Part shown: positions 1-64,000 of the stretch, in pieces
How the letters are laid out: every line of letters begins with the position of its first letter
Numbering within the stretch: the stretch's first letter is position 1
Assembly (NCBI RefSeq): GCF_002095435.2
Contig: NZ_MJEJ02000044.1
Span: 62,001 to 126,000 of the forward strand
DNA length: 64,000 nucleotides
Origin: Williamsia sp. 1138
Lineage (GTDB): Bacteria; Actinomycetota; Actinomycetes; Mycobacteriales; Mycobacteriaceae
Reading direction: 5' to 3'
Position numbers and translations under genes: made by a program
The notes under the pieces: model-generated
Database searches by the model: none
What the model was told of the DNA's origin: nothing
The model's input: the letters and a program-made list of their open reading frames with translations, nothing else

Positions 1-2820
<2,820 letters not shown>

Positions 2821-2936
2821 GGACACTGACTCCTGACAATTGGTGAACGATCCACAGTTCGCCATGGACTGACCTCTAGGATATGCGGTCCGGCCAGCCG
2901 TTTTCACCGGCGGTCCACGGCACTACGATTCTCCGC

Positions 2937-3338
2937 ATGGTCTTCGCTGCCCGACTCCTCATCAATGCCGTCGCCATCTGGATCGCCGCCGCGCTCGTCG
3001 GTGGCATCTCGATCGCCACCGACGGTCGCGACACCGCTGCCCAGATCCTGGTGGTGCTGTTCATCGCCCTGGTCTTCACCATCGTGAACACCGCGATCAA
3101 ACCGATCGTCCAGCTGCTCTCGCTGCCGCTGCTGATCCTGACCCTCGGCCTGTTCACCCTGGTCATCAATGCGCTGATGCTGCTCTTGACGGCGTGGGTC
3201 ACCGAAACCACCGACTTCGGACTCAGCGTCGACGGCTTCTGGACCGCGATCTGGGGTTCGATCATCATCTCGATCGTGAACTTCCTGCTCGGCGCGCTGG
3301 TTCCCGACCGGGATCGCGACGACCGCCGATCCCGATGA
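2937..3338 (+). CDS. Phage-holin-4-like / YvlD-family integral membrane protein
   Basis: 133-aa, very hydrophobic protein with about four predicted membrane helices (MVFAARLLINAVAIW, ILVVLFIALVFTIVN, LLSLPLLILTLGLFTLVINA, then a C-terminal helix ending NFLLGALVP) and a charged tail RDRDDRRSR. It resembles the YvlD/mycobacterial phage-holin family; physiological role unknown, and the name does not imply a prophage. ATG 2937 was chosen over an in-frame upstream ATG because TACGAT (2924-2929) lies 7 nt before it and no Shine-Dalgarno is present, suggesting a leaderless mRNA. Its TGA lies inside the palindrome at 3331-3398. Divergent from hisD. Confidence 0.8.
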   Translation: MVFAARLLINAVAIWIAAALVGGISIATDGRDTAAQILVVLFIALVFTIVNTAIKPIVQLLSLPLLILTLGLFTLVINALMLLLTAWVTETTDFGLSVDGFWTAIWGSIIISIVNFLLGALVPDRDRDDRRSR

Positions 3339-3398
3339 TGGGTCGTTGTGGCGGAATCGACCTGCGGTTTTGTTCGCCACAAGGACCCACTATCGGGG
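3331..3398. repeat. Long intergenic palindrome, copy 1, between convergent genes
   Basis: Left arm CCCGATGATGGG..TTGTGGCGGAA pairs with right arm TTCGCCACAAGGACCC..TATCGGGG, with few mismatches. The whole convergent intergenic region is this element: it supplies the last Arg codon and TGA of the gene on the left, and its right end touches the TAA of the gene on the right (3399-3401). It is homologous, in inverted orientation, to the element at 57708-57774. It could act as a bidirectional terminator, or be a small dispersed repeat. Confidence 0.85.
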
Positions 3399-4439
3399 TT
3401 ACAAGGTCGAGTTGTCGATGACGAAGCGGTAGCGGACGTCGGAGGCGACGACGCGCTCGTAGGCTTCGTTGATCTGATCGGCCGCGATGACCTCGATCTC
3501 CGCACCGATGTTGTGTTCTGCGCAGAAGTCGAGCATCTCCTGCGTCTCGGCAATCCCGCCGATCATCGAACCGGCGAGGGAGCGGCGGTTCGCGACCAGA
3601 GAGAAAGCCCGTACCGAGATTGGCTTCTCGGGCAGACCGAGTTCAACGAGAGTCCCGTTGATGGCCAGCATCGACATGTACTTGTTGATGTCGAAGTTCG
3701 CCGAGACGGTGTTGAGGATGAGGTCGAACTTGCCGCGAAGTGCTTTGAAGGTGTCGGGATCGTCGGTGGCGTAGTAGTTGCTCGCACCGAGACGGAGCCC
3801 GTCTTCCATCTTTTTCAACGACTGCGAGATCACACTGACCTCGGCACCCATCGCATGGGCGATCTTGACTCCCAAGTGTCCCAGACCTCCGAGCCCGATG
3901 ATGGCAACGCGCTTACCCGGGCCCGCACCCCAATGGCGCAGAGGAGAGTAGGTGGTGATGCCGGCGCACAGCAGTGGGGCCGCCACGTCGAGGGACAGCG
4001 AGTCAGGGATCCGCAGGACGTAGTTGGCGTCGACCACCACTTCCTGGGCGTAGCCTCCGGTGGTCGGTTTTCCGTCGGCACCGATTGCGTTGTAGGTGCC
4101 GACATTCCCCTTCTCGCAGTACTGCTCCTGGCCCAGCAGGCAGGGTTCACATTCGCGGCAGGAGTCGACGAAACATCCCACGCCTACCCGGTCCCCGACC
4201 TGGTACTTGGTGACCTCGGAACCGATCTCGGAGACGGTGCCGGCGATCTCATGACCAGGTACGACGGGGTAACGGGTGCCACCCCACTCGTCGCGCGCTG
4301 TGTGGATGTCGCTGTGACAGATGCCCGCATACGCAATGGCGATGCGTACGTCGGCCGGGCCCACGTCGCGCGTCTCGATGGTGGTCGGAACCAGAGCTTC
4401 GCTCGCAGACGGCGCGGCGTAGGCATTGATGGTCGGCAC
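3399..4439 (-). CDS. adhC: Zn-dependent NADP alcohol dehydrogenase (AdhC/cinnamyl-alcohol dehydrogenase type)
   Basis: 346-aa medium-chain dehydrogenase, probably reducing aldehydes with NADPH. Catalytic-zinc ligands are visible as C41 in GICHSD and the H63-E64 pair in VVPGHE. The structural zinc uses the four Cys of the block 94-108 ([16 protein letters not shown]). The Rossmann motif is GLGGLGHLG. The closest family is the YahK/mycobacterial AdhC group. The start is GTG 4437-4439 with GGAGG 9 nt upstream. It stands alone, convergent with the membrane protein; the 122 bp upstream contains several near-palindromic ATATG/CATAT steps (about 4494-4512) that may be regulatory. True substrate unknown. 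Confidence 0.88.
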
Positions 4440-4561
4440 GTGTTCTTACCTCCGAAAATCGGGTGGGGTGGGCGGAACCGCCGAAGTCAAGCCTACATAC
4501 GCATATGAGCATGGCTAATGATTGCGAGATGTGCCACAACGCGGAATAACGCGGTCTGCTG

Positions 4562-5428
4562 CTACTCGCCGACCCAGTCGAACCCGACGTCCAGGGCGGT
4601 CACCGAGTGGGTGAGACCCCCGACCGCCAGGTACTCGACGCCGGTCCTGGCGTAATCCTGCGCGACGTCGATGGTGAGCCCACCGGAGCTCTCCAGTTTC
4701 GTCGACGGAGACTTCGCATTTCGGCGCTGCACTGCCATCTGCGTCTGCCAGAGTGGAAAGTTGTCCAGCAGAACGAGTTCGGCGCCCAACGCCAGGGCTT
4801 CGTCGAGTTGCTCGAGACTGTCGACCTCGACCTCACACGCGATGTCGGGTGCCGCCGCTCGCACCGCGTTCAGCGCCGCCGTGACCGATCCTGCCGCTGC
4901 GACGTGGTTGTCCTTGATCAGCGCGGCGTCGCCGAGACCCATGCGATGGTTGTGACCGCCCCCGCACCGCACCGCGTACTTCTGCAGTGAACGCATGCCT
5001 GGCAACGTCTTTCGCGAGTCCCGGATCTGCGCCTTCGTATCGGAGACCTCCGCGACCCAGAGGGCCGTGGCGCTCGCGATACCGGACAGGTGGCACAGCA
5101 GGTTCAGTGCCGTGCGCTCGGCCACGAGTAAACCGGCAACCGGGCCGCGCACAGTGGCCACCGCCGTGCCGGGTTCGAGTTCGGCACCGTCCTCGAGTCG
5201 GTCGAGTACCTCGTACTCGCCAGAACCGACGACGGCGTCGAAGACCTCGAGCGCCACGTCGAGGCCCGCCAGCACACCGTGCTGACGACTCGACAGCACC
5301 GCAGTCGCCACCGCTCCGGCGGGAACCGTTGCGGCCGTGGTGACGTCGGGTCCGTAACGCAGGTCCTCGTCGAGGGCGGTCGCGATCAGGGTCGCAACCT
5401 CTGCAGAGCCGGCCGGGTTGCCCGTCAC
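4562..5428 (-). CDS. nadC: Nicotinate-nucleotide pyrophosphorylase (carboxylating)
   Basis: Converts quinolinate and PRPP to nicotinate mononucleotide, CO2 and PPi in de novo NAD synthesis. The 288-aa product has the diagnostic [37 protein letters not shown] and the acidic strand [12 protein letters not shown] start (5426-5428) overlaps the nadA TGA as GTGA, so it is translated directly after nadA. nadB, which sits between these genes in Mycobacterium, is absent. Confidence 0.96.
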
Positions 5429-6444
5429 TCCCCCGTCCCGGGGGTGCCGATCTCGATCATCCGCTGCACACTCAGCTTTGCCCGCGCAGCAACATCGGGT
5501 GCCACGTGGACCTCGTCTTTGCCCTCACGCAGGCAGCGCAGCAGTGCGGCCGGGGTGATCATCTTCATGTAGGGGCACGAGGCGCGATCGTTGACGGCCT
5601 GGAAATCGACGTTCGGCGCAGCCTTGCGCAATTGATGCAGCATCCCGACCTCGGTCGCAACGAGAACCTGTGTCGCACCTGTCTCCCGCGCGGCGTCGAG
5701 CATGCCTCCGGTCGAGAGGATCTTCACCTTGTCGGCAGGAACGAAACCCTCACCGGCGAGGTAGAGAGCCGACGTGGCGCAACCACATTCGGGGTGGACA
5801 TACAGTTCGGCGTCGGGATGCGATTGCGACTTGGCAGTGAGTTCGTCGCCGTTGATCCCGGCGTGAACGTGGCACTCGCCTGCCCAGATCTGCATGTTCT
5901 GCCGACCTGTGACGCGCTTGACGTGGGCACCGAGGAACTGGTCCGGCAGGAACAGCACCTCTTTGTCGGGATCGATCGAGTTGACGACGTCGACTGCGTT
6001 CGACGAGGTGCAGCAGATGTCGGTCAGACCCTTCACCTCGGCCGTCGTGTTGACGTACGAGACGACCACCGCATCGGGGTACTCCGCTTTCCACGCTCGC
6101 AGGTCGTCGGCGGTGATCGAGTCGGCGAGTGAGCAGCCTGCCCGCTCGTCCGGGATCAGGACGCGCTTGTCCGGGCTCAGGATCTTGGCGGTCTCCGCCA
6201 TGAAGTGAACGCCGCAGAAGATGATCTCGTCGGTCTCGGCCTCTGCCGCGATACGCGACAAGGCGAGGGAATCGCCCACATGATCGGCGACGTCCTGAAT
6301 GGCGGGCAACTGATAGTTGTGGGCCAGCAGAGTGGCGTTGCGCTTCTTGGCGAGGCTTTTGATCTCGGCAAACCATTCGGGTGTCGGCTCGACCCCGGTG
6401 TAGGCGGGTTCGGTTGACCCGAGCGTGAGTGACGTGGTGGTCAT
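5425..6444 (-). CDS. nadA: Quinolinate synthase A (4Fe-4S)
   Basis: Condenses iminoaspartate with dihydroxyacetone phosphate to quinolinate. The 339-aa protein includes AHNYQ near residue 41 and three conserved cluster-ligand candidates: C104 (AGCSLAD), C220 (HPEC) and C290 (CPYM). I use ATG 6442-6444 because AGGAGG lies 8 nt upstream; an in-frame extension to 6783 would cross the regulatory region. It heads a two-gene nadA-nadC operon divergent from a Nudix-type regulator, with a palindrome between them (6503-6527) as probable operator. Its substrate iminoaspartate must come from an enzyme encoded elsewhere, since nadB is missing here. Confidence 0.95.
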
Positions 6445-6502
6445 GACAACCACCTCCTGTTCGTGGCGCCGGTCAATCGTCGGCCGGCCTGGGATTGGGC
6501 TG

Positions 6503-6527
6503 GGTTTTCGACTGTAGATCGAAAACC
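6503..6527. promoter_or_regulatory. Candidate operator for the Nudix-type NAD regulator
   Basis: Perfect inverted repeat GGTTTTCGA-N7-TCGAAAACC between divergent nadA and the regulator gene, about 59 nt before the nadA start. Location and symmetry fit repression of nadA-nadC by the neighbouring regulator; the binding is inferred. Confidence 0.65.
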
Positions 6528-6633
6528 TGCCACGATCGTAGCACTGGACGGTGTGGGGGCGATCACCCGACAGCGCGCCGGCAGGAACTCGGCTGGTCAG
6601 GCGCGGGCCGACTATGCCACTACACTCGCAGCC

Positions 6634-7329
6634 ATGCCCGCTCAGAGTGTCCTTCACGAGGTCCTCTGCGCCGTGTTCCAGGTTCGTGAACACCACCTCG
6701 GCCAAGCCCCCCAACTCTCGGTGCTCCTGTGGCAGCGCGCGTATGACCCGCAGGCCGGTTCGTGGTCGCTGCCAGGTGGACACCTTCGTGCCGACGAAGA
6801 CCTCAGAACGTCAGCGCTTCGTCAACTCGCAGACAAGGTCGACGTCCGAGAGGTCGCCCACCTCGAACAGCTGACCGTGTTCTCTGCGCCCGATCGTGTC
6901 CCCGGTCCGCGGGTGATCGCATCGTCGTACCTCGGCATGGTGCCCTCGGATTCGCGACCGAACCTGCCACCCGACACACGCTGGCACCCGGTGTCACTGC
7001 TGCCTCAGATCAGCTTTGACCACAGCACGATCATCGAGCGGGCGCGATCACGACTCGCCGCGAAGCTGTCCTATACGAACATCGCGTTTGCGCTCGCGCC
7101 ACCCGAGTTCTCGATGTCGGCCTTGTCCGATATCTATTGCGCTGCACTGGGTTACCCGGTCGATTCGACGAACCTGTTGCGCATCCTGTCGCGCCGCGGC
7201 GTGATCACCGCGACCGGGACGGTTGGCCGAACGGGACCGAGCGGCGGACGGCCCCCAGCGTTGTATCGGTTCGCCGACAATCGACTACGCATCACCGACG
7301 AGTTCGCGACGCTACGTCCGCCTCCCTGA
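6634..7329 (+). CDS. Nudix-related transcriptional regulator of NAD synthesis (NrtR/NdnR type)
   Basis: 231-aa protein with an N-terminal Nudix-like fold ([28 protein letters not shown]) whose Nudix box is degenerate, so it probably binds a nucleotide ligand such as ADP-ribose without hydrolysing it. The C-terminal half ([30 protein letters not shown]) is the winged-helix typical of NrtR. In Corynebacterium glutamicum the related NdnR represses nadA-nadC, and this gene is divergent from the same pair. ATG 6634 was chosen: TACACT (6621-6626) sits 7 nt upstream, suggesting a leaderless mRNA, and the longer frame upstream runs through the operator. Confidence 0.88.
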
Positions 7330-7339
7330 CCATCCCGAT

Positions 7340-7423
7340 CGTGCCCTTCCAGGCGCCGACCGTGCCGTTCCCGCCGTCGAGCGTGCCGTTGCCGACGCCG
7401 AACGTGCCGTTGAGAGCACCAAG
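7340..7423 (+). repeat. 21-bp tandem repeat array A (4 units)
   Basis: Four consecutive 21-bp units start with CGTGCC; the first ends CGCCGAC and the others diverge at their 3' ends. Read in one plus-strand frame they give heptads of the kind ADRAVPA-VERAVAD-AERAVES. No ribosome-binding site or convincing gene covers them. The region lies between convergent regulator genes. The unit resembles the repeat inside the bioF-bioD junction. Confidence 0.85.
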
Positions 7424-7456
7424 CACGAGCCCGGCCGTTGTCGGCAACGGACGGGG

Positions 7457-7561
7457 GCCCACTCGACGTCCACAAGAGCCCGGTCGACGCACGTAACGGC
7501 CCGGTCGACGCACGTAACGGCCCGGTCGATGTCCAGAAGGGCACGCTCGACAGCAGAAGGG
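7457..7561 (+). repeat. 21-bp tandem repeat array B (5 units)
   Basis: Five 21-bp units. Units 2 and 3 (7478-7498, 7499-7519) are identical and begin GCCCGGTCGACGCACG; units 1, 4 and 5 are diverged. Same period as array A but a different consensus. All frames are open because of the period and GC content; one plus-strand frame gives GPVDARN heptads. It ends 8 bp before the marR stop codon. The identical units suggest recent expansion. Confidence 0.88.
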
Positions 7562-7568
7562 GGTTACG

Positions 7569-8006
7569 TCACTCGACCGTTCCTCGTCGACTGGACCCCT
7601 GTGTCACCTTGTCCAGCAGTTCGGCCAGAGTCGAGAGTTCTTCCTCTGTAAGAACTTCGAAAGCCGACGGCGCGGGGTCACCGATCGATCGGACGGAATC
7701 GAGGAGTTCACGCCCGGACCCGGTCAGCGACACGATCTTCGTCCGGCGATTGCCGGGGTCGACCTTTCTGTCCACCAGTCCACGCTCGGCGAGATCGTTG
7801 ACGGCGACGGTGGCAGCAGGAGCGTCGAGCGTTGCCGCGGCCGCCAACGCCTTGACCGAGCGCGGGCCGTCGTCGAGCCTACTCAGGACCCGAAACCTGC
7901 TGAAAGGCAGTCCACTTCGTTCGATCACTGCTCGGCGCCAGGTATCGCGATTACTGTGCACGAGCGACGCCATCACGTGCCAGACCTCGTCTCGGCGGTC
8001 ACTCAT
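7569..8006 (-). CDS. MarR-family transcriptional regulator
   Basis: 145-aa protein with a MarR winged helix: the recognition region is SVKALAAAATLDAPAATVAVNDLAERGLVDRKVDPGNRRTKIVSLT, the last part being the wing. The ATG (8004-8006) lies inside the 3' end of the exporter gene (8-nt overlap), so the two are co-translated. It probably represses the exporter operon and is released by a drug-like ligand; a candidate operator covers the exporter start region. Confidence 0.9.
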   Translation of the reverse strand: MSDRRDEVWHVMASLVHSNRDTWRRAVIERSGLPFSRFRVLSRLDDGPRSVKALAAAATLDAPAATVAVNDLAERGLVDRKVDPGNRRTKIVSLTGSGRELLDSVRSIGDPAPSAFEVLTEEELSTLAELLDKVTQGSSRRGTVE

Positions 8007-9492
8007 GTGTGCTCCCGCGAGCGCGCCCTGTCAGGGTGGGTTGAATGATCGGCTCCTCGTCCGATTCGGCGAACAACGTGGCAACCCGCCGCGTGGTGCG
8101 CGCCGACGCCGCAGTCGTCGAGTAGAAGCCGAGTGCGGCGATGCCGAGGGCCAACCCCACCGCAACCCACCACAGCGGAGCCATGTCCCCCACCGAGCCT
8201 GCTGAGTTCGCATCTGCGGCGATCACCGATCCGGCAAGCGTTCCCGACAACGCGACGCCCAGGCTGATCCCGACCTGGCGGCTGGTCGACGCGATGGCCG
8301 AGGCGGCACCGGCTCGATCTCGCGGCATCCCACTGACCGCGGCCGTCGTGATCGGTGCATTGACCATGCCGAAACCGATACCGAACACGCCGAACACCAC
8401 CAGCAGTTGCCAGTTGGGGGTGTATTGGTCTAGTCGGGTCAGGGTGGCCGACGCCACCGCCAGCAGCAATCCGGCGATCACCAGCGAGGGTCGCGTCCCG
8501 TACTTGCCGACCAGACGCCCCGACAGTGGTGAGAACACCAGGGTCCCGGCAGCAATGGGAAGGAACATCAGCCCGGTCTGCACCGGCGAGTAGTCGCGAA
8601 CGCTCTGCAGGTAGATGGACATCATGAACAGGAAGGCGCCGTAGGCGGCAAAGGCGAACACGCCGGTGATCGTCGCCGCCGCGAACGGAACACTCCGGAA
8701 GAACCGGAGCTCGATGAACGGTTCGTCGCGGCGTAATTCATAGCGGCAGAAGGCCGCGAACGCCACGATCGCGACGGCGAAGATCGCGATGGTGCGCGGA
8801 TCGGTCCAGCCCAATCCCGGCCCCTCGATCAAGCCAACGATCATGCCGACCATGAAGACGATCGCCAGTCCCTGCCCGATGGGATCGAGCCCCCGGACCG
8901 TCGCCGACTTCGATTCGGGCACGACGAGCGCCGTCGCGACGAGGGCGACCAGACAGATCGGCAGGTTGATCCAGAACACCGACTCCCAGCTGAAGGAGTC
9001 GATGAGCAGGCCACCCACGATCGGACCGAGGGCCATCGAGATCCCGACGACCGCTCCCCAGACACCCACTGCCCTCGCTCGCTCCACGCGGCCGGGAAAT
9101 GTCTGCGTGATGATCGACATCGCGACCGGATTGAGCATGGACCCACCGACCGCCTGGAGTAACCGGGCGGCGATGAGCACTTTGACGTCGGGCGCCAGAC
9201 TGCACAACAGCGATCCGAGCGCGAAGGTACCCAACCCGATCTGGAAGATCCGACGTCGGCCGAAGCGATCCGCCATCGTCCCCGACAGCAACAGCAGGCT
9301 CGCCAGTACCAGGGTGTACACATCGATGACCCATTGCAGCTGGGACGGGGTTGCGTCGAAATCGCTACGGATGGACGGGATGGCGACGTTGACGATGGTG
9401 GCGTCCATCGACACGATCAGCAGACTGAGGCAACAGGTCGCCAGGATCGCGACCTTACGGCGCGGACTGAGCGTGCCTGTAGTTGAGTTCAC
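7999..9492 (-). CDS. MFS drug exporter, DHA2 (EmrB/QacA, 14-helix) family
   Basis: 497-aa inner-membrane proton antiporter. Motif A is visible as GTMADRFGRRR after the second helix, motif D1 as SMDATIVNVAIPSI in helix 1, and motif C as GVWGAVVGISMALGPIVGGLL in helix 5. About 14 hydrophobic segments can be counted. GTG start (9490-9492). It forms a two-gene operon with the downstream marR gene, so its expression is likely self-regulated by that protein. Substrate unknown; the family exports cationic dyes, disinfectants and antibiotics. Confidence 0.92.
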   Translation of the reverse strand: MNSTTGTLSPRRKVAILATCCLSLLIVSMDATIVNVAIPSIRSDFDATPSQLQWVIDVYTLVLASLLLLSGTMADRFGRRRIFQIGLGTFALGSLLCSLAPDVKVLIAARLLQAVGGSMLNPVAMSIITQTFPGRVERARAVGVWGAVVGISMALGPIVGGLLIDSFSWESVFWINLPICLVALVATALVVPESKSATVRGLDPIGQGLAIVFMVGMIVGLIEGPGLGWTDPRTIAIFAVAIVAFAAFCRYELRRDEPFIELRFFRSVPFAAATITGVFAFAAYGAFLFMMSIYLQSVRDYSPVQTGLMFLPIAAGTLVFSPLSGRLVGKYGTRPSLVIAGLLLAVASATLTRLDQYTPNWQLLVVFGVFGIGFGMVNAPITTAAVSGMPRDRAGAASAIASTSRQVGISLGVALSGTLAGSVIAADANSAGSVGDMAPLWWVAVGLALGIAALGFYSTTAASARTTRRVATLFAESDEEPIIQPTLTGRARGSTHE

Positions 9493-9517
9493 CTAACTAT
9501 TGTGAAACTACAACTAT
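9476..9517. promoter_or_regulatory. Candidate MarR operator/promoter of the exporter operon
   Basis: Around the exporter start, TGTAGTTGAGTTCAC and GTGAAACTACA face each other across a short centre containing TAACTATT, and CAACTAT follows. The GTAGTT/AACTAC half-sites are symmetric and AT-rich relative to the surroundings. Binding by the co-transcribed MarR protein is inferred. Confidence 0.45.
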
Positions 9518-9533
9518 CGCCGCGGCAAGGCAC

Positions 9534-10121
9534 TCAGCTGTGCGATGGCTCACTGGGAGTCGAAGCGAGGGCCGTCGAACCATCGGTGAGCGAGGTCGGG
9601 TGGCCGAGATCGGCCTCTCGATTCATCACCACGAGCAGAAAGTACGTCACCAATGCGGTGAGGGGCGCGACCACCAGCAACACCCACGACATGCTCAGCC
9701 CGCCCAATGTGTCGAGATGTGCGCCATCGATCCGAAGAGTGGGCGGTTGGGTGAACTCACCCCCTACCGGAACGCCATCCCGACCTGGAAAACGTTGCCG
9801 CGCAACAGCGTCGCCCACCCATACCGCGACAATTCCCGCCGCAACTGCGCCGGCCGACAACCCGACCACTCCGAGGGGGCCGCGCAGCGCGGGCGGGTAC
9901 CAGAACACGATGGCCAGGACGACACCCGCAGCAAGGGCAAGGCAGAAGAATCGCGCGATCGCGCCGAACTCGGCCGTCGCATCGCCGATGGCGACCGCCC
10001 GGCCGCCCTCGACGACCCGCCCTTCGATGCCCGGTGTGAGCAGGGCCCAGACAATGCCCCAGATGATCCCGGTCGCCGCCACGCCCACGACGGCGAACAG
10101 CCCGGACCGGCCACTGCTCAT
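9534..10121 (-). CDS. DUF2567-like membrane protein of the biotin operon
   Basis: 195-aa protein with four hydrophobic segments (LFAVVGVAATGIIWGIVWALL, FFCLALAAGVVLAIVFWY, VVGLSAGAVAAGIVAVWVG, WVLLVVAPLTALVTYFLLVV) and a hydrophilic Ser/Thr-rich tail. Same position as the M. tuberculosis membrane gene after bioB and Rv1590 (Rv1591). The ATG (10119-10121) overlaps the bsaP stop as ATGA, so a longer in-frame start upstream is rejected. Function unknown; it is the last gene of the biotin operon. Confidence 0.78.
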   Translation of the reverse strand: MSSGRSGLFAVVGVAATGIIWGIVWALLTPGIEGRVVEGGRAVAIGDATAEFGAIARFFCLALAAGVVLAIVFWYPPALRGPLGVVGLSAGAVAAGIVAVWVGDAVARQRFPGRDGVPVGGEFTQPPTLRIDGAHLDTLGGLSMSWVLLVVAPLTALVTYFLLVVMNREADLGHPTSLTDGSTALASTPSEPSHS

Positions 10122-10369
10122 CAACGTTGTGTCAGCTCCACGGAATCGACGGTACCGTGCCGCGTACAGCGGGCGGACCAGCCGTCGGGGCGCACCTGTA
10201 CCACCATCCGCCGTCCGCATTGACCGCAATAGCGCGGCGGCTCCAACCCCAATTGCGCTGCGCGCGGTATGGACTGCGGGTCTTCGACATCGAGTTTCAC
10301 CCCGGTGTACACCCCGAACACCAACGGTGTAGCCAGCGGTGTCGGGATGTCACTCACGAGTGGGCTCAC
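10121..10369 (-). CDS. bsaP: Biotin synthase auxiliary protein BsaP
   Basis: 82-aa protein directly after bioB (2-nt gap), start GTG 10367-10369. It has Cys at 48, 51 and 68 in [29 protein letters not shown]. It is the equivalent of M. tuberculosis Rv1590. In mycobacteria this small iron-sulfur protein is reported to support BioB turnover, probably by helping rebuild the sacrificial 2Fe-2S cluster that donates sulfur. The Cys pattern and position support the call; the role here is by homology. Confidence 0.85.
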
Positions 10370-10371
10370 GC

Positions 10372-11385
10372 TCAGATCGAGTCGTTGAGTGCCTTGATCG
10401 GCATCTGCAACTCTTCGAGCAGATCCAGATCCGTCTCGGCCGGACGACCGAGGGTGGTCAGGTAGTTACCGACGATGACCGCGTTGATGCCACCGAGGAT
10501 GCCCTGCTTGGCGCCGAGGTCACCCAAGGTGATCTCCCGGCCACCGGCGAAACGCAAGATGGTGCGCGGCAACGCCAATCGGAACGCGGCCACCGCCTTG
10601 AGTGCCTCTGCGGCCGGCAAGACCTCGAGGTCCCCGAACGGGGTGCCCGGGCGCGGGTTCAAAAAGTTCAGTGGCACCTCATCGGGATCGAGTGCTGCCA
10701 GATCCGCGGCGAACTCCGCGCGCTGCTCCAGGCTTTCCCCCATGCCCAGGATGCCGCCACAGCAGACCTCCATGCCGGCTTCGCGGATCATCTTCAGCGT
10801 GCCGAAACGCTCTTCCCAGCTGTGCGTGGTGACAACGTTCGGGAAATGTGAGCGTGCGGTCTCCAGGTTGTGGTTGTAGCGATGCACCCCCATCGCCTTG
10901 AGCTCGTCGACCTGCTCCTGCGTCAACATCCCCAAACTGCACGCGATCTGGATGTCGACCTCAGCACGAATCGCCTCGATACCGGCCGCAACCTGAGCCA
11001 TCAGACGCTTGTCCGGCCCACGCACCGCCGCCACGATGCAAAACTCCGTCGCACCCGACTTCGCAGTCTGCTTGGCCGCCTCCACCAACGCCGGGATATC
11101 GATCCACGCGCTGCGCACCGGCGAGGCGAACAGCCCTGACTGCGAGCAGAAATGGCAATCCTCGGGACAACCACCGGTCTTGAGGGAGATGATGCCTTCC
11201 ACCTCGACCTCAGGCCCGCAGTGCTTCATCCGCACGTCGTGCGCGAGCTGCAGCAGGTCCGTCAACCGGTCATCGGACAACTGCAAGATCTGCAGCACCT
11301 GATCCTGGCTCAAACCCTCACCGCGTTCCAACACCTGCTCACGCGCAACATCGAGAATGTCCGTGCGTACTGGCGCCTGGGTCAC
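10372..11385 (-). CDS. bioB: Biotin synthase (radical SAM)
   Basis: Inserts sulfur into dethiobiotin to form biotin. The 337-aa protein has the radical-SAM triad C73-x3-C77-x2-C80 (CPEDCHFC). Conserved segments [12 protein letters not shown] and [10 protein letters not shown] follow, and the 2Fe-2S site residues lie in [14 protein letters not shown] and [11 protein letters not shown] choose GTG 11383-11385: GGAGG precedes it by 6 nt and the protein then begins MTQAPVRTD like mycobacterial BioB; an ATG seven codons upstream lacks a comparable site. It lies 35 nt after bioD. Confidence 0.96.
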
Positions 11386-11420
11386 GTTGGGCCTCCCTCT
11401 CGTCATGACACTTTGCGGTC

Positions 11421-12137
11421 CTAGTGTGCCCTATCACCTGGGTCGGCGGACTTGGGGTGCACCACAAGCCGCGACAACCAATCGGCGTCGAACCATCGCT
11501 GTGCCTGCGCACCGAAGCGCTGCCGATCGAAACCGCCCGCGCCTGCCGGGATCCGGCCGACGATCGGCACACCGGTGACCAGCGGTAGGTCCTCCAGATT
11601 GCAGCGCTGCGCGAGATCGGGTTCGTCGGGCCAGGAACCGATGACGATGCCGGCACAGTCGAGGCCGGCAGCGCCGATGGCGCGAACGGTCAGCTCGGTG
11701 TGGTTCAAGGTGCCGAGCCCTGCGGCGGCGACCACCAGCAACGGGGCGTCCAGGCCCGCCGCCACATCGAGGATCGTGAGGTCGGGAGCCAGCCGCACCA
11801 GTGCTCCGCCTGCACCTTCGACCAATGTCAGGTCGTGATCATCGAACTCTGCCGTCGCGGACAGGACTGTCGCGAGGTCGACGAAGGGTGCGCCCTCCCG
11901 ACGGGCGGCGCGGTCCGGCGCCAATGGGTCCCGGTAGCGAAAACTCTCGGCGGTCGCTTCAACCCCGGCCAGCCGACGCACGTCGGCGATGTCCCCGGGC
12001 TCGCCCGGCCCCACCCCGGTCTGCGCCGGTTTGCAGACGGCAACCGAGGCTCCGCGGCCGATCGCCGCGGCCGCGAGTGCCGCGGTGGCGACCGTTTTGC
12101 CGACGTCCGTAGAGGTGCCGGTGACCACGATCCTCAT
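11421..12137 (-). CDS. bioD: Dethiobiotin synthetase
   Basis: ATP-dependent carboxylation and ring closure of diaminopelargonate. The 238-aa P-loop protein has a Walker [10 protein letters not shown] (7-15; the family usual is GTGTDVGKT), the switch region CKPAQTG and the active-site loop EGAGGALV. The ATG (12135-12137) overlaps the TGA of a 23-codon micro-ORF that starts just after bioF, so bioF, the micro-ORF and bioD may be read by re-initiating ribosomes. Confidence 0.94.
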
Positions 12138-12205
12138 GACGTGGCCGCGCTCACGCCTGTTTCGGCACGGTCGGCGGGAGTTTCGGCACGGTCGGCGGGA
12201 GCCAT
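12134..12205 (-). CDS. Micro-ORF with a duplicated heptapeptide bridging bioF and bioD
   Basis: A 23-codon frame, [18 protein letters not shown] plus SAATS. Its ATG lies 1 nt after the bioF TGA and its TGA overlaps the bioD ATG (ATGA). It contains two copies of a 21-bp repeat (about 12157-12199), giving PADRAET twice. No strong Shine-Dalgarno of its own, so expression would depend on coupling. It may act only as a ribosome bridge; whether the peptide is stable is unknown. Confidence 0.45.
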
Positions 12206-12206
12206 G

Positions 12207-13349
12207 TCAGATCTCGGCGAGCACGGAGTTGACCACCTCGGCCACGTTCGTGATGTCGTCGTCTGTGAGGTCGGCGCGAACCGTGAGCCGCAGTCGTGAC
12301 GTGCCCGGCGGGACCGAGGGCGGCCGGAAACAGCCGACGAGGACTCCACGGTCCCGGCAACGCTGGGCCGCGTCGAGAGCGCGGGCCGGATCGCCGAGGA
12401 CGATCGACACCACAGCGGCCTCCGGAACTTCTCCGCCACACAGTTGAGCGAGGCGCGCGGCATTCGACCGCACACGGACCGCGAGTTCGGGGCGATGCCG
12501 CAACAGGGTCAACGCCGCCTGCGCGGCGCCGACAGCCGCCGGCGCGAGCCCGGTGTCGAAGATGAAACTCCGGGCCCGGTCGATGAGGTGATCGCGGACT
12601 GCTGCCGAGCCGAGCACCACTCCCCCCTGAGAGCCCAGCGACTTCGACAGCACCGCGGTCGCAACGAGGTCAGGGGCTCCGGACAGTCCCGCCTCGTGCA
12701 GGACGCCGCGCCCACCGGCACCGCGGATACCCAGCGCGTGCGCCTCGTCCACGAGCAGGACGGCGTTGTGGTCGCGGGCGGCGGCATACAGGCGCGTCAC
12801 CGGGGCGATGGCACCGTCGATGGAGTACACGGAGTCGGTGACCACCATGGCGCGCTCTTCGGTCCGCTCGCCGAGCTCGCGCCGCACTGCGTCGTGGTCA
12901 CCGCGATCGACCACCACGACACGTGCGCGCGACAGGCGACATCCGTCGATCAACGACGCGTGCGCGCCACCGTCGCTGACTATCAGGTCACCACGTCCCA
13001 TGAGCGCCGAGACGGCCCCCACGTTCCCCAGATACCCGGACGAGAACACGAGCGCAGCCTCGTACTCCAGAAAAGCCGCGAGGTCGGCCTCGAGTTCGGC
13101 GTGCAACGTGGTGGTACCCGTCACGAGCCGCGACGACGTGGCGCCGCCGCCCCAGCGCTCCAGAGCGTCCCGGGCGCCCGCGATCACCGACGGTTCGCGG
13201 GACAGCCCGAGATAGTCGTTGGACGCCAGGTTCAGCAGGTCGCTCTCGGCGGCACGCGGCACCAACGTGCGATGCAGGCCCGCGGCCGCGCGCACATCCG
13301 CGGCCTCGTCAAGCCAGCTGAGCGCGGTCGCCGTGTCGGAAGATGTCAT
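12207..13349 (-). CDS. bioF: 8-amino-7-oxononanoate synthase
   Basis: PLP-dependent condensation of pimeloyl thioester with alanine, the first ring-building step of biotin. The 380-aa product has LASNDYLGLS, the cofactor region FSSGYLGN, DSVYSIDGAIAP, LLVDEAHALG and the Schiff-base lysine in LSKSLGSQGG. ATG 13347-13349 gives an N-terminus ending in the ALSWLDEAA block as in homologues; a GTG at 13374-13376 is also possible, and neither has a clear ribosome site. It follows bioA by about 70 nt. Confidence 0.93.
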   Translation of the reverse strand: MTSSDTATALSWLDEAADVRAAAGLHRTLVPRAAESDLLNLASNDYLGLSREPSVIAGARDALERWGGGATSSRLVTGTTTLHAELEADLAAFLEYEAALVFSSGYLGNVGAVSALMGRGDLIVSDGGAHASLIDGCRLSRARVVVVDRGDHDAVRRELGERTEERAMVVTDSVYSIDGAIAPVTRLYAAARDHNAVLLVDEAHALGIRGAGGRGVLHEAGLSGAPDLVATAVLSKSLGSQGGVVLGSAAVRDHLIDRARSFIFDTGLAPAAVGAAQAALTLLRHRPELAVRVRSNAARLAQLCGGEVPEAAVVSIVLGDPARALDAAQRCRDRGVLVGCFRPPSVPPGTSRLRLTVRADLTDDDITNVAEVVNSVLAEI

Positions 13350-13418
13350 CGGATTCACTGCCAAAGAGCGTCTCACAGGCCACGTTGTCGCCTCTCACCC
13401 ACTACGGCTGCCGGACAC

Positions 13419-14747
13419 TCAGTGCCGCACCGGCCCGGTCACCGCCGCGACTGCTGCGCCGATACCACCGATGATGGCCTCGAGGTCGTCATCGGAGCAG
13501 ATGAACGGCGGCATCGTGTAGACGAGGTCGCGGAAAGGCCGCAACCAGACGCCCGCGTCGACCGCGGCATCGGTCGCCGGGCCCATGTCAACCGGCTGCT
13601 CCAGCTGCACGACGCCGATCGCGCCTTTGACCCGGACCTCCCGCACACCCGGCAGCGAGGCCAACGGGACCAGTCCGGTGATCAGACGTTCTTCGATGTG
13701 CGCCACCCGCGTTTGCCACGGCGAGGCCAGCAACAGTTCGGTCGATGCCAGGGCCACCGCACACGTCAGCGGATTGGCCATGAAGGTCGGACCGTGCGCC
13801 AGCACCCCGACCTCCGAGCGGGAGATGGTCTCGGCGATGGTGCGGGTACACAGGGTCGCGGCCATCGACAGGTAGCCACCGGTGAGCGCTTTGCCCAGGC
13901 ACATGATGTCGGGCGACACCCCTGCATGGTCTGCGGCGAACAGCGCGCCGGTACGGCCGAACCCGGTGGCGATCTCATCGAAGATGAGCAGCAGGCCGTG
14001 CTCGTCGCAGATCCGGCGCAGCTCGGTCAGGTAACGCGCGTCATGGAATCTCATTCCACCGGCACCTTGCACGACCGGTTCCACGATGACCGCGGCGAGT
14101 TCACCCGCGTGTACGGCGACCACATTCTCCAGATGTGTGACGTAATCGGCCGAGAACTCCGCAGGGGGTGCGTCGGCGAACACCTGCGGCGTCAACACGT
14201 CGGTCCACAGGGTGTGCATGCCACCTTCGGGATCGCAGACGCTCATCGGGGTGAACGTGTCACCGTGATATCCGCCGCGCCAGGTCAGCAGTCGGGTTCG
14301 CCGCGACTCGCCGCGCGCCCGCCAAAACTGCAACGCCATCTTCACCGCCACCTCTACCGAGACAGATCCCGAGTCACAGAAGAAGACGGTGCGCAATGGC
14401 TCGGGCGTGATCTCGACGAGCAGTTCGGCCAGGCGAGCTGCCGGTTCGTGGGTCAGGCCACCGAACATGACGTGTGCCATCGCGTCGAGCTGGCGGCGCG
14501 CAGCCTCGTCGAGAACCGGATGGGCATAGCCGTGAATAGCGGCCCACCACGAACTCATCCCGTCGACGACGGTGGTCCCGTCGTCGAACGTCAGCCGGAC
14601 GCCGGCTGCCGACCGCACGACCCGTGGCGCCGGTGCGGGGTGCGGCAGGGTCCCGTACGGATGCCAGATCAACTCGGAATCGAGGCGCACTATCTCCTGC
14701 GCCGACATCGGTGCTCGGGGGTTCTCGAACTCGGGCAATGGGGGCAC
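13419..14747 (-). CDS. bioA: Adenosylmethionine-8-amino-7-oxononanoate aminotransferase
   Basis: PLP transaminase using S-adenosylmethionine as amino donor to make diaminopelargonate. The 442-aa protein shows [73 protein letters not shown] and the cofactor lysine in [15 protein letters not shown] start (14745-14747) preceded by GGTGGAG. First gene of the biotin operon bioA-bioF-bioD-bioB-bsaP-DUF2567. A TAGAAT hexamer at 14790-14795 (minus strand) is a candidate -10. I recognise no BioQ-type operator. Confidence 0.95.
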
Positions 14748-14835
14748 TGCTCCACCCTAGTGAGCCCCGTACGGCGTTCCCGGCCGGGGATTCTAAGCAA
14801 GAGCAGGTACATTACGTGCCGGAACAGCCAACCCG

Positions 14836-17112
14836 ATGCTGGGAAGCAACACATATTTCAGCGCAACCGGACAAGTGAGACACAACCAGTTGACAGCCTC
14901 GCCCAGTGTGGAAAGTCGGCCGCCGTCGGTTCCAGCCGACACCGTGCCCTCGTATCGCACTGATCTCGACGGCCTTCGCGGCCTCGCCATCGTGCTGGTG
15001 GCGTGCTTTCACATCTGGTTCGGACGGGTCTCCGGCGGCGTCGACGTATTCCTCACCCTCTCCGGCTACTTCTTCGTCGGATCGCTGCTCCGCCATGTGA
15101 TCGTCAGCCAGGACGATCGCGCGACGCTCTGGCACACCGTCGATCCGACGAAGCGGCTCACCCGGCTCGCGAGGCGACTGTTGCCTGCGCTGGTGGCAAT
15201 CCTCATCGTGATCAGCCTGGGCACGTTGCTGATCTTTCCCCAGACGAGATGGGTGTCGACCGGCAAAGAGGTCATCGCAAGCCTCTTCTACTACCAGAAC
15301 TGGCATCTGGCCTTCAATTCGCAGGACTACACCGCGGCCAGCTCGGCCAACAGCCCCCTCCAGCACCTGTGGTCGATGTCGGTGCAGGGCCAGTTCTTCG
15401 TCATCACGATGCTCACCGCGCTGGTGTTCGCGGGTGCGATCAAGCTGCTGGTGCGGGCCGGCGTGACAAAGCTGGCCGATCCGACCGTGATCCGGGTGGT
15501 GGTGTTCCTCGCCATCCTCGGTGTCGCCGCGGTGTCCTTCTACTGGGCTCACATGCGCATGGAGGTCAACCAGCAGTTCAACTACTACGACACGATCTCC
15601 CGCGCGTGGGAACCGCTCGCCGGCGGACTCCTCGCGATCTGGATGCCGAAGTGGCGGGTGCCCAACGTCATCCGCAGTCTGGTGGCCATCGTCGCCCTGG
15701 GCATGATCATCACCTGCGGGTGGTGGATCGTCGGGGTCGAGCAGTACCCGGGACCATGGGCGCTGGTCCCCGTGTTGTCGACCCTCGCCATCATCTGGGC
15801 CGGCGCGACAGGCCTGCAGCACGGCCCGAAAACGGATCAACCGTTGGTCAACCAGGGGCTCTCGACGCGGCAGATGGTGTGGCTCGGTTCGATCTCCTAC
15901 GCGTTGTACCTCTGGCACTGGCCGCTGCTGATCTTCTATCTGACCTGGCGGGACAAGAACCACGCCTCGATCGTCGAAGGCACCGTACTGATCGCGGTGT
16001 CGATCGCGATGGCGTGGCTGACCAAGCGATACATCGAGGAGCCGCTCCGGGCTCCGCGGTCGGTGTCCATCCACAAAGAGTCACCACCGCACAAGGGCAG
16101 TCCGACTCGGCACCACCATGCGGCCCACGCCGCACCCGTCAGCCCGTGGCGCGAGCGGATGCTGAACTACACCACCGTGGTCACGACGATGCTGGTGGTC
16201 GGCGCCATTCTGATGACCGCAGGCTTCAAGGCCTGGGACTACCACGTCGAACACATGACCGTGGACACGACGAATCTCGACCCACGGGTGTATCCGGGAG
16301 CCCGCGCCCTGCTCGAGAACGCTCCGGTCCCCCACGTCGACCCGCAGCCGTCGCCGCTACAGGTCGTCAAGGATCTGCCCGCGACGTCGTTCAACGGCCA
16401 CATCAGCGACTTCAAGGACGACGGTGTGCACGTCGGTGTCTACGGGGATCCGTTGGCCACCAAGACGATTGCTCTTGCCGGAGGGTCACATGCCGAGATG
16501 TGGATCACCGCGCTCGACGCGATCGGCAAACAGAACCACTTCAAGATCAAGACCTACCTGAAGATGGGCTGTCCGCTGTCGACAGAACTGGTCCCGAAAC
16601 AGGCCGGTGTGCCGTACCCGCAATGTCACGATTGGGTCGAGAAGGTGGTGCCCCAGATCATCGCCGACAAACCCGACGCGGTGTTCACCAACACCACGCG
16701 ACCTCGGGACTATGAGCCGGGCGACTGGGTTCCCGACGACTACCTGCCGATCTTCGACCAGTTCGGCGAGGCAGACATCCCGGTGCTCGGCATCCGTGAC
16801 ACGTCCTGGCCGCACAACGGCGCCGGGTCGATCAACACCCCGGATTGTCTTTCCAACAACGATGTCGACGAGTGCTCCACGTCGCGCGCGTCATCATTCG
16901 CCGCCACGAACCCGACGCTGGACATCGTGCAGGAGCACCCGAATGTGCTTCCGCTCGACCTGACCGACGGCATGTGCACCGAAACACAGTGCCCCGCAGT
17001 TGTGGGGAACATCATCGTCTACCACGACCTCCACCATCTCAGCGCCACGTTCGTCCGTAGCCTGATCCCCGAATTGCAGCGCCAGATGCAGGCCGCGCTG
17101 CCCTGGACCTGA
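14836..17112 (+). CDS. AT3 acyltransferase fused to a C-terminal SGNH domain (OafA/YrhL type)
   Basis: 758-aa membrane protein. Residues about 40-400 form the acyltransferase-3 domain: YRTDLDGLRGLAIVLVACFH opens helix 1, then GGVDVFLTLSGYFF, and WLGSISYALYLWHWPLL near its end. After a His/Pro-rich linker and one more membrane helix (about 447-465) comes an extracellular SGNH-like domain with block I AGGSHAEMW and the closing DLHHLS. These enzymes O-acylate cell-surface glycans or lipids. It corresponds to the M. tuberculosis gene beside treX (Rv1565c). Block I reads GGSH where GDSH is usual. TACATT (14808-14813) is a possible -10. Confidence 0.88.
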   Translation: MLGSNTYFSATGQVRHNQLTASPSVESRPPSVPADTVPSYRTDLDGLRGLAIVLVACFHIWFGRVSGGVDVFLTLSGYFFVGSLLRHVIVSQDDRATLWHTVDPTKRLTRLARRLLPALVAILIVISLGTLLIFPQTRWVSTGKEVIASLFYYQNWHLAFNSQDYTAASSANSPLQHLWSMSVQGQFFVITMLTALVFAGAIKLLVRAGVTKLADPTVIRVVVFLAILGVAAVSFYWAHMRMEVNQQFNYYDTISRAWEPLAGGLLAIWMPKWRVPNVIRSLVAIVALGMIITCGWWIVGVEQYPGPWALVPVLSTLAIIWAGATGLQHGPKTDQPLVNQGLSTRQMVWLGSISYALYLWHWPLLIFYLTWRDKNHASIVEGTVLIAVSIAMAWLTKRYIEEPLRAPRSVSIHKESPPHKGSPTRHHHAAHAAPVSPWRERMLNYTTVVTTMLVVGAILMTAGFKAWDYHVEHMTVDTTNLDPRVYPGARALLENAPVPHVDPQPSPLQVVKDLPATSFNGHISDFKDDGVHVGVYGDPLATKTIALAGGSHAEMWITALDAIGKQNHFKIKTYLKMGCPLSTELVPKQAGVPYPQCHDWVEKVVPQIIADKPDAVFTNTTRPRDYEPGDWVPDDYLPIFDQFGEADIPVLGIRDTSWPHNGAGSINTPDCLSNNDVDECSTSRASSFAATNPTLDIVQEHPNVLPLDLTDGMCTETQCPAVVGNIIVYHDLHHLSATFVRSLIPELQRQMQAALPWT

Positions 17113-17197
17113 CCACCACATTCACCGGCCGTTCCGCGCTGATGCACCCGCCCGCGCTGGACATGCCACCCGCTCCACCGACAAGTAGGGTCAAGCC

Positions 17198-17217
17198 ATG
17201 AAAAAACGAGGGTGCAG

Positions 17218-17221
<4 letters not shown>
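17198..17221 (+). CDS. Seven-codon leader micro-ORF before treX
   Basis: ATG at 17198 reads MKKRGCR and stops with TGA that overlaps the treX ATG (ATGA, 17218-17221). The treX ribosome site (GAGGG) lies inside it. It may be translated and couple to treX, or be chance. Confidence 0.3.
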
Positions 17222-19659
<2,438 letters not shown>

Positions 19660-19691
19660 CCACCCGTACTCGAACAAGCACCGGAGCTCCC

Positions 19692-22019
19692 ATGATCCTG
19701 CCGCTCACGGCAACCTATCGGCTTCAGCTACACGCCGAGTTCACGTTCGCCGACGCGATCGAGCACCTCGATCACTATGCGGCTCTCGGGGTGAGCCACC
19801 TGTATCTCTCGCCGATCCAGACCGCTCAGGCCGGGTCGAACCACGGCTACGACTGGGTGCCGCCGCCCGAGGTGTCCCCGGTGCTCGGTGGAATCGAGGG
19901 ACTCCGCGCGCTGAGGGCGGCAGCGGCGGCGCGCGACATCGGTCTCATCGTCGACATCGTCCCCAACCACACCGGGGTGGAGGATCCGAGGCAGAATCCG
20001 TGGTGGTGGGATGTCCTGCGGCTCGGCAGCTCGTCGGAGTACTTCAGCTACTTCGACATCGACTGGTCGAAAGACAATGGCGCCGAAGGCAAGATCGCTC
20101 TACCCGTCCTCGGCTCCGCCGACGATCTCGAGGCCCTCGAGATCGACACCAGCGGCACTGAAGCTGAGCTCGCCTTCTACGAACACCGATTCCCCCTGGC
20201 GCCGGGCACCTACGACCCGGCGAACCCGGCGCCGGCCACGACCGTGCACCGGGAGCAGGCGTATCGGCTGGTGCCCTGGAACGTGGGTGTCATCGGCTAC
20301 CGGCGGTTCTTCTCCGTCAACGGTCTCGCGGGTCTGCGACAGGAAGATCCTGCCGTGTACGCCGCCACCCACACCCTCGTCCGGCAACTGGTCGCCGAGG
20401 ATCTCACGGACGGGATCCGGGTCGATCATCCGGACGGCCTCGCCGACCCCGTCGGCTACCTCGAAAACCTGCGGGCCGACATCGGCCCGGATCGCGTACT
20501 GCTGATCGAGAAGATCCTGTCCCGCTCCGAACCCCTGGATCCGTCGTTACCAGTCGATGGCACCACGGGCTACGAGGCGTTGCGCGCCGTCGGCGCAGTA
20601 CTGGTCGACCCCGAGGGGGAAGGCCCGATGGGCGATCTGCACCAGCGCTACAGCGGTGACCGCGGCGACAACCTGTGGTTGGAAGCCACCGAACGACACC
20701 TCAAACTCTCGATCCTCGACGAGACGTTTCCCGCCGAGAGGGCACGGCTTCGACGAACGCTTGCGGCTACCGCCCACGGCGCCGACGTGCCCGCGAACGA
20801 GGATCTCGACGCCGCGATCGGCGCGGTGGTGGCCGGCCTCGGCGTGTACCGCAGCGACTATCCCGTTCTGTCGGGCACGCTCGAGTCGCTTCTCGACACC
20901 GAGCGGAAGCGGCTCCCCGCACTGTCGCCATCTTTCGATCTGATCGGTACGGCCGGCACGTCCGATGCCGAGTCGCGGGCCCGCCTGGCGCAGGTCTGCG
21001 GTGCGGTGACGGCGAAGAGCGTCGAGGACTGCCTCTTCTACCGCACCGCACGACTGGTCAGCCTGCAAGAGGTCGGTGGTAGCCCGGGGGTTTTCGCGGA
21101 CTCCCTCGACGACTTCCATCACTTCAACGCCGACCGGGCGACGGCCTGGCCACGCGCGCTGACCTCTTTGTCGACGCACGACACCAAGCGCAGCGAAGAC
21201 GTCCGGGCTCGGATCGGGTTCCTGTCGCAGATTCCGGAACGTTGGTCGGAACTGGTCGACCGCTCCCAGGCCCGCAACCCCGCGCCGGCCGGCGTCACGG
21301 GATTGTTCCTGCGCCAGAACCTGTTCGGCGTATGGCCGGTGGACGGCGTGGTCGAGGGTCAGCTACGCACCCGCATACACGATTACGCGACGAAGGCGAT
21401 TCGCGAAGGCGGGGTCGGGACCACGTGGACCGACGTCGACGAGGCCTTCGAATCCGCCGTTCACGCCTGGCTGGATCAGATCTTCGACGGCCCGTGCGCC
21501 GACGACCTCACCGAACTCGTCCACCACACCCGCCGCCACCTCGAGTCCGATGCCGTAGTGCAAAAGGCGCTCGCTCTGCTGGGCCCCGGTATCCCCGACG
21601 TGTATCAGGGCACGGAGTGGTTCGACGATTCGCTGGTCGACCCGGACAATCGACGTCCGGTGGATTACGCGCAGTCCGTCGACCACCCCAAGGTGGCGGT
21701 CGTGCGCACCGCACTGCACCTGCGGCGCCGGCGACCAGAGGTGTTCGTGACCGGCGACTATCACGCCATCTCGGCCACCGGTCCTGCCGCAGCCCACGTC
21801 GTGGCCTTCGGGCGGGGTGAACCAGGAGCGGACGCCTCGGTGATCGTGGCCGGTTGCCGCTGGACCGCGCGACTGGACGAGAGCGCCTGGGAGCAGACGA
21901 CACTGGAGCTCCCGCCCGGGACGTGGCGAGAATTGCTGACCGGAACCGATTTCACCGGTAGCGTGGCGACGGCGCGGCTCGGAACCTCGGTCGCGATTCT
22001 CGAGCGTGCTGAGGAGTGA
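19692..22019 (+). CDS. treY: Maltooligosyl trehalose synthase
   Basis: GH13 enzyme that isomerises the reducing-end glucose of maltodextrin to an alpha-1,1 linkage. The 775-aa protein starts [13 protein letters not shown], the standard family opening, with GGAG 5 nt before ATG 19692; the frame is open back to 19656, but that start lacks a site. Motifs: DIVPNHTG, nucleophile Asp in [10 protein letters not shown], acid Glu in [19 protein letters not shown], and [12 protein letters not shown]. Second gene after treX. treZ, normally next, is about 19 kb away at 41076; instead xylB follows immediately. Confidence 0.95.
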
Positions 22020-22021
22020 TG

Positions 22022-23419
22022 ATGACGCTGGTCGCCGGAATCGACTCGTCGACCCAGTCCAGCAAGGTGGTGGTGTGCGACACCGAAGACGGCCGGGTCG
22101 TACGCTCCGGCAGCGCACCGCATCCGCCCGGCACAGAGATCCACCCCGACAAGTGGTGGGACGCCCTGCAGCGCGCGATCGATGATGCCGGCGGCATCGA
22201 CGATGTTGCCGCGGTGTCGGTGGGAGCCCAGCAACACGGCATGATCTGTCTCGACGGGAGCGGCGCCGTGGTCCGAGACGCCCTGTTGTGGAACGACACC
22301 CGCTCCGACAGCGCAGCGACCGAGTTGATCGACGACCTCGGCGGACCGAAACCGTGGGTGGACGAAACCGGCCTTCTTCCCGTCGCGTCCTTCACCGTGT
22401 CGAAACTGAGATGGCTTGCCGACCACGAGCCCGAGAACGCCGATCGCACCGCAGCGGTGTGCCTTCCCCACGACTGGCTCAGTTGGCGTCTGTCGGGGTC
22501 GCCGGACATAGCTGACCTCTGGACCGACCGCAGCGACGCCAGCGGAACCGGTTACTTCAACGCCGGCACCGGCGAATACCACGACAATCTCTTGCGGTTG
22601 GCGCTCCGCGGACGACGGCCACTGCTTCCTCGCATCGCCGCACCGTCCGAGACCGCTGCCCACACCGCCGGCGGCGCAGGCCTCGGGGCCGGGGCAGGCG
22701 ACAATGCCGCCGCCGCGCTGGCCTTGGGTGCCGGACCCGGTGATTGTGTTGTGTCGCTGGGCACCTCGGGAGTGGTCAGCGCCGTCGGCGACCGATCCCC
22801 TGCCGACTACGACGGGCTTGTCGCCGGATTCGCCGATGCCACCGGCAGACAACTGCCACTTGTCTGCACGCTCAACGGCGCGCCGGTCCTCGCAGCAGTC
22901 GCGGATATGCTCGGTGTCGATTTCGAGACGTTCTCGGACCTCGCGTTGTCAGCGTCACCGGGAGCCGAGGGTCTGTCGTTGGTCCCCTACTTCGAGGGAG
23001 AACGATCGCCCAACCTGCCGCACACCCGTGGCGCTCTCCACGGGATGACCGGCCGAAACCTCAGCAACGCCAACATCGCTCGCGCAGGAATCGAAGGTCT
23101 GCTGTGCTCACTGCAGTACTGCGCCGAGCGCATCGTGGCGCAGGGCATCGAGATCAACCGGATCATCCTCGTCGGTGGAGGCGCCAGATCCGCGGCCGTA
23201 CGTGAGATCGCACCATCCATCTTCGGCTGCCCCGTCGTCGTGCCGGAGCCCGGCGAGTACGTCGCACTCGGGGCCGCCCGTCAGGCGGCGTGGACCCTGA
23301 CGAACTCCGACGAGCCGCCCGCCTGGACCGCAGCCGCCGAGAGCATCTACGAGGCCGATCCCGTTCCGGGTGTATACGAGCAGTATCAGGAGGCATCCGC
23401 ACTGACCGTCGGCCGTTGA
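22022..23419 (+). CDS. xylB: Xylulokinase (FGGY family)
   Basis: ATP-dependent kinase, probably D-xylulose to D-xylulose 5-phosphate. The 465-aa protein has [13 protein letters not shown] (phosphate loop), [11 protein letters not shown] and LWNDTRS typical of xylulokinases, [24 protein letters not shown] and the ATP-site [21 protein letters not shown] at 22011-22016 serves ATG 22022; the treY TGA (22017-22019) lies inside the same site, so translation follows treY closely. Although transcribed with trehalose genes, its function belongs to the polyol module that follows. Confidence 0.92.
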
Positions 23420-23422
23420 CGG

Positions 23423-24913
23423 TTACTCGAGCGTGCCTTGTCCAGCGGCCGTGAGCCGGCTCAGCGTCTCACGAGCACCCCTGCCGCGCAACGACTCCAG
23501 GGCCGAGAGGTACGGTCGGGTGAACCGGTCGTCCTCGGCGAGATCACCGAACAGGTCTGTGTTACCGACGAAGGCCAGTGGATCGTCGCGGCTCTTCTTC
23601 GCCAGCGGGACCAGGACATCAGCCAACGGGTCGACGACGTCGATGGGGTCTCCGTTTTCGTCCTCGCCCTCGGCATAGCGGGTCCAGCTCGCCACCACGG
23701 CGGCCGCCAATTCGACGTCACCACCGGTGGCCAGCTGACTCTTGATCACCGGAACCAGCCACTTCGGGATGCGGTCCGACGAGTCCTGGCAGAGCCGCGC
23801 GATGGTGTCGCCGATGGCCGGGTTCGAGAACCGCTCGATCAGGGTCTCCATGTACTCCTCCACGTCGACCCCCGGCGCGGGCAACAGAGTGGGCCGGGCC
23901 TCGTTGTTCATGTAGCCGCGGAGTAGTGCCCGCAGTAGCGGATCCTGTGCGGCGTCATGGACGTACCGGTAGCCCATCAGGTATCCGAAGTAGCAGAGGC
24001 CCTGATGGCTCGCGTTGAGCAGGCGGAGCTTCATCAACTCGTAGGGTCCGACATCGGATACCACCTGGACACCAACGGTTTCCAGCGCCGGACGGCCATC
24101 GGAGAACGAATCCTCGAGGACCCACTGGGTGAACGGTTCCGCGACCACCGGCCAGCGGTCTGCGACACCCGTGCGGTCTTCGACCTCGACCAACAACTCC
24201 GGCGCGGTGGCCGGCGTGATCCGGTCGACCATCGAGTTCGGAAAACAGGTGTTCTCGCTCATCCACGATGCCAGTTCGGGGTCTTTGAGTTCGGCGAACG
24301 CCGTGAACGTCGCACGGGCGATGTCTCCGTTGCCCTGGATGTTGTCGCAGGACATCACCGTGAAGGAAGGCAACCCCTGCGCTCGACGCCGCTCCAGCGC
24401 CGCGGTCACCAGACCGAACGTGGTCGCCGGCACCGCATCCGGTTCGAGGTCCGCGACCACAGCCGGATTGCTCGTGTCGAACGCACCGGTCGTCGGCGAG
24501 AAGTTGTAGCCACCCTCGGTGACGGTCAGCGACACGATGTGCGTCTCCGGCGCCGCCATCTTCGCGATCACGGCCTCAGGATCGTCCGGGGCATAAAGGT
24601 ATTGAGCGATCGATCCGATCACCGACGTCTCGACGGTGCCGTCGGGATGTTTGAGCGTCAGGGTGTACAGACCGTCCTGGGGTACCAGCGCGTCCCGCAT
24701 CCGGGCGTCGCTCGGCAACACCCCGACCCCGCAGATCGCCCACGTGCGGGACCCCGGGTCCGCGCTGATCAGCCGGTCGAGGTACATCGCCTCGTGGGCA
24801 CGGTGAAACCCGCCGACACCGAAATGCACGATGCCGCAGGTGAGCTCACCTCGCGGATAGTCGGGCACCGCGATCGACGTGATGTCGGGCAGCTGCTTGT
24901 TGTCCAGCGCCAT
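23423..24913 (-). CDS. Polyol dehydrogenase, long-chain mannitol/arabitol type
   Basis: 496-aa NAD-dependent secondary-alcohol dehydrogenase of the mannitol dehydrogenase family. Visible are the N-terminal Rossmann block (CGIVHFGVGGFHRAHEAMYLD), TVTEGGY, the segment VMSCDNIQGNG, and the catalytic K-x4-N-x2-H motif in KLRLLNASH. Mannitol 2-dehydrogenase and D-arabitol 4-dehydrogenase are both in this family; the adjacent xylulokinase favours a pentitol giving xylulose, but mannitol to fructose is possible. AAGGAGT precedes ATG 24911-24913. It is the second gene after the Zn polyol dehydrogenase (14-nt gap) and ends 3 nt from the xylB stop. Confidence 0.9.
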   Translation of the reverse strand: MALDNKQLPDITSIAVPDYPRGELTCGIVHFGVGGFHRAHEAMYLDRLISADPGSRTWAICGVGVLPSDARMRDALVPQDGLYTLTLKHPDGTVETSVIGSIAQYLYAPDDPEAVIAKMAAPETHIVSLTVTEGGYNFSPTTGAFDTSNPAVVADLEPDAVPATTFGLVTAALERRRAQGLPSFTVMSCDNIQGNGDIARATFTAFAELKDPELASWMSENTCFPNSMVDRITPATAPELLVEVEDRTGVADRWPVVAEPFTQWVLEDSFSDGRPALETVGVQVVSDVGPYELMKLRLLNASHQGLCYFGYLMGYRYVHDAAQDPLLRALLRGYMNNEARPTLLPAPGVDVEEYMETLIERFSNPAIGDTIARLCQDSSDRIPKWLVPVIKSQLATGGDVELAAAVVASWTRYAEGEDENGDPIDVVDPLADVLVPLAKKSRDDPLAFVGNTDLFGDLAEDDRFTRPYLSALESLRGRGARETLSRLTAAGQGTLE

Positions 24914-24927
24914 TGCCTACCAACTCC

Positions 24928-25962
24928 TTACGACGGGGTCCCGGTTCGACCTGGGTACACAACTGCTTTGATACTGCCCGGCGCGCGATCGGCGTCCAGG
25001 GCCTCGGCGACCTCGTCGAGTCCGAACCGGCCGGTGACCATCGCATCGAGGTCCACTTTGCCCGACGTCACCAGAGCCCTTGCGGCCGGCCACGTGTTCG
25101 CGTATCGGAACACCCCGGTGACGACCAACTCCCGATTCTGGATCAACGCCACGGGAAAGGTCATGGTCGGCGACGATCCCATACCCACCAGCACAACCCG
25201 CCCACCCGGACGCACCGATGCGATGCCGGCGAGGATGGCCGCCTCCGCGCCGGACGCGTCGATGAAAGAGTCCGCATCGAGATCGCTTGGCACCTCGCCC
25301 GGCCCGACCGCCGTGGTGGCCCCGAATCCCAGTGCTGCCACGCACCGGTCGGGGTTGATGTCGGTGATCACCACCTCTGTCGCCCCGGCCGCCGCCGCAA
25401 CCTGCGCGCACAACAATCCGACCGGCCCGGCGCCGGCGATCAGGACCCGGTCACCCACTCCGATCGATGCCTTACGACTTGCTGCAATCGCCACCGACAA
25501 CGGCTCGAACAGCGCGGCGGCCTCGTCGCTCACCGAGTCCGGCACGGAATGGGCGAACGACGAACCGATCGTCACGTACTCCGCCAGCGCGCCATCCACC
25601 GGCGGGGTCGCGTAGAAGCGCATGTGCGGGCACAGGTTGTATTCGCCACGGCGGCTCGGCGCACTGTCAGGATCCGGTTGCTGCGGTTCGATCGAGACGC
25701 GCTCGCCGATCCGATCGGGCGATACCCCTGGCCCCACCGCGACGATCCGTCCGGCGGCCTCATGGCCCAACACCAGCGGATCCTCCACGACGTAGTCGCC
25801 GATGCGCCCGTGCCGGTAATAGTGGGCGTCGGATCCACACACTCCGACCGCGCTGACCTGCACCAACACCTGCCCCGACGCCGGTGTCGGGACATCTCGC
25901 CGTTCGAGGATCAACTCGCCAGAAGCCTTGAGCACGCTGGTGCTCATCGTCGTCGGCAGCAT
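24928..25962 (-). CDS. Zn-dependent sorbitol/xylitol dehydrogenase
   Basis: 344-aa medium-chain dehydrogenase oxidising a polyol to a ketose with NAD. GVCGSDAHYY supplies the catalytic-zinc Cys and LGHEAAG the His-Glu pair; the Rossmann motif is GAGPVGLL. The loop where other members bind a structural zinc (EPQQPDPDSAPSRRGEYNLCP) keeps only one Cys, as in zinc-poor sorbitol dehydrogenases. ATG 25960-25962 has GGAGG 8 nt before it. Divergent from the SorC-type regulator, with a perfect 16-bp palindrome between them. Confidence 0.9.
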   Translation of the reverse strand: MLPTTMSTSVLKASGELILERRDVPTPASGQVLVQVSAVGVCGSDAHYYRHGRIGDYVVEDPLVLGHEAAGRIVAVGPGVSPDRIGERVSIEPQQPDPDSAPSRRGEYNLCPHMRFYATPPVDGALAEYVTIGSSFAHSVPDSVSDEAAALFEPLSVAIAASRKASIGVGDRVLIAGAGPVGLLCAQVAAAAGATEVVITDINPDRCVAALGFGATTAVGPGEVPSDLDADSFIDASGAEAAILAGIASVRPGGRVVLVGMGSSPTMTFPVALIQNRELVVTGVFRYANTWPAARALVTSGKVDLDAMVTGRFGLDEVAEALDADRAPGSIKAVVYPGRTGTPS

Positions 25963-26014
25963 GTCACTTTCCTCCAAAGGTGTTGCGTGCGTCACAGCGA
26001 AGATGTTAGCTTAC

Positions 26015-26048
26015 TGAGCATATCCACGACTAGTGAGCATATGCTCAC
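26015..26048. promoter_or_regulatory. Operator of the polyol module: palindrome plus half-site
   Basis: GTGAGCATATGCTCAC (26033-26048) is a perfect 16-bp palindrome. TGAGCATAT occurs again at 26015-26023, 19 bp before the copy at 26034-26042. The pair lies between the divergent dehydrogenase and regulator genes. TAACAT on the minus strand (26003-26008) is a possible -10 for the dehydrogenase operon. The adjacent SorC-type protein is the likely binder. Confidence 0.7.
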
Positions 26049-26067
26049 GATCCAGCGAGGAGGGCGC

Positions 26068-27063
26068 GTGAACGCGTCGCCACTTGAGCCATCCGTCGAC
26101 ACAGGTCAAGACCTGCGCCTGCTGGTCCGTGCGGCCACCATGTACCACCTCGAGGGGCTCACACAGGCCGAGGTGGCCGGCCGTCTCGGACTCTCGCGTC
26201 CGACGGCCGGACGTCTCATCGCTCGGGCCCGCGCTCAGGGCCTGGTGCGTGTGGTCATCGATGCACCCCCGCACCTCGCCGGATCCATCCATACGGACGA
26301 AGAACGCGAGATCGAGTCATTGTTCGGGCTCGACGAAGTCCTGATCATCGATCAGTCCGCCGACGGAACACACACCGGCAACGCCGCGCTCGGAAGAGCC
26401 GGCGCCTCGGTGCTGACCCGGCGACTGCTTCCCTCCGACACACTGGGATTCACGTGGGGTCCTGAAACCGTCGCCGTCGCGGATTCTCTCGGATCACGGG
26501 CCGCGAACTGCCGGCGCGTGGTCCAGATGGACGGTTCGATGACCTCGGTCGAATATCACACCGGCGTCGACCACGCGCTGTCGCGTTTCGCCGAGCGCCT
26601 CGGGGCCCAGCCACTTCGTCTGATGGCACCGCTCTACGCCGACGCCGAGACCGTCACCGCGATGCGCCGGGACTCGATCCTCTCCCAATCCCTGGGTGCC
26701 GCAAACGAAGCCGACGTCATGGTGTTCGGCGTCGGATCGGTCTCCACGTCGACGACTCTTTTCGAAGGGGCCTACCTCGATGCGGCGATCCTCGACGAAC
26801 TAGCCGGCCTGGACGCGGTCGGTGAAATCGGCGGCCGGTTCTACGACGTACACGGCACCGCCGTCGAGTCCTCACTCGTCGACCGCACGGTGTCGGTCTC
26901 CCTGGACGCCGTTCGCGACTGCCGCACAACCATTCTCGTATCCGGTGGAGCCCACCGCCAAGAGTCGATTCTGGGCGCCGTGCGGGGCGGATTGGCCACC
27001 ACCCTGGTGACCGACCTGACCTGCGCGCACTGGCTCATCTCGCAACAGAAAGGTCAACGATGA
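26068..27063 (+). CDS. SorC/DeoR-type sugar-binding transcriptional regulator
   Basis: 331-aa regulator. Residues about 12-60 hold a helix-turn-helix (AATMYHLEGLTQAEVAGRLGLSRPTAGRLIARARAQGLV), followed by the sugar-binding domain with LGFTWGPETVAVADSL, APLYADAETV and FGVGSVSTS, as in SorC proteins that sense phosphorylated sugars. GTG 26068 is preceded by GGAGG. Its stop overlaps the ATG of the binding-protein gene (ATGA), making it the first gene of the transporter operon. It probably controls both divergent operons through the palindrome at 26033-26048, with an effector from the polyol pathway. Confidence 0.9.
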   Translation: MNASPLEPSVDTGQDLRLLVRAATMYHLEGLTQAEVAGRLGLSRPTAGRLIARARAQGLVRVVIDAPPHLAGSIHTDEEREIESLFGLDEVLIIDQSADGTHTGNAALGRAGASVLTRRLLPSDTLGFTWGPETVAVADSLGSRAANCRRVVQMDGSMTSVEYHTGVDHALSRFAERLGAQPLRLMAPLYADAETVTAMRRDSILSQSLGAANEADVMVFGVGSVSTSTTLFEGAYLDAAILDELAGLDAVGEIGGRFYDVHGTAVESSLVDRTVSVSLDAVRDCRTTILVSGGAHRQESILGAVRGGLATTLVTDLTCAHWLISQQKGQR

Positions 27064-28466
27064 CTGGTTCACCCGAGCCCGACGCAGCGAGCGCCGGCTC
27101 CGCACCCCCACGACGACGCCGATGGCGACGACTCCTCGCTCCCGTAGCGCTCGCATCCGCGGTCACATTGGCCGCAACCGCCTGCGCCGGCGCCGGATCC
27201 TTCACGGACGGCGGTAGTGAAGCCGTCACCATCGCACTGGTGTCGAACTCCCAGATGCAGGATGCCATCGCGTTGTCTCCCCAGTTCGAGAAGGAGAACC
27301 CGGGGATCAAGCTCAAGTTCGTGACCCTCTCCGAGAACGAGGCCCGCGCAAAGATCACCGCCTCGGTTGCCACCGGCGGCGGCGAGTTCGACGTCGTGAT
27401 GATCAGCAATTACGAGACCGCGACCTGGGCCGAGAACGGGTGGCTGGTCAACCTGAACCCGTACATGGTGTCCAGCCCGGGGTACGACCAAGAAGACTTC
27501 ATCCCCACCCTTCGCGAGGCGCTGTCGTACGAGGGCAACATGTACTCGGCACCGTTCTACGGCGAGTCGTCGTTCCTGATGTACAACAAGAAGATGCTCG
27601 CCGACGCGGGCATCACGATGCCGGCCGAGCCGACGTGGCCCGAGGTCCAAGACGCGGCCAAGAAGCTGAACACCGGTGACGTCTCCGGGATCTGCTTGCG
27701 TGGCAAGCCCGGTTGGGGTGAGACCCTCGCGCCACTCGACACCGTGATCAACGCATTCGGCGGCCGATGGTTCGACGAGAACTGGAACGCCCAGCTCGAC
27801 AGTCCGGAGGTGAAGGAAGCCGTCAACTTCTACGTCGACACGGTGCGCCAATACGGCGAACCCGGCGCAGCGTCAACAGGTTTCCAGGAATGCGCCAACC
27901 TGATGTCGCAGGGACAGGTCGCCATGTGGTACGACGCGACATCGGCAGTGTCGGTGCTCGAGAGCCCCGACGACAGCAACATCGCGGGCAACGTCGGCTA
28001 CGCATTGGCGCCGAGCATGGCCAAGGGTGACAACGGCTGGCTCTACGCCTGGTCACTCGGCATCCCGGAGAGCAGCAAGAAGAAGGACGACGCCTGGAAG
28101 TTCATCGAGTGGATGACCAGCAAGGACTACATCAAGATGGTGGCGGACCAGCTCGGTGCTGCCAGCGTCCCACCGGGGAGCCGGTTGTCCACCTACGAAC
28201 TCCCGGCCTACAAGGAGATCTCCGGCGCTTTCGCGGAGCCGACGCTGAAGTCGATGCAGGGCGCAGATCAGAACAAGCCCACCGTGGATCCGGTGCCCTA
28301 CACCGGCGTTCAGTTCCTGGCGATTCCGGAGTTCCAGGACTTCGGTACCCGGGTCAGTCAGCAGATCAGTGCGGCGATCGCCGGACAGATCTCCGTCGAC
28401 GAGGCGCTCGAGCAGTCCCAGAAGTACGCCGAGGTAGTCGGCGAGTCCTACCAGAAGGAGCAGTGA
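27060..28466 (+). CDS. Sugar-alcohol ABC transporter, substrate-binding lipoprotein
   Basis: 468-aa extracytoplasmic binding protein of the sorbitol/mannitol (SmoE-like) group. The N-terminus has an arginine run (18-24), a hydrophobic segment and a lipobox ending at C42 (TLAATAC). The mature protein has the type-1 binding fold with FEKENPGIKLKFVTL and MYNKKMLADAGI. ATG 27060 overlaps the regulator TGA. It is followed after 4 nt by the first permease. Confidence 0.92.
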   Translation: MTGSPEPDAASAGSAPPRRRRWRRLLAPVALASAVTLAATACAGAGSFTDGGSEAVTIALVSNSQMQDAIALSPQFEKENPGIKLKFVTLSENEARAKITASVATGGGEFDVVMISNYETATWAENGWLVNLNPYMVSSPGYDQEDFIPTLREALSYEGNMYSAPFYGESSFLMYNKKMLADAGITMPAEPTWPEVQDAAKKLNTGDVSGICLRGKPGWGETLAPLDTVINAFGGRWFDENWNAQLDSPEVKEAVNFYVDTVRQYGEPGAASTGFQECANLMSQGQVAMWYDATSAVSVLESPDDSNIAGNVGYALAPSMAKGDNGWLYAWSLGIPESSKKKDDAWKFIEWMTSKDYIKMVADQLGAASVPPGSRLSTYELPAYKEISGAFAEPTLKSMQGADQNKPTVDPVPYTGVQFLAIPEFQDFGTRVSQQISAAIAGQISVDEALEQSQKYAEVVGESYQKEQ

Positions 28467-28470
28467 GGAC

Positions 28471-29433
28471 ATGGCCACCGCACTCGCCGAGCGCGACACC
28501 GAGCCCGATCCCGGGTCCGCGCCACCGATAAGATCCAAACGCGATCAGATCTCGCGCGCCGAAGGGTGGCGCCGACGGGGACCACTGCTGCCTGCGCTGA
28601 TCTTCATGATCATCGTCACGCAGATCCCGTTCATCGTGACGCTCTACTACTCGACCCAGTCATGGAACCTGGTCCGTCCGGGCTCACGAGAGTTCAACTG
28701 GCTCAACAACTACGTCGACGTCTTCACCGACAGCCAGTTTCGTACCGTCGCCCTGAACACGGTCATCTTGATCGTCGGGACCGTGGTCATCTCGGTGGTG
28801 CTCGGACTCTTCTTCGCAATCCTGCTGGACCGCAAGTTCATCGGCCGCAGCATCGTCCGGACCCTGCTGATCACGCCGTTCCTGGTGACGCCGGTCGCCG
28901 CGGCCCTGTTGTGGAAGACCAGCTTGCTCTCCCCCACCAACGGCCTCGTCAACTGGGCGTTGAGTCCCTTCGGACTCGGCGACGTCGACTGGCTCAGCGA
29001 GTTCCCCCTCGCGAGCGTCATGGCCGAACTGGTCTGGCAGTGGACACCGTTCATGATGCTGCTGATCCTGGCCGGACTGCAGTCGATGCCCAAGGACATC
29101 CAGGAGGCGGCCCGCGTCGACGGCGCCACCAGCCTCCGCCTGTTCCGGGAACTGACGCTGCCGCATCTGCGACGGTTCATCGAACTCGGTTCGGTGCTCG
29201 GGGCCATCTACCTGGTCAACACCTTCGACGCGGTCTACATGATGACCGCGGGCGGACCCGGAGTCGCGAGTTCGAACCTGCCCTTCTACATCTATCAGCG
29301 CGCATTTCTCGGCTTCGACGTCGGGCAGGCCGCGGCCATGGGCGTCGTGACGGTCGTCGCAACCATCATCTTGTCGAGCCTGGCCTTGCGCCTGATCTTC
29401 AAGAGCTTCAGCGGAAAAGAGGAGGCGGCCTGA
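28471..29433 (+). CDS. Sugar-alcohol ABC transporter permease 1
   Basis: 320-aa inner-membrane subunit with six predicted helices, the first at LLPALIFMIIVTQIPFIVTLYY. The EAA loop that docks to the ATPase is EAARVDGATSLRLFRELTLPHL. SmoF/MalF-like. A GGAG/GAGGA site precedes ATG 28471, and its TGA overlaps the ATG of the second permease (TGATG), so expression is coupled. Confidence 0.92.
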   Translation: MATALAERDTEPDPGSAPPIRSKRDQISRAEGWRRRGPLLPALIFMIIVTQIPFIVTLYYSTQSWNLVRPGSREFNWLNNYVDVFTDSQFRTVALNTVILIVGTVVISVVLGLFFAILLDRKFIGRSIVRTLLITPFLVTPVAAALLWKTSLLSPTNGLVNWALSPFGLGDVDWLSEFPLASVMAELVWQWTPFMMLLILAGLQSMPKDIQEAARVDGATSLRLFRELTLPHLRRFIELGSVLGAIYLVNTFDAVYMMTAGGPGVASSNLPFYIYQRAFLGFDVGQAAAMGVVTVVATIILSSLALRLIFKSFSGKEEAA

Positions 29434-30308
29434 TGTCCACGACACTGAACAAGCCACCCGCACGAACACATACCGATATCAAGGACATCAAGAAGAGGCG
29501 TAACACCGGCGGAAGCCTGCTGACCGTATTCACCTGGCTCATCGCCATCGGGTTCTTCTTCCCGGTCGCGTGGATGGTGCTCACGGCATTCAAACAAGAG
29601 AGCGACGCCGCGACCAATCCCCCGACGTTCTTCTTCACGCCGACCCTGGACCAGTTCAAGGCGGTCTTCGACGCCGGGGTCGGTACCGCACTGCTGAACT
29701 CGCTCTTCGTGACCACCGTGTCCACGATCTTCGTTCTGCTCCTGGGTGTTCCGGCCGCGTTCGCGCTGTCGCTGCGACCGGTGAAGAAGACCAGCGACGC
29801 GCTGTTCTTCTTCATCAGTACCAAGATGCTGCCGGTGGTCGCGGTGATCATCCCGCTCTACGTGATCGTCGGGCAGATCGGCATGCTCGACAACGTGTGG
29901 ACGCTCATCGTGCTCTACACCTCGATGAACCTCCCCATCGCGGTGTGGATGATGCGCTCGTTCTTCCTGGAGGTCCCCAGCGAACTACTGGAGGCCGCCG
30001 AGATCGACGGCGCCAGCCTGTGGACCTCGGTACGCGAGGTCATCCTCCCGCTGATCTCCCCCGGAATCGCCGCCACCGCACTGATCTGCGTCATCTTCTC
30101 GTGGAACGAGTTCTTCTTCGCGGTGAACATGACGGCCGTCAACGCACAGACCATGCCGGTGGCACTGACCGGCTTCATGTCCGGACAGGGCCTGTTCTGG
30201 GCTCAACTCTCCGCCGCTTCCGTGATCGCCGCCCTGCCGGTGGTCATCTGCGGCTGGATCGCCCAAAACAAACTCGTCCGCGGCCTCTCCTTCGGCGCCA
30301 TCAAATAA
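29433..30308 (+). CDS. Sugar-alcohol ABC transporter permease 2
   Basis: 291-aa inner-membrane subunit, MalG/SmoG-like, about six helices from LLTVFTWLIAIGFFFPVAWMVL onward. The EAA loop is EAAEIDGASLWTSVREVILPLI. GGAGG precedes ATG 29433, which overlaps the TGA of permease 1. The much longer open frame upstream is excluded because it runs through permease 1. Confidence 0.92.
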   Translation: MSTTLNKPPARTHTDIKDIKKRRNTGGSLLTVFTWLIAIGFFFPVAWMVLTAFKQESDAATNPPTFFFTPTLDQFKAVFDAGVGTALLNSLFVTTVSTIFVLLLGVPAAFALSLRPVKKTSDALFFFISTKMLPVVAVIIPLYVIVGQIGMLDNVWTLIVLYTSMNLPIAVWMMRSFFLEVPSELLEAAEIDGASLWTSVREVILPLISPGIAATALICVIFSWNEFFFAVNMTAVNAQTMPVALTGFMSGQGLFWAQLSAASVIAALPVVICGWIAQNKLVRGLSFGAIK

Positions 30309-30325
30309 CTCAGGAGCACACAATC

Positions 30326-31435
<1,110 letters not shown>

Positions 31436-31442
31436 TCGAAGA

Positions 31443-31511
31443 CAAACCCAGCCAGAGCAGGGCACAACCGGGTGCTGCAGCACCTGGTTTTGCCTGCTCT
31501 GGCTGGGTTTG
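31443..31511. terminator. Long near-perfect palindrome between the ABC and Mce operons
   Basis: CAAACCCAGCCAGAGCAGG pairs with CCTGCTCTGGCTGGGTTTG, and the centre GGTGCTGCAGCACC is itself palindromic; the 69-nt structure has only isolated mismatches. It lies between convergent genes and ends 6 nt from the Mce-associated stop codon. A bidirectional terminator is likely, although no U-tract is visible. Confidence 0.8.
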
Positions 31512-31517
31512 CCGAGG

Positions 31518-32285
31518 TCAGCCTGCGGGTGCAGGCGCAGGCGTCGGTTCGGTCGGAGCGGGGGCCTCGCCACCGGGCGCGGCGGGATCCGATCCGACCC
31601 CGGTGCTCGACGGCCCTGGATCCATCTGCGAGACAAGCCATTTACCGTCGTGCTTCTCCAGCGTCAACCGGAACATACCGACGTTGGTGACCGGCTGGGT
31701 GGCCACACTGCTCGTGCCGCTGATCTCGGCGACAACCAAGGTGGTCGCCGAGTCGCCGCTCACCGAGACGACACCAGACGACCAGATGTCCGGAGTGATC
31801 TTCAGCTGCATCTGTGTGATGTCGGCCTGCGTCTTGTCGCGTTCCTTGGTCAGGTTGTCCCGGAACTGACCGGTCGTCAGCGGCGACATCGTGTCGACGT
31901 ACTCGCTCGCCGTAGCGGTGTTCATGGAGTTCAGCAACTGCGTCACGAAGTAGTCGGACGCCTGCTTCGCGTCGGACGCCGCTGCCAGCTCATCGGCATC
32001 CGACTTCCACTTGACGCCGAAGAAGATCGCGACCGCGATCAACGCCACCACCAGCGCGCCCGCGACGATCTTGCCGACGGAGGACACGTTGATCGTGATC
32101 TGTTTGCCGGGCTTCGCTGCCGTTGAGCCAGTCGACGCGGGGACGGCGGCCTCGGCGGTCGGAGCATTCGAGGCGGATTCCGCGGGCTTCTTCCGCGACT
32201 TTCCCGTCGGCCTTTTGCTCACCGAGACACCCTCGGTGGGCTCAGCTCCGGCGTCAGGGTTTTCGGGCACACTGTTGTCGGCCAT
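31518..32285 (-). CDS. Mce-associated membrane protein
   Basis: 255-aa protein, last gene of the Mce operon, 54 nt after mceF. It has an N-terminal cytoplasmic Lys/Ala/Pro-rich region (1-68), one membrane helix (about 72-92, IVAGALVVALIAVAIFFGV), an extracytoplasmic domain with YFVTQLLNSMNTATASEYV, and a Pro-rich tail (APAPTEPTPAPAPAG). Related Mam proteins in mycobacteria stabilise the Mce transporter, a role assumed here from position and topology. Confidence 0.85.
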   Translation of the reverse strand: MADNSVPENPDAGAEPTEGVSVSKRPTGKSRKKPAESASNAPTAEAAVPASTGSTAAKPGKQITINVSSVGKIVAGALVVALIAVAIFFGVKWKSDADELAAASDAKQASDYFVTQLLNSMNTATASEYVDTMSPLTTGQFRDNLTKERDKTQADITQMQLKITPDIWSSGVVSVSGDSATTLVVAEISGTSSVATQPVTNVGMFRLTLEKHDGKWLVSQMDPGPSSTGVGSDPAAPGGEAPAPTEPTPAPAPAG

Positions 32286-32339
32286 ACGGCGTTTCTACCT
32301 CATAAACTCTCGGGATTTGTCGGGCAGCGCTCGAAGAGC

Positions 32340-33497
32340 TCAGCCCAACGGGGCGGTGCGCGCGTTCGGATCGAAGTTCGGCGGCGGTCCTGCCGTGTCG
32401 TCGCCCGGCGGCCGCGGCGCGTTGGCCGCGCCTCTGATCTGCTGCGTCGGATCTTCGGTGACGCAATACATGTTGACCGGAACCGAACTCTGCAGGATCT
32501 CGGTGGGCGGCTGCGGCAACACCGGATAGTCGCAGTACGGTCGCGGATAAATCGAGCCGTAGGCCCACCAAGCACCGTCGTGGAACATCGAGAGTGACGT
32601 GATCGCCCCATCTCGGATCGAGGGCAGCAGGTTGACGAGAGCGGGAGCGCGGAGCGCACCCTGCTGAGCGATGTCGAGGAATTGCTTGAGCACGTCGGTC
32701 AGCGGATCGGTGAGGGTGTTCAGTGACCCACCGAGCGTCGTCAACTGAGCGGGTGCGCTGCCCAGAAAGGTCCGCAGTTCTTGATCCGACGCCACCAGCG
32801 ACTCGATCAGACTGCTGATGCCACCGGTCAACGTCCCCAGGTCGGGTTGAACGTCTGAGGTGGTCTCGAGAATCGTGCCGGTGTTCTGGATCAGCGACAC
32901 GGTCTCGGGCAACACCCGGTACAGATCGGCAAAGATGACTCCGCCGCTGTTGAACAGGGCCCGCAGCTGATTCTTGCCACCACTGTCGAGCGCGACGTCG
33001 AGTTCGTCGATCGTCACCTTGAGCTCATCGGGGTCGATCTGGTTGACGACATTGACGGTGGACTCGAGGAGTTTCGGGAACGCCACGGTCGACGAGGTCT
33101 GCCGCGTGCTGATCTTGTCGCCATCGGAGAAGTACGGCCCTGCGTCGGTCGACGGCTGGAAATCGACGTACTGCTCACCGACAGCGGACAGACCGAGGGC
33201 CTCGACGGCCGCATCCTTGTTGATCTTGTACTTGCTGTCGATGGTCACCTTGACCTCGACGGCGGTCGGTGTCGTGAGGATGGTGTCGACCTCACCGACC
33301 CGGGCGCCACGCAGCGTGACGTCGGAGGTCGTCTGCACGCCACCGGAGTTGGCGAACTCCACCGTCAACGAATACGAGTCCGCGAGGGGTCGCCACCGCA
33401 GCACGCCGAGACTCAGGTACGCGACGCCGACCAGCATCACCAGTACCAACGCGAGGTTGGAGAGCAGGATCTTGTTTCGAAGCAACCAGGCAGTCAT
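32340..33497 (-). CDS. Mce family protein MceF
   Basis: 385-aa, sixth Mce subunit. N-terminal anchor ILLSNLALVLVMLVGVAYL, then the MCE domain (YSLTVEFANSGGVQTTSDVTLRGARVGEV) and a long helical region, ending in a Pro-rich tail. ATG 33495-33497 was chosen because the protein then starts MTAWLLRNK and follows the mceE stop by 7 nt. The six subunits form the tunnel that carries lipids across the cell wall. Confidence 0.9.
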   Translation of the reverse strand: MTAWLLRNKILLSNLALVLVMLVGVAYLSLGVLRWRPLADSYSLTVEFANSGGVQTTSDVTLRGARVGEVDTILTTPTAVEVKVTIDSKYKINKDAAVEALGLSAVGEQYVDFQPSTDAGPYFSDGDKISTRQTSSTVAFPKLLESTVNVVNQIDPDELKVTIDELDVALDSGGKNQLRALFNSGGVIFADLYRVLPETVSLIQNTGTILETTSDVQPDLGTLTGGISSLIESLVASDQELRTFLGSAPAQLTTLGGSLNTLTDPLTDVLKQFLDIAQQGALRAPALVNLLPSIRDGAITSLSMFHDGAWWAYGSIYPRPYCDYPVLPQPPTEILQSSVPVNMYCVTEDPTQQIRGAANAPRPPGDDTAGPPPNFDPNARTAPLG

Positions 33498-33504
33498 CGT
33501 CGCA

Positions 33505-34623
33505 TCACCCGCAACATCCCTGGGTACCGGTGAGCCGGGCCAACACTCGCACCAGGGTCTGGTGCAGTGAGTTGACACCCTGGTCGATGTCTCCGACCTC
33601 CGGTAGGCGGCTGGCAGCGTCGAATCCGAAGCCCGGCGAGAGGAACCACACCCTGGCTGCGACGGTCGCGGCGCTGCCCGGGGTCGCGTTGACCCACTTG
33701 GGTGTCAGCACCTTCAACTTGTCGGAGACCGGGCCGAGCTCGCCGATGGCACGCCCGAGCGCCTCGACGTCGACGAGCAGGTTGTTGGTCAGCTCCACCG
33801 TGTTCCCGGTCTGGGAATCGAGGAAGTCGTTGAGTGCATCTGTGACGACCTTTGTCTTGTCGAGAGTTGTCACGATCGAAGGGATCTGCGCGTCGACGAC
33901 ACTCAGCGCAGGCCCGACGGTGTTGATGGAGGCGACGAGTTGCTGGCGGCCGTTCGCGAGGTCGGTGGACAGCCCGTCCAGCGACGCCAGCGCGGTGTCG
34001 ATCTCGGTCGTGTTCTGCGCGAGCCTGCTGATCGCCGTCGTCATCCCCGTGAGCAGGCCGGTCAGCTCGGGCGCCTTGCCCCCCACGGCGTTCGACAGCT
34101 CGTTGATGATCTCGGTGAGGTTCTTGATGGCCCCGCCGTCGACGAACGCCGTGGCGGTGACGAGGAGGTCTTCGACGGTTGCGGCCTCGGAGGTCTCGCC
34201 GCTCAGTGAATCGCCGGGCTTCATGATTCCGGCGGAATCACCACCCTCGGGGGGTAACAGCGCAACGAACACGTCGCCGAGCGGTGTGCCCTGACGCAGT
34301 TCGGCGCCGGTCCCCACCGGCAACTCGATGTCTTTGCGAACCAGCATCGTTATGTCGGCGGCGTAGTTGTTCGCCGAGATCGACTCCACGAGACCGACGT
34401 CGTTGCCGTTCAGCTTCACTTTCGCCCGCGATGGCAGGTTCAGTGCGTTCCCGAACGAACCCTTGATCTCGTACCCACCGCCGACACCACCGGGCGCGGG
34501 TAGGGGTATCTGGTCGATCGTCAGGCCGGGGATCACACCGCAGCCCGACAACAGCATCATTCCGGCCAGACCGGTGACGACGGCAGCCTTCGCTCTGTGG
34601 GTGCCACCGGAGAATGCGCTCAT
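33505..34623 (-). CDS. Mce family lipoprotein MceE
   Basis: 372-aa Mce subunit with a classical lipobox: signal peptide about 1-27 and MMLLSGC ending at C28. The MCE domain follows (GYEIKGSFGNALNLPSRAKVKLNGNDVGLVESI). In mycobacteria the E subunit is the lipoprotein of each operon. ATG 34621-34623 overlaps the mceD TGA as ATGA. Confidence 0.92.
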   Translation of the reverse strand: MSAFSGGTHRAKAAVVTGLAGMMLLSGCGVIPGLTIDQIPLPAPGGVGGGYEIKGSFGNALNLPSRAKVKLNGNDVGLVESISANNYAADITMLVRKDIELPVGTGAELRQGTPLGDVFVALLPPEGGDSAGIMKPGDSLSGETSEAATVEDLLVTATAFVDGGAIKNLTEIINELSNAVGGKAPELTGLLTGMTTAISRLAQNTTEIDTALASLDGLSTDLANGRQQLVASINTVGPALSVVDAQIPSIVTTLDKTKVVTDALNDFLDSQTGNTVELTNNLLVDVEALGRAIGELGPVSDKLKVLTPKWVNATPGSAATVAARVWFLSPGFGFDAASRLPEVGDIDQGVNSLHQTLVRVLARLTGTQGCCG

Positions 34624-35729
34624 TTGGTCATCTCCACGAGAGCCGAGAACACGCCGAGATCGGGGCCGAAGCCGGTCAGCTTTCCGGTCCGGCAGCCGTC
34701 CTGCTGCAGGTTGATGGCCTCACAGAACGTCGAGAGCAACTCGTTGTCGAACAACGACTTGTCGATCAGCACCTGGGCTCGCCAGGCGCGCTGCTCGACG
34801 GAGACCGAGTTGGCGAGGTTCTCGAATGCCAGGGGCGCTACGTCGATCGTGTCGACGAGTTGCCGAGAGTAGTCACTGAGATTGCTGATCACGGCAGCCA
34901 GCCGTCCCATCGAGCTACCGAGTGTGGTGGTGTTGCCTTCGAGAAAGGTCGCGGTGTTGTTCAAGGTCTGGTTGAGGCCTTCCATGGTCGCCTGCAGTCC
35001 GGGCGCCTGGTCACCGAGCATCTGCGACACCTGGGTGATCGAGGAGGAGAACGCCGTCATCTTCGGGTAGTTCTCGACGAGTACCGAGGTCAGCTGATCC
35101 ATGTTCTTGATGACCTCGACCAGTGCGTCGCCGTTGTCGACGCCGACCTGGGCCGCTTTGCTCAGTTCGTCGATCGCGGCCTTCATGCGGGCTCCGTTGC
35201 CACCGAAGATCCCGGAGCTGATCGACAGCATGTCGCTGAGTGGACCGTTTCCGTCCGGATCGGCCTCGAACTGCTCGACCAGGTTGTCGACGGTGTCGAA
35301 CAGGGTGCCGATCTCCACCGGGCTCTTCGCGTCGGCGATGACGTCACCGTCTTGCAGTTTGGGTCCTTCGGAGTACGGCGGTGAGAGCTCGATGTGACGG
35401 GTGGTCACCAACGAGGTGTTGATGATCGCGGCCGTGGCGTCGGCGGGGATCGGAATGTCTTTGTCGACAGTGAACTCGACCTTGACGCGGCCACCCTGCG
35501 GGGTGATCGACAGCACCCGACCGACCGGCATCCCCAGCACGTCGATGTCGTTGTCGGCGTAGAGGCCGGCCACGCTCTCGAAGTAGGCGGTCACCTTGAT
35601 CGATTGCCCCACCGCGTGTTTCAGATCTGCCGGGATCAGGGTGCATCCCGCGGCGATCAGTGCGGTGCTCACCAGCACCGTGACGAGAGCGATGGTCCGG
35701 CGTAGTCGCCCGACGGAGCGAGTCAGCAT
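34620..35729 (-). CDS. Mce family protein MceD with lipobox-like N-terminus
   Basis: 369-aa Mce subunit. The MCE domain is KVTAYFESVAGLYADNDIDVLGMPVGRVLSI; a helical region with repeated hydrophobic heptads follows. The N-terminus TRSVGRLRRTIALVTVLVST is followed by ALIAAGC, so a Cys sits where a signal-peptidase II site would be, which is unexpected for the D position. ATG 35727-35729 overlaps the mceC 3' end by 7 nt; the in-frame extension upstream lies in mceC. Confidence 0.9.
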   Translation of the reverse strand: MLTRSVGRLRRTIALVTVLVSTALIAAGCTLIPADLKHAVGQSIKVTAYFESVAGLYADNDIDVLGMPVGRVLSITPQGGRVKVEFTVDKDIPIPADATAAIINTSLVTTRHIELSPPYSEGPKLQDGDVIADAKSPVEIGTLFDTVDNLVEQFEADPDGNGPLSDMLSISSGIFGGNGARMKAAIDELSKAAQVGVDNGDALVEVIKNMDQLTSVLVENYPKMTAFSSSITQVSQMLGDQAPGLQATMEGLNQTLNNTATFLEGNTTTLGSSMGRLAAVISNLSDYSRQLVDTIDVAPLAFENLANSVSVEQRAWRAQVLIDKSLFDNELLSTFCEAINLQQDGCRTGKLTGFGPDLGVFSALVEMTK

Positions 35730-36721
35730 CCGTTCACCACCCGGGCTGCGCAGAGCCAATTGTCGGGGAAGATGCCCCACGGCAGATATCCCATCGCGTA
35801 CGGTCCCGATCCGGTGGTGTTGGCGATCGACCGCACCGTCAGCGGTAACACCTCGAGCATGTGCCGCAGATTGTCCCGGTTCTTCTCGAGTCCTTCGGAG
35901 ACCGTGTTGAGGTTCCCGATCAACGGCGCGAACTGATTGTTGTTCTCTGCGCCCATCGCTTCCATCTGCTGGGCGAGATTCGCGACGCCATCGAGTAGCT
36001 GAACCACCAATTGCTGGCGTGTGACGATCTTCTGCGCGAGCAGCTGCCCCTGGCCGACGATGACGGACAGCTGGTATTGGCTGCTGTTGATCACATCGGT
36101 CACGGTCTCGGTGTCTTTGATGAGGAGGTTGATCTGGTCGCTGCGGTTGCTGATCACCTTCGACATCTCGGTGAGCGCGTCCAACGTCGTCCGGGTGACC
36201 CCGGGCGCATCCTTGAGCTGACTGTTCAGGGCGCTGACGCTGTCACTGAGTTCTTCGGCGTTGACGCCGGCGAGGATGGGCGTCCCGCGCTCGATCGTTT
36301 CCTGCAGATCGTAGGGAACCTGGGTCAACGGGATCCGTGATCCCTTGAGAGGCACGGTGGAGTCACCGATCCTGATGTCGACATACCGCTGACCGAGCAG
36401 CGTCGACAGCTTGATCTCGGCGGACCCGTCGTCGCGCACCTCGACCTTCTTGTCGACCTCCATCGTCAGCGTGACGTGGTCACGCGCCAACTCGGTCTTC
36501 GACACCTCACCGACGTCGATGCCCGCGACCCGCACTTTGTCGCCCGGCCGGATGCCACCGGCCTGAGAGAAGTCGGCGGTGTACTCGCGCTTGCCGATTC
36601 CCGAGTCCGAGATGGCAAACGTCGCGAACACGATCACGATGAGCACCACCGCCCCGATCGCACCGAGCCAGAAGAACCGATGGCTGCGCCAGCTCCGGCC
36701 CAACGCCCCCGCCCGGCTCAT
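35723..36721 (-). CDS. Mce family protein MceC
   Basis: 332-aa Mce subunit with N-terminal anchor (FFWLGAIGAVVLIVIVFATFA), MCE domain (YTADFSQAGGIRPGDKVRVAGIDVGEV) and helical C-terminal half. ATG 36719-36721 overlaps the mceB TGA as ATGA, which fixes the start despite an open frame to 36811. Confidence 0.92.
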   Translation of the reverse strand: MSRAGALGRSWRSHRFFWLGAIGAVVLIVIVFATFAISDSGIGKREYTADFSQAGGIRPGDKVRVAGIDVGEVSKTELARDHVTLTMEVDKKVEVRDDGSAEIKLSTLLGQRYVDIRIGDSTVPLKGSRIPLTQVPYDLQETIERGTPILAGVNAEELSDSVSALNSQLKDAPGVTRTTLDALTEMSKVISNRSDQINLLIKDTETVTDVINSSQYQLSVIVGQGQLLAQKIVTRQQLVVQLLDGVANLAQQMEAMGAENNNQFAPLIGNLNTVSEGLEKNRDNLRHMLEVLPLTVRSIANTTGSGPYAMGYLPWGIFPDNWLCAARVVNGC

Positions 36722-37737
36722 CGACACACCACCGAGTGGTTGGTGCCACCGATCTGGCTGATCAAACCGGGCGGGAACAGAACTCCTCCGATCGACACAT
36801 CCAGCTCGCACGCATAGATGTTGAGGTAGGCGCCTTCTCCCATGACCATCGGGAAATGCACCAGGAACAGTGGCAGATCGATTGCGAGCTGATCGAGCTT
36901 GGGACCGAGGTCGATCATGCGGTCGGTGGTGTTCTTCAGGTCCTGACCCAGCTCCTGGACATCAGGACGGATCGTGCCGAGCAGGTTGCCGAGTCGATCG
37001 GTCGCACTGCCGATGCTCTGCACCGATGACCCGAGCGCCGAAGAGTTGGCATTGAGGCCTTCGATCAGACCGGCGAGGTTGGCGACCAGCTCTTGCATCT
37101 GCTCGCCCTGCTTGCTCAGATCCCCCATGACCGCGCTGAGATTGGTGATCACGGCCCCGATCACCTGGTCGTTGTCGGCGAAATTGGTGGCGACCTTGCC
37201 GACCTGTTCGATGGTGTAGCTCAGCGAGACCTCGTTGCCCTGGAACGTTTGAACGAGGCTCTCCGACAACGCATTCACCTGATCCGGATCAAGGGTGTCG
37301 AAGACGGGCTGAAATCCGGCGAGCAACGCGGAGACGTCGAACGAGTCCTGCGAGGGTTCCTTCAGGGTCGATCCCGGCGACAGCCGCATCTGCTCGGAAT
37401 CCTCGACCAGGTCGAGTCCGACGTACCGCTGCCCGATCAAGTTTTGGTACTTGATGGACGCCCTGGTGTTGGAGAAGATCGACTGATCCTTCTGCACCTC
37501 GAAGGTCACCTTGGCGCGATCGGTGTCGAGTTCGATCGCCGCCACCCGGCCGACGCGAACACCGGCCATCCGGACGTCATCGCCCTCGTGCAGGCCGGAG
37601 GCATCGTTGAAGTAGGTCGTGAACTCGTTGGTCTCGCCGGGAACCGACCGTTCGAGGGTCGACCAGATCGTCCAGGTGAGCACGAGCGCCAGTACCGCGA
37701 ACAGGCTGAATCCGATGAGCGGCTTGCTGTAACCCAT
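36718..37737 (-). CDS. Mce family protein MceB
   Basis: 339-aa Mce subunit: anchor PLIGFSLFAVLALVLTWTIW at the N-terminus, MCE domain (FTTYFNDASGLHEGDDVRMAGVRVGRV), then a helical region. ATG 37735-37737 shares one base with the mceA TGA (TGATG), so the subunits are coupled. Confidence 0.92.
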   Translation of the reverse strand: MGYSKPLIGFSLFAVLALVLTWTIWSTLERSVPGETNEFTTYFNDASGLHEGDDVRMAGVRVGRVAAIELDTDRAKVTFEVQKDQSIFSNTRASIKYQNLIGQRYVGLDLVEDSEQMRLSPGSTLKEPSQDSFDVSALLAGFQPVFDTLDPDQVNALSESLVQTFQGNEVSLSYTIEQVGKVATNFADNDQVIGAVITNLSAVMGDLSKQGEQMQELVANLAGLIEGLNANSSALGSSVQSIGSATDRLGNLLGTIRPDVQELGQDLKNTTDRMIDLGPKLDQLAIDLPLFLVHFPMVMGEGAYLNIYACELDVSIGGVLFPPGLISQIGGTNHSVVCR

Positions 37738-39032
37738 CAGCCCTCACCCCCTTCGGCCACCCGAACCGACTGCACGAGCGGGCCGAGCATCAGGGTGTCC
37801 GCGGCCGAGGGTTCGCGCTCAAGCGCAGCTTTGAGGGTCTTGTTGTCACTGGCAGTGGTGACCGCGACGGGCGCGTCCGCCGGGATCACGTCGACGTCAC
37901 CCTGGGCGCTGCTCGGGGTGACCACGAGCGGCCCCGAACTCGTCGGGCCGGTGCCCGTGCCTGGTCCCGAACACCCTGGCCCCCTGGTCATCCCGTACTT
38001 TCCGCCGTCGTACACCGGGCAGTTCTGCCTGTTGTACATCACGAACGGGCTGAAGCTGACCCCGATGTTGAGTTGGGGCTTGCCGTTGACGCCCGTGAAC
38101 ACGGTGAGCACCTTGCCTGCAAGATTGTTGAGGGCGCGAAGCGCTCCCGGCAACGCTTCCGAATCGACCGCGATCGCGCCTGTCATGGTGTTGAGGTTTT
38201 CCACGAGCTGGATACCGGAGTCCCCGTTGCGGGCGAACAGGGTTTGAATCCTGTCGATCATGCCCTGGGCTGCGGTCAACGTTCCTGCCAGTTCACGCTG
38301 GCGCTCGATGATCGTGATCGACGGGATCACCGCGCGGCCCATCGCGTCGAGGAGTTGCGGGGTCGACTGCTCGATCCCGCGCAGGGAATCGTTGAAGTTG
38401 TCGAACCCCGGAGGTGCACCGTCCGGGAACTGCGCATTGATCTGCTCCCAGTATTGACTGAGCGTTCCGACGAAGGCGCTGAACACATTTCCGCCGCCGC
38501 GCAGGGTATCGGCAATCGTGCCCAGGACCCGTCCGATCTGCTCGGGTGGTACGGCGGTGAACAGTTCGCGCAGGTCGTTCTGGACAGTCTGCAGCGCGAT
38601 GGTCTCTTTCGATTCGTCGGCGACGACCTTGCTGCCGTTCGACAGATGCCCCTTCGGATCGGCCGGTGGGATGAGTTCGATGGAGTTGACACCGAACAAG
38701 TTGCTCGGCACCGTACGGGCCGTCACATTCGCCGGAATGCCCTCGGCCTGGTCCGGGACGATCTCGATGTTGACATCGGACAGGTTGGTCTCCGTCGCGT
38801 CGATGGAGGTCACCGAACCCACGATCAGACCGTTGTAGCGCACGTCGGCCTGGCTGACCAGGCCGTCGCCGATGTCGTCGAGGGTGGCTGTGACCTCGAC
38901 CTTGGTCTCGAAGGTGCCCTGATACCGCAGCATCAATCCCACCAGGATCAGTGCGACCACGATGAGGAACACGACTCCGCGCAGGGCGTACTGCGCGGTG
39001 GAGGGGTTTCGCCCGGTTGTGTCTACAAACAT
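37737..39032 (-). CDS. Mce family protein MceA
   Basis: 431-aa first Mce subunit. Anchor about residues 16-36 (ALRGVVFLIVVALILVGLML), MCE domain (KVEVTATLDDIGDGLVSQADVRYNGLIVGSV) and a long helical region, with the tail YNRQNCPVYDGGKYGMTRGPGC. The start lies 4 nt after the yrbEB stop. Confidence 0.93.
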   Translation of the reverse strand: MFVDTTGRNPSTAQYALRGVVFLIVVALILVGLMLRYQGTFETKVEVTATLDDIGDGLVSQADVRYNGLIVGSVTSIDATETNLSDVNIEIVPDQAEGIPANVTARTVPSNLFGVNSIELIPPADPKGHLSNGSKVVADESKETIALQTVQNDLRELFTAVPPEQIGRVLGTIADTLRGGGNVFSAFVGTLSQYWEQINAQFPDGAPPGFDNFNDSLRGIEQSTPQLLDAMGRAVIPSITIIERQRELAGTLTAAQGMIDRIQTLFARNGDSGIQLVENLNTMTGAIAVDSEALPGALRALNNLAGKVLTVFTGVNGKPQLNIGVSFSPFVMYNRQNCPVYDGGKYGMTRGPGCSGPGTGTGPTSSGPLVVTPSSAQGDVDVIPADAPVAVTTASDNKTLKAALEREPSAADTLMLGPLVQSVRVAEGGEG

Positions 39033-39036
39033 GCGT

Positions 39037-39903
39037 TCACCCCGAAATCCTGATTCCTGGCGACAGACCCCAGAACACCAGGGTCAGCAGCAAATTGGCG
39101 AAGACCAGCACGATGATCGCGAGCCGGATGGCGTGGCCGGCAGCCACCCCGACACCTTCGGGTCCGCCAGAGGCGAAGAAGCCGTAGTAGCACTGGATGA
39201 ACGTCGTGAGAAGGACGAACACCACCACCTTGATGACCGAATACACCATGTCCTTCGACAGGATGAACTGGTAGAAATACGACAGGTACGCACCTCGCCC
39301 TTGACCGCTCTGGATCTGGAACATGAACTGGCACGCCAGGTAGTTCGCGGCCAGCGAGACGGTGTACAGCGGGATGATCGAGATGACGGCCGCGATCATG
39401 CGGGTCGTGACGAGATACGGCATCGGACGAATCGCGATGGACTCGAGGGCGTCGATCTCTTCACTGATGCGCATCGAACCGAGTTGTGCCGTGAACCGAC
39501 ATCCCGATTGGGCGGTGAACGCGACCGCAGCCAGCAGGGGGCCGAGTTCGCGGGTCGTGGCAAAGGCGGAGATCGCGCCGGTCACCGGTGACATTCCGAG
39601 CAGGTTCAGCGCGGTGTAGCCCTCGATTCCGACTGTGGCTCCGCCCATCACCCCCAGCAGGATGATGACGCCGATGGTTCCGCCACCGACCACGATCGCC
39701 CCGTTGCCCCACGTCACGTCGGACAGCAGCCGCCAGATCTCTTTGCTGTAGTGCTTGAAGGCGATGGGTACCGCACCGACCGAACGCACCAGAAAGGTGA
39801 GCTGGTGTCCCATGAGGACCAGCAGGTCACGTGGCGTTTGGTAAAGCTTTTTACTCCACTCCAGCGGCCGCAGGGCCGGGGGCGTGTACTTGGACGCGAC
39901 CAT
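39037..39903 (-). CDS. YrbE/MlaE-type permease, second copy (YrbEB)
   Basis: 288-aa inner-membrane protein of the MlaE family that, with YrbEA and a shared ATPase (Mkl, not encoded here), powers Mce lipid uptake. About five to six helices; the family core TTRELGPLLAAVAFTAQSGCRFTAQLGSMRISEEIDALE is clear. The ATG (39901-39903) directly abuts the TAG of yrbEA. Confidence 0.93.
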   Translation of the reverse strand: MVASKYTPPALRPLEWSKKLYQTPRDLLVLMGHQLTFLVRSVGAVPIAFKHYSKEIWRLLSDVTWGNGAIVVGGGTIGVIILLGVMGGATVGIEGYTALNLLGMSPVTGAISAFATTRELGPLLAAVAFTAQSGCRFTAQLGSMRISEEIDALESIAIRPMPYLVTTRMIAAVISIIPLYTVSLAANYLACQFMFQIQSGQGRGAYLSYFYQFILSKDMVYSVIKVVVFVLLTTFIQCYYGFFASGGPEGVGVAAGHAIRLAIIVLVFANLLLTLVFWGLSPGIRISG

Positions 39904-40767
39904 CTAGACCACCCTCGTCGGGACTACCACGGCGAAGATCTGGGTGAGGATCACGTTCACGGTGAACAGCAGGAGCACAGAGTTCACCACCGCGGCGTTG
40001 ACCGAGTTGGCAACTCCGGAGGGTCCGCCCTTCGTCGTTAGTCCACGGTCGCAGGCGACCACCGCCACGATGGCGCCGAAGATCACCGCCTTGGTGATGG
40101 CGAACGCAAGGTCGGCCGGGGACGCAAAGGACGCAAAGGTGCCGGTGTAACTACCCGGCGTTCCGCCCTGGAAGTACACGTTGAACACATATCCGGTGAC
40201 GAAGCCGATGAAGCAGACGAAACCGCACAGCAGGAAGCTGACCACCATGGTGGCCAGGAGTCGTGGGGAGATCAGCCGCTGGACCGGATTGACGCCCATC
40301 ACCTTCATCGCGTCGATCTCGTCGCGGATGGTGCGCGATCCGAGATCGGCGGCGATGGCCGAGCCCACTGCCCCCGCCAGCAGCAGCGAGGTCACCAGGG
40401 GCGCGCCCTGCCGGATCACGCCGAGCCCGGTGGCGGCACCCGAGAACGAGGTCGCGCCGATCTGATTGGCGATGTTGCCGACCTGGATCGACACGATGAC
40501 CCCGACCGGGATTGCCACCAGCAGCGTCGGCATCACCGATGTGTTGGCCATGAACGCGCACTGCCGGATGAACTCGCCGAACGGGAATCGGCGTTTGGCT
40601 ATGTCGACGAACAGCACTTTGAAGACCTCGAGGAAGAGCGTCATCTGACGCCCGAACGTCTCGAACGAGGCGATCACGTGCTCGCGGAACCACCGACGCA
40701 GCGGCCCGAAACGATCACGCGTTCGCGAAGTGCCCCCTGCACCTGCCGCCACGGTTGCTGTACTCAC
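39904..40767 (-). CDS. YrbE/MlaE-type permease, first copy (YrbEA)
   Basis: 287-aa MlaE-family permease, first gene of the Mce operon. The conserved core GAPLVTSLLLAGAVGSAIAADLGSRTIRDEIDAMKVMGVNP is intact. GTG start (40765-40767), weak AGG upstream. Gene order yrbEA-yrbEB-mceA-B-C-D-E-F-mam follows the mycobacterial pattern. The substrate (fatty acid, sterol or other lipid) cannot be told from sequence. Confidence 0.93.
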   Translation of the reverse strand: MSTATVAAGAGGTSRTRDRFGPLRRWFREHVIASFETFGRQMTLFLEVFKVLFVDIAKRRFPFGEFIRQCAFMANTSVMPTLLVAIPVGVIVSIQVGNIANQIGATSFSGAATGLGVIRQGAPLVTSLLLAGAVGSAIAADLGSRTIRDEIDAMKVMGVNPVQRLISPRLLATMVVSFLLCGFVCFIGFVTGYVFNVYFQGGTPGSYTGTFASFASPADLAFAITKAVIFGAIVAVVACDRGLTTKGGPSGVANSVNAAVVNSVLLLFTVNVILTQIFAVVVPTRVV

Positions 40768-41075
40768 ACCCTGCCTTCGTTGTCCCCGTCACACGCACCC
40801 GGTGCGTATGAGTTCGCTCATAGTGCCACATAGCTAATCGGAGCATCCGACTAACGCGTTATTTATCCGAAGAACTCGTCACCATAATGAAAGTTATGCT
40901 CTGTGCAGCGGAGACTCTGTTCACCTGGATCTGAATCAGGCGTTGTCACATTAACTCATCAGCGCCGCAAAGCGTAACAATGCCGCGATTCCCGGTTAAC
41001 TTACCGAAATCGACGCCAGCCCCCGAGGCCCCCCTCCACCCGGCATCGACGTAACACACCAACTACCGTTCAGAG
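40768..41075. promoter_or_regulatory. Divergent regulatory region between the Mce operon and treZ (308 bp)
   Basis: No gene is seen. The stretch 40805-41000 is AT-richer than its surroundings and holds three short inverted repeats: TATGAGttcgCTCATA (40807-40822), TAATCGGAgcaTCCGACTAA (about 40834-40853) and CATAATgaaagTTATG (about 40882-40897). TACCGT (41064-41069) 6 nt before the treZ GTG is a candidate -10. I recognise no KstR-type motif. Confidence 0.55.
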
Positions 41076-42791
41076 GTGACCTCTCTTCCGGTATGGGCCC
41101 CTCTGGCCCGACAACTTCGCGTAGTGATCGACGACCGCACCCACGAGATGCGCCCGACCGACGGAGGCTGGTGGGAATCCCCGGTCTCGGCCGAACCCGG
41201 CGCCAGGTACGGCTACCTCATCGACGACGCGACGGATCCGCGGCCCGACCCCCGGTCCCCCCGTCAACCGGACGGGGTGCACGGGCTGTCCCAGGTTCAC
41301 GATGTCGACCCCGAGATCTGGACCGACTCCACGTGGACGGGGCGTTCTGTGGCAGGCGCGGTCATCTACGAATTGCACATCGGCACCTTCACTGCCGCCG
41401 GCACCCTCGACAGCGCGATCGATCGACTCGATCATCTGGTCGAGCTGGGAGTCGACTTCGTCGAGCTGATGCCCGTGAATGCCTTCAACGGCACCCACAA
41501 CTGGGGGTACGACGGAGTCGGCTGGTACGCGGTCCAGGAAACCTACGGCGGACCCGACGCACTGGCGCGGTTCGTGAATGCGTGTCATACGCGGGGTCTC
41601 GGCGTCATCGTCGACGCCGTGTACAACCACCTCGGGCCATCAGGGAACTACCTGCCGGAATTCGGGCCATACCTGACCACGGGAACCACCTCATGGGGAC
41701 AGTCGGTGAATTTGGACGAGGCGGACTCCGACGAGGTCCGCGAGTACATCCTGGGCTCCGCACTACGGTGGCTCGAGGTGTTCCACGTCGACGGCTTGCG
41801 GCTCGACGCAGTACACGCGCTCGTCGACCGGACCGCGCTCCACCTGCTCGAGGAACTGCAGATTCGCACCGACGAACTCTCCCGACGCGTCGGGAGGCCG
41901 CTCGCCCTGATCGCGGAGAGCGATCTCAACGATCCGAAGCTGATCACCGCTCGGTCGGAGGGTGGATACGGCCTCGCCGCGCAATGGAGCGATGACGGTC
42001 ACCATGCCATCCACACCACCATCTCGGGCGAGCGCCAGGGCTACTATGCGGACTTCGGCAGTCTGGAGTGCCTGTCGAAGGTGCTGCGCGAAGGGTTTTT
42101 CCACGCACTCACGTACTCGTCGTTCCGGCGCAGACGGCACGGTCGCCCCATCGACCCACAGCATGTCGCGACCACGTCACTCGTCGTCTACACGTGCAAT
42201 CACGACCAGATCGGCAACCGCGCGATCGGTGATCGCCCCAGCGCGTATCTGACGCCGGGACAGCTGGCCGCGAAGGCAGCCCTGGTCCTCACCTCTCCCT
42301 ACACTCCGATGCTGTTCATGGGCGAGGAGTGGGCAGCGAGTTCACCGTTCCAGTTCTTCACCTCTCATCCCGAACCCGAGTTGGGCGAGGCCACCGCCAA
42401 CGGGCGCAAAGCCGAGTTCGCCGAGCACGGGTGGGATGCGGACGAGGTCCCCGACCCACAGGACCCCGCGACTTTCGAGCGATCAAAGCTCCTCTGGGAC
42501 GAGATCGAGGAACCCGGGCACGCCCGGATACTCGAGTTCTATCGCTCCCTGATCGGCTTACGCAAGGGCGAACCGGAATTCTCGGACGACGACTTCGCCT
42601 CGGTCGCCATCGATTTCGACTCTGACGGCACGTGGTTCGCCATGCACCGCGGTGCGCTCACCACCGTCGTGACACTGACCGAGAGGCCGGTCCCGAACCC
42701 CTTCCCAGGCGAGGTGCTCCTGGCGTGGGAACCACCCTCGGACGACGGCACGCTGAGTGGGCACAACGCGGTGATCATCCGCCGCAGCTGA
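41076..42791 (+). CDS. treZ: Maltooligosyl trehalose trehalohydrolase
   Basis: GH13 enzyme releasing trehalose from maltooligosyl trehalose made by TreY. The 571-aa protein has LPVNAFNGTHNWGYDGV-like start of the barrel (ELMPVNAF), DAVYNHLGPSGNY, nucleophile Asp in DGLRLDAVHA, acid Glu in LIAESDLND, and CNHDQIGNRA. GTG start without Shine-Dalgarno; TACCGT lies 6 nt upstream, so a leaderless transcript is likely. It is separated from treX-treY by the polyol and Mce modules and has its own promoter. It ends 3 nt before a nested palindrome. Confidence 0.94.
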   Translation: MTSLPVWAPLARQLRVVIDDRTHEMRPTDGGWWESPVSAEPGARYGYLIDDATDPRPDPRSPRQPDGVHGLSQVHDVDPEIWTDSTWTGRSVAGAVIYELHIGTFTAAGTLDSAIDRLDHLVELGVDFVELMPVNAFNGTHNWGYDGVGWYAVQETYGGPDALARFVNACHTRGLGVIVDAVYNHLGPSGNYLPEFGPYLTTGTTSWGQSVNLDEADSDEVREYILGSALRWLEVFHVDGLRLDAVHALVDRTALHLLEELQIRTDELSRRVGRPLALIAESDLNDPKLITARSEGGYGLAAQWSDDGHHAIHTTISGERQGYYADFGSLECLSKVLREGFFHALTYSSFRRRRHGRPIDPQHVATTSLVVYTCNHDQIGNRAIGDRPSAYLTPGQLAAKAALVLTSPYTPMLFMGEEWAASSPFQFFTSHPEPELGEATANGRKAEFAEHGWDADEVPDPQDPATFERSKLLWDEIEEPGHARILEFYRSLIGLRKGEPEFSDDDFASVAIDFDSDGTWFAMHRGALTTVVTLTERPVPNPFPGEVLLAWEPPSDDGTLSGHNAVIIRRS

Positions 42792-42794
42792 CCG

Positions 42795-42862
42795 CAAACG
42801 CTCCACAAATACGAGCACGCTCCACATATTTGTGGAGCGTCCTTGTATTTGTGGAGCGTTTG
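42795..42862. terminator. Nested palindrome with four copies of one 9-bp word
   Basis: CAAACGCTCCACAAATAC (42795-42812) and its exact complement at 42845-42862 form an 18-bp stem. Inside lies a second hairpin, ACGCTCCACA-TATT-TGTGGAGCGT (42817-42840). CGCTCCACA or its complement thus occurs four times, so alternative pairings (14 bp between the first and third copies) are possible. It touches the ilvA stop (42863-42865) and lies 3 nt after the treZ stop. Confidence 0.88.
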
Positions 42863-44233
42863 TCAGGTCAGGTATCGGTACGCGGGTGATCCCGGTTCGA
42901 GCCGCTCGCAGATCAACCGTGAACTGTTCATCCGGTCCAGGAGCGGACTCAGTCCACCGGGTGCACCGAGTTCGACGCCGACGAGGGCGGCGCCGGTCTC
43001 GCGGTTGTTGCGCTTGACGTACTCGAACAAGGTGATGTCATCGTCGGGACCCAGCACCTCGTTGAGGAACCCCCGCAACGCGCCGGGCTCCTGGGGGAAG
43101 TCCACCAGGAAGTAGTGCTTGAGCCCACGATGGACCAGCGACCGTTCGATGACCTCTCCGTAACGGGACACGTCGTTGTTCCCACCTGACAGCAGGCACA
43201 CGACCGTCCACCCCGGTTCGATGGGCAGATCCTCGAGGGCGGTCACAGCGAGCGCTCCCGCGGGTTCGGCGATGATGCCCTCGTTCTGATACAGCTCGAG
43301 CATCGCCGAACAGATCGCGCCCTCATCGACGTGAGTGATGTGTACGGAGCCGGCAGGCAGCTTCTCGTGGCCACGATGGACAGTGGCCGACGGCGGTAGG
43401 TCCGGATGCGCAGCGACCGTGGCACCGGCCTGCGACATCACCTGATGCCCGAGTCCGCCGATCCGTTTGACCGCGGCTCCGTCGACGAAGGGATCGATGC
43501 CGCTCAGGGTGACCGGTCCCCCGTCGACCAGCGCTGCAGACAACGACACCGCGCCGGTCGGCTCCACACCGACGATACGAACCTGATCGCTCAGCGAACG
43601 GAGGTAGGTGGTCATGCCTGCGATCGCGCCGCCACCGCCCACCGGGACGATGACCAGATCCGGCAGCTGACCCAGTTGCTCCACGATCTCTTTCGAGATC
43701 GTTCCCTGGCCTGCGGCGGTGCGGGTGTCGTCAAAGGCATGGATCCACGTCGCACCGGTCTCGAGGACGTCGGCCTGCGCGGCCGCCGCCGCCGCGTCGT
43801 AGGTGTCTCCCACCGAGATCAACTCGACGAACTCTCCGCCATGCCAACGGATCCGGTCACGCTTTTGCTTCGGAGTGCTGGTGGGCACGTAGATCCGGCT
43901 TGTGATCTTCATGGTGCGGGCCGCGTAAGCCACACCCTGAGCGTGATTCCCGGCGCTCGCGGCCACCACCCCGGCCGCCCGTTCGGCGTCGGTCAGCATG
44001 GACATCACGTTGTAGGCGCCGCGGATCTTGTACGACCGCACCGACTGCAGATCCTCGCGCTTGAGATACACCTGAGCACCCGTCGCCGCGGACAGACGCT
44101 CCGAGATCTGGAGCGGAGTCGCGACCACCACACCGCCAATCCGCTTGGCCGCCGCGTCGATGGCGGCGGCGTCCAAAGCAGCGCTCACGTGCGATGTGGT
44201 GGTGGCGGAGTCGACCGGCTGTCCTGTAGTCAC
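42863..44233 (-). CDS. ilvA: Threonine ammonia-lyase (biosynthetic)
   Basis: PLP enzyme deaminating threonine to 2-oxobutyrate, first step of isoleucine synthesis. The 456-aa protein has the cofactor lysine in SYKIRGAYN, SAGNHAQGVAYAAR, the phosphate-binding PVGGGGAIAGM, and LLSGGNNDVSRY. A C-terminal ACT-like domain (about 360-456, HYFLVDFPQEPGALRGFLNEVL) suggests feedback control by isoleucine. GTG start. Same neighbour as in M. tuberculosis (nitroreductase, Rv1558). Confidence 0.93.
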   Translation of the reverse strand: MTTGQPVDSATTTSHVSAALDAAAIDAAAKRIGGVVVATPLQISERLSAATGAQVYLKREDLQSVRSYKIRGAYNVMSMLTDAERAAGVVAASAGNHAQGVAYAARTMKITSRIYVPTSTPKQKRDRIRWHGGEFVELISVGDTYDAAAAAAQADVLETGATWIHAFDDTRTAAGQGTISKEIVEQLGQLPDLVIVPVGGGGAIAGMTTYLRSLSDQVRIVGVEPTGAVSLSAALVDGGPVTLSGIDPFVDGAAVKRIGGLGHQVMSQAGATVAAHPDLPPSATVHRGHEKLPAGSVHITHVDEGAICSAMLELYQNEGIIAEPAGALAVTALEDLPIEPGWTVVCLLSGGNNDVSRYGEVIERSLVHRGLKHYFLVDFPQEPGALRGFLNEVLGPDDDITLFEYVKRNNRETGAALVGVELGAPGGLSPLLDRMNSSRLICERLEPGSPAYRYLT

Positions 44234-44300
44234 GCCATCAATCGTCTCAGACGACGGTCGAGCTCCGCCCCCGGCTACGTCTCACCTCACCCAACAGAAA

Positions 44301-44738
44301 TTACTTCGCGGGTTCGAGAACGAACACCGGAATCTCCCGGTCTGTCTTCTCCTGGTACTCCGCGTACGGCGGGAAGGCCGCAACTGCGCGCTCCCACCAG
44401 ATCGCCTTCTCGTCGCCGGTCACCTCACGAGCGACCATGTCCTGCACAGTCGGGCCGTCCTGCAGTTCGACCTGCGGGTGCGCGACCACGTTGTAGTACC
44501 AGACCGGGTTCTTCGGAGCACCACCGAGCGAGGCGACCACCGCGTACTTTCCGTCGTGCTCGACACGCATCAGCGGGGACTTGCGAAGCTTGCCCGACTT
44601 GTTGCCGACAGTGGTCAGGACCACGACCGGCATGCCGTTGAGCTCCGTGCCCTCCGTGCCGCCTGACTTCTCGTACTTCTCGGCCTGCTCACGCGCCCAA
44701 TCGCTGGTACTCGGCTCGTATTCACCCTGAAGTGGCAT
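44301..44738 (-). CDS. Deazaflavin (F420)-dependent nitroreductase-family protein
   Basis: 145-aa small split-barrel protein of the DUF385/Ddn family, using cofactor F420. Typical blocks: [53 protein letters not shown]. Closest positional match is M. tuberculosis Rv1558 beside ilvA. The physiological substrate is unknown, with quinone or other electrophile reduction proposed for the family. It sits between dnaE and ilvA on the same strand. Confidence 0.88.
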
Positions 44739-44849
44739 CGATCAACCTCCATGTTGTTCTCACACGCTCCCGAGCTCCCCCGGGGCGCGTGAAGCGTCGT
44801 TCTCCGTCAACCACACTCGCGAGCCCAGTATTCCAGGCCGTGGGCGGAA

Positions 44850-47800
44850 TCAACTGGCCATACAGGCCGGTCCGAGCAGCGCTTTCAGGTCGCCCATCAG
44901 CGCCGACGTCGGGTTCACCCGAAGCTGATCGTCGAGTTTCAGGGTGGTCTGTTTGTTGCCGCTGACCAGTCGCACGTGCACGTCGGCTGTCCCCGGATGA
45001 CGCACCAGCACCTGTTTGAGCGCACTGACCCGGTCCGCGGTACACAGCCTGGTCGGCATGATCAGCGAGAGCGGCTTGTCCACACCCACGTGCGAAAGAT
45101 CGGGCACCGCAAGGTCATTGGCGGAGATCATCATGCTGTCGTCGCGCAGGTTCACCCGAGCCTTGACAAGCACGACGGCATCGGAGGCGATGTCCATCCC
45201 GTAGGCCTGATAGGCGCGCGGGAAGAAGTACACCTCGACCCCACCGACCATGTCCTCGATCTGGACCACGGCATAGGACTCTCCCTTTTTGTTCACCCGC
45301 CGGGTGACCGCCGAGATGATCCCGCCGATGACGATCTGGGCGCCGTCCTTGACGTTTCCTTCGAGCAACGAGCTGATCGAGGTGTCGGTCTGCGCAGAGA
45401 TGACGTGCTCGACACCGTTCAGTGGATGCCCGGACACGTAGAGACCCAACATCTCTCGCTCCAGTGCGAGTTTGTGTTTGGTGTCCCACTCTTCTTCCGG
45501 CACCTTGACCGCGAAGGCGTCGTCCGTCACGCCTTCGCCGCCACCGGCATCACCGAAGAGGTCGAACTGACCGACCGCCTCGGCCTTCTTGGTGCCCAGA
45601 ACCGCATCCACGGCATCGGCATGAACGAGGAACAGGCCCTTGCGGGCATGGCCGAGGGAGTCGAATGCCCCCGCCTTGATGAGGGACTCGGTGACCTTCT
45701 TGTTGCAGGCCGTGACACTGATCTTGCCCAGGTAATCGGAGAAACTCGTGAAGTTCGACTTCTCCTCCCGCGCAGCCAGGATCGAGGCCACCACCCCGGT
45801 ACCCACGTTGCGCACCGCCGCCAGACCGAAGCGGATGTCGCCGCCGACCGCGGCGAAGTTCTGCTGCGACTCGTTGACGTCCGGCGGCAGCACAGTGATG
45901 CCCAGACGACGGCAGTCGGCCAGGTAGATCGCGGCCTTGTCCTTGTCGTCGGCCACGGAGGTGAGTAGCCCGGCCATGTACTCGGCCGGATAGTTTGCCT
46001 TGAGGTAGGCCGTCCAGAACGAGACCAGGCCGTAGCCGGCGGCGTGCGACTTGTTGAAGGCGTAGCCGGCGAACGGAAGAATGGTGTCCCACAGCGCCTT
46101 GATGGCCGCCTCGGAGAAGCCGTTGTCCAGCATGCCCTGACGGAAACCGGCATACGCTTTCTCGAGCTCGGACAGCTTCTTCTTACCCATGGCGCGACGC
46201 AGGAGGTCGGCCTGTCCGAGCGAGTACCCGGCGACCTTCTGGGCGATCTGCATGATCTGCTCTTGATAGACGATCAGGCCGTAGGTATCGGCGAGGATCT
46301 CTTTGAGCGGTTCCTCGAGTTCAGGGTGGATCGGCGACACGGGCTGCCGGTTGTTCTTGCGATCGGCATAGTCGTTGTGGGCGTTCATACCCATCGGGCC
46401 GGGGCGGTACAGCGCGAGGACTGCGACGATGTCCCCGAACCCGGTGGGCTGCATGCGCTTGAGGAGCTCGCGCATCGGGCCACCGTCGAGCTGGAAGACA
46501 CCCAACGTGTCGCCCCTGGCCAGCAGCTCGTACGTCTTGGGATCGTCCAGCGGCAACGAATCCAGATCCAGATCCATGTTGCGGTTGAGTTTGAGGTTGT
46601 CGATCGCATCGCCGATGACCGTGAGGTTGCGAAGCCCCAGGAAGTCCATCTTCAGCAGCCCGATGGCCTCACACGACGGATAATCCCAGCCGGTGATGAT
46701 CGCGCCGTCCTGCGCACGCTTCCAGACCGGAATCGCCTCGGTCAGCGGCTCGGACGACATGATCACGGCGCAGGCGTGCACACCCGCGTTGCGGATCAGG
46801 CCTTCCAGACCCAGCGCGGTGTCATAGATCTTCTTGACGTCCGGGTCGGTCTCGATCAGCTGGCGGACTTCGCTGGCTTCTTTGTACCGCTCGTGCGAGC
46901 TGTCGGTGATGCCGGCGATCGTGATGTCCTTGGCCATGATCGGCGGCGGCAGCGCCTTCGCGATCCGGTCGGCGATCGCGTACCCGGGCTGACCGAACTG
47001 GACGCGGGCCGAGTCCTTGATGGCGGCCTTGGTCTTGATGGTGCCGAAGGTGATGACCTGGGCGACCTTGTCGCTGCCCCAGCGCTCGGTCGCATACCGC
47101 ACCATGTCGCCGCGGCGGCGATCATCGAAGTCGATGTCGATGTCGGGCATCGACACACGCTCGGGGTTGAGGAATCGCTCGAAGAGAAGTCCGTACGGGA
47201 TGGGGTCGATGTTCGTGATGCCCAGAGCCCAGGCCACGAGCGATCCGGCGGCGGAACCACGGCCCGGACCCACCCGGATCCCGACCTCGTTCGCATGCCG
47301 GATCAGGTCGCCGACCACGAGAAAGTAAGCGGGAAAACCCATCTGGATGATGACGTCGAGCTCGTAGTTGGCGCGTTCGAGATATTCCTGCGGCACCTCG
47401 CGACCGGGGAACCGCCGGTTCTTGAGACCTTCCGCGACCTCTTTGCGCAGCCAGGTCTGTTGTGTCTGACCTTCCGGCACCGGGAACACCGGCATCCGGT
47501 CGCGGTGCTCGAACACCTCGGCGTAGCTCTGCACCCGCTCACCGATGAGCAGGGTGTTGTCGCAACCACCCGGGACCTCTTTGTCCCACAGCTCGCGCAT
47601 CTCGGCGGCCGACTTGAGGTAGTAGCCGTCGCCGTCGAACTTGAAGCGGGTCGGGTCGGACAGCGTCTTACCGGTCTGAACACACAGCAACGCCTCGTGG
47701 CTCGCGGCATGGCCCTTGGTGACGTAGTGGCAGTCATTGGTCACCAGAGGCGGGATACCGAGTTTGCGGCCGATCTCCAGCAGCCCGTCCCGGACCCGGC

Positions 47801-48395
47801 TCTCGATCTCGAGGCCGTGTTCCATCAGCTCGAGAAAGAAGTTCTCCTTGCCGAAGATGTCCTGCCACTTGGCCGCGGCCTCGAGGGCCTCCTGGTCGTG
47901 GCCGAGGCGCAGGCGGGTCTGCACTTCGCCGGAGGGACACCCGGTGGTCGCGATGATGCCCTCGGCGTGGGTGGCGATGATCTCCGCGTCCATACGCGAC
48001 CACTTACCGAGCTGACCCTCGATCGAGGCGAGCGAGGACAGTTTGAACAAGTTCTTGAGGCCGGTTGCGTTCTCGGCGACCATCGTCATGTGGGTGTACG
48101 CGCCGCTACCGGAGACGTCATCACCCTTTTGATCCCGGTTACCCCACAACACCCGCTTGGTGTTGAAGCGCGACTCGGGCGCGATGTACGCCTCGATACC
48201 GATGATCGGCTTGATGTCCATCTTGGTGGCGACGTTGTAGAACTCGCTGCCGCCGAACATGTTTCCGTGGTCGGTCATGCCGATCGAAGTCATCTCGAGG
48301 CGCTTGGCCTCGGCAATCATCGGGTTGACCTTGGCCGCCCCGTCGAGCATCGAATACTCGGTGTGGTTGTGCAGATGGACAAACGAATCCGACAC
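44850..48395 (-). CDS. dnaE: DNA polymerase III alpha subunit
   Basis: Replicative polymerase, 1181 aa, full length for the actinobacterial DnaE1 type. The N-terminal PHP domain is intact ([26 protein letters not shown]), consistent with its proofreading role in this group. The catalytic Asp motif is [12 protein letters not shown], and [16 protein letters not shown] and the helix-hairpin-helix region follow. The C-terminal OB fold (about 990-1070) includes [31 protein letters not shown] start (48393-48395) with AGAGG 6 nt upstream; TAGACT on the minus strand near 48470 is a possible -10. Confidence 0.97.
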
Positions 48396-48601
48396 GCGTC
48401 GCCTCTCATTTCGAACCCACGAACGCCTGCGGTCTACCCGAGATCAACTCCGACGCCGCAAGAACCCTCAGTCTAGGCGGGGCCACCGACGCGGTTCGTC
48501 AGGCGCGGCGCAGCGGTACCGAAGTGGTGACTGTGGGTCTGATGTGACTGGCGATCGAGGCCTGCTCGTCGTCGCCCCAGAACGGTCAGGAGACGAGCGG
48601 C

Positions 48602-49888
48602 TCAGGCGACGAGGAGGATCGCCACCAAGATGGCGATGGCGATGACCACCAACCCGATGAACAGCGCAATCATGACGGCGTTCGAGCCCGACTGGGCATC
48701 CTTCCCGCCGGCTTGACGCGGCGCGACCTGGTGCTGCGGTGAGATCTGGGCCGCATTCTGATGGGGACCGGAATGACGAGAGACCCCCTGCGCGGGACGA
48801 GAAGCTTGGCCGTATTGGGGGCCCTGACCGTAGAGGGAGCTCTGGCCGTACTGGGCACCCTGGCCGTACTGGGAGCTGGGAGCGGGCGTGTTCGGTCTGG
48901 AACCGGCCTGCCCTGCCGGAGGTGTCGAATACCGCGTCGCGCCCTGCTGAACCGATCTCGACGAACTCGACGACCGGTCGGGCGCGCCCTTGTACGACCC
49001 CTGACCGGCGCTCTGCCGGAATGCAGACTGCAAGGCGTCGGTGAACTGCCTGCAATTGGCGAAACGATCATCGGCTTCCTTCGCCATGGCCTTGGCGATC
49101 ACCGAGTCGACGGCCGGCGGGACCGCGGGCACCAGCTCCGACAACTTGGGAACCGGTTTGCTCAGATGCCCGGTGATGACGTCGGCGGTGCTCTCACCCT
49201 TGAACGGCACCCGACCGGCGATGAGATGGAATGTCGTCGCCGCCAACGAATATTGATCGGTCCGTGGATCGACCTGTTGACCTTTGAGTTGTTCGGGTGA
49301 CGCATACGACAACGTCGCCAGTACGGTGCCGACCACCGTCAGCGACTCGGTCTCGTTCGCGGCCTTGGCCACCCCGAAGTCGGTGAGCAGCACGCGCTGT
49401 TCGTCGGCCAGGCTCGGATCGAGGCTTCCATCGACCTCGGAGAGCAGGATGTTGGCGGGCTTGATGTCACGGTGTAGCAGCTGCTTGCGATGTGCGTAGT
49501 CCAGCCCCCGGGCGATCTCCGACGCGATCCGGACAACCCGCTCCGGGGGGAGACCAGTCTGCGCACCGGCCTTCTCCTGTGTCCGGTGCAGTTCCTGGGC
49601 ACAGTCGGTACCAGCGACGTATTGCATCGAGATCCACAGCATGCCGTCGTTACGCCCGCGGTTGTAGATGGTCACGATATTCGGATGGTCGAGCCCGGCG
49701 GCGACCTCGGCCTCACGCAGAAAGCGCTTGCGGAACTGCTCGTTCTCCCCCACCTGCTCGCCCAGCACCTTGATCGCGTCACTGCGTGGCAGTTCCGGGT
49801 GTTTCGCCAGGTAAACAGCGCCCATCCCGCCGCTACCGAGCGCGCGCTCCACCCGATAACCGGCGATCCAGGATCCCGGCTGCAACAT
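48602..49888 (-). CDS. Membrane-anchored Ser/Thr protein kinase with Tyr-Gly-Gln-rich linker
   Basis: 428-aa Hanks-type kinase. Residues about 10-270 are the kinase domain: GSGGMGAVYLA (P-loop), DAIKVL (ATP lysine), HRDIKPANILL (catalytic loop), DFGVAKA and an activation loop with several Thr (TESLTVVGT), then SPEQLKG. A low-complexity linker (about 290-395) has repeated YGQ units (SQYGQGAQYGQSSLYGQGPQ). A single C-terminal membrane helix ends the protein two residues after LLVA, so there is no extracellular sensor domain. Targets unknown; several actinobacterial kinases phosphorylate Wag31, but no link is shown here. Confidence 0.93.
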   Translation of the reverse strand: MLQPGSWIAGYRVERALGSGGMGAVYLAKHPELPRSDAIKVLGEQVGENEQFRKRFLREAEVAAGLDHPNIVTIYNRGRNDGMLWISMQYVAGTDCAQELHRTQEKAGAQTGLPPERVVRIASEIARGLDYAHRKQLLHRDIKPANILLSEVDGSLDPSLADEQRVLLTDFGVAKAANETESLTVVGTVLATLSYASPEQLKGQQVDPRTDQYSLAATTFHLIAGRVPFKGESTADVITGHLSKPVPKLSELVPAVPPAVDSVIAKAMAKEADDRFANCRQFTDALQSAFRQSAGQGSYKGAPDRSSSSSRSVQQGATRYSTPPAGQAGSRPNTPAPSSQYGQGAQYGQSSLYGQGPQYGQASRPAQGVSRHSGPHQNAAQISPQHQVAPRQAGGKDAQSGSNAVMIALFIGLVVIAIAILVAILLVA

Positions 49889-49987
49889 GATCTCCCCTAT
49901 CGGCCCGCGGGCATCGTGCTCGAGTCGCGCCCCGCATGGTCTGTGCCCATCCGTCTCGTCGATTTCTAGGGGACACCCTATAACGAC

Positions 49988-50671
49988 CTACGCTGCGGGA
50001 ATGGGCCCATCGTCAGGGGTCGGTGCGACAACGGTGGTCATCGCCGGCAGCAACGGGACCACGGAGAAGAGCCCGGCGGAGGCGTCTGCAGGTAGCGCCT
50101 GCACAGCCCGCACCTGGGACATCTCGGCCAGCGTCCGCAGCCGATCGAGTGGCGCCCGCACCACGACGCCGACCACACACGCACAGCCGGCGCGAAGCCG
50201 CCCGGCGGCGACCTCCCCGACCGTACGGGCGCGCTCGGTGCCGGTGGACCGCGCGAGCACCGATTCGGCGGCGACCTGGGACGAGGCGATGAAGGACGAT
50301 TCGGTGTTGCCACTGGGTACCGCCACGGTGGGCGTCTGCACACGGTCGATCGGCACGTTGAAGATGCTCTGCGACATCATCGAGGGGGCGGCCTTCTGCA
50401 TCGGTGTGTGCTGGGTCAGAGACCAGACGTCCACGGTCTGCATGGGGACCACCAACGAGACCAGCGCCCACCGCGCATCGCCTGAGCCGTTCAGCGAGGC
50501 CTCGGCGCGGGCAAGGTACGCCGACACCTCCTCGCCGTTGTCAGGACCGAGTACATCGCCCGCGATCACCGGAGCAGGTACCGGATTGAGCCGGCCGACA
50601 ACGTAGAGACCTGCGACCAGCAAACCCACGACGACTACCGCGGCAGATGCGATCCGGGTGGCTGAGTTCAC
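49988..50671 (-). CDS. Membrane-anchored protein of unknown function
   Basis: 227-aa protein with one N-terminal helix (ASAAVVVVGLLVAGLYVVG) and a predicted extracytoplasmic domain. It contains repeated short Val/Ala strands and a Cys pair GCACVVG; no family is recognised. GTG 50669-50671 was chosen because it lies 6 nt after the rluD-type stop and gives a normal signal anchor; the longer in-frame start lies in the upstream gene. It stands between an RNA pseudouridine synthase and a protein kinase. Confidence 0.65.
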   Translation of the reverse strand: MNSATRIASAAVVVVGLLVAGLYVVGRLNPVPAPVIAGDVLGPDNGEEVSAYLARAEASLNGSGDARWALVSLVVPMQTVDVWSLTQHTPMQKAAPSMMSQSIFNVPIDRVQTPTVAVPSGNTESSFIASSQVAAESVLARSTGTERARTVGEVAAGRLRAGCACVVGVVVRAPLDRLRTLAEMSQVRAVQALPADASAGLFSVVPLLPAMTTVVAPTPDDGPIPAA

Positions 50672-50676
50672 CGAGG

Positions 50677-51603
50677 CTAACCGGCCCGCAATTCGTCCAG
50701 CGCGTGCTGGAGATCGGCGGGGTACGGACTGGTGAACTCCACCAGTCGACCATCGGACGGATGAGCGAACGACAGCGCGCGGGCGTGCAGCCATTGGCGC
50801 TCCAGCCCCAACCGCTTGGAGAGCACCGGATCGGCACCGTAGGTCAGGTCACCGCAGCACGGGTGATGCAGGGCAGAGAAATGCACCCGGATCTGATGGG
50901 TCCGGCCGGTCTCGAGATGGACGTCGAGCAGGCTCGCGGAACGGAACATCTCGACCGTGTCGTAATGGGTGATGCTCGGCTTTCCCGTGGCGGAAACCGT
51001 GAACTTCCAGTCGTTGCCGCGGCTGCGGCCGATGGGTGCATCGATGGTCCCACTCGGAGGATCGGGATGCCCCTGCACGATCGCGTGGTACCGCTTGTCG
51101 ACGGTCCGCTGCTTGAAGGCCCGCTTGAGCAAGGTGTAGGCCCGCTCGGAGACCGCCACGACCATGACCCCGGAAGTCCCCACATCGAGGCGATGCACGA
51201 TGCCCTGTCGCTCCTGGGAACCCGACGTCGAGATCCGGAAACCCGCGGCGACGAGCCCGCCGATCACGGTCGGTCCCGTCCAGCCCACCGACGCGTGGGC
51301 GGCCACCCCGACCGGTTTGTCCACGACCACGATGTCGTCATCGGAGTAGATGATCTCCATGCCCTCGACCGGCTGGGCCTCGATGGTGAGGACTCGGGCG
51401 GGTGCGGGCAACAGGACATCGAGCCACTGACCGCCGACCAGCTTGTGCGACTTACCGACCGCGACACCGTCGACGCTGATGTCCCCGTCGTCGGCCAGCG
51501 TGGCCGCCACATTTCGGGAGAGACCGAGCAGTCGTGCCACCCCGGCATCGAGACGCATGCCCTCGAGCCCCTCGGGGATCGGCATGGATCGTGCTTCGCG
51601 CAT
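50677..51603 (-). CDS. RluD-family 23S rRNA pseudouridine synthase
   Basis: 308-aa enzyme converting uridines to pseudouridine in large-subunit rRNA. An N-terminal S4 RNA-binding domain (about 15-70) precedes the catalytic domain with [11 protein letters not shown] and the catalytic Asp in HRLDVGTSG, then [11 protein letters not shown]. The ATG (51601-51603) overlaps the lspA TGA as TGATG with AGGA 6 nt upstream. Coupled to lspA, as is common in bacteria. Confidence 0.93.
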
Positions 51604-52268
51604 CAATGTTCCTGTCGCTTGCCATCGTCCGAGGCCTCGGACCGTTCGTTCGCCGACGAAGTCGACGAAGTTTTCGACTCCTGAATCCCGGGCTCGTTCG
51701 CCTCCGACTCCGGTGGCGCATTCTTACCGGTGCGGGTGCCGTCGAACTCGAATCCGAACAGCGTCAGACCGACCAGCAGCACCGCACCGCACACGACCGC
51801 CGAGTCGGCGATGTTGAACACCGGCCACCATCCGACGGACATGAAGTCCACCACGTGCCCGCGCAGCGGACCGGGCGCGCGAAAGATCCGGTCGATCAGG
51901 TTCCCCAGCGCACCGCCGAGCACCAATCCGAGGCCCAGCGCCCACCAGACCGAGCCGAGTCGTTTGCTGTACCGGATGATGCCCACCACCACCGCGAGGG
52001 CGACGATCGTCAGGATCCAGGTGTAGCCGGTGGCCATCGAGAAGGCGGCGCCGCTGTTGCGGACGAGTCTGAAGGTGACGGTGTCGCCGATGATCTCGAC
52101 CGGGTCGCCGGGTTCGATGAGAGCGACGGCGAGAATCTTGGTGATGAGGTCGGCGGTCAACACGACCGCGGCGACGATGAGCAATACCAGCCACATTCTC
52201 GGCCGGGTTCGGACACCGGTCGGGTCGACGGAATCGTCCGCGGCGGCTGGGGTGGGGTCGGTCGTCAC
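51603..52268 (-). CDS. lspA: Lipoprotein signal peptidase II
   Basis: Aspartic membrane peptidase removing signal peptides from prolipoproteins, several of which are encoded in this window. The 221-aa protein has four helices and the conserved blocks [22 protein letters not shown] and FNIADSAV, which hold the two catalytic Asp residues. A cytoplasmic Ser/Glu-rich tail of about 50 residues follows the last helix. GTG 52266-52268 is the likely start; the frame is open further upstream across the divergent promoter. Confidence 0.93.
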
Positions 52269-52307
52269 CTGTCCATCATCCACGATCGGCTCGATACGCT
52301 GGCTGCC

Positions 52308-53294
52308 GTGTCCTCTCCAGCTCCTGCGCGCATCCCCCATCGCCTCCGGATCTCTCGTCTTCTCTCCCCACCCGTCGTGGTCGCCGCGGTGTCCCTGCTG
52401 ACCCTCGGCCTGGCGGGTTGCGGCTCGGACGACGATCAGCCGCCCCCACCGGCACCGACCGGTTGCGCCACCGACTCGACGGCCGGGCAGAGCGCGGCGG
52501 CGCTCCTACCGGTTCCTCCGGCCAAGGTCACCGTCCTCGATCCCGGCCTCGAGCCACGGTCCGTGCCGTCGAGCGGGTTCGACCGCGCAAACGCGCAGTC
52601 CGCGCAGCTGGTGACCACATCCACGTCCTCGTCACCCACCACCGACCGAGGTCCGGCGACAACGGCGACCACCGTGGATCTGCCCTTGACCGCACGGGTG
52701 AACTGCTCTGACGCCACCGATATCGATCTGCGAATCGGGGCTGCCGGGTCACCCGACACCGCCCTCAACCAAGCCCTCAAGGCCCAGGAGGGGTCACGGG
52801 CCGGCATGAGCATCGGGCCCGGCGTCGTCCCGATCTCCCTGCGGATCCTCCCGGGCAAAGACGCCGACGACACCGCAAGGCAAGCCGTGGAGGAGTCGTT
52901 GTTCGCCACCTTCCAGCGGTCGGTGACACTCCCCACAGAACCCGTGGGCGTCGGCGCGCGCTGGGAGGCGGTCCGCACGGTCAACGCCGGCGCAACCGTC
53001 CGGCAGACGATCACGGCAACCCTCACCAAACGGGAGGGTGACGTGCTGACCGTCGATTACAGCGTCGATGAGTCGCCCGTCGACTCCACGTTCCGTCTCC
53101 CCGACGGGGGTGTGCTCACCATCGAGAGCTACTCGATGACGGGTACCGGAACCGTGGTCGTCGACCTGGCCCGCGGCGTTCCTGTGTCCGGGCAGTCGAA
53201 GATCTCGGGCGGGCGCACACTGATCGGGGCCGATGCGAGCCAGCCGTTCAGTCAGCTGCTCGGGTTCGAATCGACCTGGTCGCCAGGACAGTGA
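52308..53294 (+). CDS. Putative secreted lipoprotein of unknown function
   Basis: 328-aa protein with a signal peptide and lipobox LGLAGC (Cys at about 40), then a Pro/Asp-rich start and a Ser/Thr-rich segment. The domain (about 110-328) is rich in beta strands ([48 protein letters not shown]). No family recognised. GTG 52308 has TACGCT (52295-52300) 7 nt before it and no Shine-Dalgarno, suggesting a leaderless mRNA. Divergent from lspA, whose product would process it. Confidence 0.8.
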
Positions 53295-53295
53295 T

Positions 53296-53372
53296 TTCTC
53301 GCCCGGGACACAGACAAGCGGCGGCCCCGCGATCAGATCGCGGGGCCGCCGTTGTAGATCCTCGGGCGAGAA
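53296..53372. terminator. Two-tier hairpin terminator between convergent lipoprotein genes
   Basis: Inner stem GGCGGCCCCGCGATC (53320-53334) pairs exactly with GATCGCGGGGCCGCC (53336-53350). An outer stem TTCTCGCCCG (53296-53305) pairs exactly with CGGGCGAGAA (53363-53372). The structure begins 2 nt after one stop codon and ends 1 nt before the other. Very likely terminates both transcripts. Confidence 0.88.
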
Positions 53373-53373
53373 G

Positions 53374-53898
53374 CTAGCTACTCGCGGGGCACATCGGGCT
53401 CTTGACGTTGGCGCCGCTCAGGAGCAAGCACACGGTCGTCGATGAGAGCTTCCACGTGCCGTTGTCGAAGACGATGAGCGCTTCGACCTGCTGCTGCGGA
53501 GCGTCCGGCAACTGGACCTTGACGTTGGCCTTGGCCTGGTTCGTCCCGGCCGGACGCACCGGTGCGACGATTTCGTAGGTCAGGTCTGGGTTCGCTTCGC
53601 GACCTGCGACGAGCTTGTCGAAGAGCGCCGGATCCTTCTCAGAACCCTCGACGAGTTCGGTCTTCTCCGTCGCCGGGACGTTCGGATCGAGAGCCTTCTC
53701 CAACATCTGGTTGAGAGCGGCAGCCGTCGGCGGCTTCTTGGCGTTGGTCAGGTCACCACCGCCGGTGCTCGTCTCCGAGGACGCGGTCGTGCTGGTCGTT
53801 GTGGTCGGGTCGTCGCTACCGCCGTCGTCGGAACAGGCAGCGATGGACAGAAAGGCGCACACGGCAACGCCGGCGGTCACGAACTTGCGAAACTTCAA
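53374..53898 (-). CDS. MTB12-like lipoprotein antigen
   Basis: 174-aa lipoprotein. Signal peptide and lipobox LSIAAC (Cys about 22), a Thr/Ser-rich linker (about 30-50), then a domain resembling the low-molecular-weight antigen MTB12: LNQMLEKALDPNVPATEKTELVEGSEKDP and VKVQLPDAPQQQVEALIVFDNGTWKLS. Function unknown; secreted or surface-bound. Convergent with the preceding lipoprotein, sharing a two-tier hairpin. Confidence 0.82.
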   Translation of the reverse strand: MKFRKFVTAGVAVCAFLSIAACSDDGGSDDPTTTTSTTASSETSTGGGDLTNAKKPPTAAALNQMLEKALDPNVPATEKTELVEGSEKDPALFDKLVAGREANPDLTYEIVAPVRPAGTNQAKANVKVQLPDAPQQQVEALIVFDNGTWKLSSTTVCLLLSGANVKSPMCPASS

Positions 53899-54045
53899 AA
53901 TCCGTCCTTCTCATTGACACCTCAACACCTCGAAAGTGTGCAGGTGAGATCTGGTCGTCAGGCCGCTGGGGCCATTGGTCCTGCACCACTATGCCAAAAA
54001 CATATGGATTTGACGCGTGCCCACCGTCGGCAGAAGCTATCGAGC

Positions 54046-54978
54046 ATGGTCAAGACGGGTGCGGTGGTGTCGGTCCTCACCACCGGCGGAACGATTGCCA
54101 GTCGTGGATTCGCCGATGGCGCCCGGCCCGACGTCAGTGGCGGCGATCTCGTCGCAGGCGTCGCGCCAACTGACATCGCGCTCCGCGTCCGCGAGATCTT
54201 GCACGTCGACTCGTCGGCCATCCTGCCGACGGATCAGGACGCGATCCGGCTCGCGGTCGACGCAGAACTCGCCGATCCGAACGTCCGCGGTGTGGTCGTG
54301 ACCCATGGCACCGACACCATGGAGGAGACCGCGATGCTCCTCGACCTCATGCATTCCGATCCCCGGCCGGTGATCATGACCGGTGCGCAGCGACCGGCCG
54401 ACTCCCCCGACGCCGATGGCCCCGCGAATCTCTCGGCGGCCATCGCGGCGGCCACGGACGACCACCTCCGGCACCGGGGAGTGCTGATTGCCATGGGTGA
54501 CACGCTGACGCCCGCACGCGGTGCGACCAAACTCGACAGCGGGGCTCCCGCTCCGTTCGCCGCTGTGCGCCCGGATCTGCCCCGCCCGGTACTACCGCCG
54601 ACTTCCATCGCCGGAACGAGGGTGGATCTGCTCGCCCTGTACCCCGGCGTCGACCCGGCCCTGCTCGACTGGAGCGCAGACCGCGGGGCAGCCGGAATCG
54701 TTTTGGCAGCAACGGGTTCCGGCAACACCCACGCCGACATAGTCGACGCGGTGGGGCGGGTCATCGACCGTGGAGTGGTCGTGGTGGTGTGCTCACGGGT
54801 CCCGAAGGGCCACGTGATCGCGCACTATGGAGGTGGCGGCGGTGCCGTCGACCTGGTGAACACGGGGGCGATCATGTCGCCGTGGTTACGCGCATCCCAG
54901 TCTCGGATCGCGTTGCAGGCCATACTCGCAGGCGGCGGTCACGGCCCCGAGGTCGCCGAGTTCTTCGCGACCGAATGA
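54046..54978 (+). CDS. ansA: L-asparaginase
   Basis: Hydrolyses asparagine to aspartate and ammonia. The 310-aa protein has both catalytic blocks: LTTGGTIAS near the N-terminus (nucleophile Thr) and VVTHGTDTMEETA (Thr-Asp pair). C-terminal GHVIAHYGGGGGAVDL is also typical. No signal peptide, so cytoplasmic. ATG 54046 is chosen as it gives the standard start MVKTGAVVSVLTTGG; the frame is open 44 codons upstream but that part looks non-coding. M. tuberculosis has the same neighbour (Rv1538c). Confidence 0.93.
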   Translation: MVKTGAVVSVLTTGGTIASRGFADGARPDVSGGDLVAGVAPTDIALRVREILHVDSSAILPTDQDAIRLAVDAELADPNVRGVVVTHGTDTMEETAMLLDLMHSDPRPVIMTGAQRPADSPDADGPANLSAAIAAATDDHLRHRGVLIAMGDTLTPARGATKLDSGAPAPFAAVRPDLPRPVLPPTSIAGTRVDLLALYPGVDPALLDWSADRGAAGIVLAATGSGNTHADIVDAVGRVIDRGVVVVVCSRVPKGHVIAHYGGGGGAVDLVNTGAIMSPWLRASQSRIALQAILAGGGHGPEVAEFFATE

Positions 54979-54995
54979 CCCCTGCGCTTCCCACC

Positions 54996-56399
54996 TCACT
55001 CCTCCTCCGCCGTCGCCGCTTTCAAGAACTCGTCCGGCCAATCCAGGGTGTGCAGCGAGTCCGCTTCTTCCAGCGCCGGGTCCTCCAGCGCGAAGGTCTT
55101 CGCGAATCCGGGCCCGCTGCTGCGGGTCTCGAACCGAACGGTCACCCGGCCGTGGCCACTGCCCTGCACCCAGCCCAGCCCGTGTTCGGGATGTCGCACG
55201 TCGTTCCCCGTTGACCACCGCAGTCGGTCCGCATCGGGGTTGCGGCCCCCGGGATGGAACGCTGGTTCCGTCGACGACTCGTCGGCGGCGGATTCTGTCC
55301 CCTCGAACTCATCGAGCTCGGGAAACATCGAGAACTGTTGCACCGCGGTCAATCCCGAGTATCCGACCCCGACGAGCCTGATGGGTCCGATCTCCTGGGG
55401 ATCGATCGCCAATCGCTGCGCGGCCGCCGCGAGGACCGGCAACTCGGTGGTGGCCGCAGGCAACGTACTCGAGCGCGTCAACACCGACATGTCCGATTTC
55501 TTCAGCTTGACGACCACCGTCCGCGACCCGCGCCCGTCGCTGAGCAGCCGCCGGTGAGCCGAGGCCGCGGCGCGCTCGACCGCTGCGCGCAGCCGGACCA
55601 GATCGGTGATGTCCTCGGCGAAGGTCGATTCCGCGCTAATCTGTTTGGCCGACGCCCGCTCGGCGACCGGCCGGTCATCCACGCCTTGCGCAAGCAGGTG
55701 CAACCCCGGGCCCACCGTGGCACCCAAGACCGACGACACTTCCACCGGCGACATCCGGGCGAGATCACCGATGGTGTCGATCCCCAACCGCTGCAGCCGC
55801 TCTCCCGCAACCGGGCCGATGCCCCACAGCTTGCGCACCGGCAAGCGCGCGAGGAACTCCCGCTGCTCGGCGGGAGTGACGACGACAACCCCATCCGGCT
55901 TGGCCATGCCGGAGGCGATCTTGGCGATCTGCTTGCCGCTCCCGAAGCCCACCGACGCGGCCAGACCTACTTCATCGCTGATCCGTTTACGCACCCGCTC
56001 CGCGAACTCCCGGGCATCGTCGGCGTCCGCACCGGCCAACTCCGCGGGTTCACCGAACGCCTCGTCGAACGAGAGCATCTCGATCACGGGCACCAATTCA
56101 CGGATGAGGCCGAACACGCGGACACTCACCGCCCGGTAGACCGATCCGCGCGGTGGCAGCACCACGGCGCCGGACCCGACGAGTCGTCGTGCCTGGTGCA
56201 TCGGCATCGCCGAATGTGCACCGAAGACGCGTGCCTCGTAGCTGCAGCCGGCCACGACCCCGCGGCCGCCCAGTCCCCCGACCAGCACTGGGCGGCCGCG
56301 CAGTGTCGGCCGCGTGAGCTGCTCGACGGACGCGAAGAACGCATCCATGTCGATGTGCATCACCCATCGGGAACTACTGTTCCCGTCTTGCTGCCGCAC
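54996..56399 (-). CDS. dinB: DNA polymerase IV, DinX type, with C-terminal SH3-like module
   Basis: Y-family translesion polymerase, 467 aa. Catalytic motifs [13 protein letters not shown] and MLSFDEAF are intact, as are [13 protein letters not shown] and the helix-hairpin-helix region [15 protein letters not shown], followed by the little-finger domain. About 75 extra C-terminal residues contain [28 protein letters not shown], resembling the Tudor/SH3-like end of UvrD helicases. I see no clear beta-clamp motif there. GTG start (56397-56399); AGGAGG lies rather far (15 nt) upstream, so the start is uncertain. Confidence 0.92.
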
Positions 56400-56428
56400 A
56401 AGATCGATGGTAAGCCTCCTCGGCTCTC

Positions 56429-56890
56429 TCAGGTGCGCGGCTGCGCGATCAGTTCGAAGACCGGTATCGATCCAGCTGCGGACAGCAACTCAGCGTCGGT
56501 TGACTTGGCCGTGATCTTGACCGGCATCAATGCCCCGACCTCCCAGCCCCACCGCTTGAGGTAGGGCCGCAGTACAACCGGCTTGTCCTCGAGGGCGACC
56601 TCGAGCGCACGGTAGGTGACTGCGTTCCTGCCACCACGCAAGGCGCAGCTTCCTGCCGCACGGACGTTGCGCGACCACTGGGTGTCGCCGCGTGCGCCGA
56701 TCAGGTAGGTACGACCACCGAGCCGGAGCGGATTGACCGGAATACGTTGCAGATTACCGGACTTGCGTCCCCGGACCTCGAGCGTCCTGGCGCCGGCGAG
56801 CGTGATGCCACGGTCGGCCAGCCAAGCGACGATGCCATTGAAGAAGTGCACGCTCTTGCCGGGGCGGTTGTAGTGGGTCATTGCGGTCAT
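56429..56890 (-). CDS. Deazaflavin/DUF385-type oxidoreductase, TetR-controlled
   Basis: 153-aa small split-barrel protein of the F420-dependent nitroreductase family: [50 protein letters not shown] lies 6 nt before ATG 56888-56890. Divergent from a TetR gene, with two matching palindromes between them, so probably induced by the ligand of that regulator. Substrate unknown. Confidence 0.85.
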
Positions 56891-56918
56891 GGTGGTCTCC
56901 TCGATCGAAAATCAGTTT

Positions 56919-56985
56919 AGAGAGCACTGCTCTCTGATTCGTCGAGTGTGCACCCTCCACCCACAGAAAGCAAGAGCACCGCTCT
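56919..56985. promoter_or_regulatory. Two TetR operators in a divergent promoter region
   Basis: AGAGAGCACTGCTCTCT (56919-56935) is symmetric around its centre. AGAGCACCGCTCT (56973-56985) repeats the core AGAGCACYGCTCT. The two centres are 52 bp apart, about five helix turns, so the sites lie on the same face. They sit between the small oxidoreductase and its divergent TetR regulator. Confidence 0.75.
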
Positions 56986-57006
56986 CGTTTGTGGCACGAT
57001 CGGCAG

Positions 57007-57714
57007 ATGACCGACTCCCCGATCTCCGGACAACCGACTCCACGAGCACAGGCCCGGGCCCGCACGCAGCGACGGATCCTCGAACTAGGTCGTGAACACC
57101 TCGCCACCTACGGCGCGGCCGCGCTGTCCCTGCGCGCCATAGCGCGGGACCTCGACCTGGTGTCCTCAGCGGTGTACCGGTACGTGGCCTCACGGGACGA
57201 CCTACTGACCCTGCTGGTCGTCGACGCCTACACAGAACTCGCCGATCAGGTCCTCGCCGCGCACGCCGCCGCGCCCGCCGACGATGCCCGCGAGCAGTTG
57301 AAACTGAGCTGCCGTGCCTTCCGGGACTGGGCGGTGGCCGAACCGGCCCGGTACGCGCTGCTGTACGGCAGCCCAGTTCCCGGATACCAAGCGCCTGCAG
57401 AACAGACGACCGAACCCGGCACCCGCGTAGTCGGACTCCTCGTGCGGACGTTCGCCGCGGCCGACGAGCACATCGTGTTCGCCTCGCCGGAGGCCGCCGC
57501 CCTGCCGACGCTGGACTTCGACTCGGTCACCCGCGGGTTCGATGTGCAGATGAGCGACGACGCCATGCACGCCGCACTTGCGCTGTGGGCCATCACCGTC
57601 GGGCTCACCAGCCTCGAGGTCTTCGGTCAGTTCGGCGCCGAGCCACCCATCGACCTGTCGGTACTGTTCACCGTGCAGATCGACGGGTTGCTCGACCGGA
57701 TCGGTCTCCGATAA
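57007..57714 (+). CDS. TetR-family transcriptional regulator
   Basis: 235-aa regulator. N-terminal helix-turn-helix: ILELGREHLATYGAAALSLRAIARDLDLVSSAVYRYVASRDDLLTLLV. The C-terminal ligand domain includes FRDWAVAEPARYALLYGSPVPGYQAP, as in TetR members with a WHG-type domain. ATG 57007 chosen over an in-frame ATG six codons upstream; CACGAT ends 6 nt before it, so it may be leaderless. Its TAA lies in the palindrome at 57708-57774. It likely represses itself and the divergent oxidoreductase. Confidence 0.9.
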   Translation: MTDSPISGQPTPRAQARARTQRRILELGREHLATYGAAALSLRAIARDLDLVSSAVYRYVASRDDLLTLLVVDAYTELADQVLAAHAAAPADDAREQLKLSCRAFRDWAVAEPARYALLYGSPVPGYQAPAEQTTEPGTRVVGLLVRTFAAADEHIVFASPEAAALPTLDFDSVTRGFDVQMSDDAMHAALALWAITVGLTSLEVFGQFGAEPPIDLSVLFTVQIDGLLDRIGLR

Positions 57715-57774
57715 TGGGGCCTTCTGGCGAACAAAAGACCAGGTCAGGTCCGCCAGAAGGGCACATTATCGGGG
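57708..57774. repeat. Long intergenic palindrome, copy 2, between convergent genes
   Basis: CCGATAATG..CCTTCTGGCGAAC pairs with GTCCGCCAGAAGG..CATTATCGGGG. It supplies the final Arg codon and TAA of the TetR gene and abuts the ileS stop (57775-57777). Read on the minus strand it aligns over its full length with the element at 3331-3398, including a shared loop GACCTG..TTTTGTTCGCC. In the stem TCTGGCG/CGCCAGA replaces TGTGGCG/CGCCACA, a compensatory pair change. Confidence 0.87.
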
Positions 57775-60700
57775 TCAGGCCTTGGCGATCGTGGCCTGGA
57801 CTCCGTCGCCGAGGGCGATCCAGGGACCCGTGGGATCCTCGGAACGGCCGTCGACCAGCTCCAGACCGACCGCGAGGATCTCCCCGGCGATCAGGTCGCG
57901 ATGGCGCTGCGCCCATTCCTGGTGATCGGCCGGGACGGCCAGGACCACCCTGATGCGGTCGGACACGTCGAGACCGGCCGATCGGCGTGCCTCCTGCAGT
58001 TCGCGGATCCTGTCCTTTGCCCAGCCCTCGGCTTCGAGTTCCTCGGTGACCGCGGTGTCGAGCACGACCAGTCCCGCGGCGGCCGGGAGCTCGGCCGTCG
58101 ATTCCGGCTTCACCGCAACGAGTTTGCGGGTGAACTCACCGTCGAGCAGTTCGATTCCGTCGGCACTGACCACCTCGACGCCATCGCGCTCGGTGATGCT
58201 GACGTTGCCCGACTTGACCGCCTTGATGACTCGCTGCACGTCCTTGCCCAACCGTGGCCCGGCGACTCTCGCGTTCACCGCGAGCTCCACCCGCCCGTAC
58301 TGATCGGCGTCCTCGGTCAGCTGCACCGACTTCACATTCATCTCGTCGGCGATGAGGTCGGTGTACGGCGCCAGCCGCGCGGCGTCCGCCGACGCGATGG
58401 TCAACGATGGCAACGGAAGTCGCACACGGAGCTTGTTCGCTTTACGCAGGCTGGACGCGACCGAGCACACGGCCTGTACGTCATCCATCGCGGCGACCAA
58501 CTCCGGATCCGCCGGGAGTTCCTCGTCGGTCGGCCAGTCGGTCAAATGCACCGAGCGCTCCCCCGTCAGCCCACGCCAGATCGCCTCGGTGGCCAACGGC
58601 AGTAGCGGAGCCGCGAGCCGGCAGGCCACCTCCAGCACCGTGTACAGCGTGTCGAATGCTTCCGGGGCTTCGTCCTGGCCCGCCCAGAACCGTGAACGTG
58701 AGCGTCGCACATACCAATTGGTGAGCGCGTCACAGAAATGCCGGAACTCATCGCATGCACCGGCGACGTCGTAGGTCTCCAGCTGTCCGGTCATGGCGTC
58801 GCGGGTCGCAGCGGCCTTGGCGAGGATGTACCGGTCCAGGACGTTCGTCGACGCGGTGCTCCAGTGCGCGGGCCGCTCGGCATACAACTGCAAGAAGCTG
58901 TAGGCGTTCCACAGTGGCAGCAGGGCCTGCCGGACACCTTCACGGATACCGCGCTCTGTGACAACGAGATTGCCGCCCCGCAGGATCGGCGACGCCATCA
59001 AGAACCACCGCATGGCGTCGCTGCCGTGGCGGTCGAACACCTCGTTCACGTCAGGGTAGTTCCGCTTCGACTTCGACATCTTCTGACCGTCGTCACCCAG
59101 GACGATGCCGTGAGCGGCGACCGTTCGGAATGCAGGCCTGTCGAACAACGCCGTGGACAGCACGTGCAGGTTGTAGAACCACCCGCGGGTCTGCCCGTTG
59201 TACTCGACGATGAAATCGCCGGGACTGTGCCCGGGTTCGGTATCGGTGCCCTCGAACCAATCCGTGTTCTCGAAGGGATAGTGCACCTGGGCGAAGGGCA
59301 TCGATCCCGATTCGAACCAGCAGTCGAGGACCTCGGGTACCCGGCGCATGGTCGACTTGCCGCTGGGGTCATCGGGATTGACGCGCGTGAGCTCGTCGAT
59401 GTACGGCCGGTGCAGATTGTCCGGACGCACCCCGAAGTCGCGCTCGAGTTCATCGAGGCTGCCGTACACGTCCACGCGGGGGTACTCGGGATCGTCGGAG
59501 ACCCACACCGGGATGGGTGCACCCCAATAGCGGTTGCGGCTGATGTTCCAGTCGCGAGCACCTTCGAGCCATTTGCCGAATTGGCCGTCGCGGATGTGTT
59601 CGGGCGACCATTCGATCTGCTTGTTCAGCTCCACCATCCGATCACGGAACGTCGTGACGGCGACGAACCATGACGGAACAGCCATGTAGATCAAGGGCTT
59701 CCCGGATCGCCACGAGTGCGGATAGGAGTGCTCGATCGTCTCGTGGCGCAGGATCTTCGCCGCCGCCTTGAGGTCTTTGATGATCACCGGGTTGGCGTCG
59801 AAGACCATCAGCCCCTCGTATGGCGGCACGAGCGCGGTGAACTTGCCGCCGGCATCGAGTGGTTGGACCACCTCGATGCCGTAGGCCGTCGCGAGCTCCA
59901 TGTCTTCTTCACCGAAGGCCGGCGCCAGGTGCACGATTCCCGTGCCACTCTCGGTGGTCACATAGTCGCCGAGCAACACCCGATGCGCACCCTCGTGACC
60001 GAGGAAGAAGTCGAACGGTGGCCGGTAGTGCAGATTCTCGAGCTGCTCACCGGTGTAGGTCCCGAGAACCTCGGGGTCCTCACCCAATTCGCGCGCGTAA
60101 GCGCCGACCAGTGCGGCCGCGAGCAGATACTGCTTGCCGTCTTCGGCGCGGACATGGCTGTACTCGGTGACGGGATTGACGGCGATCGCCAGGTTCGACG
60201 GAAGCGTCCACGGCGTCGTCGTCCAGATCAGTGCGTCGACTCCGTTCAGCTCCGCAGGACCGGAGTCGCTCGTGTCCAACGTCATCCGCACGGTGACGGC
60301 CGGGTCCTGCCGCATCTTGTAGGCGTCGTCGAGCTTGCTCTCCTGGTTCGACAGGGGCGTCTGCTCGTACCAAGAGTACGGCAGGACGCGGTAACCCTGA
60401 TAGACCAGTCCCTTGTCGTGGAGGGCCTTGAACGCCCACATCACCGACTCCATGAAGTCGATGTCGAGGGTCTTGTAGTCGTTGTCGAAGTCCACCCAGC
60501 GCGCCTGACGGGTGACGTACTCGCGCCATTCATCGGCGTACCGCATCACCGAGGCGCGGCAGTAGTCGTTGAACTTGGCCACACCCATGGTCTCGATCTG
60601 CGACTTGTCGGTGATACCCAGCTGCCGTTCGGCCTCGAGTTCGGCGGGCAGACCGTGCGTGTCCCACCCGAAACGCCGGTCCACCTTCTTGCCGCGCATG

Positions 60701-61011
60701 GTCTGGAAACGAGGTACCAGGTCTTTGACATACCCGGTCAGCAGATGCCCGTAGTGCGGCAGACCATTCGCAAAGGGAGGGCCGTCGTAGAACACGAACT
60801 CCGGGGCATCACTACGGTTCTCGATCGATGCGCGGAACGTGTCGTCGGACTGCCAGTAAGCCAGGACCCGTTGCTCCACTTCAGGGAACGATGGGGCACT
60901 CGACTTCGATCCGTCGGTCAGATCGACGATCGGGTAGACCCGGCCGGTCTGCGATGCGGTGTCCGACTCGGGGCCGTTGTCAGGGCTGACCGTCGGGTTC
61001 TGTGGGTTCAC
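57775..61011 (-). CDS. ileS: Isoleucyl-tRNA synthetase (eukaryote-like type)
   Basis: Class I synthetase of 1078 aa. HIGH motif appears as HYGH (about 86-89, [16 protein letters not shown]), the editing domain has [10 protein letters not shown], and [11 protein letters not shown] is the second signature. The length and motif style fit the eukaryote-like IleRS group, whose members are often mupirocin-tolerant. GTG 61009-61011 has GAGGAG 6 nt upstream; the longer frame to 61116 runs through the T-box leader and is rejected. Expression is likely tuned by uncharged tRNA-Ile. Confidence 0.96.
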
Positions 61012-61243
61012 TGCCGTCTCCTCGTGCGCTGGCGTTGCTGCCTGGGCACGGGGACGAACCGACTTCTCCATCGGCCGCGGTACCACCCCGCTTGCGTCTG
61101 AAAAGACGCCACTCACTCGATCAACCGGCTGGCCGGCGATCGTCCGAGGCGTTCACGGGCCTCACCCGCCTGGTTCTACTGAGGGCCTCACAGCCCGGTT
61201 CTTCCAGATGCTCCCCGGAGATGGCCGGATCAACGCAGTTTCA
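61012..61243 (-). promoter_or_regulatory. T-box riboswitch of ileS (actinobacterial, translational)
   Basis: The leader contains the T-box core GGGTGGTACCGCGG (61075-61088, minus strand), which pairs with the tRNA acceptor end. A 5' stem has GATCCGGCCATCTCCGGGG, whose loop holds ATC, an isoleucine codon, as specifier. The ribosome site GAGGAG (61018-61023) lies downstream, so control is probably by freeing it when uncharged tRNA-Ile binds. No terminator is seen. TAGACT (61244-61249) is the likely -10 and overlaps the stop codon of the gene before it. Confidence 0.92.
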
Positions 61244-61246
61244 AGT

Positions 61247-61612
61247 CTAACTCGGTCTGTCGAACCGTATTTCTTCGGTGGGCGGATCCTGGTCGCCGTC
61301 GGGCGAGATCCGCGGCATCCGCCCGGTCACCTCGTTGTCGCCTTCCGGCTGCCGCGATTCGGGACCTTCCTCAAGGTCCGATTCCGCGGACCGATCCCGA
61401 ACCTCGTCAGCACGAGCATCATCATCACCGGTTCCGTCGCCGGCCGGGTCACCGGCAGAGCGGCCGATCCCGAGCAGATCGGCGATCAAGAAACCCACGC
61501 CGATCACACAGACGACGATGCAGGCGATCGCAAGCCACAACAGACCGCTGAAGAGGGCCCCCACCAGCAGGACGAATCCCACCAGGGTGGCCCCCAGCGC
61601 CAGCACCAGCAC
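61247..61612 (-). CDS. Small membrane protein downstream of wag31 (Rv2144c-like)
   Basis: 121-aa protein with two hydrophobic helices (LVLALGATLVGFVLLVGALF and LLWLAIACIVVCVIGVGFLIADLL) and a strongly acidic tail of about 65 residues (GDPAGDGTGDDDARADEVRDRS). Position matches M. tuberculosis Rv2144c next to wag31. GTG 61610-61612 with AGGA 7 nt upstream. Function unknown; possibly related to cell-pole or envelope growth by association. Confidence 0.82.
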   Translation of the reverse strand: MLVLALGATLVGFVLLVGALFSGLLWLAIACIVVCVIGVGFLIADLLGIGRSAGDPAGDGTGDDDARADEVRDRSAESDLEEGPESRQPEGDNEVTGRMPRISPDGDQDPPTEEIRFDRPS

Positions 61613-61658
61613 AGCAGTGTCCTAGTAATCGAGAACGTCGGCGAAGATCAGCCGGCGA

Positions 61659-62477
61659 TCAGTTGCCAGGCTTGCTGAATCCGCCCGAGTTGGTGAATCC
61701 ACCATTACCCGGATCGGACGAGAAGGCGTCGCCGCCGCGTGCATTGTCGACCGGTGCCGCACTGCCCCGTTGCTGCAGCTCTTCGAGCTGCGACTCCAGG
61801 TACGTCTTGAGGCGGGTCCGGTACTCGCGTTCGAAGGTCTTGAGCTGTTCGATTCGACCTTCGAGCACGGACCGCTGCTGGTTGATGGTGCCCATGATCT
61901 CGGTGTGCTTACGCTCGGCATCGGCCTGCAGGGCGTCGGCCTTCTCCTGAGCCTGCCGCGTCTGCGTCTCGGCGCGGGTCTGCGAGTCGGCCAAGATCGC
62001 CTCGGAACGCTGCCGGGCGTCGCTCAGCATTGCCTCGGACTTGGAGCGAGCATCGCCTACGAGCGCATCAGCGCGAGCGCGGGCATCGGCGACCATTGCC
62101 TCGGACTCACTACGTGCGTTGTTCGTGAGGCGATCGGCGGTCTCCTGAGCCAACCCGAGCACGCGGGCGGCCCGAATGCTGTGGTCCTCACCCTGGGGCG
62201 CGGCCTGCGCAACGGGTTCCGGAGCCGGTGCTGCGGGTTGCGCGAATGTCTGCGTTGCAGGCTCTGCCGCCGGTGCGGGTGACTTCTTGGCCTGATCGAC
62301 CTCACCCTCGAGCTCCTCGACCCGCTGTTTCAGGTCGGAGTTCTCTTCGATCAAACGCGCCAGCTCGGCCTCGACGAAGTCGAGGAACTGGTCTACCTCG
62401 TCCTCGTTGTAGCCGCGTTTGCCGATCGGCGGTTTGCTGAACGCGACGTTGTGCACATCAGCTGGTGTCAGCCGCAT
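61659..62477 (-). CDS. wag31: DivIVA-family polar growth protein Wag31
   Basis: 272-aa coiled-coil protein that marks the poles and recruits wall synthesis. The N-terminal lipid-binding domain is intact ([37 protein letters not shown]), then a Pro/Ala/Gln linker (about 66-92) with a Thr pair (PATQTF), and a long coiled coil with repeated [20 protein letters not shown]-type units. A Gly/Asn-rich tail ends the protein. AAGGGG lies 7 nt before ATG 62475-62477. Kinases phosphorylate a Thr in the linker of the mycobacterial homologue; whether this applies here is inferred. Confidence 0.95.
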
Positions 62478-62866
62478 TGGTCGGTCCCCTTATACCTTGT
62501 GTCGAGCATTGGTCTTCTACTTGTGTAGGTGCTGGCTCAGCTGCGCGCCGATCCATGAATCGTTGTTCCGATCGACCCGAAGTGTGGGTCGGTCAGCCAT
62601 ATTATTCACGATCAACATCCAGGCTGTAACTGGCGTCCATCCTGTCACACTAGAACCGTTCGTTGCACCCTGTGGTTGCTATGTCGAAATCAAACAGTCC
62701 CCGAAACGAACCATTTACCGCGGCGCGCCGGACATCTGTGACCCGTTTGTTATCAACCCACTCGATACTAGTGTGCCGATCTCGGAGCCGGCGACTGGGA
62801 CGGCGTCTCGGCGAGTCGCACCCGGTCAGCCGGCGCGGCGAGATGGTCGATGCCTCTCACCGAGCG
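62478..62866. promoter_or_regulatory. Intergenic region upstream of wag31 (389 bp)
   Basis: No large gene. The stretch about 62590-62780 is clearly AT-richer than its surroundings. On the minus strand TAATAT (about 62599-62604) is a good -10 candidate for wag31. A short frame (62517-62600) overlaps it. I see no strong terminator after yggT. Confidence 0.5.
62517..62600 (-). CDS. Possible 27-aa ORF in the wag31 leader
   Basis: ATG 62598-62600 reads MADRPTLRVDRNNDSWIGAQ followed by LSQHLHK and TAG, ending 39 nt before wag31. Its composition is protein-like rather than GC-noise. The ATG overlaps the candidate -10 TAATAT, so it would need a promoter further upstream. No clear Shine-Dalgarno. Confidence 0.3.
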   Translation of the reverse strand: MADRPTLRVDRNNDSWIGAQLSQHLHK

Positions 62867-63148
62867 TCAGGGTGCGACCAAGGACATCGCGATCAAGACC
62901 ACGATCATCGTGATCATCAGAGACAGATCGAGCCGGACCGGGCCGAGTGGGATCGGCGGCAAGATCTTCCGCAGGGCCTTGATGGGCGGATCGGTCGTCG
63001 TGAACACGCTCTCGATCACCACCACCGAAGCACCGGTGGGTCGCCATTCCCTGGCGAAGGTGCGGACCAACTCGATCACCAGGCGCCCCAGGAGCAGCAG
63101 CCAGTAGATGAAGAGGATGTAGTACAGGATTTCGCGGGCGATCGTCAC
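62867..63148 (-). CDS. YggT-family membrane protein
   Basis: 93-aa protein with two hydrophobic segments (ILYYILFIYWLLLLGRLVIELV and LDLSLMITMIVVLIAMSLVA) and the conserved link TTDPPIKALRKILPPIPLGPVRLDLS. It lies between sepF and wag31 as in most actinobacteria; the equivalent is Rv2146c. GTG start (63146-63148). Role in division or osmotic adaptation is suggested for the family. Confidence 0.9.
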   Translation of the reverse strand: MTIAREILYYILFIYWLLLLGRLVIELVRTFAREWRPTGASVVVIESVFTTTDPPIKALRKILPPIPLGPVRLDLSLMITMIVVLIAMSLVAP

Positions 63149-63214
63149 GACACAACTCTGCCTGAAATCGGACGCAAATGGGAAAACGGCAGGACGCGCC
63201 GACCCCCGAGCGAG

Positions 63215-63967
63215 CTACTGATGGTTGTAGAAGCCGGTTTCGGCGATCTTGCGGCGATCCTCGGGCGAGACGTCGATGTCGGACGGCGCGAGCAGGAACA
63301 CCTTGGTGGCGACCTTGTCGAACGAACCGTGCAGCGCGAAGGCCAGACCTGCAGCAAAGTCGACGAGCCGCTTGGCGTCCGCGTTCGTCATCTCGACGAG
63401 ATCCATGATCACCGGGCTGCCGTCGCGGAACCGCTCGCCGATCGTGCGTGCCTCGGCGTAGCTGCTGGGCCGCAGGGTGGTGATCTTGCCCAGCGGGCTG
63501 CCTTCCTCGAAGACCCGGTCGATCTCGGCGCGCGAATCGAGCGCGAGGGCACCGCGGGTACTCGCTCCGACGGACGGGCCGGGTCGGGTTGCGGTGGGGC
63601 GTGCCGATGACAGCGGCTCGAGGCGTCCGGATGCGCGGGCCGGTGCTGCCGCGTAACGGTCGATGGCCTCGAACTGGGGCCGACGAGCGCCTGCGTAGGC
63701 GTACTCGGGAACGCGTTCGTACTCACCTTCGCGGAAATCGGCCTCCCGGAAGTCCCGATCCTCGACCTCGTCGCGATAGAAGGGCCGCGCGGCGGCGGGC
63801 TCGTCGGCGTACTCCCGGTATTCGGGTTCCCGGTAGTCCGCCTCGTCGCGGTAGTCGCGATCGTAACGACGCGCCCGGGCGGGGGCGGGGTCGTCGAGGT
63901 AGTCGTCTTCGTAGTCACCGGGCGGGACCATGCCGAAGTACGCCTTGAACTTGTGGATGGTGCTCAT
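63215..63967 (-). CDS. sepF: Cell division protein SepF
   Basis: 250-aa FtsZ partner. Residues 1-14 ([14 protein letters not shown]) form the amphipathic membrane-binding helix. A long disordered region rich in Arg, Asp, Tyr and Glu (about 18-115, repeats of [16 protein letters not shown] type) is longer than in Bacillus SepF. The C-terminal beta domain (about 158-245, [47 protein letters not shown]) is the FtsZ-binding part. AGAGGA lies 6 nt before ATG 63965-63967. Confidence 0.94.
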
Positions 63968-63980
63968 CGCATTTCCTCTT

Positions 63981-64000
63981 TCAGCCGCGGCCGGTACTCG
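63981..64000 (-). CDS. 3' end of the gene upstream of sepF (partial)
   Basis: A TGA at 63981-63983 ends a frame reading STGRG that enters from the right edge, 13 nt before the sepF ATG. In related genomes a YggS-type PLP protein precedes sepF, but too little is visible to name it. Confidence 0.3.

Follow-up and report, generated by a model that had tools for sequence, protein, structure and literature searches.

The two long palindromes that fill convergent gene junctions in the window (the whole stretch of 64,000 nucleotides of Williamsia sp. 1138 DNA analysed here) are probably solo members of a dispersed, REP-like repeat family with a cognate nuclease, which would copy the palindrome by way of cutting and repair. 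They belong to a family of repeats of about 68 bp that occupies 96 places of the source genome (covariance model, E <= 0.05), a number that is a lower bound, counted in the loci fetched around candidates. A copy of the same palindrome stands on each side of a gene outside the window (G000:C16:1439-2308), and the predicted product of this gene consists of an AbiEi-like N-terminal part and a PD-(D/E)XK nuclease (DUF559, Vsr-like). We read this as a partnership resembling that of REPs and RAYTs and built on an unrelated nuclease, which would be what mobilises the repeat. The palindromes and the genes that converge on them are as follows.

2937..3338, plus strand: gene converging on copy 1; stop at 3336-3338, its CGA-TGA end lying within copy 1
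3331..3398, minus strand (the strand of the loop): family palindrome copy 1; covariance model 89.1 bits
3399..4439, minus strand: gene converging on copy 1; stop at 3399, abutting copy 1
57007..57714, plus strand: gene converging on copy 2; stop at 57712-57714, its CGA-TAA end lying within copy 2
57708..57774, plus strand: family palindrome copy 2; covariance model 83.3 bits
57775..61011, minus strand: gene converging on copy 2; stop at 57775, abutting copy 2

The original prediction described these palindromes as homologous, and both were found at its coordinates; with one copy inverted, 53 of 71 alignment columns are identical. The stem change that it took to be compensatory, TGTGGCG/CGCCACA in one copy and TCTGGCG/CGCCAGA in the other, is a genuine paired change. 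It was also right that each palindrome provides the last Arg codon and the stop of the plus-strand gene and touches the stop of the minus-strand gene. Folding of all four strands gave -38.6 to -46.7 kcal/mol (z -7.3 to -8.5), and none of 200 shuffles did as well. No Rfam family was matched within the window. Copy 2 had no match in the sets "phages" and "plasmids", and a phage or plasmid was on this ground ruled out as the home of the palindrome.

The possibility that these are the only two copies genome-wide, which the original prediction had raised against itself, fails with the 96 places. A search of the genome with the covariance model gave about 95 places at E <= 10 (from 150 scored candidates, with both strands in the list), and TGGCGAACAAAA was counted 15 times in the genome, the reversed control word not once; together the word counts and the model matches place the family beyond chance. 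Of the 96 places, 57 are convergent, 31 tandem and 8 divergent, whereas all the junctions of those loci comprise 120 convergent, 399 tandem and 115 divergent ones. Family elements adjoin stop codons at 132 of 145 facing gene 3' ends. The original prediction was right to see a scattered element whose stem is preserved, located at gene 3' ends and chiefly between convergent genes. Provision of the stop codon by the palindrome, true of both window copies, does not hold as a general rule; the stop lies within the palindrome in the CGA-TGA position at only 11 of the 145 facing ends, and most stops of facing genes are at the palindrome's edge. Covariation is present across 89 aligned copies, two covariation measures being no higher than in shuffles of this alignment, from which 7 of the 96 places were omitted (partial, IS-split or under 25 bits). 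At tandem places the loop is oriented with transcription in 19 cases and against it in 10, without clear bias, as counted by hand in 29 of the 31 (two IS-split places were left aside).

An IS110 element has inserted into family palindromes. Its recombinase matches the IS110 profile NF033542 (E 4e-54), and at its left end TGGGTCCT and CCAAAAG match the target as candidate bridge-RNA guides, which is no more than suggestive, since matches as long turn up in 6% and 14% of shuffles.

The palindrome family is present in all nine Williamsia genomes and in two related genera. The partner gene is bracketed by family copies in 9/9 Williamsia, at one and the same locus, and homologues of it are bracketed at other loci in one g18 genome and four g51 genomes. 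The partner reaches the Pfam cut-off for PF04480 (DUF559; 33.0 bits against 20.6) and also matches MTES_1575, below the cut-off of that family. PDB entry 3hrl was matched at E 0.004. Orthologues exist in W. soli and Williamsia sp. 1135. The gene looks split in G181.

Related nuclease genes have repeats of their own, as the flanks of DUF559-like genes show. The group was defined by our own iterative profile, which 68 of 350 called genes matched (the Pfam DUF559 cut-off is reached by none of the four members checked, three from Williamsia and L363); removal of genes under 450 nt, of those with under 150 nt of flank and of duplicates left 48. The match between upstream and downstream repeats scored, in 37 of these 48 genes, above the maximum of all 708 control genes, made up of 601 contig genes (maximum 22.3) and 107 other genes of the same loci (maximum 18.1). 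When flanks were paired with those of other genes, only 78 of 2256 pairs matched, compared with 37 of 48 for a gene's own pair. The 48 genes include orthologues and are therefore not independent. In 18 further genomes, where a member of the nuclease family was called at 29 of 30 loci, 23 of the 29 scored above the maximum of 541 controls and 6 had no match. Across the class the evidence is more limited. With 330-nt flanks two of 13 nuclease genes gave a clear result, while a score of 36.3 was reached by one of the 17 other genes in those loci; with wider windows 6 of the 14 testable genes (of 20) exceeded 22.3 and 3 exceeded the stricter control value of 36.3. The nuclease loci of the class survey and the further survey are 30 fetched of many more matches.

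The bracketing repeats are mostly other palindromes of 60-75 bp, specific to each gene; a few nuclease genes have tandem repeats instead. Eleven of the 48 genes lack a match in the 330-nt flanks, and three of these have element pairs seen otherwise. The pairs comprise 22 inverted and 15 direct, palindromy leaving orientation partly ambiguous, so that there is no fixed layout. Similarity of the repeats showed no significant overall correlation with similarity of the proteins (rho 0.087, p 0.077). The PD-(D/E)XK catalytic residues are kept in 43-48 of the 48 proteins. Four other bracketing repeats also have solo copies within 885 kb of the source genome, and the window holds two palindromes linked to nucleases in this manner, each at a convergent junction.

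31443..31511, minus strand: second nuclease-linked palindrome (CAAACCCAG)
42795..42862, minus strand: third nuclease-linked palindrome (GCTCCAC)

A profile of the repeats around the DUF559-like genes L369 and L386 (G002) and L390 (G007) matches 31440-31511 (E 4e-13), and one from L359 (in the source genome itself, G000:C26) and L371 (G007) matches 42798-42863 (E 8e-19). Neither the nuclease partner nor the link to these two palindromes was part of the original prediction.

Comparison of orthologous junctions sheds light on the history of the copies. At the junction of copy 1 the element is present in G001, G002 and G007 and absent in G004, G005, G006 and G008; at that of copy 2 it is present in G001 and G007, reduced to a short remnant in G002, and absent in G003, G004, G005, G006 and G008. 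The original prediction had counted unrelated sequence at such junctions against a family. The element is indeed missing at both junctions in the more distant Williamsia, but the family itself exists, and its absence there speaks for gain and loss. Copies common to near relatives indicate long residence. Matches in G021 and G034 from an earlier search gave no profile match on checking; the search of relatives also produced one candidate match in g27. Against mobility, no insertion event was caught among the genomes compared, the partner gene keeping to a single locus in 9/9 Williamsia, and no target duplication was found. Of the earlier suggestion of a mobile palindrome that inserts at stop codons, mobility gains support from the pairs of copies that flank a cognate nuclease gene, while aimed insertion does not. 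On an unbiased contig the genes overlap or stand at most 21 nt apart at 12 of 25 convergent junctions, and an insertion harmless to both genes would end up beside the stops regardless.

We suggest that the nuclease would recognise its cognate palindrome, either as a duplex or in the form of an extruded hairpin, then nick or cut it, and that repair may copy the palindrome elsewhere, at times together with the gene as a palindrome-gene-palindrome cassette. Insertions would survive beside stops between convergent genes because no gene is harmed there, and the surviving palindromes may act as bidirectional 3'-end hairpins.

A homing endonuclease cassette has a nuclease gene alone between possible target sequences, and one might suppose that the solo palindromes are cutting sites at which the gene inserts by repair, solo copies being left by gene loss. 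The single-gene cassettes between two copies fit this idea, as do two junctions at which one species has a solo palindrome and another species a nuclease gene. In both cases, however, the repeats around the gene differ in family from the solo palindrome; moreover, about a hundred solo copies face one gene of the partner type, and the arrival of solo copies at new junctions is left unexplained. We regard this account as unlikely.

Somewhat less likely still is that the palindromes are selected bidirectional terminators or 3'-end stabilisers, spread passively by recombination, and that around the nuclease genes they serve only as insulation. Placement at 3' ends, the excess of convergent junctions, stable folds, covariation and conserved positions in relatives would all be expected. 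Yet distant Williamsia species have no element at the same junctions, termination needs no conserved loop sequence, 8 of the 96 places lie between divergent genes, and insulation does not predict that each nuclease gene has its own matching repeats. An intrinsic terminator has a GC-rich hairpin with a T-run after it; in the two window copies the hairpin is strong and no T-run follows. A possible terminator role is in itself compatible with the preferred reading.

A MITE or REP moved by a conventional transposase of DDE or Y1 type, as yet unseen, would fit the REP-like size, palindromy and placement, but is very improbable: the Y1/RAYT profile PF01797 matches 0/9 Williamsia genomes and 5/14 control genomes in the same search, which speaks against a RAYT as partner, and the 182 genes adjoining solo copies contain no recurring family, the largest cluster having only four members. 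AbiEi-like proteins are DNA-binding regulators, and all five partners tested have the N-terminal match, but operators for autoregulation are marginally more improbable, since the second bracketing copy sits 3' of the partner's stop codon and the solo copies are found at 3' ends, with no more than 8/96 between divergent genes.

As a whole, these results incline us, if only slightly, to a broader proposal, that an undescribed class of selfish palindromic repeats throughout the Actinomycetes has its cognate enzymes in AbiEi-like/DUF559 nucleases, each recognising its own family, spreading solo copies to the 3' ends of genes and carrying its own gene as a cassette between two palindromes. This would be a REP/RAYT-like lifestyle arisen independently with a restriction-type nuclease. 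Of 118 genomes sampled across the class, 81 had a match to PF04480, and our literature search found no paper linking such nucleases to repeats. Should these enzymes spread or maintain palindromes, a common protein whose role is not known would gain a function and many unexplained hairpins between actinobacterial genes an origin; nuclease and likely target could be read from a genome through the sequences bracketing the gene, and every pair is directly testable in vitro. REP-like repeats would then also have a second enzymatic origin, unrelated to the first, making the REP/RAYT logic testable as convergence.

Among known systems, VsrA of Caulobacter shares the DUF559 domain, which belongs to the PD-(D/E)XK superfamily; the available text of that account ties it to repair of deaminated methylcytosine and leaves repeats unmentioned (PMC12907096). 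IS110 elements in REPs, such as IS621, likewise insert at one point of a palindromic repeat, but the Williamsia IS110 is a parasite of the palindrome and not its partner, in another host and another repeat (PMC11208160). Homing endonuclease genes are similar in that a nuclease is the sole cassette gene between possible targets, and differ from a system in which about a hundred dispersed palindromes lack the gene. REPs carry a GTAG-type tag at one end. GTAG and CGTC tags are named in the title of one paper (PMC3733652); aligned Williamsia copies, read by eye, have no GTAG-type tag. In what the sources give of REPs and their RAYT (TnpA_REP) enzymes, the likeness extends to short dispersed palindromes at gene ends and an enzyme gene bracketed by two repeat copies, here in 9/9 Williamsia, and to several enzyme-repeat pairs per genome and IS110-type insertions into the repeat (PMC2817692, PMC8266576). 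Both systems have many dispersed extragenic copies, here in 96 places. The Williamsia-type palindromes differ in their 60-75 bp with a loop of about 21 nt, in a bracketing orientation that is variable and not always inverted, and above all in the enzyme, a PD-(D/E)XK nuclease with an AbiEi-like part in place of a Y1 transposase.

Two palindromes, each filling a convergent junction, had been predicted to be homologous, to carry a paired stem change and to provide the stop codons of their plus-strand neighbors. Both were located at the coordinates claimed, and two further palindromes of the window were found to match repeats that bracket nuclease-like genes elsewhere.

3331-3398, minus strand: palindrome in a convergent junction, copy 1 of the family
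57708-57774, plus strand: palindrome in a convergent junction, copy 2 of the family
42795-42862, minus strand: palindrome matching the repeat on both sides of a DUF559-like gene in the same genome (G000:C26)
31443-31511, minus strand: palindrome matching the repeat that brackets DUF559-like genes in two other Williamsia genomes (G002 and G007)

The window therefore contains at least four palindromes from three nuclease-linked families. When one is inverted, copies 1 and 2 are identical in 53 of 71 alignment columns, and folding z-scores range from -7.3 to -8.5 on all four strands. As predicted, the CGA-TGA (copy 1) and CGA-TAA (copy 2) that end the plus-strand genes lie inside the palindromes, and the stops of the minus-strand genes adjoin them. 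The 6.08-Mb genome has 15 occurrences of the word TGGCGAACAAAA and none of the reversed control word. The covariance-model search that the original prediction had proposed, with a model built from these 15 copies, revealed a family of many copies, with at least 142 matches representing about 95 places (a place is listed on each strand; 150 candidates were scored). In 722 kb fetched around these matches there are 96 family places at E <= 0.05, an insertion sequence interrupting 4 of them. The copies fall into two subfamilies, CCCGATAATGGGTCSTT... and CCCGATCTTGGTGGGTT..., which have TGGCGA and CAGGTC in common.

The family element is conserved as a palindrome. Among 89 copies, both sides have changed in 14 of 23 pairs, and cells with changes on both sides number 222; shuffling gives 118 ± 8 (none of 500 shuffles was as high), and sliding the partner gives 33-87. 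Neither the count of doubly changed pairs (122 of 500 shuffles as high) nor that of pair types (145 of 500) exceeds the shuffled values for these copies. Since template switching between palindrome arms could also create paired changes, this covariation is no proof of a role as RNA.

The family places comprise 57 convergent, 31 tandem and 8 divergent junctions. In the same loci, which were picked for holding elements, there are 120 convergent, 399 tandem and 115 divergent junctions, with an element in 54, 31 and 8, respectively. The predicted fit to stop codons holds in that 132 of 145 gene 3' ends facing an element lie -10 to +12 nt from the model edge, as do both sides at 45 of the 57 convergent places. 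Targeting, however, is not needed to explain it. In an unbiased 202-kb contig, which has no family copies beyond the two in the window, 12 of 25 convergent junctions have a gap of at most 21 nt or an overlap, so that a tight fit would arise anyway. The other 13 are separated by 41-188 nt, and strong palindromes occupy several of these gaps. One more strong palindrome in a convergent junction of the window (53319-53351) is assigned to no family.

Of 38 pattern matches in named genomes, 36 are in Williamsia. The remaining two (L074 and L084) come from a record that bears the name Kitasatospora arboriphila NRRL B-24581 (NZ_JNYV01000004.1) and is likely mislabelled, its contig of 728,022 bases being as long as contig C4 of the Williamsia genome G008. 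At E <= 1e-4, 23 of 401 genomes of the GTDB family match: 9 Williamsia and, from other genera, 10 g51, 3 g18 and 1 g27; the g51 copies have the Williamsia loop and a different outer stem. Comparison of orthologous junctions gave a divided answer, with the element kept in near relatives and missing from several other Williamsia. Copy 1 is present in G000 (the source genome), G001, G002 and G007 and absent from G004, G005, G006 and G008; in G003 a close orthologue of the neighboring gene is lacking. Copy 2 occurs in G000, G001 and G007 and is absent from G003, G004, G005, G006 and G008, while in G002 (L238) a short remnant, CCGATGATGGGG, precedes the facing stop, as if a deletion had occurred between GGGG repeats. 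Over the fetched loci, not a random sample, 62 orthologous junctions have the element and 17 do not. Elements with both neighbors matching those of a G000 element number 9/12 in G001, 15/18 in G002, 9/12 in G007, 6/17 in G003, 1/5 in G004, 1/4 in G005, 2/6 in G006 and 3/8 in G008.

Outside the window, a single gene (L001:1439-2308) lies between two family copies about 1 kb apart. Its product matches DUF559 with 33.0 bits (cut-off 20.6) and the MTES_1575 nuclease below that family's cut-off; among solved structures the nearest in sequence is that of an endonuclease-like protein, 3hrl (E 0.004), and the N-terminal part resembles AbiEi in 5 of 5 partners tested. This partner gene is bracketed by family copies in all nine Williamsia genomes, at one locus throughout, and homologues are bracketed at other loci in one g18 and four g51 genomes. 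In G181 the homologue appears split. Of the 617 genes in the source-genome loci, just two are flanked by family copies within 250 nt on each side, the partner and cobN (L174:238-3849).

In the source genome the left bracketing copy of the partner is split by an IS110-family element (recombinase match, E 4e-54). This element, a parasite of the palindrome, lies at 10 contig ends, including L001:1-1320 (G000:C16:1-1320), and no complete copy was found in the eight other Williamsia genomes. Four of five left flanks and four of five right flanks show it inserted at the same point in the left arm of the family palindrome. Candidate guide sequences agree with the target, but without statistical significance. 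IS621, an IS110 element, likewise enters REPs of E. coli (PMC11208160).

Other DUF559-like genes, a group defined by our iterative profile, are bracketed by different repeats (GCTCCAC, CAAACCCA and CGCGCC palindromes, and others). In a few (L342, L348, L447 of g18, L367 and L460) the repeats are short tandem ones such as CGCCAGTTGGGCACGTAA, not one palindrome. Catalytic residues are conserved in 43-48 of the 48 proteins; the four checked against Pfam (L359, L374, L383, L363) did not reach DUF559. When the 330-nt upstream and downstream flanks of each gene are compared by local alignment, 37 of the 48 genes, which include orthologues and hence are not independent, exceed 22.3, the maximum among 601 contig genes; none of 107 other genes in these loci scores above 18.1. 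Own flank pairs pass in 37/48 cases and mismatched pairs in 78/2256. Eleven genes fall short of that score; among them, L338, L341 and L344 have element pairs that were observed by other means, and L357 has similar palindromes further out. A second set of 18 genomes gave 23 passing genes out of 29, judged against 541 control genes taken with identical windows. Across the class the count is 6 of 14; this is the weakest claim, because one of the 17 additional genes at those loci scored 36.3 in narrower windows, a value exceeded by only 3 of the 14. A junction palindrome at G000:C41:185594-185666 also belongs to, or resembles, repeats around other DUF559-like genes. In the class-wide reading, slightly more likely than not with the 36.3 control counted against it, AbiEi-like/DUF559 nucleases across Actinomycetes would be the cognate enzymes of selfish palindromic repeats, each with its own family and its gene carried as a palindrome-gene-palindrome cassette.

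For nuclease and palindromes we observe association and a history. By analogy, the nuclease may recognize its own palindrome, and may cut it and thereby spread it. Against such spread, the partner occupies one fixed locus in Williamsia, no insertion event was caught in the genomes compared, bracketing orientation is unfixed (22 inverted, 15 direct), and repeat and protein similarity show no overall correlation. A close rival is a homing-like cassette, in which the nuclease gene would insert into a palindrome site; in two cases the same junction carries a lone family palindrome in one species and, in a second species, a DUF559-like gene flanked by different repeats (L157 and L346; L092 and L351). 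In the openly licensed literature, including passages of PMC12907096, PMC3733652 and PMC12915292, we found no description of the nuclease-palindrome pairing, which is no proof of absence. Spread by the nuclease is suggested by the arrangement, the same as for RAYT genes, which lie between REPs (PMC2817692). In both systems an enzyme gene lies between repeats, but the enzyme here is unrelated to RAYT.
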